Assembly: GCA_028284395.1 (NCBI GenBank)
Contig: JANQRV010000257.1
Coordinates: 1 to 64,000 of the forward strand
Length of the DNA stretch: 64,000 bases
DNA from: Saprospiraceae bacterium
GTDB lineage: Bacteria > Bacteroidota > Bacteroidia > Chitinophagales > Saprospiraceae
Direction: 5' to 3'
Shown here: positions 1 to 64,000 of the stretch, one piece after another
Layout: each line of letters starts with the position of its first letter
Numbering within the stretch: the stretch's first letter is position 1
Notes under the pieces: model-generated
What the model was told of the DNA's origin: nothing
What the model saw: only the letters and a program-made list of their open reading frames with translations
Databases searched by the model: none
Translations under genes and position numbers: made by a program

Positions 1-675
1 GGTAAAGATCAGGCCCATACGCATCATCAAATGAACTCCTGAAACAAATAGCCGGACCGACATGCCCAGTTTTATTTTCAGGCTTTGCTTCAGTGTAGCG
101 GTGAATTGGCCGGGCGGCAAGGTTGCCAGCAGGGTTTGTTTTCTTTCCTCTTGTTCCAGCAATAGTCCGAATCTGGAATGGTCGATGTACCCCACCAGTT
201 CGGTACGGGTGACTCGGTAATCAATGCGCAGGGTGCCGATGCAATCCAGGTTGGCTTCCAGACTTGGCTGATGTGCGATCCGTTCCCGAAGAAACTCTAT
301 GTCAAAACAGTCTTTGAAGAAGTGGACGATGGACTGTCGAAGCACCTGAAGTTGCTCCTGCTTCCATTGATTGGCTTTTTGTCGAATCCGGTCTTTTCGT
401 GCTTCAAACGCTTCCCTACCATTCTCTGATTCTAGTACAGAACTGTTTTGTTGCCAAAGAAATGCCACTCGCCTTATCCAGGACTGTGGTTGTCGCAGAT
501 ATACCCTTTGGGTTTCCAAAAAGGTTTCTATTTCCTTTGACTCCTTTTGTAGTAATTCCTCCAATAAGGAAAGACCGTACTGTTCTTCGTCAAATGGTGA
601 TTGAGCATGTAAAAACTCATCGGTAAAAAGTCGCTCGGGGAAAGAGACCGATAGGATGTTTTCAAGGGTAATCAT
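1..675 (-). CDS. Hypothetical protein, C-terminally cut by window edge
   Basis: An open frame on the minus strand runs without a stop from an ATG at 673-675 to the first base of the window, giving 225 residues, so the stop lies outside. It starts MITLENILSVSFPERLF. The protein is rich in Glu, Gln and Arg with long predicted helices in its first half. It has no signal peptide, no membrane segment and no motif I recognise. It is divergent from the small secreted gene at 866. Because the genes to its right look like mobile-element cargo (recombinase-like ATPase fusion, YdjM-like protein, short TolC-like protein), it may belong to the same element, but that is inference. The open frame and codon pattern support it being real. 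Confidence 0.6.
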   Translation of the reverse strand, partial: MITLENILSVSFPERLFTDEFLHAQSPFDEEQYGLSLLEELLQKESKEIETFLETQRVYLRQPQSWIRRVAFLWQQNSSVLESENGREAFEARKDRIRQKANQWKQEQLQVLRQSIVHFFKDCFDIEFLRERIAHQPSLEANLDCIGTLRIDYRVTRTELVGYIDHSRFGLLLEQEERKQTLLATLPPGQFTATLKQSLKIKLGMSVRLFVSGVHLMMRMGLIFT

Positions 676-865
676 AGTGGCGTATCTGGTGATGTATTAA
701 CTATGAATATGGTCATAATTTCATCACTTTCAAATACTTAATCGACGAAACTGGCAAAACATCGGATGAAAGCGCCACCGCTGAATGAACTTGACCGGCG
801 GTGGTGTTTGGAGCCGGCACCTGGGTAGTGAATATTTGCAACAGACAAATTTTAAACCCACTCGC

Positions 866-1312
866 ATGATCAAAACATCAGCTGTAGCATTGCTGTTACT
901 GGCCATTCAGACACAGAGCGTTATTGCCCAGAAGTTCCGCCCATCCGATTTCCCAAAAATTGAATCGGGTTTGGTTCTTCAATTATTGGGCAGTCGTTGT
1001 GGAGCACAAAATACCTGGAAGATCGCAGCCGATCGTGAAACGGTGCTGTTCGATAATCCCCTGGACAAAATCTACGAACCGGGTATTCTGTATCCGTATC
1101 TCCTGACCTACGCCGAACACCCCAAAAGCGATGGTTGGTATAAGATCGGCATTGGTGAATACCGTGTTGGAAAGGTCCGAATCGGGCTGTTGTTCAAAGG
1201 TACTTTTGCACTCATCATTCTGGATGCGGCAAAACCTTCCGTGCTGTTGATGGAATATGGAGGGAGCAGTATAACATTTCATTGCCGCACGGAGTGCATT
1301 TTGAATTTTTAG
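866..1312 (+). CDS. Small secreted protein of unknown function
   Basis: I chose the ATG at 866 because the product then begins with a clean signal peptide (MIKTSAVALLLLAIQTQ, likely cut after VIAQ). A longer frame from 785 would put 27 non-hydrophobic residues in front of it. The mature part is about 125 residues, rich in beta-forming residues, with three cysteines, two of them close together near the C terminus. No family is recognised. It is the first gene of a plus-strand series that continues with the recombinase-like ATPase at 1493, the YdjM-like protein and a TolC-like protein, so a periplasmic or envelope role beside a membrane-associated element is plausible but unproven. Confidence 0.6.
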   Translation: MIKTSAVALLLLAIQTQSVIAQKFRPSDFPKIESGLVLQLLGSRCGAQNTWKIAADRETVLFDNPLDKIYEPGILYPYLLTYAEHPKSDGWYKIGIGEYRVGKVRIGLLFKGTFALIILDAAKPSVLLMEYGGSSITFHCRTECILNF

Positions 1313-1345
1313 GTCTCCCTGGACATCAAGATACATTTTCAAGCA

Positions 1346-1483
1346 ATGAAGGGTGGTCCAATGTTAGCACTGTTGTTTATGTTTTGGTGTTTGGTGGTGT
1401 CCCCTGGCGGGTCGGGGACATCCACCTTTTTTTCGTCCCCTTGTCGCTTCCCCGGTCGCACCCCCTGTTTTTTCCACCATTAA
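1346..1483 (+). CDS. Possible 45-residue hydrophobic small protein
   Basis: The frame opens with ATG at 1346 and ends at TAA 1481-1483, just before the ATG of the recombinase-like fusion at 1493. It begins MKGGPMLALLFMFWCLVVS, a plausible signal or membrane segment, followed by a Ser/Pro/Cys-rich tail. Position and spacing fit a small gene in the same operon, but length and composition alone cannot exclude a chance frame. No homologue is recognised. Confidence 0.3.
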   Translation: MKGGPMLALLFMFWCLVVSPGGSGTSTFFSSPCRFPGRTPCFFHH

Positions 1484-1492
1484 CATCCATCT

Positions 1493-2998
1493 ATGAATCA
1501 GTCTTTTAACCTACCAACTGAGACGCTTCTAAATCATATGCTGGCCAAAGCCAGTCGCAAATATCGATTAGCTATTCTGCTCATGGCCGACGCCGGTGGC
1601 CGGGTACTGGAAACCGTCCGGCTCAAATCGGCCGACCTTGACTTCCAAAAGCGTTTGGTCACTTTCAATGCTGGGAGTGAAATTCGAAGTCGTCAAATTC
1701 CAATGACCGACCGACTCTTCGATGCTGCCATTGATTATTGGACACATCGAGATACCAAGGCCAAATCCGAATACCTATTTGCTCCGGCAGAAAGCAACCA
1801 TCGACCTTATCTGAGTCGTAAAATGATCAATAGACAGGTGGAAAGGCTTAGCAGTGGACAAACCACACCCTCTGCCCTACGCGCATACTACATCTACCAA
1901 GTCTGCCAAGCCAATGAAGATCTGCTCATCATCTTTCAACTCACCGGTCTGAATAAGCCAGACCTCATCTATAAATACAAAGAACTGCAACATACTCAAC
2001 TACACAATGCCCTTGAACTCACCGAACCCAAGGTCGGTCTGCTACAAAAAGTTATCCGCCAGTTCCAATCGCCCCGGACCGTTCCCATCATCCCCATGCA
2101 GGTCGGTATGACCAAGTTCCACATCGGCCGTAAAGCGGAAATCGCTCAAATCACGGAGCTTAGTCAGAAGAAAGTCAACATCCTGCTCCTCGGCCCCATG
2201 GGCATTGGCAAATCGCATCTGTTGGACAATTATAAATCCGGCACCAACTCCAACATCATCCGCCTCGACGATTTTCGGCAACCCAAATCCGTTATGACCG
2301 GCCTGCTGCTCGCCCTCTTCAACGACGACAAGCAAGCCATCATGGAAGTGCTCAAAAAAGTCAACAACGAATCGGACTTAGAAAAGGTAGCTACCAAACA
2401 CAGTGCCCGGCGCCTGTGCCAGGTTGCCATTCAAGCCACGCCCCACAAAGGCTACACCATCCTCATCGACGATCTGACCAACATCACCAAGATCGGCGTC
2501 GAGATTGTCGAAAAACTCAAAAACCACTTTCACATCATCGCAGCGGCCCGGTACCTCAAAATTGAATACGCCAATTGCGTATCCAACTTCGAGAAGCTGG
2601 AGTTACCGCCCCTTAATCGACCGGAAACCCTCGAATTCATTGACCAACTCAGCGAACCACTGGAAGCCCGCATTGAAGACTATCAGCTATTCCAAAACCA
2701 CATCTGGGAAGAGACCCAAGGTAACCCGCTTTACATCCTTGAATTAATCGAACGACTGGATAAAGAGCACATCCTTTCCAATGATATCGTGCGGGGCATC
2801 AAGCATGCCATTTCCCGACAGGAGATTGATTTTAGTGTGCCTTTGATTATTGCTTTTTCTTCTCTTTTGGTGTTGCGGTATTTGGGTAATGAGTTGGGGT
2901 CTAATGCTGGGGCTTTTCGGTTATTGGGTGGAATAGCACTGGTCATTGCCTTTTTCTCCCGTAGGATTTTCAGAGCTCTTCGAAGAAGATATGTCTAA
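1493..2998 (+). CDS. Tyrosine-recombinase-like domain fused to P-loop ATPase with C-terminal membrane anchor
   Basis: This 501-residue protein has three parts. Residues about 10-165 follow the catalytic-domain layout of phage-type integrases: the arm with the first Arg (DAGGRVLETVRL, R37), a beta-hairpin (LVTFNAG then RQIPM), the second Arg in TPSALR (R130) and a Tyr near IYKYKEL (Y160 or Y162). The usual His before the second Arg is Ser (S127), and the G-H motif near residue 152 reads TGL, so the active site looks degenerate. Residues about 210-430 form an ATPase with Walker A GPMGIGKS (234-241) and Walker B TILIDD (322-327). Two hydrophobic helices follow (about 449-462 and 475-488), then an Arg-rich end (RRIFRALRRRY). 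The gene is 11 bp before the YdjM-like gene. The domain reading is mine from motifs. A role in DNA targeting or sensing at the membrane, rather than active recombination, is inference. Confidence 0.7.
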   Translation: MNQSFNLPTETLLNHMLAKASRKYRLAILLMADAGGRVLETVRLKSADLDFQKRLVTFNAGSEIRSRQIPMTDRLFDAAIDYWTHRDTKAKSEYLFAPAESNHRPYLSRKMINRQVERLSSGQTTPSALRAYYIYQVCQANEDLLIIFQLTGLNKPDLIYKYKELQHTQLHNALELTEPKVGLLQKVIRQFQSPRTVPIIPMQVGMTKFHIGRKAEIAQITELSQKKVNILLLGPMGIGKSHLLDNYKSGTNSNIIRLDDFRQPKSVMTGLLLALFNDDKQAIMEVLKKVNNESDLEKVATKHSARRLCQVAIQATPHKGYTILIDDLTNITKIGVEIVEKLKNHFHIIAAARYLKIEYANCVSNFEKLELPPLNRPETLEFIDQLSEPLEARIEDYQLFQNHIWEETQGNPLYILELIERLDKEHILSNDIVRGIKHAISRQEIDFSVPLIIAFSSLLVLRYLGNELGSNAGAFRLLGGIALVIAFFSRRIFRALRRRYV

Positions 2999-3009
2999 AA
3001 CACAATGCC

Positions 3010-4374
3010 ATGAGATCACCCAATCATGTTGTCGGAGGATTTGTATTTACCGGTATTCTCGCCAGTCTGTCTGGTGTGAATCCATTTGCTACCCCTATGG
3101 CCATGACCACTATGCTGGTCGGAACCATTCTACCGGATATTGACCATCCCAAATCGGTGGTAGGAAGAACTTTCTGGCCCCTTTCCATTTGGATCAATCG
3201 AAACTACGGACATCGAACCATTACCCATAGTGGCATCGCTTTGGTAGTATTGACCATCACCATTTGGTTAATAGAAAACCTAGTTAGTTCAAGCTCAAAA
3301 CTTACTTTGATCTTTTGCTATAGCTACACTTCGCATTTGATCCTGGATATGATGACTTTGCAGGGCATCCCCCTACTCTACCCTTTTTACAAGAATGCCT
3401 TTGTCATTCCGGGCAATCCGGCCTTTCGAATTCAAACCGGCGACAATAAGAGTGAGACCGTCATCTTTTGCTTCTTGCTGTTGGCAGGGATGTCTTTAAA
3501 GCCACTCTTTGCTAATGGTTTTTGGACCAGTTACAACCGGTTGTTTGGCACGATGACGCATTTGGCGGCGGAGTTCCAACGATCGGAGGACTTGTTAGAG
3601 GTGGCCTACTTTGGTCGATTGGGCACGGAGACTTTCGAGGGTAAAGGTTATTGCCTCAGCGCTTCCGACAATCGGGCAGTATTATTGGAGAATGGTCAAT
3701 TCAGGATTTTGGACCGAAATAACACGGTGATTACAAAAGTCATTCCTTCTCATTCCGGACGGGAGTTAAAGTATGAGACCAGGCGTTTTGTGATGGCACC
3801 GGTGGATAGTTTGAATCGGTGGTTGGCGGGCAAGGCGCTGGCTAATTTGGAAGTATCAGCCAATCGGGAATTTCGGTTTCATCATAACCTGGTTTCTTCC
3901 CGGCAGACTTACATCAAGGAGCAATTTTTGACGGAGGTTTGGTTGGAGGTAATTCCGATACCACTGCCGCAAGTCGTTACTCCCGATACTTTTTTTGACC
4001 AAGTTAATCCGAGGATCTTGATCCTTTCCCATCAGTTGGAGGCTTTGCAGCGACAGCAGCGGGAGAAAGCGAAGCAATGGGGCTTGCATACTCAGCTGCT
4101 ACAAGCAACGCAAAAGATGACTTTGGAGGAAAGCGATGTCGTACAACAAGAGCAGCTTTATGAGACCTATCAGCGGCTATTGAAAGTCAAACCACCGAAG
4201 ATGGAAATCGAACGGATTAAGGCGCTTGAACTGGAGATCCAACAATTACAACAAATCACTCGGTTGAAAAATCGGGAGAGGCGGATTTTGGCATTGCAAA
4301 AACGGCAAACGCCTCCGCTACCGGCTCCTACTCGCTTCACCGGTTCTTTCACCTTTATCAAAATCTCCGACTGA
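3010..4374 (+). CDS. YdjM-like (DUF457) inner-membrane protein with coiled-coil C-terminal extension
   Basis: Residues 1-175 resemble the YdjM/DUF457 family of membrane-bound putative metal-dependent hydrolases: N-terminal NHVVGG, the GTILPDIDHP motif, then GHRTITHS and a later SHLILDMMT. These His and Asp residues are the family's presumed metal ligands, and several hydrophobic segments surround them. Typical members are about 160-200 residues. Here about 270 extra residues follow, with a beta-rich part and a long charged coiled coil (about 340-430, many Gln, Glu and Lys) that should lie outside the membrane. It sits 11 bp after the recombinase-ATPase gene and 30 bp before the TolC-like gene, so one operon is likely. 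Family members occur both on chromosomes and on mobile elements. The substrate is unknown. Confidence 0.7.
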   Translation: MRSPNHVVGGFVFTGILASLSGVNPFATPMAMTTMLVGTILPDIDHPKSVVGRTFWPLSIWINRNYGHRTITHSGIALVVLTITIWLIENLVSSSSKLTLIFCYSYTSHLILDMMTLQGIPLLYPFYKNAFVIPGNPAFRIQTGDNKSETVIFCFLLLAGMSLKPLFANGFWTSYNRLFGTMTHLAAEFQRSEDLLEVAYFGRLGTETFEGKGYCLSASDNRAVLLENGQFRILDRNNTVITKVIPSHSGRELKYETRRFVMAPVDSLNRWLAGKALANLEVSANREFRFHHNLVSSRQTYIKEQFLTEVWLEVIPIPLPQVVTPDTFFDQVNPRILILSHQLEALQRQQREKAKQWGLHTQLLQATQKMTLEESDVVQQEQLYETYQRLLKVKPPKMEIERIKALELEIQQLQQITRLKNRERRILALQKRQTPPLPAPTRFTGSFTFIKISD

Positions 4375-4404
4375 CGGACCGTCAGACCGGGCAAGTAATA
4401 GACT

Positions 4405-4974
4405 ATGAAAATATTACTGTTATTGACTTTTATGCATGCGGATTCTTTACCTCCTTTGGAAGTGCTGTATGCTTCTATTGACAGTTTTTATGCCGTTAAA
4501 GTCCAAGCGGAATTGGCGGAATATCAGATTTCTAAAAAAGGCGAGTGGTTGAAGTATGTGCCGACCGTGGGCTTGACGTATACTTTGGATGGGCGGCCCA
4601 GGCCGGCAATTTCCTTTTCTTCCAGTGTGATTTATCGGGCTAAAAAGGGTCGGCAGTTGATTGTTGGGAAACGGCGCCGGATCATAGCCACCAATCGATT
4701 GGCGGCAGCGGCGGAAAAAGCTAAAGTCAAATCGCTCCATCTTGCGTACTACCGGGCTTTGCAGGAGTTGGCCTTACAGGAGGAGCTCTTTGAAATTGAT
4801 CGGCAATTATTTGAAATGGATCGGGGTCGGTATGAGCGGTTGGAAATGGCGCCTAGTGACTTTTTGAAGGCTAAGCGCCAGTTCTTATTGAAGAAACAGG
4901 AAATGAACACGTTGAGGATGGAGATTATTTCTAAAAGGGACAATATTTACGAAATAGTCTATTTGAAAGGGTAG
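4405..4974 (+). CDS. Short TolC-like outer-membrane efflux-family protein
   Basis: The 189-residue product has a short signal peptide (MKILLLLTFMHA), then helical segments and one beta-hairpin-like stretch (KYVPTVGLTYTLDGRPRP) followed by a second helical pair with many Glu, Leu and Arg. This is the half-repeat plan of TolC-type proteins, which normally have two such halves and over 400 residues. A single half is unusual. It could be a degraded copy or a dedicated small protein that assembles with itself. It is the last gene of the 866-4974 series and is followed within 6 bp by a hairpin. Family assignment rests on pattern only. Confidence 0.5.
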   Translation: MKILLLLTFMHADSLPPLEVLYASIDSFYAVKVQAELAEYQISKKGEWLKYVPTVGLTYTLDGRPRPAISFSSSVIYRAKKGRQLIVGKRRRIIATNRLAAAAEKAKVKSLHLAYYRALQELALQEELFEIDRQLFEMDRGRYERLEMAPSDFLKAKRQFLLKKQEMNTLRMEIISKRDNIYEIVYLKG

Positions 4975-4979
4975 AAAAG

Positions 4980-5008
4980 TTTCGTGTCTTGGTGAGACCA
5001 CCACGAAA
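4980..5008 (+). terminator. Hairpin after the TolC-like gene
   Basis: Arms TTTCGTG (4980-4986) and CACGAAA (5002-5008) pair, with an inner GTCT/AGAC pairing possible. It starts 6 bp after the stop codon at 4972-4974. There is no T-run behind it, so intrinsic termination is uncertain. A second small dyad, TGGTAA/TTACCA with a 4-nt loop, lies at 5043-5058. Confidence 0.3.
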
Positions 5009-5093
5009 TGACATAACCGGTTTGCTTTCAAGCATAAGGGCATGGTAATCTTTTACCAGGTGTCGTTTTAGCTGCCGGTTTTAAGAAATAAGA

Positions 5094-5339
5094 TTAAATC
5101 CATGATTGGTCAGATACTTTTATCTGGCTTTTTCTTTTTGTGCCTTTTGTAATCAGGTCAGCCGGTGCTACATCCAGGATCTCAGCAATTTTTATCAATT
5201 CCCCCAAATGCGGTTGACTCCGGTTATTGCACCAACCATTGACAGTGGCAAATGTAAAACCCAATTGCTCTGCCAGCCAAGTCTGTGACTTTCCTTGGTT
5301 CTACATATTGGACATGTTTTATCTGACCAAATTTCCCAT
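5094..5339 (-). pseudogene. XRE-family helix-turn-helix regulator with two in-frame stops
   Basis: Read on the minus strand from an ATG at 5337-5339, the frame gives MGNLVR, a TAA stop, NMSNM, a TAG stop (5301-5303), then 68 intact codons to TAA at 5094-5096. The intact part begins NQGKSQTWLAEQLGF and contains VNGWCNNRSQPHL and LIKIAEILDV. It is the standard Cro/CI-type HTH of short Bacteroidota XRE regulators, whose N-terminal helix should be where the two stops are. No start codon follows the second stop in a usable place. It looks like a regulator killed by nonsense mutation, sitting next to an IS remnant. Confidence 0.65.
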
Positions 5340-5399
5340 TAAAACTGCAAAGAAATTCTGTTATCTTTATTTTATTTGTATTAATTACATAAATTCCCG

Positions 5400-5540
5400 A
5401 TGAGCGAAGTGAAAGGACTCAAAATAAGACCTGAAGACACCAGAACATTGTTGCCAATTGGCAATAACAATCTTTTAGCTATTGCCATTCAAAAATATGA
5501 CATCTTTACCCAACTTCACAACTGTATGTTGATTTGCTGA
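5400..5540 (+). CDS. 46-residue open frame, possibly a 5' gene fragment
   Basis: The frame starts MSEVKGLKIRPEDTRTLL and ends at TGA 5538-5540, divergent from the broken XRE gene. Its last codons run into the IS3-type transposase remnant in a different frame, so it may be the start of a host gene cut by that insertion. No family is recognised. Confidence 0.3.
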   Translation: MSEVKGLKIRPEDTRTLLPIGNNNLLAIAIQKYDIFTQLHNCMLIC

Positions 5541-5814
5541 CCGAAAGAAAAGTACAGATTAGTATGGACGGAAAAGGGCGGTCATTGTTGATAACATTTT
5601 CATTGAACGATTCTGGAGAAGCACCAAGCAGGAATATGTCTACCTCAATCCTCCAAAAGGTGACAAGCAATTCTATGACGGCTTGGAAGAATACTTCAGA
5701 TTTTACAATTACGAAAGGGGCTATTAATCTCTGGATTATGCCACCCCATCTGAAGTCTATTTTGGCAGAAAAGTCATTTTTTTAACACCTAAATATTCAA
5801 CTGCTCCTGTTTAA
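5519..5814 (+). pseudogene. IS3-type transposase C-terminal remnant
   Basis: The conserved C-terminal part of an IS3-type DDE transposase can be read in two frames. From 5519 it reads QLYVDLLTERKVQ then ISMDGKGR. After a single-base frameshift near 5587 it continues with DNIFIERFWRSTKQEYVYL (which carries the catalytic Glu region), EEYFRFYNYERGY, an in-frame TAA at 5725-5727, and SLDYATPSEVYFG, ending at TAA 5812-5814. The N-terminal part, the first two catalytic Asp residues, orfA and the terminal inverted repeats are not seen. It is therefore a dead fragment, not a functional insertion sequence. Confidence 0.75.
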
Positions 5815-5936
5815 TAATGGGAGGTAAGCATCAACAACCGTATGCAAAATTATGCTGTATCCATTCAAGTCATGCCTGGTCTAAAGGAAGCCAAATTGCT
5901 GATCATACCTAAATATGTCCTATCTTAAACATTCCA

Positions 5937-7058
5937 GTGACGAATCCTTACAAAATATTATTCACGATTGCCCTTGTAGTCTTATTTGGACTTACCCTTG
6001 GACTATTTTTACCGGGATTCATTCACTTCCATGGCGAAGCATTTTGCGAGCATGAAATTGTTCTTCGATTACCCAATCATGCTAAGGACTTGCTGACCGA
6101 ATTCGAAGCCTCAGAAACGCGTCGAAATCAAAAATTAAAGTACATCGATAGCCTTTTCTTCAGTGGGCTAAACCCCAAATCAGATTCTCATGATGCTGCC
6201 TTTCTACTCGAAATCCGGGCTGAGTTACAAAACGAATTGGATGTAGCGGAGCCACCCATAAAGACAACAGGTTATTATTTTAGCAGCTTAATGATCCTTT
6301 GGCCGACGATTTATACTTGTTTGGGATTGTTACTTTTTGTCATCCCTCCACCAGGCCAACAGTTCAAGCTTCAAAATGTAAATGTCAAGAGGACAGGGTT
6401 AATGATTCTTATTTTCTTTCCTCTTTACCGCTGGCCAACCTGGTTCAGAAACTTATGGTTCGGTGGTGAAGAGGCGGGCAGAACGGTTTATCATTACGCC
6501 AATTTTGATATAGCCGCTTATGGTTTTTTTCTGCAGGAATTTATGACCCTAATAGTTTGTCTATTGCTGGTTCTTATCTGGCAACAGTGGGTGAATTTCT
6601 ACCTTGAAAGGCGAGATGAATTGAGCTTGTCAGTTAGTAGAAATATCGCCAATGCATTAGACAAGGGATCATCGGAAAAATTATCAAGAACTTATGTCCA
6701 TTGGCAGATAGCATCTCTCCTTTTGGCTATCGGGTTTCTTATATACACACGATTCTTCTGGGATCAAATAGTAGGAAATGGGGATCAGCGTTACCTACTT
6801 CATGCCATCATTGTTCACTCCATATGGGCACTTACATGGCTTATTATTTCTCTTCCTTTGATCATTACTTGGCAAACCTGGCTTATTACTAGAAACAAGG
6901 CTTTTGCAGAACTAGGGAAGAATTCGGAATTATATGATGAAATAGTAATGCAAGCTTTATTAGCCATAAAACCAATCGGGTTTTGGAATGCCGCCACATC
7001 CGGCATCGTGGCGATGTTTTCTTTTGCACTTCCCCTTTTAGAACAATTCTTCAAGTGA
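5937..7058 (+). CDS. Polytopic membrane protein of unknown function
   Basis: The 373-residue frame starts with GTG at 5937. The product has a first membrane helix (about residues 8-28), a soluble loop to about residue 110 with HGEAFCEHE and charged helices, then about six more hydrophobic segments (about 113-133, 150-165, 195-215, 260-280, 290-312 and 350-370). The loop after the first helix is probably periplasmic. No family is recognised. It is followed after 266 bp by the CHAT lipoprotein gene on the same strand, so shared function is possible but not shown. The start could be one of the nearby codons, as no clear ribosome-binding site decides it. Confidence 0.7.
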   Translation: MTNPYKILFTIALVVLFGLTLGLFLPGFIHFHGEAFCEHEIVLRLPNHAKDLLTEFEASETRRNQKLKYIDSLFFSGLNPKSDSHDAAFLLEIRAELQNELDVAEPPIKTTGYYFSSLMILWPTIYTCLGLLLFVIPPPGQQFKLQNVNVKRTGLMILIFFPLYRWPTWFRNLWFGGEEAGRTVYHYANFDIAAYGFFLQEFMTLIVCLLLVLIWQQWVNFYLERRDELSLSVSRNIANALDKGSSEKLSRTYVHWQIASLLLAIGFLIYTRFFWDQIVGNGDQRYLLHAIIVHSIWALTWLIISLPLIITWQTWLITRNKAFAELGKNSELYDEIVMQALLAIKPIGFWNAATSGIVAMFSFALPLLEQFFK

Positions 7059-7324
7059 TATCCTTGGTGGCATTTCCGTTGTAGATTTGATAAACATATT
7101 TCTCGTCCAATAGCCTTTTGGCAATGCTAATTACAAAACGACAAATTGATGATGTTTTTGATCTAATTGTAGCTAATTTTATATAACTTTTTTAGCTTCT
7201 GTCTCAATATCTCCTTTCCCAAGTTGCCCATCAACTTTCTTTCTCATTCCTGTTGCAATATCAGGTACTGTTTTTAAGCACCCTCAAATAGTATTATTAC
7301 TAGAAATCATCATAACCCTTACTT
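7059..7324. other. Intergenic region before the CHAT lipoprotein gene
   Basis: It holds one TAGATTTG match to the Bacteroidota -7 promoter consensus (TAnnTTTG) at 7082-7089 on the plus strand, without a well-spaced -33 box. On the minus strand a short frame ending near 7180 contains ATGMRKKVDGQLGKGDIE, which looks coding-like and may be a gene remnant I cannot identify. Confidence 0.25.
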
Positions 7325-10300
7325 ATGAAAAAGATCCTATTTCTATTATTATCTGGGACTATATTCCTATTCTTATCGGGATGCCAGCGGGATTCAATCG
7401 ATAGTCTAATTCATAGCGATACTGATTCAGAACTGCTTTTCATGCAGGGAAATTATGAAAAAGCATACAATTCATATTCTCAATTATGGATTGCCAGAGA
7501 TTCATTAGAATTAACGGAAGAATATTCGGTTCGAATATTAAAGAGGCTTGGAATAATAGCTTCAAATTTAGGTAAATACCAAGAAGCAATTTCTCATTTA
7601 AATATGGCGGACAGTCTTGCTGGAGCTTATTTGGAGAAGAGAGATCCAGAACTGATCGACATTAGAATTTGGTTGGCCTCAGTCAAATATGATCAAGGAT
7701 ATGGGCAGTTGGCCAAGGTCATGATTGATAGTATTTTGGAAGAATTCAAAGGGGAGCGGCATTATTACCTGGCCAACGCTTATGATTTGTTGGCCTTCTA
7801 CTTAGGTGAAAGAAAACAATTTGATGCATGCAAAGCAAAAATTATTCAGGCTGAAAAAATGAGAAGGAACGCCCCAAAAATTGAACGCTATAAGGATGCT
7901 CTGCATTGGGGGATCTACTATCGCGAAACCGGTAAATACGCCAAAGCAATGGATGCATTCGAACGCTGTGAAAAATGGATACAGCGCTATAATGTAAACC
8001 CAATAAAAAAATCGACATTACTACAGAACAAATCTTTACTGAAATATCATCAGCAGGCCTATGATGAAGCTTTAATTTACTTGGAGCAGGCACTATCCCT
8101 CCTACCTGAGTACGTCGGATCTTACAGCATTCACAGTGTAATTACCTTGGGGGATATCGCAGATATCCATCGAGAAAAAGGGGAATGGGACGAGGCAATT
8201 GAAATTTACCACAGGCTAATTGATTTAGTAAAAAGTAACACCCCCGAACGACATGCTGTTCTGAGTGGTCTATACCAAAACCTGGGCGCAACAAAGCTTT
8301 CGGTTGGCGAAATAGATTCTACTAAAATTTACTACACAAAGGCACTCACTGCATTAGACCCGTTAAAACCATTCGATGCTTACGCTAAACGTTATTGGTA
8401 CGTTATCCAGTTTAATCTAGCCAATTTATTATTGAACGTTTATCCCTACCAAAGTGAGGAGGCCATTTCAAAATATAGTATACTGATCGATAGTTTGACA
8501 AAAGACTACGGCCCAAATAGCCTCATGTTAGTCCCTAGCCTGATTAATAAAGGACTGGCTTACCAGGACCTGGAAGATTATGAACAATCGGACCTGATCT
8601 TTCAAGAGGGGCTGGATATACTAGATATGAAGTCGAGAGATACGACAGATTTCCCAAAGTGTCGCAATGCAGCCTATGCCTTAAGCGCACTCCAAAATCA
8701 AGCCGAATCTCACTTTTTGATAGCTTATCGAAATAAGGGGGACCTAGAGCTTTGGCTTAGAGCAAACAAAGACTACAAGTATGTGATGGATTTTATCGAT
8801 TACCTCAGAGGGCAGTACAATGGAGAATTCGCAAGGATCAACCTTACCGGCCGGTACAAGATGATCTTTGAACGTTCCATCTTGATCAACTCAGAACTAT
8901 TCAAGATGACCAATGATAAAATCTATCAGCAAAATGCTTTCGCTGCAGCTGAGAAAAGCAAAGCCTTGGCATTACTAGAGCATTCCCGGAAAAACCTTGC
9001 CGACCAAAATAAAAGTCGAAAATCATCAACAATATTTACAAAGGAAAGAAAATTGAGGTCTGAAGTCAACCAGTCAGAACTTATTTACTTCCAATCTCTA
9101 ACAGTGCCCGCGCCAGATCTTTCATTTGAGCAAAAAAGCCGAGACGCATTGATCAAAAAGAGAGAGCAACTTTCAAAATTCCTGGATAAGCACCGCAACA
9201 AACCCGGGTTCAAAGATTATTATCATGCTATCTACGAACCCGAAAATAGGCCAGCTAAAGAATTGCAATCCTTATTAAAGGAACAAAACTCTACGCTCGT
9301 CGAGTATTTTCTCGGTAATCAAAGTGATTTTGCAATCGTAGTCACGTCCGATGATATTTTTGTCCAAGAATTGTCTTTTTATACTGATGAACTGGCTGCT
9401 GAAATTGATAGTATACATGCTTACGTTAGCACATATCCGTCAACAAACTCCTTGGAAAAAGTCGAAAGCTTCGTAGCAGCAGCGAAAGGTGCCTATGACA
9501 AAGTACTCAAACCAATCATCAACCGCATTGAAACCGAAAGAGTTGTCATTATTCCTGATGAAGTTCTAACCACCCTCCCGTTTGAAGTCTTATTAGATAC
9601 CATTCCAAAGCATCTCGACAATTATCAGACTCTTCCATACTTGGTTAAAAAGCACACGATTTCCTATTGTTTTTCAGCTAACATGCTGTGGGAGATGCAA
9701 AGGGCAATGAATTATCCCAAAAAACGCAGACCATTCATTGGTGTTGCTCCAAATTACAATGGTGAGCATCTCGCCATACCAGATGGCTCCTCTAATCCGA
9801 AAGAAAAAATCATCCTCAGTCAATTCGTTGACAATCAAATATATGCAAAAAACATAAACAACACTTTATTCAAGGGAATATCATTACTATCGAATGAAGC
9901 AACCAAACAAAATTTTTTAAAAAAAGGTCGAGATGCTAAAATCATCTTTTTGCCGGTTCATGGAGAAATCTATCAGGGAGATGGTGATTATTCGTGGCTT
10001 GCTTTTCAACCTGAAGGTGACTTCGGGTCTACTTTCTTGACGCTGAAAGAGCTTTATCATTGGAGGACCCAAACCGATCTGGTTGCTGTACCTGCGTGCA
10101 AAACCGCTAACGGAACATTTATGAACGGCGAGGGTTTAATCAGCATTGGCCGAGGATTCGCTTATGCTGGCGCCAAAAGCATTGTTTGTTCGATGTGGAA
10201 ATCAAAGGAGTCTTCCACGATGAAATTTTTTGATGTCTTTTTCAAGCGAATAGTGGACGAGGTACCAAAAGACGAGGCACTAACTATTGTCAAACGGGAT

Positions 10301-10399
10301 ATACTAAACCCCCGGACTCGTAACGATATTGACCCACATCCCTATTATTGGGCATCTTTCATAGCCATTGGGGATATGAGTCCGATTGTGAGTAATTGA
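7325..10399 (+). CDS. TPR-CHAT protease, predicted lipoprotein
   Basis: The 1024-residue protein begins with a lipoprotein signal (MKKILFLLLSGTIF, lipobox LSGC with C20), so it should be exported and lipid-anchored. Residues about 40-480 are divergent TPR helices. A linker with the EKSKALALLEHSR motif typical of TPR-CHAT proteins lies near residue 555. The C-terminal third is a CHAT (caspase-HetF associated with TPRs) domain with the presumed catalytic His in LPVHGEIY (H879) and Cys in VAVPACKTANG (C925). It lacks the MORN-like N-terminal module of the seven paralogues at 22.8-46.9 kb, so it is a separate branch. It converges on the sigma factor/membrane-protein pair at 10439-11859, an association that may be functional. 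Substrate unknown. Confidence 0.9.
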   Translation: MKKILFLLLSGTIFLFLSGCQRDSIDSLIHSDTDSELLFMQGNYEKAYNSYSQLWIARDSLELTEEYSVRILKRLGIIASNLGKYQEAISHLNMADSLAGAYLEKRDPELIDIRIWLASVKYDQGYGQLAKVMIDSILEEFKGERHYYLANAYDLLAFYLGERKQFDACKAKIIQAEKMRRNAPKIERYKDALHWGIYYRETGKYAKAMDAFERCEKWIQRYNVNPIKKSTLLQNKSLLKYHQQAYDEALIYLEQALSLLPEYVGSYSIHSVITLGDIADIHREKGEWDEAIEIYHRLIDLVKSNTPERHAVLSGLYQNLGATKLSVGEIDSTKIYYTKALTALDPLKPFDAYAKRYWYVIQFNLANLLLNVYPYQSEEAISKYSILIDSLTKDYGPNSLMLVPSLINKGLAYQDLEDYEQSDLIFQEGLDILDMKSRDTTDFPKCRNAAYALSALQNQAESHFLIAYRNKGDLELWLRANKDYKYVMDFIDYLRGQYNGEFARINLTGRYKMIFERSILINSELFKMTNDKIYQQNAFAAAEKSKALALLEHSRKNLADQNKSRKSSTIFTKERKLRSEVNQSELIYFQSLTVPAPDLSFEQKSRDALIKKREQLSKFLDKHRNKPGFKDYYHAIYEPENRPAKELQSLLKEQNSTLVEYFLGNQSDFAIVVTSDDIFVQELSFYTDELAAEIDSIHAYVSTYPSTNSLEKVESFVAAAKGAYDKVLKPIINRIETERVVIIPDEVLTTLPFEVLLDTIPKHLDNYQTLPYLVKKHTISYCFSANMLWEMQRAMNYPKKRRPFIGVAPNYNGEHLAIPDGSSNPKEKIILSQFVDNQIYAKNINNTLFKGISLLSNEATKQNFLKKGRDAKIIFLPVHGEIYQGDGDYSWLAFQPEGDFGSTFLTLKELYHWRTQTDLVAVPACKTANGTFMNGEGLISIGRGFAYAGAKSIVCSMWKSKESSTMKFFDVFFKRIVDEVPKDEALTIVKRDILNPRTRNDIDPHPYYWASFIAIGDMSPIVSN

Positions 10400-10438
10400 T
10401 CAGAAAAGAGTATTGCATTGTAGAGACTTTAATTTGAA

Positions 10439-11260
10439 CTATAACCGCTCTCTTAGTATAAGAGCTTTTTGGTAATACAAATGATTTTCCGTGGCCAAAA
10501 TAGACTGAAGCAGTGCTTCGAATGATTGTTCATATTTTTCAAGGTTAGATGAGTAGGCCAAAAGAAGGGCCCACTCAGCTTTTTGTTGTTGGCTGGTAAT
10601 TTCAGAAATTGACAAATAGTCTTTGAACAGATTGATAGCAGTATCATATTTTTCGAGGGCAAAATTAGCGTGTGCTAACAACTGACGACTGGTTAAGTAT
10701 TGCTCTCCCGTAAATTGCCGCCTTCCCAATGTATCAATTACCTTTTGATAGGAAGCACTCATAAACTGTTCGCCGGCTGCCTTTAGCAGATCGATTCCAT
10801 CACTTCCCGCCCCCATGGTATTGGAAAAATCCGGTTTTTCATAGAAGTCCTCTATCAAGCTGGCGACGACAGGCTGCTCTAAGGCAGGTGGATGGGGTAT
10901 TTCTGGTTTGTTTCGTTTCGTCCATAGATATTTGACTGCGAATCCAACAATGACCAGCAACAATACTAGGCCAATCACAAAACGCTTGTCTGAAAAAATA
11001 CTTCTTTTTTTCTGCCAATCTAATTCCCTTTCCTTTTCCCAATCCTCCATCTTTCTTCTGGTTGTTCTTACCAGCGTCTTACCAATTTCCAACTCTATCT
11101 GTTGCAATTGTAGTTCCGAAGCCCATTTATCGTCAATGCCGATTCTCGCTTCAACGGCTGCCGCCGCTTCTTCATCCAATTGACCTTGGACATACCGAGA
11201 CAGAATCAATTGCATCTCTTCTTCCGATTGAATCAGGTCTATATTGAATTTTCCAGTCAT
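10439..11260 (-). CDS. Single-pass membrane protein with TPR-like C-terminus, possible anti-sigma partner
   Basis: The 273 residues have a cytosolic N-terminal part (about 1-90) with a short acidic helical segment (SRYVQGQLDEEAAAAVEARI) reminiscent of zinc-free anti-sigma domains. One membrane helix follows (about 92-110, VIGLVLLLVIVGFAV), then a periplasmic Pro-rich linker and TPR-like helices (about 155-270). Its start overlaps the stop of the sigma-factor gene by 4 bp (ATGA, 11257-11260), indicating translational coupling. By position it is the natural regulator of that sigma factor and could pass a periplasmic TPR-sensed signal inward. The zinc-binding His/Cys set of ZAS anti-sigma factors is not visible, so the role is inferred from context. 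Confidence 0.75.
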   Translation of the reverse strand: MTGKFNIDLIQSEEEMQLILSRYVQGQLDEEAAAAVEARIGIDDKWASELQLQQIELEIGKTLVRTTRRKMEDWEKERELDWQKKRSIFSDKRFVIGLVLLLVIVGFAVKYLWTKRNKPEIPHPPALEQPVVASLIEDFYEKPDFSNTMGAGSDGIDLLKAAGEQFMSASYQKVIDTLGRRQFTGEQYLTSRQLLAHANFALEKYDTAINLFKDYLSISEITSQQQKAEWALLLAYSSNLEKYEQSFEALLQSILATENHLYYQKALILRERL

Positions 11261-11859
11261 TTTCTCAACTTTGAATTACAAAATTCCATCAAATCCGGTT
11301 GTGCCATCATGGCTTTTCGGAGCTTTTTTCTGCAGCGATAGAGTTTAGAAGTAAAAATTCCTCGTTTTGGGTCAATATCTAACAATTCGGTAATTTCCTT
11401 GTGATTAAATCCCAATCCGGCTAATTGCAGCAACTTCGGACAAGGTGGTTGCATATCCTTTATCAGTGCTTGTATTGCTTCTATGCATTCTTTACTAGCC
11501 AGCTTTTCGTAAGCACTATCGACCATCCGCATATTCTCTGAATCCCCTCCATGACCATGGCTTCGCTTCTTTCTTAGATGATTGAGCCATACATTCTTGG
11601 CAATCTTATTGAGCAGTTTACGCAATGATTTTTCAACCAAAAAATCATGCTCCAAAATTTTGCCCTGTAGAATAATCAAACTGTCACCCAAAACCGTCAC
11701 AAAATCATCCTGGTCCCCCCCGCCTTTCTTTACAATAGTGAGCACCCCCCGATGAAACGTTTGGTCCAGGTACATCCACTTCATAGCTTCTTCGCCGGTT
11801 TTCCCGCCTTGTCGAATAGCCGCTATCAGCCATTCGTCTGTAATTCCTTTTCTACCCAT
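11257..11859 (-). CDS. ECF-like sigma-70 family sigma factor
   Basis: The 200-residue protein has region-2-like helices (about 20-90, including KSLRKLLNKIAKNVWLNHLRKKR) and a region-4 HTH (about 125-185, LLQLAGLGFNHKEITELL followed by KLYRCRKKLRK). Size and layout match short Bacteroidota ECF sigma factors, though region 2 is divergent. It is directly coupled to the membrane protein at 10439-11260 and converges with the CHAT lipoprotein. Possible targets are its own operon and the CHAT gene, but no matching promoter pair was found by eye. Confidence 0.8.
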   Translation of the reverse strand: MGRKGITDEWLIAAIRQGGKTGEEAMKWMYLDQTFHRGVLTIVKKGGGDQDDFVTVLGDSLIILQGKILEHDFLVEKSLRKLLNKIAKNVWLNHLRKKRSHGHGGDSENMRMVDSAYEKLASKECIEAIQALIKDMQPPCPKLLQLAGLGFNHKEITELLDIDPKRGIFTSKLYRCRKKLRKAMMAQPDLMEFCNSKLRK

Positions 11860-12147
11860 AAGATAGGTTTAAATAATAGTTATGAAGACGAAAGCAGATA
11901 GGGTGCGGATTGATTAAACATTGTTTGCAATAAAAATAAAAAAATATCACCCACCTGCGCGAGCATTCTCAAATCCATGACACGTATTTGTCGAAATCAG
12001 TATGGAAGAAGCTCGCTTACCCCAACAATAAAATTACATCAAAGTAAGCGCAAGCTAGCTTTCCCGGAATAATGACTGAAGCTACTATTGGCGAAGCTAT
12101 CCACCTCGCTAATCGTTAATCATTTCTTCACTATAAAATTCCAAGCT
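11860..12147. other. Upstream region of the sigma-factor operon
   Basis: There is no gene I can support in these 288 bp. The sequence is AT-rich near the sigma-factor start and has scattered short repeats of AAGCT-like words. It should carry the minus-strand promoter for the sigma factor, but no clear TAnnTTTG box is visible. Confidence 0.3.
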
Positions 12148-12228
12148 ATGGAAACTGCTTTTGAAACCTGTGTTGGTTTCTGGGACTGGCTAATGTCTAT
12201 TGTTGTCGATGACATTATTGGTCCTTGA
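12148..12228 (+). CDS. Possible 26-residue peptide
   Basis: ATG at 12148 opens a 26-codon frame beginning METAFETCVGFWDW and ending at TGA 12226-12228. It has one Cys and an acidic, hydrophobic C-terminal half. It is followed within 4 bp by a strong hairpin, which would fit a short transcript. Chance occurrence cannot be excluded. Confidence 0.25.
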   Translation: METAFETCVGFWDWLMSIVVDDIIGP

Positions 12229-12231
12229 CCT

Positions 12232-12285
12232 AACTTAATGTAAGGTAGCGCATTGAAATGCGCTACCAGACTTACATTTTAAGTT
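12232..12285. terminator. Strong stem-loop between convergent transcripts
   Basis: A perfect 10-bp stem GGTAGCGCAT / ATGCGCTACC with a TGAA loop lies at 12244-12267. Outer arms AACTTAATGTAA (12232-12243) and TTACATTTTAAGTT (12272-12285) extend it with small bulges. It lies 4 bp before the stop codon of the minus-strand beta-helix gene and after the 26-codon frame on the plus strand, so it could end transcription in both directions. Confidence 0.6.
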
Positions 12286-12289
12286 GACC

Positions 12290-15247
12290 TTATCGATTCA
12301 GGATAACCTTGCGACTAACCAGCATGCCGTTTTCCATTTGAACAGTTATGATATAGATGCCGCTCGGCAACATTTTACCACTCGTAGATTTCCCATCCCA
12401 AATAATTTGGTGATGCCCATTCACTTCCCAGGCATCGGATAAATTTCTCAGCAATTGCCCATTTTGATTGTAAACTTTGATCGAAATTCTTGAACGCTCT
12501 TCCAAGAAATAATCTACCTTAATGAGATCAGAAGCAGGGTTAGGATAGACTTGAACCGCCAATTTCGCCTCAATAACCGGTCGAGGGAGGGTAGGAGTGA
12601 ACAATAAAGAAGTCCCAGGATTAATATAATTTATCCAAAAGCGTGCTAAGTTATCCGACGGCACACCATTGGCCAAGGTGAATTTTCCGCCGGCATAAAG
12701 ATAATTCCCCTCAATCGCCAAATCACTAACATGGCTGGGAAAAACGCCGCCGCCTACCGTGTAAAAGGAACTGCCGTCATACATCACCAGATTTTGTACT
12801 CCTTCCCCCTGGCTGTCAGAAAAGTAGAATTGTCCACCCATAAACAGGTTTTGCCCATCGTCAAGTAGAAGTGTCTTAATACTCGCATGTCCCCGTCCAA
12901 TAAAAAGGGTCTGCCAGGTATTGCCGTCATATTCCAATAGGATGTGACCGTCCGCAGCATAAACATTTCCGTTGTTCTTAATGGCTAAGGCATTGACTCC
13001 TGCCGTGCTACTTGTATGTAGCCCCGTCCAGCTAGCACCATCCCATTTTGCGATTGTCCGAGGGGATATTTCACCTGGGATATAAATATACCCGCCGACA
13101 TACACTTCCGCATTAGGTGCCACAGCAATAGAAAAAACATTGTGCGCGCCGGTACCAAGTCCCACCCATTGGATGTTGTTCCACCGGGCGATGCCATTTA
13201 TTTGGCTGTTTCCATCTGCGGCAGTAAACGGACCACCAACATAAATGGTTCCGCTCGGACTGGTTTCGATTACCCGCACCAGGTCATTCGTACCATTTCC
13301 AAAAGTACTCCAGGTACTACCATCATATCTAGCAATGTGGTTGGCCGAAATGCCATTACCTACTTCAGTAAATTTTCCGCCCACTAATAGCCTATCCTGG
13401 TTATCAATATGCAAGGCATAGACCGGCGCATTGGTACCGTTTCCTACCTCTGACCAATTGGTGCCATCCCACATGGCGAGATGTTTCGCCGGAACAGTCC
13501 CGATTGAGTCAAAATATCCGCCAATGTAGACCTTCCCGCTCGAATCAACTACAACGGCTTTTACCTCGTCATTCGGTCCCAAGCCGATCGAAGGCCAGTT
13601 TGGAATGGAAATACAAGGTGAAAACTCTGAAGTATTAAAAGCTTCATCAGTTGCCAGGGCTGTAATATGTCTCCCCGGGCTAAACTGGCCATCCAATTCC
13701 ACGACGAAATCAGCCGTTCCATCAGAGGCGGTAGTGACCGTCAAACTCCCGATGCGCAGTTCTCCTTCGCCATAGTTTTCCGCTGGAATGGTCGAATTAC
13801 ACATGCCATTGGCGTAGAAATGGATATAGAATAGTTTGTTTGGAATACTGGTCAGCGTACCGTGTACTTCTACCTTACCGCTGTTGTTCAAAAACGCCTG
13901 GTGCAGGATTGGGGTATTTTGAGAAAAGTTAGCGCCACCATCTGAGTCATCGCTGTCATTGATCGTAACGCCATCGTTATTTAAGTCGATAGCTAATTGG
14001 CCATTCAAATACATCCGATTCTCTACCAGATAATTATTGTAAACGCCGTTTCCAGATAAAGTGATGCCGTTATAGGTATTATGAGCGATGGTATTCCAGT
14101 GCACTTCATTATCTGTTGCATTCAATTCTAGGACGATGCCGTTATAATTACCGATCGGTAAACCTCCTGGACTAGTACCAATAATGTTGTCGAAAATTTG
14201 GTTGCCGGTAGTTGGTATGCTATAGCTTAGTAAGTTGATGCCTTCATTATTATCCGCAATCACATTCCCCAAGTCCTGGCCAGGAGTGGCGCCAATCTGG
14301 TTGTAATTTCCAGAATAGATAGTTATTCCAGACAATTGGTTACCCAAACCACTTCCTCCAGTAGCGTCTAAGCCGATGAAATTTTTATATACCTTATTGG
14401 CATACCCAGAGTTGATATAAATACCGTGCCCTAGATTACCCGATATGATATTTCCTTTTTCAAGTGTATTCCCTCCAATGGTATTCTCCCTCGCTTTGTT
14501 ATTTAAGTACACCGCTCTGTAAAGGTCAACGGCAAAACCGGCTTTGCCGCCATTCCCAATCGAATAGAGACCACTTCCATCCGTGCCAATGTAATTGCCC
14601 TCTATTCGGTTATATTTAGTAGTTTCACCATCTATAGTGATACCAGTGAGGTCGTTTCCTGAGATTAAGTTACGAAACTCATAAGTACCCCCACCGATAA
14701 CGTTGCTGGTCGAACCAGCACCAATAAAAATTCCATTCCTGCCATTGCCAAGATCCAAATTTCCCAGTGCATTAGTGCCAATAAAGCAACTCTCCACGCG
14801 GTTTATATGCCCACCTACAATCCGAATGCCATTTAATCCAAATTGATTGATAACCAGCCCTCGGATGGTGCAATTACTAGCGGCAATAATTAATCCTTCT
14901 CCTAGGCTACTCCCATGCAGGTTCCCCGATAGTTCGATTCTTAGCGTCGCTGGCCAGCTATTAGCGGAAGCTCCGGTTTGTGACAAACCGTCTATGTAAA
15001 CCGGGTCAGAAATTACCGGCAAGTTGTAGGTTGGCGCAATCGTATGCACGTTGTTGCCGGGAATAGCAAACCGGATGGTATCCGGTACTGGGGAAACTGA
15101 AGTATTAGCATCCAAGATGGCTTGACGTAGGGAGCCAGCGCCAAAATCGTCGATATTAGTGACCCAAAAAACGAGTTGGGCGGAAGAATGGTTATCTGCC
15201 AATGCCACCAATAATAGAACCAAAATAGATCGTTTGAGGTGTACCAT
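12290..15247 (-). CDS. Secreted beta-helix/beta-propeller-like protein with T9SS type A sorting domain
   Basis: The 985-residue protein begins with a signal peptide (MVHLKRSILVLLLVALADN, cut near SSAQ). Residues about 30-55 carry a CSLREA-type stretch (NIDDFGAGSLRQAILDAN). Residues about 90-440 are Asn- and Gly-rich parallel beta-helix repeats (NGIRIVGG, NVIGGG, GNYIGT). A sequence of about 45-residue repeats with VYVGGYF-like and MWDGTNW-like motifs, probably a beta-propeller, covers about 560-880. The C terminus (about 900-985, VYPNPASDLIKVDYF then GIYIITV) is a T9SS type A sorting domain, so the protein is likely exported through the outer membrane and attached to the surface. Ligand unknown. 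It is followed by the strong stem-loop at 12232-12285. Confidence 0.9.
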   Translation of the reverse strand: MVHLKRSILVLLLVALADNHSSAQLVFWVTNIDDFGAGSLRQAILDANTSVSPVPDTIRFAIPGNNVHTIAPTYNLPVISDPVYIDGLSQTGASANSWPATLRIELSGNLHGSSLGEGLIIAASNCTIRGLVINQFGLNGIRIVGGHINRVESCFIGTNALGNLDLGNGRNGIFIGAGSTSNVIGGGTYEFRNLISGNDLTGITIDGETTKYNRIEGNYIGTDGSGLYSIGNGGKAGFAVDLYRAVYLNNKARENTIGGNTLEKGNIISGNLGHGIYINSGYANKVYKNFIGLDATGGSGLGNQLSGITIYSGNYNQIGATPGQDLGNVIADNNEGINLLSYSIPTTGNQIFDNIIGTSPGGLPIGNYNGIVLELNATDNEVHWNTIAHNTYNGITLSGNGVYNNYLVENRMYLNGQLAIDLNNDGVTINDSDDSDGGANFSQNTPILHQAFLNNSGKVEVHGTLTSIPNKLFYIHFYANGMCNSTIPAENYGEGELRIGSLTVTTASDGTADFVVELDGQFSPGRHITALATDEAFNTSEFSPCISIPNWPSIGLGPNDEVKAVVVDSSGKVYIGGYFDSIGTVPAKHLAMWDGTNWSEVGNGTNAPVYALHIDNQDRLLVGGKFTEVGNGISANHIARYDGSTWSTFGNGTNDLVRVIETSPSGTIYVGGPFTAADGNSQINGIARWNNIQWVGLGTGAHNVFSIAVAPNAEVYVGGYIYIPGEISPRTIAKWDGASWTGLHTSSTAGVNALAIKNNGNVYAADGHILLEYDGNTWQTLFIGRGHASIKTLLLDDGQNLFMGGQFYFSDSQGEGVQNLVMYDGSSFYTVGGGVFPSHVSDLAIEGNYLYAGGKFTLANGVPSDNLARFWINYINPGTSLLFTPTLPRPVIEAKLAVQVYPNPASDLIKVDYFLEERSRISIKVYNQNGQLLRNLSDAWEVNGHHQIIWDGKSTSGKMLPSGIYIITVQMENGMLVSRKVILNR

Positions 15248-15450
15248 TGAATCGGTTTTAATGATTAATTAATTATTAGAGAAGCATCAACCTTCCTCAT
15301 CGAAAGGGTTTGGTTAATGTTTTTTGAGTTTCCATGATCTACTGTTTACTAAAACCCTGGAAAGAATGCAACTCTAAATTTAAAGCCAACATAGACAGGC
15401 ACTCATCGGCAAGTGCTGAGGTTTGATTGGTGTAGCAATCAATTGAAGTC

Positions 15451-15467
15451 CTAACGATTCCCGTTAG
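15451..15467 (-). terminator. Small hairpin after the Tat-like gene
   Basis: CTAACG (15451-15456) and CGTTAG (15462-15467) form a perfect 6-bp stem with a 5-nt loop, 2 bp after the stop codon of the minus-strand gene at 15470. A second dyad TTGATT/AATCAA lies just beyond. There is no long T-run, so this is only a possible terminator. Confidence 0.3.
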
Positions 15468-15469
15468 TA

Positions 15470-16213
15470 TTACTGGAAAACCAAAGACTCATGATCTAGG
15501 CACTCGAAACTACCGCTTATTGGAGAATTTATTATGTAATATACTGGGTTGGTAGTTTCGTGTAAACAAAGGCCATACACAGATTGATTCTCTAGAATAT
15601 GATGTTCATCAGGCTGGAATACTCTTTTTCTCCATTCGATGCCTTTCATATCAAATATTGCGGCATCAACTATAGTACCCAAATCATTATGCAATAAGAG
15701 CTTGAAGTTCTTTTCTGCTTGATTTTCATACAGTGCATCTCTAAATTCCTCTTTACGTCGCTTTGACTCTTTTTCGGTTTGATTCTTTTTCCAAGCTATA
15801 TTTAATTTCATTGCTAATAGGGGTCCAAAAGCTAAGGCATTAAACACAATATCCTTCTTATTATTTTGAATAAATTTGGCTAATTTACTAGCATGGATGG
15901 ACACACCGGCATTTCCAGAACTGGGAATAGCGCGGGTTTTAAAGATCTTTTTGACCCACTTTATTCCCTTTCTTATCCCTTTGCTGGCCCTTACTCCAAT
16001 AGGTCTCAGAACTTTGATAGCTCGTCCTAAATATACCACAATGTTTAGATAGGTTTCGCCAGCTTCTTTTGAAAGCCAGATTTCTGAACCTGGACTATAA
16101 GAAACTTCTTCTAGGTCGAAATTAATCAATAGGTTCTTGGAAACCAGATTGGGAAATGCTACAACACTCAAACCTCCTAGAGCTGAGTTTAAAACAAATT
16201 GTCTCCTTTTCAT
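15470..16213 (-). CDS. Exported protein of unknown function with Tat-like signal
   Basis: The 247-residue product starts MKRRQFVLNSALGGLSVVAF, an Arg-Arg followed by a mild hydrophobic stretch, as in twin-arginine (Tat) signals, although the consensus is not perfect. The mature part is basic and helical (KGIRKGIKWVKKIFK, KNQTEKESKRRKEEFRD) and ends in a beta-rich region with LHETTNPVYYIINSP. No domain is recognised. It stands alone between the beta-helix gene and the divergent 16792 gene. Confidence 0.7.
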   Translation of the reverse strand: MKRRQFVLNSALGGLSVVAFPNLVSKNLLINFDLEEVSYSPGSEIWLSKEAGETYLNIVVYLGRAIKVLRPIGVRASKGIRKGIKWVKKIFKTRAIPSSGNAGVSIHASKLAKFIQNNKKDIVFNALAFGPLLAMKLNIAWKKNQTEKESKRRKEEFRDALYENQAEKNFKLLLHNDLGTIVDAAIFDMKGIEWRKRVFQPDEHHILENQSVYGLCLHETTNPVYYIINSPISGSFECLDHESLVFQ

Positions 16214-16791
16214 TTTATTAAATTTTACGTTCTAATAAGAATTGAGGGGATTCGAAGAATCCATTTTTTACAGCAAAAAGAGGCTGCTTTATTAATTGAA
16301 TGTAGTGACCAAGAATCTTTCATTGAGGTAAACTATTACAGCTCCTAATTCAAGATCAATTGAGAAAGCTTAAACCTCCATCGAATTTTCAATGCGAGCG
16401 ACATGATAGAAAAAAATTATACCAAATTGCAAATGGAACATCCTCTTTAATTTGCATCAAATACCTGTAAATATATTGTTGAGATGTCTCATAGTAAACT
16501 CCTTTTCAATCAAATATAAATTTTAATAGATGCGACCCAGTTTGTCATATTGAATTCACACCACAAAAACATGACTGATTTTCCGCTCCACTACTGTAGA
16601 AGATAGTGCTTCAAAAATCAGCAAAAACTCTTTCTTTTGCCAATCCAAAATATTCTATTTTCCCAAGTCATTTTTACCTTTGTAATGGTATTAGCATTTA
16701 CCTTTATTATATAAAAAAATGATTATCAGACATTTAATTAAATAGCACTAGTAGGGGCTTATTAGCGTTTCCCAACCATAATCCTTTATTA
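16214..16791. other. AT-rich intergenic region between divergent genes
   Basis: No gene is supported in these 578 bp, and every frame is broken by frequent stops. It should hold the promoters of the divergent genes at 16213 (minus) and 16792 (plus). A plus-strand TACCTTTG (16675-16682) and a minus-strand TATATTTG (16511-16518) match the Bacteroidota -7 consensus. Confidence 0.5.
16675..16682 (+). promoter_or_regulatory. Possible -7 promoter box for the 16792 gene
   Basis: TACCTTTG fits the TAnnTTTG consensus of Bacteroidota housekeeping promoters. It would give a leader of about 100 nt. No convincing TTG-type -33 box is seen at the right distance, so support is weak. Confidence 0.3.
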
Positions 16792-18216
16792 ATGGAAAAA
16801 CGAAAGTTTCTATCCCTAATCGGATCACTAAAAAAAAGAGAACAGAAAAAGTTCCAGCGCCACTTTGAAGTAAATCACCCAAGAGATACAACGCTAGGAC
16901 CAATACTTGATTATCTCATGAAATATTCCGCTCTCTCCTCCAAAACCTGGGAAGAGGCTGATATTCATGATACCTTTACTACTGTCTTTCCAGGAAGATC
17001 ATATTCCTCAAAAAGTCTCAATAATATTTTCCCGAGGCTCTTTCAACATCTAAAAGAATTTTTGATAATCGAAAAGTTAAGGGACAAATCATTTGAAAAG
17101 GAAATGCTATGGTTGAAGGTACTCTTGGAGAGAAGAGCTTTAAAACTGTTTCCACAAGCCATTAATTTTCTTCAAACAAGATTGAAGCGATCCAAAAAAA
17201 TAGATCTGTGGTTTCCTTATAAAGAATTACGGCTTAATTATCTGCGCTACTATCAATCTCTTAATAGTATCGAAACAAAAAAACATTTGAATCAGTCACT
17301 CGTCAACTTAGAAGATTTTTTCATCGGTGGCTGGCTAAAGTTTCAATGTGAATGCTTCAATCGTGCTAATATCTTACAGGAACCGATAGCCTGGACAACA
17401 AAAGATGAGCAAATTTTCCATTTAGCTACATTGAATACATCAGACAATCCATTCATAAAATCCTACAGGTATGCACTAGAGTATTTAAGGAATCCGGACC
17501 TTTTTAACTTTGATGACATTCTGTCACATTACAAGTCAAATTATCGATCTATTTCGTATAGTGATCAATCCACTTTGCTTCGTTATTTGATTAACTTCTG
17601 TTCTGCCAAAATTCGAGAGGGGAGCGACGAGTTCTTAATATATACTTTCGAATTGTACAAATTTGGCTTAAAAGAAGAACTCTTCTCTAAGAAAGACTCG
17701 TTGTCCTCAAATCTGTATCTCAACATTGTGGAGTTAGCATGTGACCTTTCAGAGTTTCAATGGTTGGATGGCTTTCAAGAGCGTTTTATCCAAAGGGTAG
17801 TTGCGGAAGAAAAAGAAGTTGTAAAATCATTCTCGGATGCTTTAATTGGTTATGCCAAAGGAGATTTTGATATCGCGAAGGAGAAGTTAAGAGCAATAAA
17901 ATATCCGGATCCATTTTTCAAATTGAGAAGATATGCATTGTTTGCCCGAATATATTTTGACTCTGAAGAAAAAGAATCAGATCTATTAGCCGATCATTTA
18001 AGAGCTTTTGAAAAACTTCTTTTTAGAAATAAGTCCTTTAATCCCCGATTGAAAGAAGCTGTCTCAAACTTCATAAAACTTCTTCGCGATCTAGGAAAAA
18101 CTGGGTTTAAAGATTATGCAGACCTAAAAGAACGGCTGAACAATACTAATCCAATTTATTATAAGTCATGGCTGACCAAAAGGTTGAAAAGCTTAGAAGT
18201 GAGTCAATCAATCTAA
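16792..18216 (+). CDS. Unrecognised cytosolic helical protein
   Basis: The 474-residue protein starts MEKRKFLSLIGSLKKREQKK and has no signal peptide or membrane segment. It is almost entirely predicted helix, with amphipathic helix pairs throughout (for example LRYLINFCSAKIREGSDE and LLADHLRAFEKLLFRN) that suggest a degenerate helical-repeat (TPR-like) solenoid. No catalytic motif is visible. It converges with the SprB-like gene. Between them, a GGGTT/AACCC dyad at 18261-18276 could act as a weak terminator. Function unknown. Confidence 0.75.
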   Translation: MEKRKFLSLIGSLKKREQKKFQRHFEVNHPRDTTLGPILDYLMKYSALSSKTWEEADIHDTFTTVFPGRSYSSKSLNNIFPRLFQHLKEFLIIEKLRDKSFEKEMLWLKVLLERRALKLFPQAINFLQTRLKRSKKIDLWFPYKELRLNYLRYYQSLNSIETKKHLNQSLVNLEDFFIGGWLKFQCECFNRANILQEPIAWTTKDEQIFHLATLNTSDNPFIKSYRYALEYLRNPDLFNFDDILSHYKSNYRSISYSDQSTLLRYLINFCSAKIREGSDEFLIYTFELYKFGLKEELFSKKDSLSSNLYLNIVELACDLSEFQWLDGFQERFIQRVVAEEKEVVKSFSDALIGYAKGDFDIAKEKLRAIKYPDPFFKLRRYALFARIYFDSEEKESDLLADHLRAFEKLLFRNKSFNPRLKEAVSNFIKLLRDLGKTGFKDYADLKERLNNTNPIYYKSWLTKRLKSLEVSQSI

Positions 18217-18313
18217 TATCACAAAATAAAGTCATTTGCTATTGGTGAGAGTTTATATTTGGGTTCTGCAAAACCCTCCTGTAAGTGAACAGTTTCGGAA
18301 TTTCAATTGGAAT

Positions 18314-21300
18314 TCACTTTGTCTTTAATAAGAACACATCCCCTGATCTTTGTTTTTCCTCCTGTTCTCCTTTCAATTGATATCTAATTTGCCAAACATA
18401 GACGTCTTGATTACAATATTCCTTTTGATCTTGACACCGCCCATTCCACTTCGTTGCCATATTGGTACTACTAAAAACCTCGTTGCCCCATCGATTATAA
18501 ACCTGAAATAAAAATTCTTTAAACTCTACTTCGGGGTTGGTAAATATTGGTCCGAATTCCTGGTTGTTCACTTGTTGAGAGCCAGGGTAAAAGACATTCG
18601 GAAGCTCAAAGCAAATTTCTTCAATCTTGATCGGCATACGATCCGTGCACCCGTCCCTGTCGATGACATAGACTTGATGAACACCGGTAGAAATGCTATC
18701 GATCCGTTTATGCTCTTGCCAGGGACGTTCATCAAGTTTGAATTTGTAAGGGCCTCTTCCGTGGGTAGCTTCTAACTCCACGGCACCGGAGAAAGGTTTC
18801 TGACATTTCGCCATTTGGATTGGCTTGCGGACCGAAATTTTGGGAGGATTAATTCGATGTACTTCGACTTGTGTGGAATGTCCGCATCCCAGTTCATCAT
18901 TGAGATAAACGTGGTGAATACCGGGAGGTAAATTGGCGAAAATATTTGAGGTTTGGAAAACCGCCGAATCCAACGAATAGAACAATTGATTTCCATCACC
19001 ATTTTTAGAGTTTACCTCTATTTTGGCGTTTCCACCGCAGGTTGCGGGAGTGATAAGGATTTCCTCAATAGATGGCTCTCTGCTCTGCTGTATCTGAATC
19101 AAAGTAGAATCTGAGCAACCAAATTCATCTTCAATTCGAATGAGGTGTTGTCCGGCTTGTAAATTTGACCAAAAGGTACTTGTATCAAATGCAAGATCGT
19201 CAACGCCGAATTGAAGGTAGCTACCTGTCCCGTGACCAGGAATGACTTCAACTGCGCCATTATGTTGGTTACATCGTGTGTGAGTAACGATGGCATCTTC
19301 AATGGTTGGCGGCAGACTTTCTTCAATTGTTGTATATATACTATCGGTGCATCCCAATTCATCCCTGATCAGAACTTGATACGCTCCTGGTCGGAGTGCA
19401 AGAAATGTATTGGACTCTTGCATCGGAAAACCCGTTATGCTAAATTCGATCGTCTGTCCGGTTCCCTGCTTTGCATTGATCTCAAATGCACCGTTGTTAA
19501 TGCCGCAGGTCGTATGTTTTGTTTCAACATCGCGGATTTCAGGTGGGAAACTTTCCTTAACGTCAAAAATGGATGAAGAACGGCAACCTGCCCCATCCTG
19601 TATAGTAAATACGTAGGTGCCGGCCGAGAGACTGTCAAAATGTGGATTCCTTTGAAATGAACGACCTTGAATCCTGAACAGGAGGTCGGGAGACGAACCA
19701 AGATTCGCTCTGATCATCACTTCACCATTTGGCAGTCCACAAGTAGTATTGGAGATTTCGACGCGCTCAACGGCAGGTGGCATCGTTCCAGTAATCTCAA
19801 ATGCGCGGGATGCTGTACATCCATCTTCATCTTTGACCAAAACTTCGTAATCTGCTGCTGATAAACTCTCAAAAGTATTGGAATATTGATATGGGTGACC
19901 ATTTACGGAGTATTCCAAAGTACCTTTACCTCCTTTCGATTCGACTCTGACAATGCCATTAGGCAAATCACAACTAGCCGGAATGACCTCAATTCGGTCA
20001 ATTATTGGAAGCGAACTACTTTGTATAGTAGCAAGAGAACTATCGGTACACTCGAATTTATCTCTTATTAGGATAGCGTATTCTCCTGGGGGGAGGCCAG
20101 TGAATGTATTGTCTTGTTGGAAAGGGAAACCTGTAATTGCATATTCAACTGCAAGTTCTGAACCGGGAGTAATCTGAATTTCTATTCCACCATTGTTCTT
20201 TGCGCAAGAAGTTTGTGTCGCAATCGTATTGGTGATTTTCGGCGATTCACTGGAAACAACCTCCAAGTTGACGAAAGCCTCACAATTCCCAGCGTCCTTT
20301 ACCTGAACTAAATAGTTGCCAGCAACAAGGTTCTCAAAGGTAGGTTGATCTTGATACATTCCAGCTGTTAGACTATACTTTAGTCCGCTATTTGATCCTT
20401 CAGTAACAATAAGTGAGATAGCACCGTTCGGTAATCCGCATGTAGTATTGGTTACTTCATAACTGGAGATCTTAGGAGGTAGAGTACCCCCCAAATCGTA
20501 TTCTGTTTTAGTAGTGCAGCCATATTCATCTTTCACATTTAATAGATGAGGGCCAGCTGTCAATTGTAAAAAAATATTTTGTAACTGGAAAGGACTTCCA
20601 TCTATCGAATACTCAAGAGCCCCAGTACCTCCGGAAGCAAAGACCGTAATTTCTCCGAGGGTTTGATTGCAATGGGATTCGACCGACTCAATATTATTTA
20701 TTGTGGGAGGTTGATTTGTAACGATTGTCATCGGTTTTGAAATCACTGTTATGGGGGCCCCGCAATTTGAACCGGTTGTCAGAGAGGCATGATATGAACC
20801 ACTCTGTTTCGTGATTAAGATTGTGTCCATGCCGGAAGACAGTAGCTGTTCATTCCGATACCAAGTAATTTCTCCATGATGGCTTGTTTTTGCGATTAAT
20901 GTATCCGGACACCCATTCTTTTTGGTCAAATCGATCCTTGCGGGAAGTTTCTCCGGAAATCCGGAAAAGAAACTTGTCCAACCTGCATCGGTATTGTAGC
21001 CAAAGTATCCTACTTGGATCGGTCCGTCAGAACTTACAGATAGATTACCACTAATTCCCAGTACTTTGTAAGTTACATATTGATCGATTCCGGGAATAGA
21101 CTTAGGTTGGCCGGGGGAAATGGAGCCGCCATTTAAAATAACACTCGCGTCTTTAAGACCAACAATAAAAACACCTCCTTCAAATTCCGTATCTCCAATC
21201 TTATTGATTTCAGAAATTAGATTCACTTCAGCTTTATCAGAACAGGACATCGGGGGCACGAAGTTCATACCCCCGGTCTGTGACTCCTTGGTTCCACCCA

Positions 21301-22339
21301 GGGACTGATACACATAAATATTCTTATTGCTCCTGATATACATGTTCTCATTTGAAGAGTAAAAGTCACTCGGTATTACAAAGAAATCTCCGGGTTCAAT
21401 CACAGTTTCGGGCTGGGCATTTCCGTTAATATATATTTCCGTGTTTTCATAGTGAGCTACCACAATCGGGGTTTCCAACAAATCTGATCCTGCTCCTTTG
21501 ACAAGAACGTATTCTTTACCAAGCGATTCAATAGGCAATATTTGATCAATACCAATGTCGGCTTTACTTTCTTCAGAAGGAGAATTAACCCAGGAACCAC
21601 AATTAACGGTTATTGGCTTGTTTGCAGAAATCAGTGCTCCCATTAGAGCGTTTCTGCTGATTTCTTCATGGGATTCGATGGCCAGTACATAAGACATCCC
21701 TGCCTTTGGAAAAACCAGATCAAAGGGCGCATTTAAATTTCCATCTGCATAAAATGGCTTGATACCATTATTAAAATCTGAAATAACGACTTTGGTGTTA
21801 TCTTCTGTAGTCATCAATGCGAAGAAGTTAAGTGTCCCTCTTCTCTTCGAAGAAAAAAAATGGCCGATGCGAAAATTAAGTCCTAGAGCAGATCGTCCCT
21901 TAGTAGTTAATGAACCTCCATGAACCAAATTGGTTACAGAGTTTTGTGATCCTCGACCTTCTTTCGCTCTATAGTTTACGTAGAATTTTTTTTCTCCTTC
22001 AAAGATCAATCCCCTGTTTTCCAGGACTGTATGGTAATCGCTTTGTATCATTATCTCATCATTATGGGTGCTATAATAACTAAGTCCCTTATACACATAG
22101 GGGTTTGCGTTTGAAATGGTAATTGTTTCTAACAGTTCCCTACTTCCATTTCTAATGGCTACTTCAAAGGGTTCATCGGAAGGAGTGGAAATGTATACCA
22201 ATTGTTCGTAATTATAACTAAGCCAACCGGTTAAGGGAGCCATCCAATGAATGCTGTCTAATTGGCTAATAAGATCCTGATGACAAAGTATCATGAGAAT
22301 AAAAGAGAAACATATACGGTATATACTAAAGTGTTTCAT
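18314..22339 (-). CDS. Large SprB-repeat surface protein with gliding-type (T9SS type B) C-terminus
   Basis: The 1341-residue protein has a signal peptide (ending near HQDLISQ). A long N-terminal region (about 30-460) resembles IgGFc-binding/adhesin-type domains (for example GSWVNSPSEESKADIGIDQILP). I count nine SprB-like repeats of about 78 residues (about 545-1245), each with a pattern such as TTCGLPNG, then EYSI or similar, then GCT near the end. The last about 95 residues form the gliding-associated C-terminal domain (FQVYNRWGNEVFSS, WNGRC), in a variant without the usual PNGDG motif. It should be exported by T9SS to the surface as an adhesin. Its ATG overlaps the stop of the CHAT-family stub by 4 bp, an unusual coupling that suggests joint translation. 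Confidence 0.9.
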   Translation of the reverse strand: MKHFSIYRICFSFILMILCHQDLISQLDSIHWMAPLTGWLSYNYEQLVYISTPSDEPFEVAIRNGSRELLETITISNANPYVYKGLSYYSTHNDEIMIQSDYHTVLENRGLIFEGEKKFYVNYRAKEGRGSQNSVTNLVHGGSLTTKGRSALGLNFRIGHFFSSKRRGTLNFFALMTTEDNTKVVISDFNNGIKPFYADGNLNAPFDLVFPKAGMSYVLAIESHEEISRNALMGALISANKPITVNCGSWVNSPSEESKADIGIDQILPIESLGKEYVLVKGAGSDLLETPIVVAHYENTEIYINGNAQPETVIEPGDFFVIPSDFYSSNENMYIRSNKNIYVYQSLGGTKESQTGGMNFVPPMSCSDKAEVNLISEINKIGDTEFEGGVFIVGLKDASVILNGGSISPGQPKSIPGIDQYVTYKVLGISGNLSVSSDGPIQVGYFGYNTDAGWTSFFSGFPEKLPARIDLTKKNGCPDTLIAKTSHHGEITWYRNEQLLSSGMDTILITKQSGSYHASLTTGSNCGAPITVISKPMTIVTNQPPTINNIESVESHCNQTLGEITVFASGGTGALEYSIDGSPFQLQNIFLQLTAGPHLLNVKDEYGCTTKTEYDLGGTLPPKISSYEVTNTTCGLPNGAISLIVTEGSNSGLKYSLTAGMYQDQPTFENLVAGNYLVQVKDAGNCEAFVNLEVVSSESPKITNTIATQTSCAKNNGGIEIQITPGSELAVEYAITGFPFQQDNTFTGLPPGEYAILIRDKFECTDSSLATIQSSSLPIIDRIEVIPASCDLPNGIVRVESKGGKGTLEYSVNGHPYQYSNTFESLSAADYEVLVKDEDGCTASRAFEITGTMPPAVERVEISNTTCGLPNGEVMIRANLGSSPDLLFRIQGRSFQRNPHFDSLSAGTYVFTIQDGAGCRSSSIFDVKESFPPEIRDVETKHTTCGINNGAFEINAKQGTGQTIEFSITGFPMQESNTFLALRPGAYQVLIRDELGCTDSIYTTIEESLPPTIEDAIVTHTRCNQHNGAVEVIPGHGTGSYLQFGVDDLAFDTSTFWSNLQAGQHLIRIEDEFGCSDSTLIQIQQSREPSIEEILITPATCGGNAKIEVNSKNGDGNQLFYSLDSAVFQTSNIFANLPPGIHHVYLNDELGCGHSTQVEVHRINPPKISVRKPIQMAKCQKPFSGAVELEATHGRGPYKFKLDERPWQEHKRIDSISTGVHQVYVIDRDGCTDRMPIKIEEICFELPNVFYPGSQQVNNQEFGPIFTNPEVEFKEFLFQVYNRWGNEVFSSTNMATKWNGRCQDQKEYCNQDVYVWQIRYQLKGEQEEKQRSGDVFLLKTK

Positions 22340-22713
22340 ACGCCAATAGTATCTAAGACTCCTTCTTCTTTTCCTTCCTCGCTCCAGATTCTTGTTGTAC
22401 TAACTGCATTTCCATTTTGATAAGTTACCTCACGATTCTTTTGCCCATTCCGATGATACCAAACACATTTTGCATCCAACGTATCGGGGTTGATCGATAG
22501 TAATTGTCCTTCAAATTGCAACTCTCCAGTAATATAGTGTTCCCTCACCTTTCCTACCGGTTTACCATTTACATCATAGGTAATCTCTCGATAGTATGCT
22601 CCACTTTCTTTAGACCCTAATCGATTCCAATCTGCATCAAAATACTCAATTGTTTGAGCCGTTATAGAATAGCTAGTAAGAAACCAGATTATCGAGAGAT
22701 AGATTGTGCGCAT
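22336..22713 (-). CDS. Stand-alone MORN/YwqK-like N-terminal module of the CHAT family
   Basis: The 125-residue product matches the first part of the seven large paralogues: a signal peptide (cut near SITAQ), TIEYFDADWNRLGSKES, YYREITYDVNGKPVGKVR, then the MORN-like YITGELQFEGQL and WYHRNGQKNREVTYQNG, and RIWSEEGKEEGVLD. It stops just where the paralogues continue with the GFFFS-type linker into the TPRs. There is no TPR or CHAT domain. The stop overlaps the start of the SprB-like gene (GTATGA). Its upstream 107 bp are homologous to the spacer before the 32506 paralogue. It is either a truncated copy or a deliberate single-domain partner. The intact frame and coupling favour it being expressed. 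Confidence 0.75.
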   Translation of the reverse strand: MRTIYLSIIWFLTSYSITAQTIEYFDADWNRLGSKESGAYYREITYDVNGKPVGKVREHYITGELQFEGQLLSINPDTLDAKCVWYHRNGQKNREVTYQNGNAVSTTRIWSEEGKEEGVLDTIGV

Positions 22714-22820
22714 AGTGTTTCAAGTTTTACTTAAGACGAGACATACTCAATAAGCCAATTTTTTTCAAACATTACAATACTAACATTGTAGTATAAAATC
22801 CATCTGCAGTAAACACCTTG
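22714..22820 (-). repeat. 107-bp spacer, copy A (probable promoter region)
   Basis: This spacer aligns without gaps over most of its length to the 107-bp spacer at 36757-36863. It begins with GTTTCAAGTTTTACTTAA next to the start codon and contains the conserved block ACATTGTAGTATA with a dyad TACAAT/ATTGTA. Both copies lie directly upstream of a CHAT-family start codon, while other gaps in the array are 10-27 bp. A transcription start here is likely but no canonical -7 box is clear. Confidence 0.7.
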
Positions 22821-25800
22821 TTACTTCGCCCATTTAGACTCCCGAGCCCCGATAAACACAAACGGCGCCCAATAATACGGATTGGAATGCTCCCCAGACT
22901 CAATCATTTCCAACTGCGCAGCACGCAAAGGCTGATACTTGTCCGACCCATCTTTCGCCAACTTCGAATAATAATCCAAAAACAGTTGATTAGTCGATTC
23001 ATCAACTACTTCCCAAAGACTTAATATCACCGACGGTGTTCCAGCAAACATCAAGGCTCTTGTGAATCCGATCATACCTTCACCACGCACCAACTGGCCT
23101 AGTCCTGTTTGACAAGCAGCCAACGTCACCAAATCTGCATTGAGATCCAGTTCGAATATTTCATACATATTTAAGCAGCCATCTTCCTCGCCGTCAGGTT
23201 GGAGTAATATGCTACTAAAGTCTGGTGTTTCGGGGTTAATCACACCATGAGTAGCAAAGTGTAGATAACGGTAGTCGCCTAGGGATAGGTTTTTGAATGC
23301 ATTTTCATTCGCACTTTCATCAAGAACCGTCAAAGATTTATTTGAAGGAAACAAACTTCCCAGATGAACTATAGATGCCGCAATCGAGCTTAAATTTGGG
23401 TAATTGCTACTATCATTAGTACAGCTGGTATTGGTGAATTCGGATATCCCTAGACCGAAAAAATCTTGTTTAGCAGTGGCGCTCTGCCCATCTCTTGTTC
23501 TTTCAAAATGTAACAAGGTTGCAGATGGGTAGTAGGTTATGCGGTGTTCTTTTGCGATGTAATGATAATCTTCATAATTCTTCTGTTCTTGGTCCCTGGT
23601 AAGCAGCTCAAATGGCAGATAGTTTAGGAAACCATCGGGAATCAAGATAATCTTGTTATCGCTGAGAAGACCACTCAATCGCAAGGGATTCCAAAGCCTT
23701 TGATACAACTCTCCTGAAATTTCAAAAAAGAGCTTATCTGCCTTGTTTTGCATCATTGGATCACCCCGCTCAATCGCGAGCTTCTGTGCAGGAATGAGAT
23801 CATGGCGAAACCTCTCAATCAATCGGGATAAAGGCTTGGTATCACCTAAATCAAATACTAATATTTTTTTGGGTGTAATCAAAAACACAAGCGCCTTTTC
23901 ACTACCAATAAAATAATTGACAACCACTTCATCATGAGCCATAACGGACTGTACTTGTTTATAATTGACAGCCTGAGGATATACCAGGTTGGCATATTCG
24001 GGAGCAAGCACACGGATGCGATCCTGGAGGATCAACGTTTCAGCAAAAAGGCTGTCTCGCTCCTCGGTCAACATTCTCCTGTTGGCTTTGGGAATGTCGG
24101 TAGTTAAAGTAAAATTGACAGCATTAATTCTGGCCCGAATCTGCTTTAATGGTGTATCGACCTTTCCCGGTAGACTGACTTGAGCAATTTCTTTTTCTGC
24201 CAATAAATCAACTATACCCCGGGCCTTAATTTTCTCTGCAGCATTAAATGCCAACCGATTCTTATTTGTTCTGAAACTACTAAGGATGGCGACTTCTGCA
24301 GCCGGCAAATTCTTTTCCAAAAAAATCTCGCGATCGAGTAGCCCAGAATTGATAGACCTAATGTGATCAAAAAGTTCAAGAGCTTTTATACTATAGATCC
24401 GGGCTGAATCCAATTCCGAATCCTGGAAGTATAAATTAGAAAGCTGGTAACAAATGGAAGCTAACTCGTCGTCAGACCCCAATTTTTTGGCGGCCTTCAG
24501 GGCCTTACGAGTCCATTTAAATGCTTCTTGCTTTCGCCCCAATCTACTATTTACAATCCCGAGATTGTTAAATAAGCTGATAGCTGCCCTGGCTGAATTC
24601 AAGGAATCAAAAACTGGGGAAGCTCTCTCGAACCATTGCAATGCCTTTTTGTTCTCACCTTTCATTAGGTGAGTAGTGCCAAGATGAAGGTAGCAGCCCA
24701 TCAAAAGGAATCTCGCTTGAGAATTTTCAAGTAATTCTCTCGCCTTATGGCAATACTCAAGTGTCAGATCAAATTCTTGCTGGGATTTATACACTTGCCC
24801 GATGTTCATAAGCGTCCTTGCCACGGCAATCGGCCTCCCAAGGCTTTTTTGAATAACCAAGGCTTTTTCGTAGTACTCCAAAGCTTTATGATAGTTTTTC
24901 TGTTTCTCATGTACATAAGCAATGTTATTATATACATCCTTGAGAAATTGCAAATCTTGTCTTCCTTCATAGAATCTCTTGACCTCTTCAAACAATGTCA
25001 TGGCTTCCTGATATCTACCCTCAGCTGCCCTAACTACACCAATTATAAAGTTGGCCGATGCTACTTGAAGTTCATCTCCAATTTCTATTGCAGCATCTTT
25101 TGCTTTTTCCAACCAGTATTGGGCTAAATCATATTGGCCAAGCAACTGGTACACCTCCCCTTTTTTACGAAATGAATCTGAAATGTGTTCTTTATAATTG
25201 TTGCGCTTCTCAACCTCTATCGCAAAATCATAGTTTTGCAACGCCTGATCAAACTGGGTCAGCTCCTGATAAGTCCGGGCCAAATTGAAATACAGCACAT
25301 TGAGGAGGGTATCCGAACCAATCCCTTTCTTGATACTCAATGCCTCAGTAATTTGAGTAACAGCGGTTTCATATCTTCCCAAATGGAAAGCCAACAAACC
25401 CAAGTTGGTGGAACTTTGCATTAGCTGAAAATCATATCCCAATAATTTTGAGATATCATAAGAAAGTTGAAGAAAGCAATTTCCCATTCCGAGATTCCCT
25501 TGCTGCAGGCGCATCAAACCAATGTGGTTAAGGACATCCGCTGTCTCTGTTTTTATGGCAAAAGAAGCATCAAATTGTGCATTAAGCTTGGCCAACGCTT
25601 GCTCAACCTCAGTCTGAGTTCCATGAAACAAACCACTTGCATCTTTAAAAGAAAAATCCTTATATCGAGCGGGAAATTCCGGCGAATACGGTACTCCTTC
25701 TTTGTAAATCCCAGCGTTCTCAAAACTCCCATCCTCTTTGTAAATGATCCAGAAACCATCCTGTGTATCAGGATTGACAGACAAAAGTTTCCCTTCAAAT

Positions 25801-25997
25801 TGAATCTTGCCGCTCACATAAAAGTCTCTAACCTTGCCTACTGGCTTTCCCTTTTCATCATATGTAATCTCTCGATAGTATTCCGCTTCTGCTTTAGAAT
25901 TTACGCGATTCCATTCGCCATCAAAATATTCAACGGTCTGAGAACATGAATAAAATGAGGCGAGCAAACATACTGTTAGAAATAAGTTTGTTTTCAT
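22821..25997 (-). CDS. MORN-TPR-CHAT protease paralogue 1, most divergent TPRs
   Basis: 1058 residues. The signal peptide (MKTNLFLTVCLLASFYSCSQ) has only a weak lipobox before C18. The MORN-like module spans about 20-125 and uses WIIYKEDGSFENAG in place of the WYxxNGQ form of its siblings. About nine TPRs cover 165-520, and few keep the SYNNIG consensus, so this sensor part has diverged most. The CHAT domain (about 790-1055) has H917 (FATHGVIN) and C962 (LAACQTGLG). It is the last gene of the 36756-22821 unit, 15 bp after its neighbour. As in other CHAT domains the His-Cys pair should act as a cysteine protease. The target is unknown. Confidence 0.92.
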   Translation of the reverse strand: MKTNLFLTVCLLASFYSCSQTVEYFDGEWNRVNSKAEAEYYREITYDEKGKPVGKVRDFYVSGKIQFEGKLLSVNPDTQDGFWIIYKEDGSFENAGIYKEGVPYSPEFPARYKDFSFKDASGLFHGTQTEVEQALAKLNAQFDASFAIKTETADVLNHIGLMRLQQGNLGMGNCFLQLSYDISKLLGYDFQLMQSSTNLGLLAFHLGRYETAVTQITEALSIKKGIGSDTLLNVLYFNLARTYQELTQFDQALQNYDFAIEVEKRNNYKEHISDSFRKKGEVYQLLGQYDLAQYWLEKAKDAAIEIGDELQVASANFIIGVVRAAEGRYQEAMTLFEEVKRFYEGRQDLQFLKDVYNNIAYVHEKQKNYHKALEYYEKALVIQKSLGRPIAVARTLMNIGQVYKSQQEFDLTLEYCHKARELLENSQARFLLMGCYLHLGTTHLMKGENKKALQWFERASPVFDSLNSARAAISLFNNLGIVNSRLGRKQEAFKWTRKALKAAKKLGSDDELASICYQLSNLYFQDSELDSARIYSIKALELFDHIRSINSGLLDREIFLEKNLPAAEVAILSSFRTNKNRLAFNAAEKIKARGIVDLLAEKEIAQVSLPGKVDTPLKQIRARINAVNFTLTTDIPKANRRMLTEERDSLFAETLILQDRIRVLAPEYANLVYPQAVNYKQVQSVMAHDEVVVNYFIGSEKALVFLITPKKILVFDLGDTKPLSRLIERFRHDLIPAQKLAIERGDPMMQNKADKLFFEISGELYQRLWNPLRLSGLLSDNKIILIPDGFLNYLPFELLTRDQEQKNYEDYHYIAKEHRITYYPSATLLHFERTRDGQSATAKQDFFGLGISEFTNTSCTNDSSNYPNLSSIAASIVHLGSLFPSNKSLTVLDESANENAFKNLSLGDYRYLHFATHGVINPETPDFSSILLQPDGEEDGCLNMYEIFELDLNADLVTLAACQTGLGQLVRGEGMIGFTRALMFAGTPSVILSLWEVVDESTNQLFLDYYSKLAKDGSDKYQPLRAAQLEMIESGEHSNPYYWAPFVFIGARESKWAK

Positions 25998-26012
25998 GAT
26001 TTCTGGTTTCTT

Positions 26013-29000
26013 TTAAAATTTAGATTCTCGTGCCCCGATAAACACAAACGGCGCCCAGTAATAAGGATTAGAATACTCTCTAGATTTGATCATATCCAGC
26101 TGTGCGGCACGCAATGGCGCATATTTATCCGATCCATCTTTCGCCAACTTCGAATAATAGTCTAAAAACAATTGGTTTGTCGATTCGTCGGCTACCTCCC
26201 AGAGGCTCAAAATTACCGATGGTGTTCCAGCATACATCAAAGCTCTGGTAAAACCCACCATCCCTTCACCCCGCACCAATTTCCCAAGGCCAGTTTGACA
26301 AGCGGCAAGCGTCACTAAATCTGCGTTGAAGTCTAAATCAAAGATTTCGTACATGTTTAAGCAGCCATCTTCTTGGGCGCCAGGCTGAAGGAGTATGCTG
26401 CTAAAATCAGGAGTTTCATCATTAATTACCCCATGAGTGGCGAAATGAAGATAACGGTAGTTAGTTAAATCGAGGGACTTAAAAGCGCTTTCATTGGCTT
26501 GGTCATCCACGATCGTGGTACTTTGGTTTATTGAGAACAAATCCCCCAATCGATCTATTGAAGAAGCAATGGTAACAAGATTGCCGTAGATATTGTCATC
26601 ATTCGTACAATTCGTGTTCTTAAACTCGGAAACGCCTAAACCGAAAAAGTCTCGCTCAGGTATATTTTCCTGGCCTTCTTTTGTCCTTTCAAAATGCAGT
26701 AGGGTTGATGAAGGATAGTAAGAAATTGGGTGATCTTGAATCAGATATTGATAGTCTTGATAATCCTTTTGCTCTTTATCCTTGATAAGCAATTCAAAAG
26801 GTAAATAGTTGAGAAATCCATCCGGAATCAAGATTATCTTTTTACCACGTATCAAGCCAGTAGAATCGAGAGGAGCCCACAGTTTTTCGTAAAGTGAATT
26901 AGAAAACCTAAAAAAAGCCTCATTCTTATTGGATCCTAATTCATCCAATATTAAATCGGGAGTTCCTTTTGCGATTAGACTTTCTCTTAGCTTTCCTAGA
27001 GTATCTGCCAAGGGTGAAGGATTACCTAGGTTTAGTATCTCAAAATCAGCTCTAGTGCATATTCCTGCAAATACATTTTGATTGCCCAGAAAATAGCTAA
27101 TAAGTGCCTCGTCTTCATTTAACACGGTCTGTATCTTTTCCAGGGCAGTAACCTCTAAAGATAGTGATTTGGAAATCTTTGGAGAAATGAGTTTAATTAG
27201 GTCGTTTATCTCCCATTTTTCTTGTTGCAAGCTATCCCTTAGCAAAATTAATTTTGCTCGTTTATCATAATCGAGATCGCCCAAAAGATATTGATCAAGT
27301 CCCTGCAAATTAGACTTAACTTTTTCAGATCTGTCCTTTAAAAAGCTTGACCTTGCAGACTGTTGGAGGTAAGTAGAAAAGATAGCATTCAATCGTTTGA
27401 GTTTACCCAACTGCGAAAAATAGATTGCTTTTTTGTAATCTTTCAATTGAAGGGTCGCTTCTATTCCAATCTCCAGAACTCCCAAATTCTTTCTTGCATT
27501 TAATTGAGAATTCACCGAACCTTCCCATGAGTCACCAAAGTCTCCGACCAGGTTGAAGTATTTTTGGACGTAAAATAAAGTAGAATCATATTTTGACTTA
27601 TAATAGTAGGCATAGGCAATATTGCTGTATGAGGGGTATAATCCTTCTACAACTTGAAGTTTCTCGAACATCTCGATAGCTCTTCGGTACCAAAAAGTTG
27701 CAGATGAATATTGAGCGCCTGCGAAATGTATATATCCGATATTAGTATATGTCCTAGCGAGGTCAGTACTATCCCCTAATTTCTCTTGGATTTCTTTAGC
27801 TCTTTGATGATAGTCGAGAGCAGCTGAAAACAACTTTTGACTCTGATAAGCATAGCCGATGTTGCCATACGTAGATGCTGCTTCTTCCTCTAATTTTAGT
27901 CGCTCACAAATGATTTCCGCTTTACGGAACCATTTTAATGATTCCGTAAATTGATTCTGGGAAAAAAAGGAGGTTCCAATATTATTGTAGACCGAAATGA
28001 GTTCCGGCCCGTTTTCAAACTGCTCAAATATTTCATATGCCTTGGTATACCAGGAAAAAGACTCCGTATACTCACCCAAGTTATGGTATATATTCCCAAT
28101 TTTGTTGTAGGATTTTGCAAGATCAAATGAATGCCCCAATTGTTTTTGTAAATCCTTCCCTCTATGAAACCAGATTAGTGCCTCTCGATTTTGTCCCAGG
28201 CTGAGATAAACTTCTCCCATTTTATCATAGGTACCGGTTAATTCTGAATCGAAAGAGAGTTGTTCTCGAATTTCAATAGCTTTCTGGTACCAGGCAATGG
28301 CCTCTTTAAAGCGATTTTCTTGGTTATGAATAAAACCAATATTATTATAGGAAGTGGCCAACTTTGCCTCAAGACCTAAATTTTTCTGCAAAAAAATAGC
28401 TTTATTATACCACTCCAAAGCTTCAATATACTTCGCTTGTTGTATATAATTATAGCCGATATTGTGAAATGTATTAGCTAACTCCTGGGTTAATCCAAGT
28501 TGTTCCTGAACGGTAATCGCTTTGAAATACCAATCAAGAGCTTCCACATACCTGTTTAGCTTATCAAGGACTATTCCTAAATTATTGTAGGACACAGCCA
28601 ATTGATTCTCTGCTCTGGTATTTTCCCAGATGCCAATAGCTTTACGGTACCAAGTTAATGCCATTTCGAAATCACCTCGTTTCCTCCAAACATAACCTAG
28701 GTTATGATAAGTAATAGCTTTTTCAGATTCCCTTTCGAGAATAGAGGCAATATCATGAGCAAGCTGATAAAGCAAAATAGAAGATTCTAATTCATTTTTG
28801 TTGATGAATAAGCTCCCTGTTCTCAAACACGAATAAATGCCTGCTGAGTCGAGGCTTATTTCATGCTTAAGCAATCGCCCAATTCGGGATAGGTTTCGTT
28901 GTAAATAAGAACTAGAATAGAAAAAACCAGTATCATCAAGAACCCCTTCTTCCTTTCCATCTATGCTCCAAACTCTCAATTTCCCTGCTAGTTCACCGTT

Positions 29001-29300
29001 CTTAAATGTTCCTTGTCTCCTTAATTGACCATTCAAATAGTACCATGAACATAAACCTTCTAAGATCTGAGGATTAGTCGAAGTCATTTGGCCTTCAAAG
29101 AAAAGTTTACCTGTCATGTAAAAGTCTCTCACCTGACCAACCGGTTTTCGGAATTTATCATAAGTAATTATTCGATAGTATTCGGCGTTGTCTCTCGTAG
29201 TTGGCTTCCAGTCTATGGTAAAATATTCGGTTTTCTGAGAGAATAGGAAGAAATTCATCAGTTGAAATATTACCAGCAAAGTTGAAGTTCTTGAAAACAT
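26013..29300 (-). CDS. MORN-TPR-CHAT protease paralogue 2
   Basis: 1095 residues with an ordinary signal peptide (MFSRTSTLLVIFQLMNF, cut near LFSQ) and no lipobox, so a soluble periplasmic or further secreted product is expected. The MORN module is shifted in sequence (TEYFTIDWKPTTRDN). Ten TPRs (about 190-600) are rich in the WYRKAI and YNNIG forms. A linker (about 640-760) lacks the EKSKAR motif of most siblings and reads LGKLKRLNAIFS there. The CHAT pair is H956 and C1001. The stop of the upstream gene is 10 bp from this start, so translation within one transcript is likely. Confidence 0.92.
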   Translation of the reverse strand: MFSRTSTLLVIFQLMNFFLFSQKTEYFTIDWKPTTRDNAEYYRIITYDKFRKPVGQVRDFYMTGKLFFEGQMTSTNPQILEGLCSWYYLNGQLRRQGTFKNGELAGKLRVWSIDGKEEGVLDDTGFFYSSSYLQRNLSRIGRLLKHEISLDSAGIYSCLRTGSLFINKNELESSILLYQLAHDIASILERESEKAITYHNLGYVWRKRGDFEMALTWYRKAIGIWENTRAENQLAVSYNNLGIVLDKLNRYVEALDWYFKAITVQEQLGLTQELANTFHNIGYNYIQQAKYIEALEWYNKAIFLQKNLGLEAKLATSYNNIGFIHNQENRFKEAIAWYQKAIEIREQLSFDSELTGTYDKMGEVYLSLGQNREALIWFHRGKDLQKQLGHSFDLAKSYNKIGNIYHNLGEYTESFSWYTKAYEIFEQFENGPELISVYNNIGTSFFSQNQFTESLKWFRKAEIICERLKLEEEAASTYGNIGYAYQSQKLFSAALDYHQRAKEIQEKLGDSTDLARTYTNIGYIHFAGAQYSSATFWYRRAIEMFEKLQVVEGLYPSYSNIAYAYYYKSKYDSTLFYVQKYFNLVGDFGDSWEGSVNSQLNARKNLGVLEIGIEATLQLKDYKKAIYFSQLGKLKRLNAIFSTYLQQSARSSFLKDRSEKVKSNLQGLDQYLLGDLDYDKRAKLILLRDSLQQEKWEINDLIKLISPKISKSLSLEVTALEKIQTVLNEDEALISYFLGNQNVFAGICTRADFEILNLGNPSPLADTLGKLRESLIAKGTPDLILDELGSNKNEAFFRFSNSLYEKLWAPLDSTGLIRGKKIILIPDGFLNYLPFELLIKDKEQKDYQDYQYLIQDHPISYYPSSTLLHFERTKEGQENIPERDFFGLGVSEFKNTNCTNDDNIYGNLVTIASSIDRLGDLFSINQSTTIVDDQANESAFKSLDLTNYRYLHFATHGVINDETPDFSSILLQPGAQEDGCLNMYEIFDLDFNADLVTLAACQTGLGKLVRGEGMVGFTRALMYAGTPSVILSLWEVADESTNQLFLDYYSKLAKDGSDKYAPLRAAQLDMIKSREYSNPYYWAPFVFIGARESKF

Positions 29301-29310
29301 ATTTTACGTA

Positions 29311-32300
29311 TCAAATTTTGGAATAGCGCTCCCCAATAAACACAAACGGCGCCCAAAAATCAGGATTGGAATAACTATTGATTGATCCAATCATTTTCAG
29401 TTTAGTCGCTCTTAACGGAACAATCTTGTCTTCGGCTCCTTCACTAGTTAGCTCTTCATAATAATTGAAGAACAATTGATTTGTGGAAAGATCCTCTACC
29501 TCCCATAGACTGAGAATGAGGGAAGAACTTCCTGCGTGCATTAGCGCGTGTGTAAACCCGACCATTCCTTCGCCCTTGACTAATTTGCCGAGAGCAGTTT
29601 CGCATGCTGATAAAGTAACCAAATCAGCATTTAGTTGAAGGTCAAATATTTCATAAAGATTCAAGCATCCATCTTCAAATTCTCCCGATTGGAGCAATAT
29701 ACTACTGAATTCAGGCATTTCTGAGTTGATGATACCATGAGTAGAGAAGTGCAGGTAGCGGTAATCACTTAAAGCAGCTTTTTTAAGGTTTCCCTCATTT
29801 GCGCTTTCATCGATAAGGACCGCAGAGCGTTCCTTTGGAAATAGGCTCTGAATGGCATTGATATGAAGAGTCTGATTTGACAAGTCACCGAAAAATCTGC
29901 CGGTATTGGTGCAATTGGCATTTTCAAATTTGGAGTTAGCGACACCAAAAAAATCCAATGGGGGCTTCCGCTGATTCGAAGAATCAACCCGATAGTAATG
30001 GAATGATGTAGCGGATGGATAATAGGAAATCCCGTATTCTCTAATCAGATATTGATATTCTGAGTACTCCTTCTGCGTTTTATCTTTTATGATTATTTCA
30101 AATGGTAAATAATTTAGGTAGCCATCCGGAACCAAAATTATCTTCTTATGTTCCAAAAGTCCAGTTGAATCCAACTTTGCCCAGATTGCCTGATAAATAT
30201 TCTGGGAGATCTGAAAGAATTTTTCGTCAAGGTTAATCTGTTTGAGACGGTCATCTTTGAGCAAAACAATTTTTTGTTGCTCGATAAACTCCTGTCTAAA
30301 TCTATCAACTAACTTACTAATCTCGGCGGACGATCCAAGTTTAAGTGATTTCTTTGTCTCTTGAGCGATTATTAAGGCAAAAACGTCAGCACCATTGATT
30401 GAGAAACTAATAAGTACTTCATCCCTATTTAGCACATCCTGGATTTGTTTAGAATTGGCAGTTTTAGGATAAACTAGGCTCATAAAATTCGGAGCGTTAA
30501 TTCTTCCTTGTTCTGTAACATCCCTCAATAATTGATAGAGGCTATCCCGTTCTCTAATTAGATCTTTTCTGACCTTAACATTTAAATTTCTATTCAAATA
30601 TTGGTTGATCGAAATAAGTTGACTTTCAACGGATTCATATCTTCTCCGGAGCCACGACGGAATTTTTTTTGAGTCATTGGCCCCTTGAACAATCAGATCA
30701 GAAAGTTTACCTGCTCGTTCTTTCTCCGAAAGTGTAAAAGCCATTTCGAAATCCTCCATTAAAAATGCACACTCCAAAGCAATTTCCAGGGCATCAAGAC
30801 TTTCATTCACAAAGGATTGACGATGATCCTCTAATTTGTTAGTGCTTCTCAATCGATCGTTGATTTCGATATTCTTGATAGCATAATATAGTGCCGAATC
30901 AAGGCGGTTATAATCGTGGTAATAAATCGAAGACATTTTCAGATAGGCCCTTGATAATTCTATCTCCAAACCCAGTCTTTTAGCGGTTTTTATTGCCTCT
31001 TTGTACCATAATATAGCACGAGAAAGCTCTCCGGACAGTTGAAGGTTTTCAGCAATTGCCCTGTAGCTTCTAGGGAGGGTTGATTCAAAACCTAATTTCT
31101 CTTGAATATCCTTCGCCTTATGATGGAAAATCAATGCTAAACTGTAGTTCTTTTTAGAAAAAAAGATATCTCCAAGATTGTTGTAAGTCTTTGAAAGTTC
31201 AGCCCTATAGCCGTAATTTTCCTGCAATTCCATGGCCTTCTTCTGCCATTTCAGCGCTTCGTCAGTTTTACCTAAATGGTAAAATACATGGCCGATTTGG
31301 CCTAAAGTCAAGGAATAAAACCACGTCTCATTTTCCAAATCTTCGAAAAGATCCAGTGCTTTTTTATGCCATGCAAGTGCCTCCAAATAGTCTTTACGAA
31401 AGCCGTGCAATGTAGCGATATTATTACAGGACATAGCAAGACTAAGTTTTGCATTCAACTTCAAAGAGATTTCTCTGGCTTTCTGGTACCACTTTAAAGC
31501 AGCATCAAGATTTCCTATATTGCGATAGGCCACGCCCATATTGTTGTAGATTGTAGCCAACTTGTCATCCATATTCGATTGCTCTACTAACTCTCTGGCT
31601 TTATTGTAAAAGTCCAAGGCCTTCTCTGGTTTGCCTTTCTTTCTGTAGATTATGCCAATATTGCTGTAAGTACCGGGAAGTAAATTAATTAGTGCCAATC
31701 TTTCCTGAATATCTCTTCCAGCTTCATAAAAGGAAAGAGCCAGATCAAAATTCCCTAGAAGATCGTGGATTCCGCCCATATTGCTAAAGGAAATAGAGAG
31801 TGACGTTTTCTGATCTAGACGCTCTTCGATCTCAATTGCTTGGCCGTACCATTTTAATGCTTGCTGAAAGTCACCAGTTATGCGGTAGAAATAGGCAAGC
31901 TCTTCGTAGCATTTAGCTAATTTATTCTCCTTCTTTTCTTTCCACGAGATATCATGTGCCAGCTGAAATAATTTCAAGGATTCCTTGTATATTTTTTCAC
32001 GAATGAGTGCTTTACCAATGTTGAGCAATTCATCAATCGAGGTGGTGTCAAATTTTAGACCGAAAGGAACTCCAACTTGGTTGAAGATGTTCAAGGCATA
32101 ATCCTCTGAGAAGAAATAACCGTCCTTACTGATTACCCCTTCTTCTTTTCCCTCTTCACTCCATATCCGGACGGTACTGAGAGCTCTTCCATTTTGATAG
32201 AAGGCTTCCTTTCTTTTTTCTCCATTTTGGTGATACCAAGTACATTTTCCCTCATAGGCATTCGGATTCACCGAAACCATCTTTCCTTCAAAAAGCAATT

Positions 32301-32490
32301 CTCCAGTGATGTAGTAGTCCTTGACCGTTCCTACCGGTTGGCCGTGCTCGTTATAGGTGATCTTTCTAAAATAATCTGCTCCTTCCTTAACTGCTACACT
32401 CTTCCATTCGGCATCATAATATTCAACCGTCTGTGACCAGCCAGCAGAAAAAGCAAGCAAGCAAAATGTTAGAAATAAGTTTGTTTTCAT
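29311..32490 (-). CDS. MORN-TPR-CHAT protease paralogue 3
   Basis: I chose the ATG at 32490, five codons inside the longest frame, because it gives MKTNLFLTFCLLAFSAGWSQ, matching the starts of two siblings and leaving the usual 15-bp gap. 1059 residues with a non-lipoprotein signal peptide. The MORN module keeps WYHQNGEKRKEAFYQNG. About nine TPRs follow, of which several are diverged. The CHAT pair is H918 (FSTHGIIN) and C963 (LSACETALG). This is the most divergent CHAT C-terminus of the array (MHAGSSSLILSLWEV and a SYSNPDFWAPF end) and seems to have escaped the homogenisation seen in its neighbours. Confidence 0.9.
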   Translation of the reverse strand: MKTNLFLTFCLLAFSAGWSQTVEYYDAEWKSVAVKEGADYFRKITYNEHGQPVGTVKDYYITGELLFEGKMVSVNPNAYEGKCTWYHQNGEKRKEAFYQNGRALSTVRIWSEEGKEEGVISKDGYFFSEDYALNIFNQVGVPFGLKFDTTSIDELLNIGKALIREKIYKESLKLFQLAHDISWKEKKENKLAKCYEELAYFYRITGDFQQALKWYGQAIEIEERLDQKTSLSISFSNMGGIHDLLGNFDLALSFYEAGRDIQERLALINLLPGTYSNIGIIYRKKGKPEKALDFYNKARELVEQSNMDDKLATIYNNMGVAYRNIGNLDAALKWYQKAREISLKLNAKLSLAMSCNNIATLHGFRKDYLEALAWHKKALDLFEDLENETWFYSLTLGQIGHVFYHLGKTDEALKWQKKAMELQENYGYRAELSKTYNNLGDIFFSKKNYSLALIFHHKAKDIQEKLGFESTLPRSYRAIAENLQLSGELSRAILWYKEAIKTAKRLGLEIELSRAYLKMSSIYYHDYNRLDSALYYAIKNIEINDRLRSTNKLEDHRQSFVNESLDALEIALECAFLMEDFEMAFTLSEKERAGKLSDLIVQGANDSKKIPSWLRRRYESVESQLISINQYLNRNLNVKVRKDLIRERDSLYQLLRDVTEQGRINAPNFMSLVYPKTANSKQIQDVLNRDEVLISFSINGADVFALIIAQETKKSLKLGSSAEISKLVDRFRQEFIEQQKIVLLKDDRLKQINLDEKFFQISQNIYQAIWAKLDSTGLLEHKKIILVPDGYLNYLPFEIIIKDKTQKEYSEYQYLIREYGISYYPSATSFHYYRVDSSNQRKPPLDFFGVANSKFENANCTNTGRFFGDLSNQTLHINAIQSLFPKERSAVLIDESANEGNLKKAALSDYRYLHFSTHGIINSEMPEFSSILLQSGEFEDGCLNLYEIFDLQLNADLVTLSACETALGKLVKGEGMVGFTHALMHAGSSSLILSLWEVEDLSTNQLFFNYYEELTSEGAEDKIVPLRATKLKMIGSINSYSNPDFWAPFVFIGERYSKI

Positions 32491-32505
32491 AATTTCTTGA
32501 TTCAT

Positions 32506-35500
32506 TTAAAATTTAGACTCCCGAGCTCCAATAAACACAAACGGTGCCCAGTAATATGGATTAGCATACTCTCCAGATTCAATCATTTTCAATTGAGCGG
32601 ATCGTAAAGGCGCATATTTATCCGATCCATCTTTCGCTAACTTCGAATAATAGTCTAAAAACAATTGGTTAGTCGATTCGTCAGCTACCTCCCAAAGGCT
32701 TAGAATCACAGATGGGGTGCCGGCATACATTAGCGCTCGGGTAAAACCCACCATGCCCTCTCCTCTCACCAATTTACCAAGTCCAGTTTGACAAGCTGCC
32801 AAGGTTACCAAATCCGCATTAAAGTCCAGCTCAAATATTTCATACATATTCAGACAGCCGTTCTCTTGGTCATCGGGTCGGAGTAAAATGCTGCTAAAGT
32901 CAGGTGTTTCAGTATCAATAGTCCCATGAGTAGCAAAATGCAGATATCGGTAATTAGTCATGTCCAGAGACTTAAACTCGCTTTCACTTGCCTGCTCATT
33001 GAGTAAAGTCACACCTTGATCTGACCCGAATAAGTCGCCCAGTTGATCAATTGAGGCTGCTATCGTACTCAAATCGGCGTAGACATTGTCATTATTGGTA
33101 CAATTAGAGTTTTCAAACTCAGTAATGCCTAGTCCAAAGAAGTTCTTAGTTGGCAATTCTTTTTCATGCTCCTTTGTTCTTTCATAATATAGCACAGTAG
33201 CCGACGGATAGTAAGAAATAGTGTAATCGTGAATCAAGTAATTGTACTCCTCGTAAGCTTTTTGCTCCACGTCGTTAATGAGCAATTCAAACGGCAAATA
33301 ATTAAGAAAACCATCTGGAACTATAATGACTTTCTTGTCTTTGAGAAGACCAGTGGAATCCAATGGTGACCAAATTTTTTGATAGAGTTCACTTGATAAT
33401 TCAAAGAACTGCTCATCAACACCACTTTGCAATATCACATCTTGTCTCTGAATGGCTAGCTTTTGGCCAGGCACCAAATTATTCCGATAATTTTCCACTA
33501 AAAGCCTTAAACTATTAGAAGATCCAAGGTCAATCATTTTCATCAAGGAGGAAGTGATTAGTAATGCAAAAGTCTTTTTTTTACCAGAAAAGTAACTAAC
33601 CACTACTTCATTTTGTCGCAAAATAGATTTTAACTGTTCGAGATCGATGTTATCGGAGTACGTGAGCCCACAATAATCAGTAGAAATCAACTTAATTTGA
33701 TCCCTTGCTTCTTGCCAAAGCATATACAAGCTGTCCCTTTGAGCTGTAAGGTTTCTTCGCAATTCGACCACAATATCTTTTGACAATTTCATCTCTAATG
33801 CACTAATACGATCTTTCAGAGAACGCTCTGTTACTAATTGGTATGCGGGAATATCTTTTGCAACGATTCCTTTTTGGAATAATAGATCCGATAAACTCCG
33901 AGCTTTCGATTTTTCAGAAATTTTGAAAGCAAGCGGAAGTCTTTGTAGCTGAAATGCACTTTCCAAACCGATTTCAATCGCATTTAATGCCTTCAAAACA
34001 AACAACTGTCTGTTCCTTTCTCCTGCGTTAAATTCTCGTAAATTCTCACCTAGATCAATACTTTTTTGTGCATAATGAAGTGCTGAATCTGACCGCGAGA
34101 TCTTGTGAAATGTTGAAGCCATGTTGCTGTAAGAACTAACCAAATAAAGGCGGTCCTGTATGAACTCAAAAAATTGATTAGCCGCCGTGTATAGATCTAA
34201 AGCTTGTTCATAGTTGCCAAGAGTATCATAGACAACTGCCATATTGTTATACGATACAGCAAGGCTATGCTTCAACTTCAGACTATCACAAAGTACTTTC
34301 GCCTTCTTAAAGGAGCTCAAAGCTTCTTCATAATTCCCTTTAGAAAAATGACAAAATCCGATATTGTTATAAGATTGAGTCAAACCAATCCGTAGTCCCA
34401 AACTTTCTCTAATATCTCTTGCCTTGCCATACCAATAAATTGCCAGTTCAAAATCCTCCTGTAAATTATATACCACCGCAATATTATCTAAGTTTTGGGC
34501 CAGTTCGACTTTCATCCCGGCCCCCTCAATTATACCCTTTGCTTTCTCCAACCAATTCATTGCTTCTTCGAAATCGCTTTGCGTTATCTTGAGTAATCCA
34601 ATATTGTTATAGGAATAGGCAAGGAATATCTGCAGCCCAAGTCTTTCCTCAATTGCCATTGCTTTTTTATGCCAATTTAATGCCATATCATACTTCCCCT
34701 GCATACGACAGATTTCAGCCATGTTATTAAATGTTATCACAAGATCTAGCTCTGCCCCTAGACTATCTCTAATATTCAAAGCTTCTTTATGCCACCGGAC
34801 TGCATCTTCATATCTACCCTGAGCCCGATAGACCTCGGCTATATTATTGTAGGTTGTTGCCAAAGGTGACAATAATCCAGTTCTTTCTCTGACATGTCTG
34901 GCCTTATGATGCCAAGACAATGCCTCATCATATTGGCCTACCATGACATAAACTTCTGCGATTGCATTGAAGCTGAAAGAAACATCTATTTCTAGGCCCA
35001 GTTTTTCCCGAATTTCCTTTCCTTTGAAGAGTAAATCTAAGGCTTTCCTAAACTCTCCCTTTGATTTATAGACTCCTGCAATATTGTCGTAAGAAATGGC
35101 AATTGGGACTTCCAATTTCAAACGTTTCCGAACCTGAAGAGACCTTTCAAACCAATCAAGGGCAACATCTTGATTACCACGTGCTCCATAAATTTCACCT
35201 AAGTTATCAAACGAAGTCGCAAGGTCTACCTCCGACCCTAAACGTTCTTTAATCAACAGTCCCTTTCTATACCAGCTTAATGCTTCATCAAATCTACCGC
35301 TTGCACTGCAAGCCCCACCAATATCGTCGTACGAATAAGCCAGTTCGACTTCTTGGCCCAATCGCTTGCGGATTTCTGTGGCTTTTTGATACCATTTCAG
35401 AGCTTCCTCGTACCAGCCTTGGGAGTGGTGGGCCTGTCCAATATTGCTATAGGTTTGGGCCAAACCTGAATCATGATTCATTCTTTTACAGAGTCTCTCA

Positions 35501-36756
35501 GCTTTGTAGTGCCAGTGTAAAGCCTGTTCAACAAGGCCTTGAGATTTATAAACAACACCAAAATTATTGTAAATGCTTACCAGCTGCTGTTCATTACCTA
35601 ATCTTTGAAAAATCACCATAGATTTATTGTTCCAGATTAGCGACTGTGCAAGTCTGCCTTGAGTCTGATAAATCGCGCCGATATTTTTATACGTAGAGGC
35701 CAGGGCATCATCAGGCCCAAAGATTTCCCTGATTGTCGTTGCTTTATTGTACCACTTTAATGCTTCATCATGATTTCCCCTTTGTGCACAGATAAACCCA
35801 ATATTGTGGTAAGACTCAGCTAAACCTGTCTCCAGACCAAGCCATTCGCGAATTTCGAGAGCTTTGGTGTGCCATTTCATAGCTTGATCAAAATTTCCCT
35901 GATATCCATATACCATACCAATATTATTATAGCCCGTGGCCAATTCCGCCTTCCAGCCCAACTCTTCCAGAAGATCCTTGGTCTTCATATGCCAAATTAA
36001 AGCCTCATTATAGATTCCTTGGTCTAGGTAAAACCAACCAATTTTATTAGAAGCAGAAACCTGTTCCTTCTTGTCTCCTGCTTCCAAGAGAAGGCTATAG
36101 CCTTCTTTAAACCAAGCAACTGCTTCATCATTTAAGTTTGCAGCATTAAGCAACAATCCGATCTGAGAATAAATTATACCCAAAAACCTCAGTTTATCTG
36201 CCGTCAATAAAGACAGATCATGAGCAAGGAGAAAAGAGAAAAGTCCTTGCCAATGTAGCCCATTATCTTTATAGGATTGACCAAGGTCAATGAAATAAAA
36301 AACAGAGTTCGAGTCTACTATTCCTTCATCTATCAGAAGGCCATCTAATTTTTTCACTTCTTTTGCCAAAAAGCCTTCAGTAAAGTAGGGTACCTCATTG
36401 TCTGCCTTGGTCTCATTACGTTTATTCTTAAATGTCGGCTTCTCTTGTAAAATTCCATTTTTGAATATTCCATAAAAGCTCCTTTTTCCGGTATCATTGA
36501 ACCAACTACATTCTCCATCAAGCACATCAGGATTCACTGAACACAATGAACCTTCAAACTCCAATACTCCATCCGTTGAAAAATCCCGAACCTTACCCAC
36601 AGGCTTGCCATACGCATCATAAGTAATCTCTCGATAGTACGCTGCCATTTCTTCGGAATCTAATCGATTCCAATTCGTATCGTAGTATTCAGTAATTTGA
36701 GCCATTAAAGGACAAGCTACTACCAACCAAATGCCAACAAGTTGGAATATTCGCAT
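32506..36756 (-). CDS. MORN-TPR-CHAT protease paralogue 4, longest with about 18 TPRs
   Basis: At 1416 residues this is the largest member. The signal peptide (MRIFQLVGIWLVVACPLMAQ) has a possible lipobox VVAC at C15. The MORN module (about 20-110) is followed by a variant linker (KNKRNETKADNEVPYF), then about 18 consecutive TPRs (about 190-920), roughly twice the family's usual number. The linker holds the SEKSKARSLSDLL motif. The CHAT pair is H1277 (FATHGTID) and C1322. The gene starts at the 107-bp spacer copy B and is probably the first gene of a unit running through to 22821. The extended solenoid could bind a larger or multivalent ligand. Confidence 0.93.
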   Translation of the reverse strand: MRIFQLVGIWLVVACPLMAQITEYYDTNWNRLDSEEMAAYYREITYDAYGKPVGKVRDFSTDGVLEFEGSLCSVNPDVLDGECSWFNDTGKRSFYGIFKNGILQEKPTFKNKRNETKADNEVPYFTEGFLAKEVKKLDGLLIDEGIVDSNSVFYFIDLGQSYKDNGLHWQGLFSFLLAHDLSLLTADKLRFLGIIYSQIGLLLNAANLNDEAVAWFKEGYSLLLEAGDKKEQVSASNKIGWFYLDQGIYNEALIWHMKTKDLLEELGWKAELATGYNNIGMVYGYQGNFDQAMKWHTKALEIREWLGLETGLAESYHNIGFICAQRGNHDEALKWYNKATTIREIFGPDDALASTYKNIGAIYQTQGRLAQSLIWNNKSMVIFQRLGNEQQLVSIYNNFGVVYKSQGLVEQALHWHYKAERLCKRMNHDSGLAQTYSNIGQAHHSQGWYEEALKWYQKATEIRKRLGQEVELAYSYDDIGGACSASGRFDEALSWYRKGLLIKERLGSEVDLATSFDNLGEIYGARGNQDVALDWFERSLQVRKRLKLEVPIAISYDNIAGVYKSKGEFRKALDLLFKGKEIREKLGLEIDVSFSFNAIAEVYVMVGQYDEALSWHHKARHVRERTGLLSPLATTYNNIAEVYRAQGRYEDAVRWHKEALNIRDSLGAELDLVITFNNMAEICRMQGKYDMALNWHKKAMAIEERLGLQIFLAYSYNNIGLLKITQSDFEEAMNWLEKAKGIIEGAGMKVELAQNLDNIAVVYNLQEDFELAIYWYGKARDIRESLGLRIGLTQSYNNIGFCHFSKGNYEEALSSFKKAKVLCDSLKLKHSLAVSYNNMAVVYDTLGNYEQALDLYTAANQFFEFIQDRLYLVSSYSNMASTFHKISRSDSALHYAQKSIDLGENLREFNAGERNRQLFVLKALNAIEIGLESAFQLQRLPLAFKISEKSKARSLSDLLFQKGIVAKDIPAYQLVTERSLKDRISALEMKLSKDIVVELRRNLTAQRDSLYMLWQEARDQIKLISTDYCGLTYSDNIDLEQLKSILRQNEVVVSYFSGKKKTFALLITSSLMKMIDLGSSNSLRLLVENYRNNLVPGQKLAIQRQDVILQSGVDEQFFELSSELYQKIWSPLDSTGLLKDKKVIIVPDGFLNYLPFELLINDVEQKAYEEYNYLIHDYTISYYPSATVLYYERTKEHEKELPTKNFFGLGITEFENSNCTNNDNVYADLSTIAASIDQLGDLFGSDQGVTLLNEQASESEFKSLDMTNYRYLHFATHGTIDTETPDFSSILLRPDDQENGCLNMYEIFELDFNADLVTLAACQTGLGKLVRGEGMVGFTRALMYAGTPSVILSLWEVADESTNQLFLDYYSKLAKDGSDKYAPLRSAQLKMIESGEYANPYYWAPFVFIGARESKF

Positions 36757-36863
36757 AGCGTTTCAAGTTTTACTTAAATCGAGACAACATCAATAAGCTA
36801 GTTTTTCTTGATCGATGCAATACTCACATTGTAGTATAGAATCTATAAGAACGAAAATTTTTC
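36757..36863 (-). repeat. 107-bp spacer, copy B (probable promoter region)
   Basis: The spacer has the same length as copy A at 22714-22820 and aligns with it without gaps, sharing GTTTCAAGTTTTACTTAA next to the start codon, CAATAAGC, and CACATTGTAGTATA. Divergence is highest in the 25 bp next to the upstream gene's stop. It separates the 49319-36864 group from the 36756-22821 group. Confidence 0.7.
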
Positions 36864-39800
36864 CTATCGATTTGGCCATTTGGAGTCCCGAGTCCCAATA
36901 AACACAAATGGGGCCCAGTAATAAGGATTAGAATACTCTCCAGATTTGATCATACCCAGCTGTGTGGCACGCAAAGGCGCATATTTATCCGATCCATCTT
37001 TCGCCAACTTCAAATAATAGTCCAAAAACAATTGATTCGTCGATTCATCAGTGACTTCCCAAAGGCTTAATATTACGGAGGGGGTACCAGCATACATCAA
37101 TGCTCGGGTGAAACCCACCATACCTTCCCCATGCACCAATTTCCCAATACCAGTTTGACAGGCAGCAAGCGTCACCAAATCTGCATTGAAATTTAGGTCA
37201 AATATTTCGTACATGTTGAGACAACCATCTTCCTGGTCATCTGGTTGGAGTAGGATGCTACTAAAATCTGGTGTTTCTGTATTGATCACACCATGGGTAG
37301 CAAAGTGTAGGTAGCGGTAATTAACCAAATCTAAGGACTTAAAGGCACCTTCAGTGACTTGCTCATCCAAAATCGCTGCGCTTAAGTTCGATGAAAACAA
37401 GTCCCTCAAACGATTTATCGAAGCTGCAATCGAACTCAAATTACTGTAGGCATTGCCATCAATTGTACAATTAATGTCTGTAAATTGTGAAACTCCCAAC
37501 CCGAAAAAATCTTTAGGAGGGGGCTCAACCTGTTTTTCTTTTGTTCTTTCAGAATAAAGCAATGTTGCTGAGGGGTAGTATGAAATTGGATGATCCTGGA
37601 CCAAATAGTAATAATTCTGATAATCCTTTTGCACGTTATCCTTAATGAGCAATTCAAAAGGGAGGTAATTGAGAAAGCCATCAGGAATCAGGACTATCTT
37701 TTTGTTCAGGAGAAGATCACTAGAATCAAATGGCAACCAGAGTTTCTTATAAAAATCATGAGACAATTTAAAGAATTGTTCGTCTAGGAGACCTTGAGTA
37801 AGAGGATCATTTCTTTTAATGGTCAACTTTTGTTTTGGAATGAATTCGCTTTGAAACTGATCAATCAATCGCTTCAAACTATCTGAGGGACCTAAATCAA
37901 TCATTTCTAAAGCGGAAGATGTGATTAAGAAGACAAAAGTATTTACCGTGCCCACAAAATAGCTCACCAAAACTTCATCCTTACTTAACACAGATTGCAA
38001 GTGGTCGGCCTGAACGGTAGTCTCATAGATCAAGTTTGAATATTCTGGTGCAACAGTTCGTATTTGTGCTTGTAGTTCCTGCCAATTCTGGAATAGAACT
38101 TTTCTTTGTTTACGCAATCTACTTCGTTTTTCAGAAACAAGGTCGGTTGCCAATTCTTTTTCAATTGCTTGTATCCGATTCAATATAACACGGGTTGGCA
38201 CAAGCAAGGAATCCGGTAAAGGTACAGTTTCATGAAGTCCCTTTTCAGATAGAATATCACTAAGTCCCCGTGCTTTTCCTTTCTCAGATATGGCGAAAGC
38301 CGGAGTCACCTTTCCAATCGAAAAGGCACTTGTTATTCCCAATTCGATAGCACTCATACTTTTGCTAACAAATAGCTGCCTATCTGTATGGCTCGCATTC
38401 GCCTCGCGAATCTGTTCGTTCAGGTGAATGCTCTTTTGAGCATAAAGGAGAGCAGAATCCATCTCTTGAACTAACCAAAACGAACTAGAAAGGTTATAGT
38501 AACTTGTTGTTAGATCCCTCTCTAACTCCAATTTTTCCTGGATTTCTCTTGCTCTATGAAGAAACTCAAGAGATTCTCTAAAATATCCAGCAGACTGGTA
38601 AGTTAAACCAATATTATTGTAGGAACTGGCGAGGCCATTTTCTAAGTGGTGCTTTTCTTCAATAGATCGTGCTTTATTAAACCAGTCAAGAGCTTCCAAA
38701 TAATCCTTTTGTGCTCGATGTACCAAACCTATATTGTTATAAGAGATAATTACCAAAGACCGCAGGCCATATTTCTCTCGAAGATCTTTAGATTTATGAT
38801 ACCAGACTAAGGCTTCTTCATATTTTCCTTGTTGGTAATAGACTCCGCCAATGTGGTTATAGGTATATGCTAGATCCAATTCTAGGCCTAATCTTTCTCT
38901 GATCTCTTTAGCTTTATAATACCAGACTAAGGCTTCTTCAAATTCCGTCCGAAATGCAAATATTCCCCCTATGTTATTATATGAACCGGAAAGGTCCACT
39001 TCTAAGCCCAATCGTTCTCTAATTTCAGTTGCCTGTTGATGCCATTTCAGAGCTTCACTAAGATCACCCTTAGACTCGTGGACTGTAGCAATATTGTTAT
39101 AAGATTTTGCTAATTCACGTTGAAAGTTAAGTAGCTCTGCTTTTTCCTTCGCTTTATGATACCATACTAAAGCCTGGTCATAAATCCCTTGCGCTTGATA
39201 GGCTGTGCCGATTTTATTATAGGACCTGACAAGATGGCCTTTCAGGTCTAATTTTTCTCCAATGGCTCTTGCCTGGTTATACCAACTTCGTGCTCTAGGA
39301 TAGTCTCCCATGGAGAAATACACTTCTCCAATATTGTTGTAAGAACTGGCAAGTAACTTTTCCAATCTTTTCTTAACCCTTATTTCAATGGCTAGTTGAT
39401 GCAAGCTTATTGCCTCTTCAAATTTGCCCTGTAATCGCTTTAGCTCCCCAATGTTATTGTATGAGTTCGCACAAGCTGCTTCTAGCTCCAAGCTCTCCCT
39501 AATTTGCCTTGACTTATTGTACCAATTAAGAGCTTCCTCATATTTTCCTGTATTGTGATAAACTCCTCCAATGCTGTTGTATGAATCTGCCAAATACGCT
39601 TTGGCTTCATACCTCTCCTGGATTTTAGCAGCCTTGAGATACCAAGTCAATGCCTCTTGGTATTTGCTTTCTGCATCAAATGTGCGTCCAATATATCCTA
39701 GTGATAGAGTCATTGAGAGACTATCACCGAGTATATTTGATAAATCATATGTAATTTTTGAAATGTGCTTTGCCCAATAATAATCTCGGTTTTCGTACGC

Positions 39801-40289
39801 AAGTCCTCCAATTCCAAGAAGAAAGTTTCTAGTCGTCGAATCAAAAGCCAAATCCTGACTTAATGACTGCTCCATTTCTTCAAGAAAACTTGAGAGATAG
39901 GATCGTGAAAAGAAAAGTCCACTTACATCAAATACCCCCTCTTCTTTTCCTGCTTCGCTCCAAGTTCTAATTGTACTTGTTGCCCTGCCACGTTCGTAGG
40001 TTATCTGCTGGCGTTTATGTCCATTCTGGTAATACCAGGTACAAACACCATCGAAGACATGAGGATCTACGGAAAGCAGCCTCCCTTCGAACTGTAATTC
40101 ACCAGTGATAAAATAGTCCCGCACTTTACTTGTAGGCCTGCCATTGGTGTCATAAGTGATTTCGCGGTAATATGCTGCATTTTCCCCTGAGTCCACTTTT
40201 TTCCAATCGGCATCGAAATATTCAATGGTTTGAGTTTTCATGGAGCAAGAAGCAAGCAAACACAATGTTAGGATAAGATTTGATTTCAT
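36864..40289 (-). CDS. MORN-TPR-CHAT protease paralogue 5, predicted lipoprotein
   Basis: 1141 residues. The signal peptide MKSNLILTLCLLASCSMK has a clear lipobox LASC (C15), so the enzyme is likely lipid-anchored in the periplasm or at the outer membrane. The MORN module keeps WYYQNGHKRQQITYERG. Eleven TPRs (about 190-640) closely follow the SYNNIG / WYxKAxEIRERLGLE consensus. The linker has SEKGKARGLSDILSEKG. The CHAT pair is H999 and C1044. The C terminus has three extra residues (DSKWPNR) compared with siblings ending ESKF. It is 18 bp behind the next upstream gene and is the last gene before spacer B. Confidence 0.93.
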   Translation of the reverse strand: MKSNLILTLCLLASCSMKTQTIEYFDADWKKVDSGENAAYYREITYDTNGRPTSKVRDYFITGELQFEGRLLSVDPHVFDGVCTWYYQNGHKRQQITYERGRATSTIRTWSEAGKEEGVFDVSGLFFSRSYLSSFLEEMEQSLSQDLAFDSTTRNFLLGIGGLAYENRDYYWAKHISKITYDLSNILGDSLSMTLSLGYIGRTFDAESKYQEALTWYLKAAKIQERYEAKAYLADSYNSIGGVYHNTGKYEEALNWYNKSRQIRESLELEAACANSYNNIGELKRLQGKFEEAISLHQLAIEIRVKKRLEKLLASSYNNIGEVYFSMGDYPRARSWYNQARAIGEKLDLKGHLVRSYNKIGTAYQAQGIYDQALVWYHKAKEKAELLNFQRELAKSYNNIATVHESKGDLSEALKWHQQATEIRERLGLEVDLSGSYNNIGGIFAFRTEFEEALVWYYKAKEIRERLGLELDLAYTYNHIGGVYYQQGKYEEALVWYHKSKDLREKYGLRSLVIISYNNIGLVHRAQKDYLEALDWFNKARSIEEKHHLENGLASSYNNIGLTYQSAGYFRESLEFLHRAREIQEKLELERDLTTSYYNLSSSFWLVQEMDSALLYAQKSIHLNEQIREANASHTDRQLFVSKSMSAIELGITSAFSIGKVTPAFAISEKGKARGLSDILSEKGLHETVPLPDSLLVPTRVILNRIQAIEKELATDLVSEKRSRLRKQRKVLFQNWQELQAQIRTVAPEYSNLIYETTVQADHLQSVLSKDEVLVSYFVGTVNTFVFLITSSALEMIDLGPSDSLKRLIDQFQSEFIPKQKLTIKRNDPLTQGLLDEQFFKLSHDFYKKLWLPFDSSDLLLNKKIVLIPDGFLNYLPFELLIKDNVQKDYQNYYYLVQDHPISYYPSATLLYSERTKEKQVEPPPKDFFGLGVSQFTDINCTIDGNAYSNLSSIAASINRLRDLFSSNLSAAILDEQVTEGAFKSLDLVNYRYLHFATHGVINTETPDFSSILLQPDDQEDGCLNMYEIFDLNFNADLVTLAACQTGIGKLVHGEGMVGFTRALMYAGTPSVILSLWEVTDESTNQLFLDYYLKLAKDGSDKYAPLRATQLGMIKSGEYSNPYYWAPFVFIGTRDSKWPNR

Positions 40290-40307
40290 AAATTGCTTTG
40301 AAGTAAT

Positions 40308-43300
40308 TTAGAATTTCGACTCCCGACCCCCAATAAACACAAACGGCGCCCAGTAATAAGGATTGGAATACTCTCCTGAATCTATCATCTTCAATTGGGC
40401 AGCTCTCAAAGGCGCATATTTATCCGATCCGTCTTTTGTCAATCTGGAATAATAGTCTATATACAATTGATTGGTTGATTCATCAGCAACTTCCCAGAGG
40501 CTTAAAATCACCGATGGGGTGCCAGCATACATCAAAGCTCTGGTAAAGCCCATCATCCCTTCTCCTTTAAGCAATTTGCCCAGACCAGTACCACAGGCAG
40601 AGAACGTTATCAGGTCTGCATTGAATTCAAGTTCAAAGAATTCATACAGGTTCAAACAACCATCTTCCTCATCCGACGGGTGTAGCAAAATCCGGCTAAA
40701 AGCTGGATTTTCTGCATTCACCACGCTATGAGTTGAAAAATGTAACCTTTTGTAGTTCTCGAGGTTTTCCCTTTTAAAATTCTCTTCGCTTGCCTCCAAG
40801 TCAACTAGTATCCGAGAATCTTGATCTATATAATTTTTTGCAATCGTTTTTAGCTCAGAAGTGGAATGCGGAAGTGGATGAAAAATCTCTCTTGATTCTT
40901 CATAACAATTATTGTTAGAAAAATCCGCCACTCCTACACCAAGAAATTCCTGGGCTGCGACGACTGGTTTCCTCTCGTTCTTTCGTTCAAGATGGAATAC
41001 AGTTGCAGATGGATAATATGAAATTTCATAATCACGAATCAGGTAGTTATAATTTTGAAAGTCCTGTTTTTCCTTTTTTGGTATCAATAACTCGAAGGGC
41101 AAGTAATGTAATGTTCCATCCGGTACCAAAAGTACTCTCTTATTTGAAGTAAATTCTCTTAATTTTAAAGGTTCCCAAAGAAGCTTATGCAAGGAGTTGG
41201 CAAAAAATGCAAATTCAGTATTCAATAGATCCTCTTGTAGTTTGTCACCCCTAACAATCGCTTTTTTTTGCTTCGTGAGATATTGACTTTTGAACTCCTG
41301 GATAAGAGTACCAATTGCACTTACTCCAAATAGAGGCACTGTTTTAAAGCTATCTTTAGTAACGCAAAAAGCATATGATTGCACTGCCCCCAAGTAGTAT
41401 TCAATTAGTATTTCATCATCTGCCAACACATTTTGGGTTTGGTTAATGGAAACAGGTTCCGGATACGACAGATCGGCAAATTCTGGCGCCAACAGTCTTA
41501 TTCGATCCTCAATCGCTAAATGTCTCCTGTAAAGACTGTCCCTGATCAGGATTAACTCTCTTCTTCTCTCGACTGGAATTTGCTGGGCCAATTGGAGATT
41601 TACGGAACTTAGTTCTCTTTTCACCAATCTCTTATCTTCAGATATTCCCGCTGGCAAGCTCGAAATTGACATCGTCTTTTCAGACAACAAATCAGATAAA
41701 CTACGAGATCTAAGCCCTTCGGCAACCTCAAAGGCCAATGCAGGCTTGTCAACTTGGATTGCTGCGTTAACAGCTATCTCAGCAACATTTAGATTTTTAT
41801 TGACAAACAACCAACGGTGAATCTGCCCCTTATTTAATTGCCGCGTACGTTCATTCAAATGAATACTCGTCTGCGCATATATCAAGGCAGAGTCTAACAG
41901 CGAAGAATCATAAAATGTGCGGGCAATATTACCATAAAGAGTACCTAGTTCGACCTTCAAACCTAATCTTTCACCAATTTCCTTCGCCTGATCAAACCAT
42001 TCTAGTGCTTCCGCATGTGAATCAACGGACTGATAGATTAATCCAATGTTGTTTTTGGTAATCAGGAGATCCAATTCCAAGCCTAATCTTGTTTGAATTT
42101 CATGTGCATTAGACAGCCAGTAGAGTGCTTTTTCATCGCTTCCTTGGAGACGATACAGTTCGCCGATATTTTTACATGAAATGGCTAGATCGATCTCCAG
42201 CCCTAATCTTATCCCAATTTCTAGTGCTTTGTTAAACCAGCCCAATGCCCGATCATGATCACCTTGAAAAAAGGACAATTCTCCGATATTATTATATGTA
42301 ACAACTAGATCAACCTCCAAGCCTAATCGCTCTCGAATTTCTCGCGATTTGGTAAACCATATCATCGCTTGATCATATTCTCCTAGTTCACGATATACTG
42401 CAGCAATATTATGATATGAGTTGGCTAATTCATTCTTTGGCTCCAATTTTTCCTGAATTGATTTGGCCTTATCGAACCAATCCAGCGCTTCCGTAAAATT
42501 CCCTTGAAAACGGTTTAACATCCCAATATTATTATAAGATCGAGCTAAATCACTTTCCAGATCCAACTTAGACTGAATATTTTTTGCTTTAGCATACCAA
42601 TTCAATGCTTCCGGGTAATTGCCCAGGGCACGATAAATTACTCCCTTATTGTTAAATAGAATGGCTAGCTCAGCCTCAAATCCTAATCTTTTCAAAATTG
42701 GTTCAGCCATATTATACCAAACCAACGCCTTAGCGTATTTCCCTTGCGAATCATAGACGCCTCCTATATTATTGTATGAGATAGCAATATATCTATCATT
42801 TTGAGCGATCTTTGAAAAATCGTGAACTAACCGAAACAATCGCAATCCATCTTCAAAATTTCCACCCTCAATCCGCTTGAATCCTTCTAAAAACAAGATT
42901 TTAATTGACGTTGATTCGGCCGACAAACTCTGCCTAACCTCCTGACTTAGAGCTACTAATTCGGCATCTCGATAATCAGCAGAAAAGAAAAACCCGCTCT
43001 CATCCAGCACTCCTTCTTCCTTTCCTTCCACGCTCCAGTTTCTAACAGAACTGATCAACACCCCTTTTTGATAGCTAGCCTCTTTCCTTCTTTGTCCGTT
43101 TTGGTAATACCAAATACATAGTCCATTTAAGGTATCTGGATTTACGGTGACCAGTTCCCCCACAAACTGCAGTTCTCCGGTGATGTAGTAATCCTTAACG
43201 ATTCCTATTGGTTGGCCATTCCGGTCGTAGTCTATCTCTCGATAAAATGACGCGCTTTCCTCCGAACTCAATCGCTTCCAATCTGCATCATAGTATTCAA

Positions 43301-43364
43301 TAGTCTGAGAGCACAAGGAACAAGAAGCCAATAAACATAGTATTAGAAATAGATTTGTTTTCAC
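40308..43364 (-). CDS. MORN-TPR-CHAT protease paralogue 6, predicted lipoprotein, shortest TPR tract
   Basis: 1018 residues, lipobox LASC (C15) in MKTNLFLILCLLASCSLC. Eight TPRs (about 195-520) make this the shortest sensor of the array. The CHAT His stands in FSTHSVVN (H879), where the family almost always has His-Gly. The Cys is C924 in FSACGTGLG, against CQTGLG in most siblings. The His-Cys spacing is unchanged, so activity is plausible but the loop differs. The middle and CHAT N-terminal parts are also more divergent, yet the last 70 residues match the array consensus closely, a mosaic pattern. Confidence 0.92.
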   Translation of the reverse strand: MKTNLFLILCLLASCSLCSQTIEYYDADWKRLSSEESASFYREIDYDRNGQPIGIVKDYYITGELQFVGELVTVNPDTLNGLCIWYYQNGQRRKEASYQKGVLISSVRNWSVEGKEEGVLDESGFFFSADYRDAELVALSQEVRQSLSAESTSIKILFLEGFKRIEGGNFEDGLRLFRLVHDFSKIAQNDRYIAISYNNIGGVYDSQGKYAKALVWYNMAEPILKRLGFEAELAILFNNKGVIYRALGNYPEALNWYAKAKNIQSKLDLESDLARSYNNIGMLNRFQGNFTEALDWFDKAKSIQEKLEPKNELANSYHNIAAVYRELGEYDQAMIWFTKSREIRERLGLEVDLVVTYNNIGELSFFQGDHDRALGWFNKALEIGIRLGLEIDLAISCKNIGELYRLQGSDEKALYWLSNAHEIQTRLGLELDLLITKNNIGLIYQSVDSHAEALEWFDQAKEIGERLGLKVELGTLYGNIARTFYDSSLLDSALIYAQTSIHLNERTRQLNKGQIHRWLFVNKNLNVAEIAVNAAIQVDKPALAFEVAEGLRSRSLSDLLSEKTMSISSLPAGISEDKRLVKRELSSVNLQLAQQIPVERRRELILIRDSLYRRHLAIEDRIRLLAPEFADLSYPEPVSINQTQNVLADDEILIEYYLGAVQSYAFCVTKDSFKTVPLFGVSAIGTLIQEFKSQYLTKQKKAIVRGDKLQEDLLNTEFAFFANSLHKLLWEPLKLREFTSNKRVLLVPDGTLHYLPFELLIPKKEKQDFQNYNYLIRDYEISYYPSATVFHLERKNERKPVVAAQEFLGVGVADFSNNNCYEESREIFHPLPHSTSELKTIAKNYIDQDSRILVDLEASEENFKRENLENYKRLHFSTHSVVNAENPAFSRILLHPSDEEDGCLNLYEFFELEFNADLITFSACGTGLGKLLKGEGMMGFTRALMYAGTPSVILSLWEVADESTNQLYIDYYSRLTKDGSDKYAPLRAAQLKMIDSGEYSNPYYWAPFVFIGGRESKF

Positions 43365-43376
43365 GATTCTTAGGTT

Positions 43377-46300
43377 TTAGAATTTAGACTCCCGAGACCC
43401 GATAAACACAAACGGCGCCCAGTAAAAAGGATTAGAATACTTACCCGATTCAATCATCTTCAATTGTGCAGCACGCAGAGGTGCATATTTATCCAATCCA
43501 TCTTCCGCTAACTTCGAATAATAATCTAAAAACAATCGATTAGTTGATTCATCAGCTACTTCCCATAGACTTAGAATTACCGATGGGGTGCCGGCATACA
43601 TTAGCGCTCTAGTAAAACCCACCATGCCCTCTCCTCTCACCAATTTACCTAGTCCAGTCTGACAAGCAGCCAGCGTCACCAAATCTGCTTTAAAGTCCAG
43701 CTCAAATATTTCATACATATTCAAACAGCCGTTCTCTTGGTCATCAGGTTGCAGTAATATGCTGCTAAATTCCGGTGTTTCAGCGTCAATAGTCCCATGA
43801 GTAGCAAAATGCAGGTACCGGTAATCAATCAAGTCCAAAGATTTGAACGCGCTTTCACTCGCTTGCTCATTGAGTATGGTCACACTTTGATTTGAGCTGA
43901 ATAAGTTGGCCAGTTGATCTACTGAGGTCGCTATTGTACTCAAATCAGCGTAGACATTGCCATCATTAGTACAATTGGTGTTTTTGAAGTCAGTAATACC
44001 CAGTCCAAAGAATTCCTTGCTTGGAATTTCTGTCCCCTTTTTTTTCGTCCTTTCATAGTGTAGCACGGTGGCCGATGGATAGTAGGAAATGGTATGATCA
44101 TGAATCAAGTAATTGTACTCCTCGTAAGTCTTTTGCTCCTCGTCGTTAATGAGCAGCTCAAATGGCAAATAATTGAGAAAACCATCTGGGACTATGATGA
44201 CTTTCTTGTCTTTGAAAAGACCAGTAGAATCCAATGGTGACCACAGCCTTTGATATAGCTCACTAGACAATTCAAAGAACTGCTCATCAACACCACTCTG
44301 CAATATCGCATCTTGCCTCTGAATGGCTAGTTTTTGGCTAGCAACCAAATTACTCCGATAATCTTCTACCAAAAGTCTTAAGCTATCTGAAGAGCCAAGG
44401 TCAATCATTTCTATCGCTAAAGGAGTTGCCACAAAAGCAAAAGAATGCCTATACCCCGTAAAGTAGCTGATCAGCACTTCCTGAGGCTGCAATATGGATT
44501 GTAATTTTATTGTATTGGTGGTCTCCGGATAAACAAGATTAGCATACTCCGGAGCCAGTACTTTAATCTGGTCCTCTATTTCCTGCAGAACTCGATATAA
44601 ACTATCCCTTTGCTCGCCTAAATTTTGACGTTTTGCCTTTGGAATCTCCGAAGCCAATTCTTGCTGTACTGTCTTAAGTTTTTTTCTTAGCAATCCAAAT
44701 TCTGTCATAACAACTTCGGATAAGCTTAGATCCTCGATAGACTTTTCTGCAAGTAGGTCTGACATAGCACGAGCTTTTGTTTTTTCGGAAAAAGCAAAGG
44801 CAAGTGAATGCTTTTCTAACTGATAAGCACTTAAAATTCCAGTCTCAATAGGCTCCAGATTTTTATCCACAAAAAGTTGGCGATCGGTTTTTCCTTGATT
44901 AGTCCTACGTAAATCTTCATTTAGCTCTATACTCATTTGAGCATAGAACAAAACGGAGTCCAAGCGATGCAAATGATAGTAAGCGAAGGAAATATTATGG
45001 TAAGTGTTTTCTAGATCTACTCCTAATTTCAACCTTTCTTGAATTTCCTTTGCTCTAGCATACCATTTCACCGCCTGCTCGAAATCTCCTTGAGAATGAT
45101 AGACAAATCCGATATTGTTATAGGATCGAGCCAGATCCACCTCTAGTCCTAAGCTGTCTCGAATCATCCTAGCTTGATTGTACCAACTGAGGGTTTGTCG
45201 ATATTTGCCCTGAGATTGAAAGACCATACCTATATTACTATAAATGGCAGCTAATTTTGCTTCCCGTTCTATTCTCTCTTGAATATCTTTAGCTTTATGG
45301 TACCAAATCAGCGCTTGTTCATATGCACCTTGGGCAAAATAGGCTAACCCGATATTGTTGTAGGAAACTGATAATTCTGCCCACAAGTCCAACTTTTCTT
45401 GAAGATCTTTAGCCCGTTTATGCCAAGTGAGAGCTTGTTCATATTTACCCTGGGAGTAAAAGACCATACCAATATTGCCATAAGATTTTGCCAAATCCAC
45501 TTCTAGGCCCAAGCTATCTCGAATTTCCCTAGATTTGTGGAACCATATGAGAGCTCGTCCATATTTACCCTGTGACTGATGAACCAATCCTAAATTGCTA
45601 TAAGAATCAGCCAAGTTCACCTTTAAATCTAATTCCAACTGAATACCTTTGGCTTTATTGATCCAACTGAGAGCTTGTTCATATTTACCAAGATAATAGT
45701 GAACCATTCCAAAATTACTATAGGAAGAAGCCAAGTTGACAGGCAGGCCCAGCCTTTTTCCAATATCTATTGCCTTACTCAACCAAATGAGCGCTTTTTC
45801 ATAACTGCCTTGAAAAGTATAGACCATCCCAATATTATTATAGGAAGAAGCCAAGTTCACCTTCAGACCAAGCCTCCGTTCAATCTCCATTGCCTTTTTA
45901 TGCCAGATGAGGGCTTGTTCGTAACTACCCTGAAAGGTATGAACCCTCCCAATATTATTATAGGAGGAAGCCAAGTTGACAGGCAGGCCCAGCCTTTTTC
46001 CAATATCTATTGCCTTACTCAACCAAGTGAGCGCTTGTTCATAATCACCTTGAGAAAGATAGACCACACCTATGTTGTTGTAGTAAGAAGCTAAGTTTTC
46101 CTCTCGCCCTTCAATACTCACGGCCTTCTTAAACCAAATGAGAGCTTGTTCATTTTTTCCCTGTAATTTGTAGACAGATGCAATATTACTGCAAGAACTA
46201 GCTGACTCCTTCTTAAGACCCAATCTTTCTTCAATGCTTAAAGCTTTATTAAGCCATTCGAGCGCTTCTTCGTATGCACCAAGGTGAATGTAAACCTCTC

Positions 46301-46907
46301 CTATATTGTTATACGTTATGGCTAGTACTCCTTCATGATCAAGCAACCTAGCTACATCATGAGACAGTTGGAAAAAGGCTAGCCCAAAGTTCAACTCACC
46401 TTTATTTACCAAAGACACTCCTATTCTTGATAAAAGATTAATTGAAGAAGAGTCCACTCCCAGTTCTTGCCCAAAAGCTTCTTGAAATGCTCTCAAATTA
46501 TCATTGCGATAAGCAACAGAATAATAGAATCCACTCTCGTCCAACACTCCTTCTTCCTTACCTTCTTCACTCCAATTTCTGGTTGGACCTACTGCAACTC
46601 CATTTTCATAAATCACCTCCTGGCTTTTTTGTCCATTCCGATGATACCAAATACAGGTCCCGTTCATGGTATCTGGATTTACGGTGACCAATTCTCTTAC
46701 AAACTGCAGTTCTCCGGTGATGTAGTAATCCCTAACAATTCCTAATGGTCGGCCAGTCTGGTCGTAGGTAATCTCTCGATAGTACTCAGCCTTTTCTTTG
46801 GATTCAATTCGATTCCAGTCTGTATCATAGTATTCGGTAGTGAACTGACCCTGTATGGGAGCAGAAACAAACAGTAAAAGCAAAATGAATATCATGCGAT
46901 TGACCAT
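43377..46907 (-). CDS. MORN-TPR-CHAT protease paralogue 7, next to caspase gene
   Basis: 1176 residues with an ordinary signal peptide (MVNRMIFILLLLFVSAPIQG). The MORN module contains ELQFVRELVTVNPDT, shared closely with paralogue 6. About twelve TPRs (about 190-670) are the most regular in the array, most with the ASSYNNIG / EQALIW consensus, and two units are a recent duplication (see 45721-46020). The CHAT pair is H1037 (FATHGTID) and C1082 (LAACQTGLG). The gene starts 27 bp after the stop of the caspase-fold gene, so the two are probably cotranscribed. Confidence 0.93.
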   Translation of the reverse strand: MVNRMIFILLLLFVSAPIQGQFTTEYYDTDWNRIESKEKAEYYREITYDQTGRPLGIVRDYYITGELQFVRELVTVNPDTMNGTCIWYHRNGQKSQEVIYENGVAVGPTRNWSEEGKEEGVLDESGFYYSVAYRNDNLRAFQEAFGQELGVDSSSINLLSRIGVSLVNKGELNFGLAFFQLSHDVARLLDHEGVLAITYNNIGEVYIHLGAYEEALEWLNKALSIEERLGLKKESASSCSNIASVYKLQGKNEQALIWFKKAVSIEGREENLASYYNNIGVVYLSQGDYEQALTWLSKAIDIGKRLGLPVNLASSYNNIGRVHTFQGSYEQALIWHKKAMEIERRLGLKVNLASSYNNIGMVYTFQGSYEKALIWLSKAIDIGKRLGLPVNLASSYSNFGMVHYYLGKYEQALSWINKAKGIQLELDLKVNLADSYSNLGLVHQSQGKYGRALIWFHKSREIRDSLGLEVDLAKSYGNIGMVFYSQGKYEQALTWHKRAKDLQEKLDLWAELSVSYNNIGLAYFAQGAYEQALIWYHKAKDIQERIEREAKLAAIYSNIGMVFQSQGKYRQTLSWYNQARMIRDSLGLEVDLARSYNNIGFVYHSQGDFEQAVKWYARAKEIQERLKLGVDLENTYHNISFAYYHLHRLDSVLFYAQMSIELNEDLRRTNQGKTDRQLFVDKNLEPIETGILSAYQLEKHSLAFAFSEKTKARAMSDLLAEKSIEDLSLSEVVMTEFGLLRKKLKTVQQELASEIPKAKRQNLGEQRDSLYRVLQEIEDQIKVLAPEYANLVYPETTNTIKLQSILQPQEVLISYFTGYRHSFAFVATPLAIEMIDLGSSDSLRLLVEDYRSNLVASQKLAIQRQDAILQSGVDEQFFELSSELYQRLWSPLDSTGLFKDKKVIIVPDGFLNYLPFELLINDEEQKTYEEYNYLIHDHTISYYPSATVLHYERTKKKGTEIPSKEFFGLGITDFKNTNCTNDGNVYADLSTIATSVDQLANLFSSNQSVTILNEQASESAFKSLDLIDYRYLHFATHGTIDAETPEFSSILLQPDDQENGCLNMYEIFELDFKADLVTLAACQTGLGKLVRGEGMVGFTRALMYAGTPSVILSLWEVADESTNRLFLDYYSKLAEDGLDKYAPLRAAQLKMIESGKYSNPFYWAPFVFIGSRESKF
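45721..46020 (-). repeat. Recent TPR-unit duplication inside paralogue 7
   Basis: 45721-45780 and 45961-46020 differ at only one of 60 positions and lie exactly 240 bp apart, that is two 120-bp TPR units. The unit between them (45841-45900) is related but clearly more diverged, so the exchange unit is a pair of TPRs. It encodes the repeated IDIGKRLGLPVNLASSY stretch. Confidence 0.85.
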
Positions 46908-46934
46908 AAGAAGAGATTTGGTTAGTGGGATGAT

Positions 46935-49319
46935 TTATGTGCTATGCAAAAAGACCTTGCAAGTAGGTGTCAATCCCGAATACATCGATTTTGAGGGGTC
47001 CGGCAAGCCAAAGAGCAGCATCTGTCCATCTGCCCACCGGAAAGGCAGTTGAGTAAATAGCCCTGTGGTAAAATCTAAGGCATATGGCACTGGAGTACCT
47101 TGAACTTCCAACTTTACGGAAGGAAAGTTGATTCTAAGTGGCATAGTGTTGTTGATCACATCTTGTTGAATTAGCTCAAAAAACGCCAGAACACTTACTC
47201 CTTCTGATCTATGATATCCTTCAGCCAGCAGAAATGGCTCGAAAAAAGCACCATTTTCCAAACTCATATTTACTGGTGCCATCATCCCATGCGTAGCCTC
47301 TTCGAAAGAACAGAACATCAACTGCCCTGAAAATGATTGCGGCGCCTGGACCGTCAATCCCAAACCAGAGATAGCTTTTCCTCTGGAGAGTGGTTCAGTA
47401 ATCCAGGGTCGGCGTACCTTTAGGCAAATCTCTTGGGTGATCCAGTTCGTGTATCGAATTTGTAAAGGGTCGGGCTGATCTCTCAGTCCTTCTACTACCT
47501 CCATCCGGGGAACACCGGCCTGATTGTAATCATCCGTATTCAACTCCGTTCTGGATAAAAACAACTTGAGGTAGTCTGCTGTCTCTGTAACGCCCAAATC
47601 GTGATAAGCATCTGCGATTTGCAATGGAATGGTGCGATACGGATGGTCCTTGAAAATGTCTTCTGCCCATTGTTCTTCACCTGGTTGAAGTTCTCGTTTG
47701 GGCAGCAATTGATTGGTAATACCAAAATGGTCATCCATAAATAGCAGGCTGACCCAGAGATTATGCCGCCCCATATTTTTGATCTTTAGCCGAAAAGCAG
47801 GATGATGCCATTTGCCTCCAGATAAAACATAAGGTAAATGCACTGGTCCATTCAAAGGGACCAATTCGGCGGGAGCATCATCGGTGTAATTGCCAGGTTC
47901 AGAGATTCGATAAAGGCTGATCTCGAAATCGTCCTCCGTTATGGTACTATGTGGATTGGTCAATTCCAATACCTGTTTCCACTTGGCCATTTTTTCGACT
48001 TTGCCTATAAAGTCTTCCAGTTTAGAAATGTCCAACTGCTTAAAAAGAGGTTTTTGGCTGGACTTAAAATTCAAGCTAAGTCCGGCCTTTTCAGCAAGGA
48101 TCGAATATTCTCCTGCCTCAGGGTCGGTAGACAGCTCTATAACTTTGGATGGTGATTGTAACAATGTTCCTTTAATGGTACGACCTATTTCAGGATCGCC
48201 GTTTGGGTCTATTGCAATTGGCACTAAGGGGCTGGCTAGACTCACTAACTCAGCCTGATATATTTGTTTATGATCTAGTGTTCCAGATCCTGCTAATACT
48301 GCATGCGTGGGGTGTACTTCAACCACAGCCAATCTTATCCGTGAATCCAGTAATTCGAACACTGTCTCCGTAACATCATCTCCTAATTTAATACCGTCAA
48401 TCGCGCCTGCATTGACCGTCCATTCACCATTTTTTTGACGGCTAACCAGGTAGGTTTTCTTCTCGGCTAGGTGTTGGCCGTCCAGGAATTTGCGGCGTGT
48501 ATCTTCCTGGTGTATGACATCGATTTGAGGTGACTGTTTAGGTACCAGATTTGAGACACGCAAATTGACCCGGTCCATGATCCGGGCATATGATAGTGGC
48601 TGACCGCTGTTTTGCAGAGTCTCAATGAGACTGTAGCTAAAGACACCTCTCGGCTGTCGTTTGCAATAGACTTCTTTGGCTGTTTCGGTAGATTTGGCAG
48701 CAGATAGTAGTACATGCCGAGCTCTGGGAGGACTCAAAGCACCGTCCTCTCCTTTTTTGTAATGCTCAATACCCAAGTAGCTTTCCAAAGTCTTTCCTTT
48801 GGTATTGGCTTTCGCCATTCTGACTGCCTCATATACCGGCAAATCGTCGGGGTCAATCCTGGTATTTAAACCGGAATAGCAACAATCCATAATGACAACA
48901 AAATGAACATCCTTGTTTTTTGTGGCTTCCCAAATCAAGTAAGATAATTCTTTGTCGACCAAGTCTTCGCCGTCCTTGATTCGGCTATCCCAGCAGACAA
49001 GGGTTTGTAGTTTATGGTCGGATTCTAAATGCCAAAAGGCTTCCGGAGCAGGGATGCGCGATCCATGGCCTGCGAAATAAAACAGGCAGCTATCTCCATC
49101 TTTTGCTTCTTTATAATGTTCGAACGCCTCAATAATCTGGTCCTTTGTGGCAGCCTCATCTTTCAAAATTTTGGGCTGGTATTCAATTCCTTGCTGCTCC
49201 ATGTAATGCTCCAAATATTGATGGACTGCTTGAAGGTCATTGAGGCAACCACGCAACCGGTGCTCACGCCTGGGGTAGTTGTTGATTCCAATTAGTATGG
49301 CATATAGTTTTTTCGTCAT
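46935..49319 (-). CDS. Caspase-fold (peptidase C14-like) protein with long C-terminal region
   Basis: 794 residues without a signal peptide, so likely cytosolic. Residues 1-290 form a metacaspase-like domain: YAILIGINNY at the start, GCLNDLQA near residue 25, the catalytic His in FYFAGHGSR (H85) and Cys in IMDCCYSG (C147, in the DxCxSG form), and later PRGVFSYSLIETL. The remaining about 500 residues have no recognised enzyme motif. One part (RLKIKNMGRHNLWVSLLFM) resembles the beta-sandwich DUF4384-type extensions of bacterial caspases. It heads the minus-strand array, with a possible promoter box 21 bp upstream, and is divergent from the two-component genes. Arg/Lys specificity typical of metacaspases would be expected, by analogy only. 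Confidence 0.92.
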   Translation of the reverse strand: MTKKLYAILIGINNYPRREHRLRGCLNDLQAVHQYLEHYMEQQGIEYQPKILKDEAATKDQIIEAFEHYKEAKDGDSCLFYFAGHGSRIPAPEAFWHLESDHKLQTLVCWDSRIKDGEDLVDKELSYLIWEATKNKDVHFVVIMDCCYSGLNTRIDPDDLPVYEAVRMAKANTKGKTLESYLGIEHYKKGEDGALSPPRARHVLLSAAKSTETAKEVYCKRQPRGVFSYSLIETLQNSGQPLSYARIMDRVNLRVSNLVPKQSPQIDVIHQEDTRRKFLDGQHLAEKKTYLVSRQKNGEWTVNAGAIDGIKLGDDVTETVFELLDSRIRLAVVEVHPTHAVLAGSGTLDHKQIYQAELVSLASPLVPIAIDPNGDPEIGRTIKGTLLQSPSKVIELSTDPEAGEYSILAEKAGLSLNFKSSQKPLFKQLDISKLEDFIGKVEKMAKWKQVLELTNPHSTITEDDFEISLYRISEPGNYTDDAPAELVPLNGPVHLPYVLSGGKWHHPAFRLKIKNMGRHNLWVSLLFMDDHFGITNQLLPKRELQPGEEQWAEDIFKDHPYRTIPLQIADAYHDLGVTETADYLKLFLSRTELNTDDYNQAGVPRMEVVEGLRDQPDPLQIRYTNWITQEICLKVRRPWITEPLSRGKAISGLGLTVQAPQSFSGQLMFCSFEEATHGMMAPVNMSLENGAFFEPFLLAEGYHRSEGVSVLAFFELIQQDVINNTMPLRINFPSVKLEVQGTPVPYALDFTTGLFTQLPFRWADGQMLLFGLPDPSKSMYSGLTPTCKVFLHST

Positions 49320-49339
49320 GGCGATTCATAGTTTCGCTT

Positions 49340-49347
49340 CAAAGCTA
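49340..49347 (-). promoter_or_regulatory. Possible -7 promoter box of the caspase-CHAT operon
   Basis: On the minus strand this reads TAGCTTTG, a full match to the TAnnTTTG consensus. It is 21 bp before the caspase ATG (49317-49319), giving a very short leader. No clear -33 TTG is seen. A near match, GAACTTTG at 49431-49438, faces the other way towards the 49492 gene. Confidence 0.4.
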
Positions 49348-49491
49348 AGCTAAAATGGGACGCTAATAAATACTATGATCTGAGTATGGATCTAGCAAAT
49401 TCGACTATAGGATTCAAAATAAAATAAAAAGAACTTTGTATGTAAAGTACAGAATATATGTATCTTAATTCACCAAATCAATAATAAAAAT

Positions 49492-49878
49492 ATGAAACTC
49501 AACAAACCGCAAATTCAATTGGTACGCCGAAGAATGGTTGATGCTGATGATGAATTCTCGCTCCACGCCGTCACGTTTTTCAAACAGAGCAATCTTCGCG
49601 CCTCGGGTACCTACCCAATCCCCACTACTCTTGAAGACGATGGTAGTTTGGCAGTCGATCTAAAGGTCATTGAAGATCCCGACATTCCCTATTTCGAATA
49701 CCTTACTCCGGTTGTCCACACCATTGAGTTAGGGGTTTTACCTTTCGCGAATGGAGATGGTTTAATTAAGATCAGGACCATTGTCGAAAGATTAAGCAGA
49801 GATGGTGATGATCCCGGAGAAGCAAAAGTGATGTCTTCCGACGCCGATGAAGACTCGAGACCTATTGGTCATGACTAA
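49492..49878 (+). CDS. Small acidic protein of unknown function
   Basis: 128 residues, no signal peptide, acidic, with a C-terminal Asp/Glu-rich tail (SRDGDDPGEAKVMSS). The core is probably beta-rich (FSLHAVTFFKQSNLRASGTY). It is the first plus-strand gene, divergent from the caspase, and 31 bp before the sensor kinase, so it may be regulated with either group. No family recognised. Possible roles as a substrate, inhibitor or adaptor are guesses from position. Confidence 0.65.
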   Translation: MKLNKPQIQLVRRRMVDADDEFSLHAVTFFKQSNLRASGTYPIPTTLEDDGSLAVDLKVIEDPDIPYFEYLTPVVHTIELGVLPFANGDGLIKIRTIVERLSRDGDDPGEAKVMSSDADEDSRPIGHD

Positions 49879-49909
49879 GTTTGACCAGCCCCCCCTCCAA
49901 CAGTTATCT

Positions 49910-52090
49910 ATGAAAAATGTCCTTATGAAAAACCACCTATTGCTCTGTCTCGTAATCCAGATAAGCTCTTTGGCCATGCTTACAGGCCAGAGCAAATATG
50001 TTGTAGACAGCTTAAACCAACAGCTAACCATTCTCGGGCAGGATACCCTTCGGGTTGATGCCTGGAATGAGTTAGCTTACCAGTATAGAAGACACCCAAG
50101 CGACTCGGCAGTTTTTTTTGCTCGAAAAGCTCTGGCCCTGGCTGAAAACCTCAGCTACGATAAAGGAAAAGCTGATGGATACATGAGAATGGGGTTAGCG
50201 ACCAAATATCAGGGAAAGCTCTCTGAGTCGAAAGGTTGGTACCTAAAAGCGTTCCATGGTCGTCGGGATTTACAGGATTTTCAGGGCGCCGCGAGTGCAT
50301 GCAATAATCTTGGCAATCTGCAAAAGGCGCAAAACTGGCTCGATAGTGCACAATATTATTTCAAAGAAGGACTAGCCTTAGTCGAAGATCAACAACTCGC
50401 AAAGATCAAAGCCACATTGCATAATAACCTGGGTAACCTCGAGCGACAATTAGGGAATTATGAGGAGGCTGCAACCAACTTTGACCAAAGCAGCAAAATC
50501 TCTGAGGCTCTGGGTGATAAATTCAGGATGGCAGCCACTCAGCTCAATCTAGGGACGATGTACCAATCGCTCCAAAATTACGAGCAAGCCAACCTTTGTT
50601 ATCAGCGCAGTCTGGTTATCTACCAAGAAAAAGACGACCCCAATGATATTGTCAAATGCTACATCAATATCGGAAACAACTATTACCTGCAGAGTGAATT
50701 CGATCAAGCCCTGAATTACTATGAGAAGGCATTAAGATCAAAAGGTAACATCCATGCCTCTATCCTAGCAGAGATTCACAACAACATCGGTTCTTTCTAT
50801 AAAGTAAAGAAGGACTTCGGATTGGCTAAAGAACACTATCAGACCAGTTTGAAACATTTCCAAAGTCAGAGTAATGATGCTCGGATTGCTTTTATTTTGT
50901 ACAACCTAGGCACTGTTAACCAGGGCCTTGAACTACTTAAAGATGCTGAAAATGCCTATCTAAAGAGTCTCCGTATTTTAGATACTCTTCCCGACCCTTC
51001 ACTGAAGTGGGGGCTTTTGCTCAATCTATCGGAAATCTACGCAGGTCTGGGAAAATATACAGTTGCCTATCAGTACCGTAACAGGTCCAATGTATTGAGG
51101 GATAGCCTGAATGAGAACTACCGCTCTGCAATGAACTACAAGTTCAACTTTGAAGAAGCGGAAAAACGCAATGCCCTTTTGCAGAGGGAGTACGCCATTA
51201 AGGAGGCTGAGAACCAAAAGAAAAGTAAGCGCCTAATTAGCGTAATACTGATCTTTGCGCTTGGGTTGGCCATCGGTCTTGGCTTCTTCTATTATTACCA
51301 GCAAAGACAAAAAACAAGAATTGCCGAAAAAAACCAGCAAATTACCTCCCAACAAAAGCAACTCGTACAAAATGAAATCGATGAATTGCTAGCTACCCAA
51401 GAGATTCGGGCGGCTCACGCCCGAATAGAGGGCCAAGACACAGAACGCAAACGGATCGCCCAGGATTTGCACGACCGGCTCGGTAGTATGTTATCTACCA
51501 TTAAACTATATTTCGATGAAACAGATTCAAAAATCGAAGCCCTCAAGGAGTCTAATGTGCAATCCACTCAAAAGGTAGCCGAACTAATCGACGAGGCCTG
51601 TACTGAAGTCCGGCGCATCGCACACAATATGCAATCGGGCATATTGACCCGGTTCGGCCTTGTCGCTGAGCTAAAATCTCTAACCCGAACCTTAAATGAT
51701 TCGAAAAAGATCAAGGTAGAACTGAACACTTTTGGATTCCAGGAAAGATTGAACAATTCCATCGAAATTAGCATCTATCGCATCATCCAGGAACTGATCA
51801 GCAATGTGCTAAAGCATGCCAATGCCACCAACCTTTCCATCCAAATAAACCGCTTCGACGACATCCTTAATATCCTAATCGAAGACGATGGTCAGGGGTT
51901 CAATCCCGAGTCGATCGACCCAGATCAAGGTATGGGGCTTAAAAATGTCCGTACCAGGGTAGCAGGCCTAAATGGTACCTTTTCGATTGATTCTGGTAAG
52001 GGCAATGGCACGACGACATCTATTGACATTCCTATGCCGGCCCCCTTAACATCATCATCACAAGATCAACTAAACAACAACAAATTATGA
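49910..52090 (+). CDS. Membrane histidine kinase with periplasmic TPR sensor (NarX/DesK-like class)
   Basis: I start the gene at ATG 49910 (MKNVLMKNHLLLCLVIQ), which gives a signal peptide and avoids overlap with the 49492 gene. ATG 49925 is also possible. About 726 residues. Eight or so TPRs (about 60-400) follow the signal peptide and should be periplasmic. A membrane helix lies at about 441-461 (ISVILIFALGLAIGLGFF), then a coiled coil and a HisKA_3 dimerisation domain with the phosphorylated His in RIAQDLHDRLGS (H521). The HATPase part has the N box (ELISNVLKHAN) and G boxes (DDGQGF, GMGLKNVRTRV). The stop overlaps the response-regulator start by 4 bp. Confidence 0.92.
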   Translation: MKNVLMKNHLLLCLVIQISSLAMLTGQSKYVVDSLNQQLTILGQDTLRVDAWNELAYQYRRHPSDSAVFFARKALALAENLSYDKGKADGYMRMGLATKYQGKLSESKGWYLKAFHGRRDLQDFQGAASACNNLGNLQKAQNWLDSAQYYFKEGLALVEDQQLAKIKATLHNNLGNLERQLGNYEEAATNFDQSSKISEALGDKFRMAATQLNLGTMYQSLQNYEQANLCYQRSLVIYQEKDDPNDIVKCYINIGNNYYLQSEFDQALNYYEKALRSKGNIHASILAEIHNNIGSFYKVKKDFGLAKEHYQTSLKHFQSQSNDARIAFILYNLGTVNQGLELLKDAENAYLKSLRILDTLPDPSLKWGLLLNLSEIYAGLGKYTVAYQYRNRSNVLRDSLNENYRSAMNYKFNFEEAEKRNALLQREYAIKEAENQKKSKRLISVILIFALGLAIGLGFFYYYQQRQKTRIAEKNQQITSQQKQLVQNEIDELLATQEIRAAHARIEGQDTERKRIAQDLHDRLGSMLSTIKLYFDETDSKIEALKESNVQSTQKVAELIDEACTEVRRIAHNMQSGILTRFGLVAELKSLTRTLNDSKKIKVELNTFGFQERLNNSIEISIYRIIQELISNVLKHANATNLSIQINRFDDILNILIEDDGQGFNPESIDPDQGMGLKNVRTRVAGLNGTFSIDSGKGNGTTTSIDIPMPAPLTSSSQDQLNNNKL

Positions 52091-52713
52091 TAAAGGTATT
52101 TTTAGCTGACGACCACCAACTCTTTATTGATGGAATGAAGGCACTTTTGGAAAGAGAAAAGGATATCATTGTAGTAGGTGAAGCAGTAAATGGAGAGGAA
52201 GTCCTGGACAAAATTCCAGACACCGAACCAAACGTCCTCGTCCTAGATATTGAAATGCCGGAACTCGATGGCATCGAAGTCACCAAATACGTCACCAAAC
52301 ACCATAAAGAGCTCAAAGTGCTAGTCCTGACGATGCACAACAAAAAAGATTTCATCATGGAATTGATGCGGATCGGCGCCGCCGGCTACATCCTAAAAAA
52401 TAAGAGCAAGGAAGAATTGGTATTTGCCATTCACAACGTCTTCAACGGAAGGCCTCACTATGGACTGGAAGTACTAAACACTGCGACCGTTGTCTCTCGC
52501 CAGACCGAAGAAGTTGGCAAGCTAACCAATAGAGAAAAAGAAATTCTTCGTGAATTAGCACTTGGAAAGACCGCCAAGGAGATCGGTCACGACTTAAAAA
52601 TTGCCGAATCCACGGTCAACACCCATCGACGCAACATCCTGAAGAAGCTGAATCTGCCCAACGAAAAGCACCTGATCAGATATGCTTTCAAGAATGGCAT
52701 TGTCGATCTTTGA
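52087..52713 (+). CDS. NarL/LuxR-type response regulator
   Basis: 208 residues. The receiver domain has the acidic pair D8-D9 (LADDHQ), the phospho-acceptor D54 (LVLDIEMPELDG), T82 and K104 (ILKNKS). The output domain is a LuxR-type HTH (about 145-207, LTNREKEILRELALG then ESTVNTHRRNILKKL). It is translationally coupled to the TPR histidine kinase by an ATGA overlap, so the two form a two-component system that should bind DNA when phosphorylated. Targets may include the adjacent divergent caspase-CHAT operon, but no operator could be identified. Confidence 0.95.
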   Translation: MIKVFLADDHQLFIDGMKALLEREKDIIVVGEAVNGEEVLDKIPDTEPNVLVLDIEMPELDGIEVTKYVTKHHKELKVLVLTMHNKKDFIMELMRIGAAGYILKNKSKEELVFAIHNVFNGRPHYGLEVLNTATVVSRQTEEVGKLTNREKEILRELALGKTAKEIGHDLKIAESTVNTHRRNILKKLNLPNEKHLIRYAFKNGIVDL

Positions 52714-52865
52714 CAACTATTAAACACATTACCCAGGCTACTACAATCCAGGTACGACAAAATCATAAATATGCGCTTTGATCAACGAAAAATAAGTCGG
52801 AAATTGTATCACATAAGTCGACTTCCCCATAAACTCAACTATTCTACTCATCTCCAATTTCAATT

Positions 52866-54338
52866 TTGGAATACCCTATTGTTTTTTGTGTTAATAAAGA
52901 TCTCAAAAGACCAAATTCGGAGCGCTCCTTTTTCCTCTTACTACTTTTTAAGGTCGAAACAACAACATTCATTATAAAAGTTGAAAAATTGGAAAAATCG
53001 TTAAACTGGCTAAATAGAAGGTCTCTACTTTTTCCTTTGATGTATGCTTTGATTGTCACCACCATGACTCTAATTGTTCATCGTCATGAGTTATTCATCA
53101 TACGAATGATGAATAACTCAATATATGACCAATTTCAACGAGCTTTCACTATAGACTACTTATTGGATTGGCCTTTGCACCAACGCCACAAGGAGGATTT
53201 TTCTGATTGGTTATTCATTGATTTAGATGAACCTTTTCTTGATAAATCATCCAAAAAAATCAATAGAGATAGTTTAGCAAAACTTCTGGAATATTTGGCG
53301 GAAGAACCTGGAACTGGTCTCATTTTCCTAGATTATCTCTTTGTGAACGATGTCAAAATACCCCATGCCTTGCCAAGAACCAGGCTTGATTCATTCCAAA
53401 ACTATGTACAGGAGCTTAACCAAAATGCAAGCGATAGATTAAAAAAGGCACTGGAACGTCTGGAAGGCAAAATCGTCACCCCCTTTCTTCTACAATCTAC
53501 TTCAAAAAAGACAATACCCATTTGCGGTGATTGGACAAAAGATAACTTTCGCCCCTTCAATAACCTTTATTATCAGTCGCCAAATAATAGTGGGTATCTC
53601 GCCACCAATCCATTGGTTGGTGACTCTGTTCACAGATATGAACATCTATTTTTTAATGACAGAAGTCAACAATCTGCAATTTTCACTTTGGCAAAACTAG
53701 CAATCGACAGTTTAGGGAAGGAAATTGATTTAGAAAACTGTCCGAGTTGTTTTGAAATCAATTACTTGATTCGAAATGCACATGATAGAGATCCCGATAC
53801 GCCACACAAGGAATTTCCAAACAGGAATAAGTCGGCTGTTTTGCTAGTTGACGGATCAAGGTTAATGAATGATAAAATTGGAGAAAAAACAGTAGATCTA
53901 CATGTCCACTCAAGTCAGTTGATCTTCATCGGCTCATTCGGCAAACAAGATCCCACTAAACAGTATTCAATGGACCTATTTGCAACTCCAGTAGGTAAGA
54001 AGTTAAATGGAATTTACATTGTTATTAATACTTATTTCAATCTACTCACACAAACCTATTTCAAGCCATTTTCATGGTCATTAGTTTTTCTAGTAAACCT
54101 TTTTCTCGGATTTATAGCAATAGTATACCACCCCATATTAAAAAAGCAAATTATAAAGCCCATCAGATACCATGTGATGGAAATTATGCTCGCCATCACT
54201 TTTTTCCTAGCATTGGTAATTTTCCTATATCTCAATTATGAAATTAAGTACCCTATCGTAATTACCACATTATTTTTCATGAGAAACCAAAAATTATATC
54301 AGCTTTTCCTCAAGCTTTCAAATTCCAAACCATTATGA
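52866..54338 (+). CDS. CHASE2-like membrane receptor
   Basis: The longest frame starts with TTG at 52866 (490 residues). A TTG at 52989, giving MEKSLNWLNRRSLLFPLMYA, is an equally or more likely start because it puts the first membrane helix at the N terminus. A large periplasmic region (about 85-395) has CHASE2-type features: WLFIDLDEPFL, a Leu-rich LIFLDYLF strand, and SMDLFATPVGKKLNGIYIV before the membrane. Two or three C-terminal membrane helices follow (about 405-425, 435-460 and 465-480), with no kinase or other output domain. Its stop overlaps the next gene by 4 bp, so the output probably lies in the partner CHAT-nSTAND protein. Confidence 0.75.
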   Translation: MEYPIVFCVNKDLKRPNSERSFFLLLLFKVETTTFIIKVEKLEKSLNWLNRRSLLFPLMYALIVTTMTLIVHRHELFIIRMMNNSIYDQFQRAFTIDYLLDWPLHQRHKEDFSDWLFIDLDEPFLDKSSKKINRDSLAKLLEYLAEEPGTGLIFLDYLFVNDVKIPHALPRTRLDSFQNYVQELNQNASDRLKKALERLEGKIVTPFLLQSTSKKTIPICGDWTKDNFRPFNNLYYQSPNNSGYLATNPLVGDSVHRYEHLFFNDRSQQSAIFTLAKLAIDSLGKEIDLENCPSCFEINYLIRNAHDRDPDTPHKEFPNRNKSAVLLVDGSRLMNDKIGEKTVDLHVHSSQLIFIGSFGKQDPTKQYSMDLFATPVGKKLNGIYIVINTYFNLLTQTYFKPFSWSLVFLVNLFLGFIAIVYHPILKKQIIKPIRYHVMEIMLAITFFLALVIFLYLNYEIKYPIVITTLFFMRNQKLYQLFLKLSNSKPL

Positions 54339-55249
54339 AATATATAATTGTCATCACAATAATCTTATTTACTGTCATGAGTTCCGACGCTCAAACCAAA
54401 TCCTACTGGGCGGAAACGTCTACAATTGATCGATTCATACTCATCGAGAATGGTATAGAAAGAACGGTTCCAACAGTGAAGAGCAATCAATCCTTTCACT
54501 TTTCCTGTGATCCAAAAGTCTCAAAAATCCGATTAGAATGTAGCAGGTGTAAAGAAACTGTTTCTATTAAATTAATTAGCGAAGATGAGGACGCTGCAAC
54601 TAGGACTATAAAACTCGAGAAAAATCACAATCCCATAGCGATTAAAGAGCTTTTTCAAAATCCTTCAAAGCCCATACTTTCCTCAATTTTCGATACATTT
54701 CGGAAAGCCTTTCAAGAGTATTTTCTTCCGACCGCAAATGAAGAAAGGGTCGCGATTAAAAGGGCTCCAGCATTAATGGGGGCCGAGGATCCAAAAGAAA
54801 ATGACCCAAAGTTATCGTTTTCTCTAACGGACTTCGCACATTTTCTCACAACAAAAGATTTTGAACTCAGATTCACGGTTCACGAAAACTTTCCAATTAA
54901 TTCAATTTACATTATTAAGAAAAAGAAGCCGGGAGAAAAATTAAGATTGCTACTTTATGGAGGGAAGTACCAGCTCATTGAAAATCTATTCTCGGATTTT
55001 GCAGGAAAGGGTATTCCAATTACAAAAATCGTGGAGCAAATTGACAAGCAAGACAACAATTTAATTTACCAAATTAGGTGGCAAACCTTTTTGGAGTATT
55101 TAGCTGAAAACATCGATCAAGAAGGCTCTTATCAGCTGGGCATCAATTTGGGAGCCGATATATCAGATCATAACCCCTATTTGTTTAATTTTAGTTTTTA
55201 CAGTGATACCGAATTAGATGAAGTAGAAAAATTTCTCGATGGCCAATAA
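54335..55249 (+). CDS. Exported protein of unknown function, coupled to CHASE2 and CHAT-nSTAND genes
   Basis: 304 residues with a signal peptide (MKYIIVITIILFTVMSSDAQ). The mature protein has a Cys pair (IRLECSRCKETVS) in an N-terminal beta domain, a helical middle (ILSSIFDTFRKAFQEYF), then a second beta-rich part with YIIKKKKPGEKLRLLLYGGKY. No family recognised. It overlaps the upstream gene by 4 bp and the downstream gene by 11 bp. The tight coupling implies that the three products act together, with this one in the periplasm next to the CHASE2 sensor domain. Confidence 0.8.
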   Translation: MKYIIVITIILFTVMSSDAQTKSYWAETSTIDRFILIENGIERTVPTVKSNQSFHFSCDPKVSKIRLECSRCKETVSIKLISEDEDAATRTIKLEKNHNPIAIKELFQNPSKPILSSIFDTFRKAFQEYFLPTANEERVAIKRAPALMGAEDPKENDPKLSFSLTDFAHFLTTKDFELRFTVHENFPINSIYIIKKKKPGEKLRLLLYGGKYQLIENLFSDFAGKGIPITKIVEQIDKQDNNLIYQIRWQTFLEYLAENIDQEGSYQLGINLGADISDHNPYLFNFSFYSDTELDEVEKFLDGQ

Positions 55250-57296
55250 ACCTCCTGTCATCTTTCTGGCCTTTGCCAATTATCATGAAGGTTCTTCTGG
55301 TTACCTACGCAACCTCCCAGAAGAAACTTTAGGGATCGAGCGAGTATTGGAAGAAGCCTCGCAAGCAGGTCTATGTGAATTAGTAGTGAAGACTAACGCG
55401 ACCATTAAGGAAATTATACGTGTCTTCCAAAGACCGGTGTACAAAGACAGGATCGCTATTTTTCATTTCGGCGGCCACGCCAAATCTTACGCCCTACAAT
55501 TGGAAAACCCCTTTCGTGGCAAAGACCTTGTCTACCCAAAGGGGTTTTCCTCCTTTCTCGGGGCACAAAACAATCTAAAAGTAGTCTTCCTCAATGCCTG
55601 TGTAACCGCTGATCAGGCAAAAATGGTTCGCAAAGAGGGTATCCCTGCTGTTATCTCGACCAATGATTATGTAGATGATGGACTCGCAAGGGATATCGCC
55701 GTCAATTTTTACACTTTTCTGGGCCTTGGCGACCCTTTGGAGAAAGCCTATAATCAGTCCATAGATATAATCAAAACCACACGCAAGACCGATAATCCTC
55801 GGTCCCTATACGCTAGAATTTCCCAGGCCAGGGACCAACTTCCTTGGCAATTCAACTTTGACCCAGAGGAGCCGGATATCAAAAAATGGAATCTTCCACT
55901 GGTTTCAGAAAACCCACTTTATAACATACCAAATCTTCCAGATTTAGCCTTGCCACGAGAACCATTTCCCGGTCTGGAGCCCTACACTGCTTCTCACGCC
56001 ACGGTTTTTAAAGGTAGAGACTATGACATTAGAGACGTTTATCAATTGCTCACACAAAAGAGTTTCCAGTCTGCAACGTTACTTTGGGGAAGCAATGGCG
56101 TCGGTAAAACCTCCCTGCTTTTGGCCGGGTTGATACCAAGGCTGGAAGACACACACCAGGTGACCTACATAGATTGTTCCAAAGACCCTTCCTTCGGGAA
56201 ATCCATTGAAAAGCAAGTGCAGGCTTTTCTGTCCAAACCAAGAAAAGAAAATGAAAAGGACTCAGACCAACTTTTCATCATCGTCCTTGATCATAATGAG
56301 GCTCCTAATAAAGAAGAGCTAAATACTGTGTTGAACCAGTGTAGAGGTCAAATCAAACTTCGGATCGTATTTTCGCTTAGACCTAAATTTCTGAAGGATT
56401 ACGAAAAGCTATTGTCTAGCCAAGATTTTCAGACACAGGGTTATTATCTCGGTACATTGCAGGCCAATGGTATAGCCCAAATCTTAAATCAATTTGATGG
56501 TGATGAATTTTATCGTGCTACGATAGGGCCAAAATTGGCGAACAGATTACACAGTTTTCTTTCCATTGATTCTCGGTCTTCCATAACTACTCCCCTTCAG
56601 ATCATCCTGCAACATCTTTGGAAAACAGCAAAGAGCAAAAGCTATCACGCCCCCAATTTAACGGTAGATCTCTTCGAAGAAAACATCAATGAAAAGTTCT
56701 GGAGAACCTATATTCGAGAGCAACTTAAGCTAGTAGATCTAGAAAAACTCGAATCCGGCCTGTCCTTGAATTTCCTCTATGATAGTGCCCAATCAAAAGA
56801 CAAAACTCAGGATCAATTGGCCCATCAATACAATCACATAAAGGATACTCCAACCTTTATCCAAAAGCTATTTCAGTATCACCTGATCAGCGATCCCGCT
56901 ACTGATAAACTCGAGGAAACGACAAAAATACGTCTGGTGCACAGCGCACTGACCATCCCCGTATTAAACCTCAATAACGAATCCCAGTTAGCCGGTCAAC
57001 AAGCTCGACGGACCATTACCTACACATTAAATAATCGTCCTCCAAAAGCTTATCTCGGGACAGCAGAATTGCAGTTGGTCAAAACCGGCAAAATGGCCAT
57101 GCCTGCATTGACTCCACCAGAAGAGGAACTGGTTCAAAGAAGCACCTCTATTCATGAAAGGAAGAAGAAGCGAAAGAACCGGATCATGATCTTCAAAATA
57201 ATTACTGCTATTCTATTGATTGGCTTTGGTACTCAATTGAATGATCCTTATTTGTTGCTTTATATTTTGTTGATTGTTATTCTTTATGATGGGTAG
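55239..57296 (+). CDS. CHAT-nSTAND ATPase with C-terminal membrane segments
   Basis: 685 residues without a signal peptide. The N-terminal CHAT domain (about 5-200) has the presumed catalytic His in FHFGGHAKSY (H80) and Cys in VFLNACVTAD (C121). A GLEPYTASHATVFKGRDYDI motif (about 245-264) is the entry sequence of novel STAND NTPases. It is followed by Walker A GSNGVGKTS (284-292) and a Walker B-like LFIIVLD (345-351). A helical region with winged-helix-like segments reaches about 600. A basic stretch (HERKKKRKNRIM) and two hydrophobic helices form the C terminus. CHAT is N-terminal here, opposite to the array proteins. STAND ATPases are typically signal-switched oligomers. Membrane tethering next to a CHASE2 receptor suggests signal relay, which is inference. 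Confidence 0.9.
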   Translation: MANKPPVIFLAFANYHEGSSGYLRNLPEETLGIERVLEEASQAGLCELVVKTNATIKEIIRVFQRPVYKDRIAIFHFGGHAKSYALQLENPFRGKDLVYPKGFSSFLGAQNNLKVVFLNACVTADQAKMVRKEGIPAVISTNDYVDDGLARDIAVNFYTFLGLGDPLEKAYNQSIDIIKTTRKTDNPRSLYARISQARDQLPWQFNFDPEEPDIKKWNLPLVSENPLYNIPNLPDLALPREPFPGLEPYTASHATVFKGRDYDIRDVYQLLTQKSFQSATLLWGSNGVGKTSLLLAGLIPRLEDTHQVTYIDCSKDPSFGKSIEKQVQAFLSKPRKENEKDSDQLFIIVLDHNEAPNKEELNTVLNQCRGQIKLRIVFSLRPKFLKDYEKLLSSQDFQTQGYYLGTLQANGIAQILNQFDGDEFYRATIGPKLANRLHSFLSIDSRSSITTPLQIILQHLWKTAKSKSYHAPNLTVDLFEENINEKFWRTYIREQLKLVDLEKLESGLSLNFLYDSAQSKDKTQDQLAHQYNHIKDTPTFIQKLFQYHLISDPATDKLEETTKIRLVHSALTIPVLNLNNESQLAGQQARRTITYTLNNRPPKAYLGTAELQLVKTGKMAMPALTPPEEELVQRSTSIHERKKKRKNRIMIFKIITAILLIGFGTQLNDPYLLLYILLIVILYDG

Positions 57297-57357
57297 GGTT
57301 GAATTGGTGTTTAATAATAGCTTTCGGTTAATCTTTCTGACCTAAAGGGTTATACAA

Positions 57358-58299
57358 TTACTGAATTTCAAACCGGTATCCAATATTGAGTTCATAACCA
57401 CCGAGCGGGCTTTTAGAGATTTGACTTACTGACAAAGCATGCGCAGCTGCCAAGTATAGTTGCCCATCTTGAAGCCAACCATCGGCAAGAGTTATTCCAT
57501 AATTGAACAAAAGTTGTCCACGGCTATTGAATGCAGCGCCAAGAAAAAGCCACTTATGCTCCATCGAAAACTGAAACTGAACGTCAATTATATTGGGATA
57601 ACTGTATTGTACAAAAAGGCTTGGCTTCAATTTTAACTCTCCAGAAGCGAATCTTCCCCCTATTAAGCCATTGGCATGAATTTGCCTTCGAAGGTCCCCA
57701 CTTTTCGAATTTTGGCCAAACTCTAGGGGGATCGGAATCAATTGATGGGCGGCGAGGCCAAAGAATAATGCTGGCTTGAATTCATTATCATAGTTAGAAA
57801 TGTAAAATAACCCAACACTGGCATTGCCTTGATTGTTCCTGTCCTCTGCCGAAAATAATAGGGGATCTTGCTGATGATTGATAATTAAGTCGGGAGATTG
57901 AAAATGGTAATTGTTGTATTCCCCCATTACCCCAATAGAAAGCCGGTCCCGGGTAGATTTGAATAATTTGAGCTCAAATCCGTAGGCAAAACTTAAACAT
58001 AGGGAAGATTGCCGCAGGTTAAACAGTTCGTCCCTGACGAGGCACACCCCTAGGCCCACCCTGTCTGAATAGATAGGCACTTCAAAGAAAGCACTCATAG
58101 TTTTCACAGGATCCTGTACTCCAAAGTCATAGGATTGGTAATTAGCACCAAACCTCATATGTCCTTCATTTCCAGTCAGAGAAGGGTTTCCTGTAAAAAG
58201 ACCCAGATCCTGTTGAAAGGAATAACCAATTTGTTGTGCGGACATTTCCATCGCTAGGAAGGCGAGCGCCACAGATATAACAACAGCCTTATTCCACAT
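57358..58299 (-). CDS. PorP/SprF-family type IX secretion membrane protein
   Basis: 313 residues with a signal peptide (MWNKAVVISVALAFLAMEMSAQ). The mature start (FQQDLGLFTGNPSLTGNEG) and alternating beta strands with NRWLF-free aromatic belts (FGANYQSYDF, LSIGVMGEYNNYHF, ELNIGYRFEI at the end) match PorP/SprF outer-membrane proteins, which work with gliding-type T9SS cargo. It lies 13 bp behind the cohesin-like type B cargo gene, the typical cargo-SprF arrangement. The family length is about 300-330 residues, so the gene is complete. Confidence 0.88.
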   Translation of the reverse strand: MWNKAVVISVALAFLAMEMSAQQIGYSFQQDLGLFTGNPSLTGNEGHMRFGANYQSYDFGVQDPVKTMSAFFEVPIYSDRVGLGVCLVRDELFNLRQSSLCLSFAYGFELKLFKSTRDRLSIGVMGEYNNYHFQSPDLIINHQQDPLLFSAEDRNNQGNASVGLFYISNYDNEFKPALFFGLAAHQLIPIPLEFGQNSKSGDLRRQIHANGLIGGRFASGELKLKPSLFVQYSYPNIIDVQFQFSMEHKWLFLGAAFNSRGQLLFNYGITLADGWLQDGQLYLAAAHALSVSQISKSPLGGYELNIGYRFEIQ

Positions 58300-58312
58300 T
58301 TTTTGGATTTTA

Positions 58313-59959
58313 TTATCTCACGATTAATAGAGTTTGTCTAATCGCAACCTCTCCTACTGTAAGTACATAGAAGTAATCGCCCGGCGGCAATGGCTTGCCA
58401 TTATGTGTCCCGCCCCAAAGTTCTCCACCATTCTTTTGGTAATTGACCCGGTCATATACTTTACCGCCCCAGCGATTAAAGACACGAAGCACGTTTGTGG
58501 TAAACTTTTCCAGGTTTGGAAAATAGAGCACGTCGTTTTTACCATCTCCGTTCGGGGAAATGGCATTAATGGGCAGAATGGAATGTAATGGATTGTCTGT
58601 CACCGTCACCATGACCGAATCAATAATACTGCAATTCCCATTGTAAATCTCCACCACAAAAACGGTGCTTTTATCTGGTTGGGCCAACGGGTTTGGAATA
58701 GTAAATTCACTGAGTGGAAGGTCTTTACGCCACAGATAGGAGGTGCCGCCGGTGGCACCGAGCTCCACAGCAGTTCCTTTGACAATGCAGGTATCTGCAC
58801 CCGCCGATCCGTCGATTTCTACCACTTGAATATCAATACTAAAGGTATCCGTAAAACAAATGTTGGATACTACCACTTCATATAGGGTTTTTGCCAAGGG
58901 GAAAGCGGTAGTTTCTGCAGAGTCTGTAACGCTCAAAGTTTCCTTTCCTGATATCCAGTCATAGCGTTCACCCGAGGGCGCAGTCAAACGTATAGAATCA
59001 CCAAGGCAAATATGAGCGGAATCAGTTTGGATTGCTCCTTCGATCCTGCGAGCTTCATGAACCCTGATCGTATCGGTCCTTGCGCAAGTCCCATCTGTTT
59101 CCGAAATGGTCACTGCGTAATCACCTGCTATTTCAACTGAAATTGACCTGGAAAGAGCCCCAGTCGACCATATTGTTCGACCGGAGTCCTGTCCAGAGTC
59201 CAGTATTATCATTTCACCACTGCAAATGGTTGTATCAGCGCCAAGATCCAATGGTTTTAGACTAGAAAAACCCACAGATATCGTATCGGTCAACTGGCAG
59301 TTCTGCTCATTAATTGCAACTATAGAGTAAATGCCGGGGGCGGCAATTTCTCTTTGTGAGGTATTGAGGCCATCCTGCCAGCTAATCATGCAATCAGTGC
59401 AGTCCACACTCAACAACAATGATCCAGGTTCGCAAATTAAGGTGTCTGCCGGCCCGAGCAAGTCGGGAGTGCTGATCGGTACCGAACGTACCCCGAGCTC
59501 CAACTCCGACAAAATCGGCACCTCATCGAATAGCTGGTAAAATTCGGGAGTCGGGAAATTTCCGGAGAAATCGATAGGATACGATGACCCCGGGCACCCC
59601 AAAATACGAAATCTCACCTTTAGAATTGGGGTCCCGTCAATGAGATCTTGGCCAAAACCTGTCCTGGAAATCCAACTGCACCTTAAGATACCCTTGGCAA
59701 CGTCTTCTTGCCCAATGACGAAACCCTGCAATTCGAGTTCTTCATAAGCGAGAAACGACAATCCAGCAGTATCCCAAGTTAAAGGAAATTGCCCGCTAAC
59801 CACCCTGCGAAAGCCACTTACTACAATATCAACCTCTAAAGTATCACCCACGGTAGTCGTACTGAAAGCTGTTTCGAGACGAAGTGCTTGGGCACTAGTA
59901 TTGACAATACTAACCATAGAGAATGCAAAGCTGAAGCTAATGAGTTTGCCGATACGCAT
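58313..59959 (-). CDS. Cohesin-like secreted protein with gliding-type C-terminal domain
   Basis: 548 residues with a signal peptide (cut near NTSAQA). Residues about 25-155 have a cohesin-like beta-sandwich pattern (TVGDTLEVDIVVSGF, QFPLTWDTAGLSFL, TPILKVRFRILG). Several short Ig-like repeats with LGADTTICSGE and ICLGDSIRLTAP motifs follow (about 170-450). The C-terminal about 85 residues are the gliding-type sorting domain (ISPNGDGKNDVLYF, VFNRWGGKVYD, PPGDYFYVLTV). The protein should be exported by T9SS and attached to the cell surface, with the neighbouring PorP/SprF protein as likely partner. The upstream gene, also cohesin-like, is 26 bp away. Confidence 0.88.
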   Translation of the reverse strand: MRIGKLISFSFAFSMVSIVNTSAQALRLETAFSTTTVGDTLEVDIVVSGFRRVVSGQFPLTWDTAGLSFLAYEELELQGFVIGQEDVAKGILRCSWISRTGFGQDLIDGTPILKVRFRILGCPGSSYPIDFSGNFPTPEFYQLFDEVPILSELELGVRSVPISTPDLLGPADTLICEPGSLLLSVDCTDCMISWQDGLNTSQREIAAPGIYSIVAINEQNCQLTDTISVGFSSLKPLDLGADTTICSGEMIILDSGQDSGRTIWSTGALSRSISVEIAGDYAVTISETDGTCARTDTIRVHEARRIEGAIQTDSAHICLGDSIRLTAPSGERYDWISGKETLSVTDSAETTAFPLAKTLYEVVVSNICFTDTFSIDIQVVEIDGSAGADTCIVKGTAVELGATGGTSYLWRKDLPLSEFTIPNPLAQPDKSTVFVVEIYNGNCSIIDSVMVTVTDNPLHSILPINAISPNGDGKNDVLYFPNLEKFTTNVLRVFNRWGGKVYDRVNYQKNGGELWGGTHNGKPLPPGDYFYVLTVGEVAIRQTLLIVR

Positions 59960-59985
59960 CTTAATGGATTTGATTTAGTGATGCA

Positions 59986-62900
59986 TCACTGACTGATAAT
60001 CATTGTTTTTGTCAAGGTTCTCTCTGACGTAAAAAGGTGGTACTGGTAAACACCGGAAGGCCAATCATCTGTTGCCAGTCCAATGATGTTTGTGCCTTGG
60101 CTATATTGCCCCCGGATTCTTTTAATAACCTTCCCCACAACATTTGTTACCACCAATTCTGCGCTCATATCATTCGGTAGATAAAAAGGGATCTCGGTGT
60201 AACCGCTGAATGGATTGGGAACGTTTTGGAAAAGCTCGATTGTCATTTCCGACTGTTTGACTCCTTCATGCTTGAAAACCAGGCCCTGCCCTAAGTAGTC
60301 CGAATAATGCACCATGGGCACAAGCAGATCGTCGTCCAAGCGGAGTAGGTCTGACAGCCGCCCATCCGCAGGTGCTTTCAATCTAAATTTCAAAGAAAAA
60401 AGATTTACATCCTTGCCCCCCTTAACTCCCGTACCGGTCTGATCGAACCAACTAAATGCCAATGCCCCTCTACTCTCCTTACTAGCCCCCATCTGAAAAC
60501 TGGAGAAAGCAGTCGTTTTAGAAGGAAGAAATTCTAAAAATTCCAACTTAGTGGGATCAAAGCTTAATCCAAATTGCATACTGGCTAAACCTTTCGAATC
60601 TCCAATGCGAAAATCTATGGAAATCACATTTTCATCCGTTTGCTCGCCGGGAAGCAGGGCAATCTCCATTTTTTCCATATTTCGCAGGTCAATCCTTGCC
60701 TCCGGTCCAAATGCCTGACAATCCTGCCCCAACACATTCCCAAGCTTCACTCCTACAAAGTCTGCCTCTACATCCGAAGTCAATCGATTCACCTGTATAT
60801 TTCTTGGGTAGTTAAAAAAGTCGCCACCTCTGGGATCTCCCAGATCGAAAGAGGCCGGAACAAAAGTCCAGGTGCCACATTCTCCAAAATCCTGTGTCTT
60901 TCCAACGATAACGGATTGCATCGAAAAGAGGTCCCTCGCGCTGAAAATGCCGTCGCAGTTCACATCCGCAGCCAAAATTTGGTAGGGCGTGCAAATCAAT
61001 GGCGAGTTGATCCCGAGGAGAAACTGCTGACCTACAAAAACAGCGAAAGCACTGAGACAATTTCTTGGATCAGAATCCTTATTTGGGACAATATTGAAAG
61101 AGATACCGGCATCTTGCGATTCGAATCTATACGTGCCATCCAATCCGGTCAGTGTTTCCCCCAATATTGTTTCTTCCTGCTCCAATCTCACATCGGTATC
61201 CGGTATGCCGTCGCCCGCTTCATTGCCAAGAAAGACCCTGCCAAATACATCAAAGTTATCCCAAATCAAGATGGACCCGAATTCTGGCACTACATCTGCC
61301 GGCGAAACCACATCATCCACAATGCACCCCACTTGTACGGGAAGGCCGTCTTCAGAAAATTGTAGTACGGTTGAGTCACCAGGGTCACCAGTCAATTCGA
61401 TCAATACGGAAAACAAAGTGTCGCTCTCCGCATCTATTGGTGTTCCTAAACCGCTTTGATCCACAAAAATGACCGAGCCGTTGCTCGGCTCAAAGAGTAC
61501 CCCTTCCAAATCCTTTGACTCAACATCAACAAATCTTCCTACCTCTGGAGATAGCAGTTCCAAAGTCATTTGAAAATATGCCAAACGATCACAATTGCTC
61601 AGTATGATTGGGACGCTGATCGTATCTCCGGCTAATCCCGCTCCTTCGCCAATTTCGAGATCAACGACAATGTTGGGCACGGATTGTACTATACAAAATG
61701 ACTCCGAGTCGCCGCATTCATCGCCAACCACCAGGCAAATAGTGAAGTCCCCACCTCGAGGGTAGACATGTGTCGGCGCTTCTTCTGTCGAGGTCTGGCC
61801 ATCCCCGAAGTCCCAGAGATAAGAAATCGGCGACTTATTCGTTTCGGCTGAAAACCGAAAGGAACCACGCTCACTATTCTCCTGAACCTCGATGCTATCC
61901 ACTACGGGTGCCTCCGCAAGTTGATCGATAGAGATCGAAGTTGCAAAAGAACATCCGGCAGCATTTACTAAATCCAATCCATAAAGGCCGGTTGCATTTA
62001 CTTCGACTGCGGATCCGGTTTGTCGTGAGCCATCCGGTCTAGTCCAAGTAACGGATATATCTGCAGGAACCTCTATTTCCATTAATTCACCTGTACATAT
62101 AGGCGGATCGGGCTGCCCTTCAATCGAGGGAGGAGCACTTACCGAAACGGTTAATTCATTGGACTGAATAATTTCCTGATCGCCGCAAAAATTGGTATAA
62201 GTAGACTGGCAAACAATAGTATGACTACCTTCCTGCAGGATGGTCAATTCAGCATTGGAGGCGATCTCACCTTCCTGTAAAACATCATCCACAAACCATT
62301 GAAAAGTCATATCGGTCACATCAAAACTGGGTTCGACCGAAACAGGTAAGTTATCTCCTACGCACAACTGATCTACCTCAGCCGACGCCAGTGTCTGTAT
62401 TTCCAAGGGAGGGTTGTCTGGTACGATCACCTCAAATACCGGCAAATTAGGACTGATCAGCGGATGACTGGAAAATACTTCCCTGAGAGAGTTGCCAGTA
62501 TAGTAACCCAGTTCTTCGGTCAAATAGCTATCGATATTCATAAGCATCGGCCCGACATCAATTCCGAATCGAGGTGTCGAGATCCATGGGCCATTAAAAT
62601 CCAATTCATTTACTCTCTGGGCAGGAGACGCTGCCGGATTCAAATGAAATGCATCCGGGAAAGACAAGATCGGATTAAAGAAGGGATAATTGTACGTCTC
62701 TATGAATTCGTCGTCCAACTCCTCGTAGTAGTACCGCAAAGCAGCGATCGATTCGTCTGGAATGAACAAGATTGGTGCGGCGGTTCCATAAACTGCGATA
62801 GTCCCGTTCGGTGTGTTTTCCGTATCAAATTTACATTCATAACCAAAAGCGTGGTAATTCGAAATCTGATCTCCATTGGGAGCTACACCAGCCGAGTCCG

Positions 62901-64000
62901 GGCCTTCACAAGCCGTATGCCCAAAGATACGGTCGTCGTATCCCAAATCCCCATATTCAGCCTTGCTAAAATCGACATCCTGCAGCAATGCCTCGACGGA
63001 GTTTTGAAAACGCGGCGAGTCCTTTGAGAACTTAGCGTACATCTGAAGAAAATAATAGGTAAAATTAGCTCCCGGAGCGGAATAGACATAGGACCTACCT
63101 TCAGTGCAAACCGGCCGCCGGTAGCCCGCCTCACAATAAGGATTGGCAGGAAGACGGTGTTCTGGCAACGGAGCGGAAACACCCAATAAGAAAACCAGGT
63201 CCAGCTCTTCGGAAAACCAATCGGAGAAAAATTTCGCGAAACCGTCTTCAGGGCGCCAGTGATAGCTCATCAATCCATCCTCCTGGCGATACAGGAAAGT
63301 CCAGTCGGTCATCGCATAGAGCTGTCGTGCCATCGACGAGATGTTTTCATTTGCTTCGAAATACTGTTCTACGGCAACGATCCCGGCCAGTAAAAGTGCA
63401 TTTGTAAAGACGCTATATTCCGTATTAGCATCTTTCCTACTCAGCGTTTGATCATCTAAGAAGTGCGCCCAATTTCCCTTTACACTCGCGAACCCTAAGG
63501 GGTCGCTGATAGCTTCTTCCTCTGTGGATGCATGGCGGCAAACATTCAACAAGTAGTTCAGGATATGCTCCACTCTTTCCTCAATCAAAGCCGGATCAAT
63601 CCATGCATTACGGTGGCCGATGATGTAGCTTGAGAGTTGGAAACCAATAGCGTCTACTGAGATTAAATCCTTCCAAATATGGCGATCCAAGGCAAATTTA
63701 GATTCCTGGTCCACTGCCATCCAGAAATGACGGAAATTTGCAATGTTGATGTAATTCAGCAGGTCGGCATCTTCTTCGAATTCGGGTTTCTCGTAATTGT
63801 TTTCCACCATGAAGATGTCATCAATAAAAAAGGTACCGGACTTCCCAGTATTCTCTTGATCATCGCAAACCAAATTGGCAAAGACAACTCCAAAAAATTT
63901 GGCTTCCGTTAAATCCATCTCGCCGTCAAAATCATCAATAGCCACACTGATTCGCTCCCATTCGCCCGAATTCTCTGCCCGGGCACAGATAGTGGAACGT
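59986..64000 (-). CDS. Multidomain glycoamylase-like / cohesin / dockerin-like T9SS type A cargo, N-terminus outside window
   Basis: The frame is open to the right edge. The GTG at 63943-63945 is not the start, since coding sequence (TICARAENSGEWERISV) continues upstream. The first 65 residues resemble the end of a carbohydrate-binding beta-sandwich. A glycoamylase-like (PF10091-type) domain follows, with LMSYHWRPEDGF, YGDLGYDDRIFGHTACEGPD, IAVYGTAAPILFIPDESIAAL and FGIDVGPMLMNIDSY. Then come Ig-like parts, a PKD domain (SYLWDFGDGQTSTEEAPTH), a cohesin-like domain, a Cna-B-like region, a dockerin-like segment (DVNCDGIFSARDLFSM), a second cohesin-like domain and a T9SS type A end (NVPNPFSGYTEIPF). 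It may act on surface or dietary glucans or other glycans. Specificity is not visible. Confidence 0.88.
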   Translation of the reverse strand, partial: RSTICARAENSGEWERISVAIDDFDGEMDLTEAKFFGVVFANLVCDDQENTGKSGTFFIDDIFMVENNYEKPEFEEDADLLNYINIANFRHFWMAVDQESKFALDRHIWKDLISVDAIGFQLSSYIIGHRNAWIDPALIEERVEHILNYLLNVCRHASTEEEAISDPLGFASVKGNWAHFLDDQTLSRKDANTEYSVFTNALLLAGIVAVEQYFEANENISSMARQLYAMTDWTFLYRQEDGLMSYHWRPEDGFAKFFSDWFSEELDLVFLLGVSAPLPEHRLPANPYCEAGYRRPVCTEGRSYVYSAPGANFTYYFLQMYAKFSKDSPRFQNSVEALLQDVDFSKAEYGDLGYDDRIFGHTACEGPDSAGVAPNGDQISNYHAFGYECKFDTENTPNGTIAVYGTAAPILFIPDESIAALRYYYEELDDEFIETYNYPFFNPILSFPDAFHLNPAASPAQRVNELDFNGPWISTPRFGIDVGPMLMNIDSYLTEELGYYTGNSLREVFSSHPLISPNLPVFEVIVPDNPPLEIQTLASAEVDQLCVGDNLPVSVEPSFDVTDMTFQWFVDDVLQEGEIASNAELTILQEGSHTIVCQSTYTNFCGDQEIIQSNELTVSVSAPPSIEGQPDPPICTGELMEIEVPADISVTWTRPDGSRQTGSAVEVNATGLYGLDLVNAAGCSFATSISIDQLAEAPVVDSIEVQENSERGSFRFSAETNKSPISYLWDFGDGQTSTEEAPTHVYPRGGDFTICLVVGDECGDSESFCIVQSVPNIVVDLEIGEGAGLAGDTISVPIILSNCDRLAYFQMTLELLSPEVGRFVDVESKDLEGVLFEPSNGSVIFVDQSGLGTPIDAESDTLFSVLIELTGDPGDSTVLQFSEDGLPVQVGCIVDDVVSPADVVPEFGSILIWDNFDVFGRVFLGNEAGDGIPDTDVRLEQEETILGETLTGLDGTYRFESQDAGISFNIVPNKDSDPRNCLSAFAVFVGQQFLLGINSPLICTPYQILAADVNCDGIFSARDLFSMQSVIVGKTQDFGECGTWTFVPASFDLGDPRGGDFFNYPRNIQVNRLTSDVEADFVGVKLGNVLGQDCQAFGPEARIDLRNMEKMEIALLPGEQTDENVISIDFRIGDSKGLASMQFGLSFDPTKLEFLEFLPSKTTAFSSFQMGASKESRGALAFSWFDQTGTGVKGGKDVNLFSLKFRLKAPADGRLSDLLRLDDDLLVPMVHYSDYLGQGLVFKHEGVKQSEMTIELFQNVPNPFSGYTEIPFYLPNDMSAELVVTNVVGKVIKRIRGQYSQGTNIIGLATDDWPSGVYQYHLFTSERTLTKTMIISQ

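Follow-up and report, generated by a model that had tools for sequence, protein, structure and literature searches.

The window analyzed here comprises the first 64,000 nucleotides of a 94,574-bp contig (C619) of a Saprospiraceae bacterium and carries three closely spaced genes near its left end. The first, F0 (1493–2998, + strand), is an open reading frame with an ATG start codon that encodes a protein of 501 aa, made up of a recombinase-like domain, a STAND/AAA-type ATPase and a C-terminal membrane hairpin. F2 (3010–4374, +), encoding a YdjM-type multi-TM metal-hydrolase-like domain with a long C-terminal part, starts 11 bp after F0. A further 30 bp on lies F1 (4405–4974, +; 189 aa), the product of which is probably a secreted one-repeat outer-membrane-efflux-like protein.

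The first domain of F0 (1523–2017, residues 11–175, as delimited by PF00589 and the family table) is a catalytically degenerate tyrosine-recombinase domain. Residues 11–152 match the Pfam profile PF00589 (Phage_integrase) with an E-value of 1.9e-11 and 44.5 bits against a cut-off of 27.1, and the same profile was found in 35 out of 35 aligned family members. A sequence search of PDB returned XerC-like 4a8e (E = 2.8e-7) and XerA 5hxy (E = 0.0017). At the sequence level the likeness to recombinases is far above chance. An earlier note on this DNA had described a degenerate integrase-type layout, and all of its elements were confirmed: R37 and R130 are kept together with a candidate tyrosine (Y160/Y162, of which Y162 aligns with the Tyr column of the family), Ser127 occupies the box-II His position (P126-S-A-L-R130-A), and the G-H pair is gone, with LTGL present where the family has LLGH. 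The beta-hairpin lysine, which lies in SLKKR in the relatives, is also missing. The R-K-H-R-H-Y catalytic set is thus incomplete in F0, being without K, the box-II H and G-H. Family members begin just before the catalytic domain and have no counterpart of the N-terminal SAM-like domain found in Xer proteins. Matches to the NCBIfam XerC, XerD and XerA equivalogs span only the catalytic half of these two-domain proteins; in the case of XerA, F0 scored 43 bits and an intact relative 123.9, both below the cut-off of 220. The AlphaFold model of F0 has a pLDDT of 60, and since most of the second half of the recombinase part is below 50, the assignment of this domain rests on sequence profiles. The likeness to a recombinase fold is accordingly borne out by PF00589 and the PDB sequence matches and not by Foldseek, for which the 50 listed matches of the model were all ATPases and included no tyrosine recombinase.

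The STAND/AAA-type ATPase of F0 (2105–2827, residues 205–445) contains a Walker A motif, read directly as GPMGIGKS (2192–2215, residues 234–241), and the Walker B motif ILIDD. Pfam matches to AAA_16 (2.9e-5, 25.1 bits against a cut-off of 32.6), AAA_22, ATPase_2 and NB-ARC were all below the cut-offs; AAA_16 matched at E≤0.01 in 34 out of 35 family members. The best PDB folds for the model were CED-4/NLR STAND, clamp-loader/ORC and MuB ATPases, with low TM-scores; CED-4 was the top Foldseek match, but with a query TM of no more than 0.35 and at the overall model confidence given above. The protein ends with a hydrophobic hairpin and a basic tail (2828–2995, residues 446–501; 96% identical to a paralogue in the same genome). 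Hydropathy exceeds 1.6 at residues 447–465, and a second, weaker segment and then the basic tail follow. At least one such hydrophobic segment was found within the last 70 residues in 37 of the 42 family rows. Direct fusion of a degenerate recombinase to a membrane-anchored ATPase, with Walker A/B motifs, two C-terminal hydrophobic segments and a basic tail, had been proposed earlier, and PF00589, the Walker motifs and the hydrophobic C-terminus bear it out, the second segment being weaker than the first.

F2 matches PF04307 at 1.4e-29, and the presence of this domain in 26 out of 26 F2 relatives places them in the YdjM family. The C-terminal part of F2 is beta-rich and then coiled-coil in a low-confidence model (mean pLDDT 51), which is a weak hint. 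In one relative, the F2 of genome G415, contig C76 (L098:10884-12716), the YdjM-type protein bears a C-terminal staphylococcal-nuclease (SNase) domain (5e-24). Window F1 reached only 10.6 bits with PF02321 (OEP), below the cut-off of 22 (E = 0.5); 10 out of 20 F1 relatives gave an OEP match at E≤0.5, the best being 7.7e-8. A second full module is present in the same genome on contig C617, its F0 being 74% identical to that of the window in the ATPase part and 40% in the recombinase part. F2 lies on the same stretch as F0 in 34 out of 38 family loci (the four exceptions are short or edge-cut contigs) and F1 in 19 out of 38. On the IMG/VR contig IMGVR_UViG_2788499961_000004 (L103:6113-7676) the recombinase half and the ATPase half are encoded by separate neighbouring ORFs, with F2 upstream, and this represents either a frameshift or an unfused form.

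Elsewhere in the window, seven consecutive large, probably secreted TPR-CHAT-like proteins, alike by eye, are encoded in tandem at 22821–46907 (−), and one more such protein is encoded at 7325–10399 (+). One member of the array was confirmed as CHAT by Pfam (1.9e-62). The array adjoins a gene for a caspase-domain protein (46935–49319; PF00656, 2e-21), and the gene at 55239–57296 (+) combines a CHAT-like domain (0.0026, below cut-off) with an nSTAND1 ATPase (5e-16) and C-terminal hydrophobic segments. Beyond the window, C619 contains, as judged by eye, a reverse-transcriptase-like ORF at about 80,054–82,327 and genes resembling a type III-B (Cmr) CRISPR effector set at about 86,000–93,500.

The F0 family was found mainly on Saprospiraceae plasmids. 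About 30 of the 398 Saprospiraceae genomes carry the long fusion; the same genomes gave 171 matches at 1e-20, most of them recombinase-only, and a phylum-wide sample of 395 genomes gave a match at 1e-60 only in the genome of the window itself. Twelve PLSDB plasmids match F0, and all twelve are typed as non-mobilizable. Fusions were found on the Haliscomenobacter hydrossis plasmids pHALHY01 and pHALHY02 and on plasmids of Flavobacterium, Flammeovirga, Spirosoma and Thiospirochaeta, and matches to the ATPase only on plasmids of Methylobacter, Thermus, Allochromatium and Nitrosococcus. Among family loci of 11 kb or more, 17 out of 25 contain ParA- or Rep-like genes (20 out of 38 when loci of any length are counted), compared with none of the 20 control stretches taken from these genomes. 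In genome G042, the two ends of contig C5 (58,417 bp) overlap exactly over 102 bp within the F0 gene, as expected of a circle. Several genomes carry two F0 copies on different contigs, and in H. hydrossis the pair lies on two closed plasmids. The relatives of F0 are thus plasmid genes, which supports the link to mobile DNA made in the earlier note. The window contig has neither a ParA/Rep match nor a terminal overlap; the suggestion that it is a circular plasmid was dropped on these grounds, and its plasmid nature is unproven. Phage origin was also rejected, there being no match in 50,697 phage records; PHROGs matches were to integrase and hydrolase families and one weak ATPase family. A description of the module was not found in the open-licence PMC literature searched, which does not prove its absence from print.

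STAND proteins often serve defence, and the resemblance of the F0 ATPase to STAND folds could point to a sensor or defence protein, a role that had been suggested for F0. The search for known anti-phage systems (PADLOC) gave no match of note (best E 0.016 for F0 and none for the partner genes), and no TPR, WD or effector domain was found in F0 with Pfam. The co-occurrence with ParA/Rep genes and the presence of a separate copy on each co-resident plasmid also argue against this reading, which we consider highly improbable.

The catalytic set is whole in 33 of the 38 family rows covering HxxR; four partial rows out of the total of 42 (G049C160, G049C22, G225C99 and G280C144) were left out. The five dead rows are the window F0, its paralogue on C617, G225C64, G324C3 and G352C2. 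The changes differ between the dead lineages: His is replaced by Ser in one and by Thr in the other, and G-H is changed to G-L or deleted in one and became G-N or G-E in the other. The C617 paralogue is without the GH-Tyr stretch and has 25 gapped columns in the recombinase domain. In the tree of the ATPase part (39 rows, each with more than 200 residues of that part) two changes are required to account for the dead members; well-supported branches force both of them, and trees with a single change made up 0% of 200 bootstrap trees. As judged from this tree, catalysis has been lost at least twice in the family and the loss is secondary. According to the earlier note, its reading would be refuted by homologues that keep the RHRY set whole and are proven to integrate; the 33 rows supply the first half of this, the intact set.

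The lowest recombinase identities relative to the ATPase part belong to exactly the five dead rows (mean z from −3.6 to −1.6, the next row being at −0.9; 37 rows and 496 intact pairs were compared). For three dead pairs, all from the dead lineage that does not include the window, dN/dS was 0.17–0.23 in the recombinase domain versus 0.02–0.03 in the ATPase. Intact pairs gave 0.02–0.11 for the recombinase (11 out of 14 computable) and 0.04–0.10 for the ATPase (10 out of 14 computable). In the window pair dN/dS was saturated for the recombinase, 0.11 for the ATPase and 0.02 for the hairpin, with a high dS. These values indicate that constraint on dead recombinase domains is relaxed yet purifying, and that the rest of the protein is retained. 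Since the ATPase, the membrane part and the partner genes persist after the loss of catalysis, recombination is probably not the core job of the module.

Analysis of the regions upstream of intact F0 genes identified a palindromic 28-bp site of 11-6-11 layout, approximately GGGnGACAnAA-N6-TTnTGTCnCCC. The motif was first seen and then modelled: a matrix was built from eight sites and 34 loci were scanned, each scored with its own group left out, so that the 26 non-training loci are the fair part of the test. The locus-wide best match was located 181–467 bp upstream of residue 30 in 21 out of 34 loci; in two more the upstream site was second best, being outscored by a match elsewhere. The pHALHY02 sequence was cut 134 bp upstream in the matrix scan; it was scored from the whole-genome pattern search, which found its site. 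Overall, the site is present in 24 out of 29 intact loci and in none of the five dead ones. In 13 of the 26 non-training loci the top-scoring match of the whole locus falls at this place, with about one expected by chance (an estimate from locus lengths). With this matrix the site was absent from five intact, mostly distant members (G206, G152 and those of Flavobacterium, Spirosoma and Flammeovirga). The best match of C617 was near the expected place, but its score of 7.6 was within background and it was left uncounted.

In the window, scans of the region where intact relatives carry their site (1093–1492) detected no dif-like site, and the whole 11.15-Mb genome contains no match with up to three mismatches. 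A pattern search of 14 whole genomes at up to two mismatches located the site upstream of F0 in G054 (two), G349 (two), G427, G400 and G353; two matches fell elsewhere than upstream of F0 (G042 C6 and G411 C9). No pattern matches were found in G000, G225 and G324, in which the long family genes are dead. Three matches at three mismatches were found in H. hydrossis, two of them being the plasmid sites. With the pattern reversed as a control, each genome and strand yielded 0 to 10 matches at that laxity, and only strict matches and positions carry weight. The association of the site with catalysis rests on two events, as the dead rows form two lineages.

Comparison of 21 out of 25 sites (excluding G353C48 with its short flank, G447C167 as a near-copy of G368C7, G349C31 with a shifted flank and the weak G401C469) gave 12 pairs in which at least 20 out of 22 arm positions are identical. 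In these pairs arms were 97% identical, spacers 53% and the 15-bp flanks 80% and 94%, and not one pair shared a spacer. The spacers also differ in all four reliable co-resident pairs: pHALHY01/02 (arms 21/22, spacer 4/6, flanks 30/30), G042 C5/C7 (22/22 and 3/6, with F0 99% identical), G054 C116/C88 (21/22 and 3/6) and G349 C20/C31 (20/22 and 5/6). A fifth pair, in G401, has weak sites and was left out of this judgement; the sites of G368 and G447, near-copies from two genomes, have the same spacer. A conserved CCC-n4-CCCC motif lies directly to the right of the site, and the circular contig G042C5, scanned whole, contains a single site. The role of an RNA hairpin or terminator was rejected: pairing between the arms is often imperfect, yet their exact sequence is conserved (see the pHALHY01/02 and G042 C5/C7 pairs), and the sequence downstream is C-rich and not T-rich.

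Spacer divergence is what strand exchange with spacer matching favours, but an operator with an uncontacted middle could drift likewise. The palindrome could thus be an autoregulatory operator and the recombinase-like domain only a DNA-binding regulator of the operon, which would agree with the position of the site upstream of F0, its palindromic arms and the conserved C-rich right flank. Such a role leaves unexplained both the exact 28-bp dif layout and the retention of all catalytic residues in 33 out of 38 rows, and we regard it as quite unlikely.

The dead recombinase domain might also have been repurposed as a tether that still binds a specific site and anchors DNA to the membrane via the ATPase. 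Its open frame is intact and under purifying selection (according to the dN/dS of the other dead lineage), and the window copy still has the two arginines and a Tyr. Against this, the cognate site is absent from both dead lineages, no other part of the protein evolves as fast as the recombinase domain and the paralogue has lost the GH-Tyr stretch, which makes such a tether unlikely. The earlier proposal that the fusion is designed to separate DNA recognition from recombination is not supported, given the secondary nature of the two independent losses and the disappearance of the site; retained specific recognition by the dead domain, the constraint on which is relaxed though purifying, is unproven.

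The explanation that we favour, and hold to be reasonably probable, is that the window F0 is a catalytically dead member of a family of ATPase-fused, membrane-anchored Xer-type plasmid resolvases with envelope partners. Judging from their sequences, intact members are most likely resolvases of this type tied to a membrane ATPase. We infer that an intact member would recombine two copies of the 28-bp dif-like site upstream of its own gene, so that plasmid dimers and other multimers would be resolved at the membrane. The fused ATPase would serve as a regulator or motor, loosely an FtsK-Xer system in one chain, and F0, the YdjM-type F2 and the one-repeat OEP-like F1 would act together, presumably as a complex. 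The window lineage has lost both the catalytic activity of the recombinase and the site, with the ATPase, the anchor and the partner genes remaining under strong selection; here F0 is most likely the ATP-driven inner-membrane part of an envelope module, in which the recombinase domain would retain no more than a structural role or a weak contact with DNA. The maintenance function suggested earlier is supported to the extent that intact relatives resemble plasmid resolvases with a site of their own.

Alternatively, the module could transfer DNA, the recombinase being a MobK-like relaxase and the ATPase, YdjM-type and OEP-like proteins forming an envelope-spanning DNA channel. MobK, a plasmid-borne tyrosine-recombinase-like relaxase, provides a precedent in the description given by PMC8152469. 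No known relaxase explains the twelve plasmid relatives typed as non-mobilizable, and the OEP-like and membrane partners would suit a channel, as would the HerA/CedD-like DNA translocase gene adjoining the ATPase-YdjM pair in Synechococcus, the DUF87 gene in pSYSX, the CHAP gene in Allochromatium and the nuclease genes or fused SNase domain. However, the annotations available for five fusion-plasmid stretches list no T4SS genes next to F0, and the complete catalytic set and the palindromic 11-6-11 site with its divergent spacer are more readily reconciled with strand exchange than with an oriT. Because of this complete set and the palindrome with a divergent middle we prefer resolution over relaxase activity and consider transfer doubtful.

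Unfused sets of ATPase and YdjM-type genes, in some cases with OEP, were found on plasmids of Thermus, Nitrosococcus, Allochromatium, Methylobacter and cyanobacteria. The ATPase resembles F0 residues 209–482 in most of them, with the YdjM gene adjacent or near, and the Thermus set includes a TolC-family one-repeat OEP, this F1 counterpart covering the whole one-repeat OEP model (1.7e-9). Unlike F0, these sets have no fused recombinase; on Thermus pL4C the recombinase is a separate, complete protein that includes a SAM domain. Some of the sets stand next to thermonuclease, HerA/DUF87-type or CHAP genes. Thermonuclease genes lie near the set in Thermus and cyanobacterial plasmids; in Synechocystis pSYSX (4346–10895, L110) and in L073, both plasmids typed as non-mobilizable, genes for the ATPase, the YdjM-type protein and a DUF87/HerA-like translocase stand in a row with a thermonuclease gene nearby. 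Since the ATPase, YdjM-type and OEP-like proteins have outlived recombination in the lineage of the window and, elsewhere, occur with no recombinase fused to them, they are the likely core of the module. The foremost guesses at their joint function are plasmid segregation linked to the envelope and transport of DNA. ATPase-YdjM genes occur on plasmids from five or more bacterial phyla, and most of these plasmids have no typed mobility genes. A bolder reading, tentative and in our opinion rather less likely than not to hold, is that the ATPase and YdjM-type proteins, with a one-repeat OEP in Thermus and Bacteroidota, form an undescribed envelope-spanning apparatus that moves or positions plasmid DNA at the envelope. 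In Bacteroidota it would be fused to its own Xer recombinase, coupling resolution to passage, and the window would hold an apparatus that outlived its recombinase.

If the resolvase explanation holds, the intact fusion would be a natural single-chain counterpart of Xer recombination powered by a membrane ATPase, for which a site is predicted, and natural variants that have lost recombination separate the two activities. Differing spacers on co-resident plasmids would be a simple means of preventing fusion between the plasmids. The analysis also draws attention to the ATPase-YdjM gene set, which has received little notice although many plasmids typed as non-mobilizable carry it.

With tripartite efflux and type I secretion systems the module shares an OEP-like component, and the Thermus F2 C-terminus is weakly similar to DevB/HlyD adaptors (E = 0.0047); it differs in that the three products have no ABC or RND transporter domain, and no adaptor match was obtained for the window protein. 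TcpM is, in addition to MobK, a tyrosine-recombinase-like relaxase. Like these two, F0 proteins are plasmid-borne and recombinase-like, but the family has a palindromic dif-like site in place of a mapped oriT, an ATPase fusion and relatives typed as non-mobilizable. Cre/loxP, ResD and ColE1 cer are known plasmid resolution systems; a plasmid-encoded recombinase and a site adjoining its gene are common to these and to the F0 family, which adds the fusion to a membrane ATPase and the envelope partner genes. The closest parallel in layout is with XerCD/dif-FtsK and single-Xer systems, which likewise combine a tyrosine recombinase, a 28-bp 11-6-11 site and the involvement of a membrane ATPase. The E. 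coli dif, 28 bp in length according to PMC3025954, is described in PMC5052618 as two 11-bp imperfect inverted repeats around 6 bp, and XerD needs the FtsK ATPase. In contrast to XerCD/dif-FtsK, the F0 ATPase is of the STAND/AAA type and not of the FtsK type and is fused to a recombinase without the N-terminal SAM-like domain, and the site of the family is carried on the plasmid upstream of the gene, with the window member being a catalytically dead representative.

Follow-up and report, generated by a model that had tools for sequence, protein, structure and literature searches.

We tentatively explain the seven tandem TPR-CHAT genes analyzed here and the metacaspase-like gene that precedes them as abutting modules and not as one caspase-headed cascade, with the exported TPR-CHAT proteins possibly acting as envelope sensor proteases that feed membrane-spanning signaling switches. 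The caspase is part of its own conserved two-component signaling unit, and a module of sigma factor, TPR-bearing anti-sigma-like protein, and exported TPR-CHAT is widespread in Saprospiraceae. The window, by which we mean the whole stretch of 64,000 nucleotides analyzed, comes from a Saprospiraceae bacterium whose genome (653 contigs, 95% completeness, 6% contamination) is, on these figures, probably a metagenome assembly.

Layout of the array

The seven CHAT genes and the caspase gene of the preliminary description were all found where it had placed them, on the minus strand. G1 (43377..46907, 1176 aa, H1037/C1082), G2 (40308..43364, 1018 aa, H879/C924, with THS and ACG variants flanking the dyad), G3 (36864..40289, 1141 aa, H999/C1044), G4 (32506..36756, 1416 aa, H1277/C1322), G5 (29311..32505, 1064 aa, H923/C968), G6 (26013..29300, 1095 aa, H956/C1001), and G7 (22821..25997, 1058 aa, H917/C962) share one order of parts: signal peptide, MORN-like module of ~100 residues, TPRs, and C-terminal CHAT. 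All seven reading frames and dyads are intact. The caspase gene is the start-side neighbor of G1, co-directional and 27 bp upstream of the array.

From the caspase to G7, the intergenic gaps are 27, 12, 18, 107, 0, 10, and 15 bp. The earlier account of gaps of 10-27 bp with a single 107-bp spacer is thus right for most of the array, except at G4-G5 (0 bp, or 15 bp from a second Met) and in overlooking a second 107-bp spacer. The first copy (36757..36863, minus strand) lies between G3 and G4 and probably marks the start of a second transcription unit. The second (22714..22820, minus strand) leads to an orphan N-terminal MORN-like module of 125 aa (22336..22713, minus strand) without TPR and CHAT, which is a probable remnant. 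The two homologous copies are 80% identical across 90 bp and are the only ones in the whole genome; as the second precedes the orphan module, we extend the array to 22336, beyond the previous limit of 22821. Scans for sigma-70 promoters and terminators gave results at or under shuffled expectation. The orphan module ends at 22336 in a stop that the start of a neighboring gene (18314-22339) overlaps; the large product of this gene has SprB-like repeats, an IgGFc-binding-like domain, and a T9SS sorting domain. Within G1 only, one TPR stretch (45663-46044) is still a tandem repeat at the DNA level (3.2 copies of a 120-bp unit), which points to TPRs that expanded recently.

N-terminal module and predicted location

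The four-part plan with a MORN element stands insofar as the seven share an N-terminal module (31-62% identity), and the name MORN is the weak part of it: MORN_2 scores 25.6 bits in G6, under its cut-off of 29.6, and is without a match at E 0.001 in the other six. The module is predicted to be all-beta, and weaker relatives of it were found elsewhere in the phylum; no open-access paper was found that treats the MORN repeat together with the CHAT domain. The array CHAT proteins are predicted to be exported. At the site of predicted signal-peptidase cleavage, each of the eight module copies, the orphan included, has an invariant Gln, which fits the Q-rule of Bacteroidetes signal peptides (PMC5837995). 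G2 and G3 also have a lipobox-like LASC, so some members may be lipoproteins. We considered T9SS-dependent secretion to the surface and rejected it, as no sorting domain was matched in any of the seven. The caspase is without any hydrophobic segment or signal peptide. We accordingly predict the CHAT proteins to be extracytoplasmic and the caspase to be cytoplasmic, and with such separate predicted compartments, direct mutual cleavage of caspase and CHAT proteins is unlikely.

A constrained catalytic domain and diverged TPR arms

Each of the seven proteins combines many TPRs with a CHAT domain of full length (PF12770, E 1e-59 to 1e-64, about 3-289 of the 289 profile positions), and scores of about 202-219 bits against a cut-off of 24 place all of them in the CHAT family. 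The motifs FxTH(G/S) for His and (A/S)AC for Cys are present in 7/7, and the claimed distance of exactly 45 residues between the two holds throughout. Such a spacing is an unremarkable property of the fold, since the published pairs are 42 residues apart in CsbCHAT (H585/C627; PMC9729208) and 43 in Csx29 (H615/C658; PMC10028731). A comparison of the CHAT profile by sequence with solved structures found no related structure. The structure model of G2 is good for the TPRs and poor for CHAT (pLDDT below 50), and its fold matches are TPR proteins and separase at low TM-scores because the CHAT part was modeled poorly.

In the catalytic-Cys block (50 columns), G1, G3, G4, G6, and G7 share 88-100% of their amino acids but only 32-66% of fourfold-degenerate sites; G2 and G5 stand further off (74-86%) and keep the dyad. 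As amino acids are conserved while synonymous sites have diverged, the CHAT domain is under purifying selection. Recent gene conversion as the source of the CHAT likeness is ruled out by the same diverged sites. The TPR regions of array members are 22-43% identical to one another. With CHAT constrained and the TPRs diverged, a single catalytic output with diverged arms is well supported, and the use of these arms as many separate sensors is plausible; the seven CHAT domains are probably active proteases.

The caspase and its conserved partners

The metacaspase-like gene (46935..49319, minus strand) encodes 794 aa with a long beta-rich C-terminal region and a PF00656 p20 domain (E 2e-21) that has the catalytic His and Cys, placing it in the caspase family. 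H85 and C147, previously described as intact, are both invariant across an alignment of 26 relatives. The caspase profile aligns to yeast and trypanosome metacaspases over p20 and p10 (E 8e-25), and the best PDB matches of the structure model (pLDDT 83) are metacaspase folds. Relatives were collected by an alignment-based scan that gave 80 loci, a single-sequence scan of genome contigs having matched none. Longer paralogues of about 1130 aa (L147, L153, L154, and L171) have a C-terminal alpha/beta-hydrolase-like domain (DUF7379/lipase-like) that is absent from the window caspase, and caspase-hydrolase fusions occur in more than one phylum. In cyanobacteria, relatives of the window caspase (L180, L182, L192, L198, and L221) are often beside very large caspase and nSTAND-matching proteins.

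On the opposite strand, 172 bp from the caspase gene, run the genes for a small protein of no known family that marks the caspase module (49492..49878, plus strand, 128 aa), a TPR-histidine kinase (49847..52090, plus strand) with a signal segment, predicted periplasmic TPRs, a TM segment at about 460-485, HisKA_3, and HATPase_c, and a LuxR-type response regulator with Response_reg and GerE (52087..52713, plus strand). The small protein occurs in 16/398 Saprospiraceae genomes, 13 of which have a window-type caspase beside it. Kinase and regulator adjoin it in 14/16, contig ends hiding them in the remaining two (G611 and G563). Leaving aside the window's own genome, the caspase is adjacent to the small protein in 12/15; the exceptions are a contig end (G721), a genome with only a caspase-nSTAND gene about 7 kb off (G760), and a weak small-protein match (G095). 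The caspase match beside the small protein is short in one genome (G576), and all four genes are co-oriented in five. Eight intergenic regions between caspase and small protein contained no common palindrome or convincing shared word that could serve as a shared operator.

A TPR-CHAT gene near this module was found in 0/15 other genomes within the fetched flanks, some of which are cut by contig ends; the absence is firm only for the larger flanks, since some are short (5 to 12 kb contigs). Linkage of array and caspase is thus not conserved among relatives, and the preliminary description's placing of the caspase at the head of the CHAT system is not supported by the comparison: the constant partners of the caspase are the TPR-histidine kinase and the LuxR regulator, with TPR-CHAT genes beside them in the window only. 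It follows from the separate conservation of this unit that caspase and array were brought together in this lineage.

The membrane protein, p304, and CHAT-nSTAND1 triad

Beyond the regulator lies a triad on the plus strand: a membrane protein (52866..54338) whose roughly 330 extracytoplasmic residues are flanked by one TM segment on the N-terminal side and two on the C-terminal side, an exported protein of no known family, p304 (54335..55249), and a 685-aa protein (55239..57296) combining a CHAT-like part with His/Cys motifs, an nSTAND1 NTPase (E 5e-16), and a C-terminal TM segment. The membrane protein has no Pfam match to CHASE2 at E 1, and only its membrane layout is CHASE2-like; its homologue adjoins p304 and CHAT-nSTAND1 at two other loci (L098 and L145). 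On contig C24 of the same genome, the triad is divergent from a MORN-like TPR-CHAT, with CHAT-nSTAND1 85% identical to that of the window and the other two proteins 38-49%. A second caspase, with a signal peptide, was noted 7 kb from the C24 TPR-CHAT (L098, 10118-11698). In Phaeodactylibacter mag.14 (L145), the triad adjoins the small protein and the caspase, and the 7.7-kb contig has no TPR-CHAT. This copy of p304 came from a separate scan, and 150 sampled genomes gave no further occurrence. N-domains of the CHAT-nSTAND1 type are near several other caspase modules (L152, L157, L159, and L163).

Sigma, anti-sigma-like, and exported TPR-CHAT loci

CHAT lies within 5 kb of 13/19 members of one sigma subfamily in the genome (crude binomial P 2e-15, with contig ends ignored), and the sigma/anti-sigma-like/TPR-CHAT module is found on contigs C553, C278, C214, C244, C642, C446, C263, C607, C416, C388, C273, C145, and C570. 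Among 40 such sigma loci in relatives' genomes (L253-L292), a partner gene is present in 39 and a TPR-CHAT within about 6 kb in 25. The partner, which usually lies between or beside sigma and CHAT, crosses the membrane once and bears TPRs in the part on the far side; its place in the locus, its layout, and weak zf-HC2 matches lead us to infer that it is an anti-sigma factor. The TPR-CHAT of C570 (L015, 6369-9395) is fused to an anti-sigma-like N-terminus, with a TM segment between, and the second array of the genome, on C273, begins divergently from a sigma/partner pair. The window itself has one locus of this kind, in which another TPR-CHAT, probably a lipoprotein (7325-10399, plus strand), converges with a single-TM anti-sigma-like gene (10439-11260, minus strand) and an ECF-like sigma gene (11257-11859, minus strand). 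The seven-gene array has no sigma and single-TM anti-sigma-like pair of its own. It is mainly because exported TPR-CHATs often adjoin such pairs in Saprospiraceae that we prefer envelope signaling over cell death. No open-access paper describing the module was found, and CHAT domain and anti-sigma came together in the Csx29 paper only.

Origin of the array and rival explanations

Array members group with the genes on C252 and the gene on C24 in a single clade (100/100) that excludes the remaining CHATs of the genome, in a tree whose bootstrap had not settled. Small sets of TPR-CHATs with the MORN-like module also occur beside a kinase/response regulator pair (G016, L099) and beside sigma/anti-sigma (G170, L101). 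As part of the explanation we favor, the array may be a lineage-specific bank that grew through tandem duplications immediately downstream of the caspase.

That an expanded TPR-CHAT family came by chance to lie beside an unrelated caspase module, with no functional link, is a rather unlikely alternative. In its favor, the genome has 42 CHAT and 23 caspase matches, the linkage is absent from all other module genomes within the fetched flanks, and the 12-kb contig of the sister array, C252, is without a caspase. Against this, the 27-bp gap suggests co-transcription, and the triad accompanies the caspase module of another species (L145) and a TPR-CHAT on C24. A looser link between caspase and array is favored by a genome-wide count, in which 4/23 caspases are within 5 kb of a CHAT, more than expected at a crude P of 0.008 that counts the window itself and ignores contig ends, and by the caspase/TPR-CHAT neighbors that recur in some other lineages.

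We consider it improbable that caspase and array form one proteolytic death or defense system in which the TPR-CHATs would detect an invader and switch on the caspase, or vice versa. Such a system could be argued from the co-directional caspase and array with their 27-bp gap, from recurring caspase/TPR-CHAT neighbors in other lineages (L154, in Saprospiraceae, with a 45-bp gap; L190, L193, L197, and L215) and on contig C46 of G016, where MORN-like TPR-CHATs, CHAT-nSTAND1, and a different caspase lie within about 20 kb, and from the caspase, CHAT, and nSTAND domains that typically feature in bacterial conflict systems (PMC8195603, PMC10907252). However, orthologous caspases are not beside TPR-CHATs, the fixed partners of the caspase are a kinase and a regulator, caspase and CHATs are in predicted different compartments, and PADLOC matched the array to generic TPR and caspase models only. 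Of the multi-sensor proteolytic signaling or death system first proposed, then, signaling remains plausible on the strength of constrained CHATs and diverged TPR arms, and nothing specific to death or phage defense was found for the array. Far less probable still would be degradative or degenerate CHAT proteases, amplified by duplication and without a signaling role. Tandem duplicates with one orphan module at the array end could be read in that manner, but a catalytic stretch strongly constrained at diverged synonymous sites and the intact frames and dyads of 7/7 genes speak against it.

A possible mechanism

Starting from what is observed, namely the anatomy of the array, its intact catalytic residues, the selection on CHAT, and the gene neighborhoods, the abutting-modules explanation can be stated as a mechanism in which the place of the array proteins in the cell, their proteolysis, the ligands they sense, the target they cut, and their control are inferred. 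The first module would be an envelope-sensing switch of small protein, kinase with predicted periplasmic TPRs, LuxR regulator, and cytoplasmic metacaspase, the last a likely output of the regulator. The second would be the seven exported TPR-CHATs, probably in part co-transcribed with the caspase, so that the array may fall under the same regulator. The third would comprise the membrane protein, p304, and the membrane-anchored CHAT-nSTAND1. Each exported CHAT could sense an envelope or extracytoplasmic ligand through its own TPR arm and, once triggered, cleave an extracytoplasmic substrate common to all seven, the likeliest being a membrane-spanning signaling partner; at the array, this partner would be the kinase/regulator/caspase module. 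If so, the TPR-CHAT bank would be a set of envelope sensors with a route from TPR recognition to transcription, and the conserved small protein/kinase/regulator/caspase module would give a direct handle on what bacterial metacaspases respond to.

It could further be speculated, with considerable doubt, that Bacteroidota of the family Saprospiraceae follow a general scheme of extracytoplasmic proteolytic signaling, in which exported TPR-CHATs, single or in arrays whose sensor arms have diverged, cut membrane-spanning switches, either a TPR-bearing anti-sigma factor or, at the array, a TPR-histidine kinase controlling a metacaspase. Such a scheme would be an envelope counterpart of the Csx29/Csx30/sigma cascade.

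Comparison with known systems

Most of what is known of CHAT proteases comes from Csx29, HetF, and conflict systems. The array shares with Csx29 of type III-E CRISPR (Craspase) a TPR arm and the CHAT His/Cys dyad, at a spacing of 42-43 there and 45 here (PMC10028731, PMC9729208), and Csx29, a TPR-CHAT, can cleave the inhibitor of a sigma factor (PMC10028731). Unlike Csx29, which has Cas7-11 as its partner, the array proteins are predicted to be exported, have a MORN-like module, and stand seven in tandem; among the window proteins scanned, no Cas7-11 (gRAMP) or other CRISPR gene was recognized by domain. HetF of Anabaena, the CHAT founder, is likewise a CHAT and TPR protein acting at the membrane (PMC8406250), but differs in its N-terminal CHAT, its TM segment, its being a single gene, and its role in cell division and heterocysts. 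Caspase/STAND conflict systems, including EACC1 and EACC2, resemble the window in combining caspase and CHAT effectors with STAND NTPases, whereas the window showed no vWA, MoxR, or effector-associated domain, and its caspase scores 43.5 bits with the EACC1 caspase model (NF047832), under the cut-off of 140. With metacaspases (Mca1, MCA2, and plant MC4/MC9), the window caspase has in common p20 and p10 with HGS and DCC motifs; unlike them, it has an extra 500-aa C-terminal region, and its gene is accompanied by those of a histidine kinase and a response regulator. Beside these systems stands a tandem bank of predicted exported CHATs whose catalytic domain is constrained and whose TPR arms diverge, in a family that repeatedly encodes such proteins next to sigma/anti-sigma or kinase/regulator pairs.
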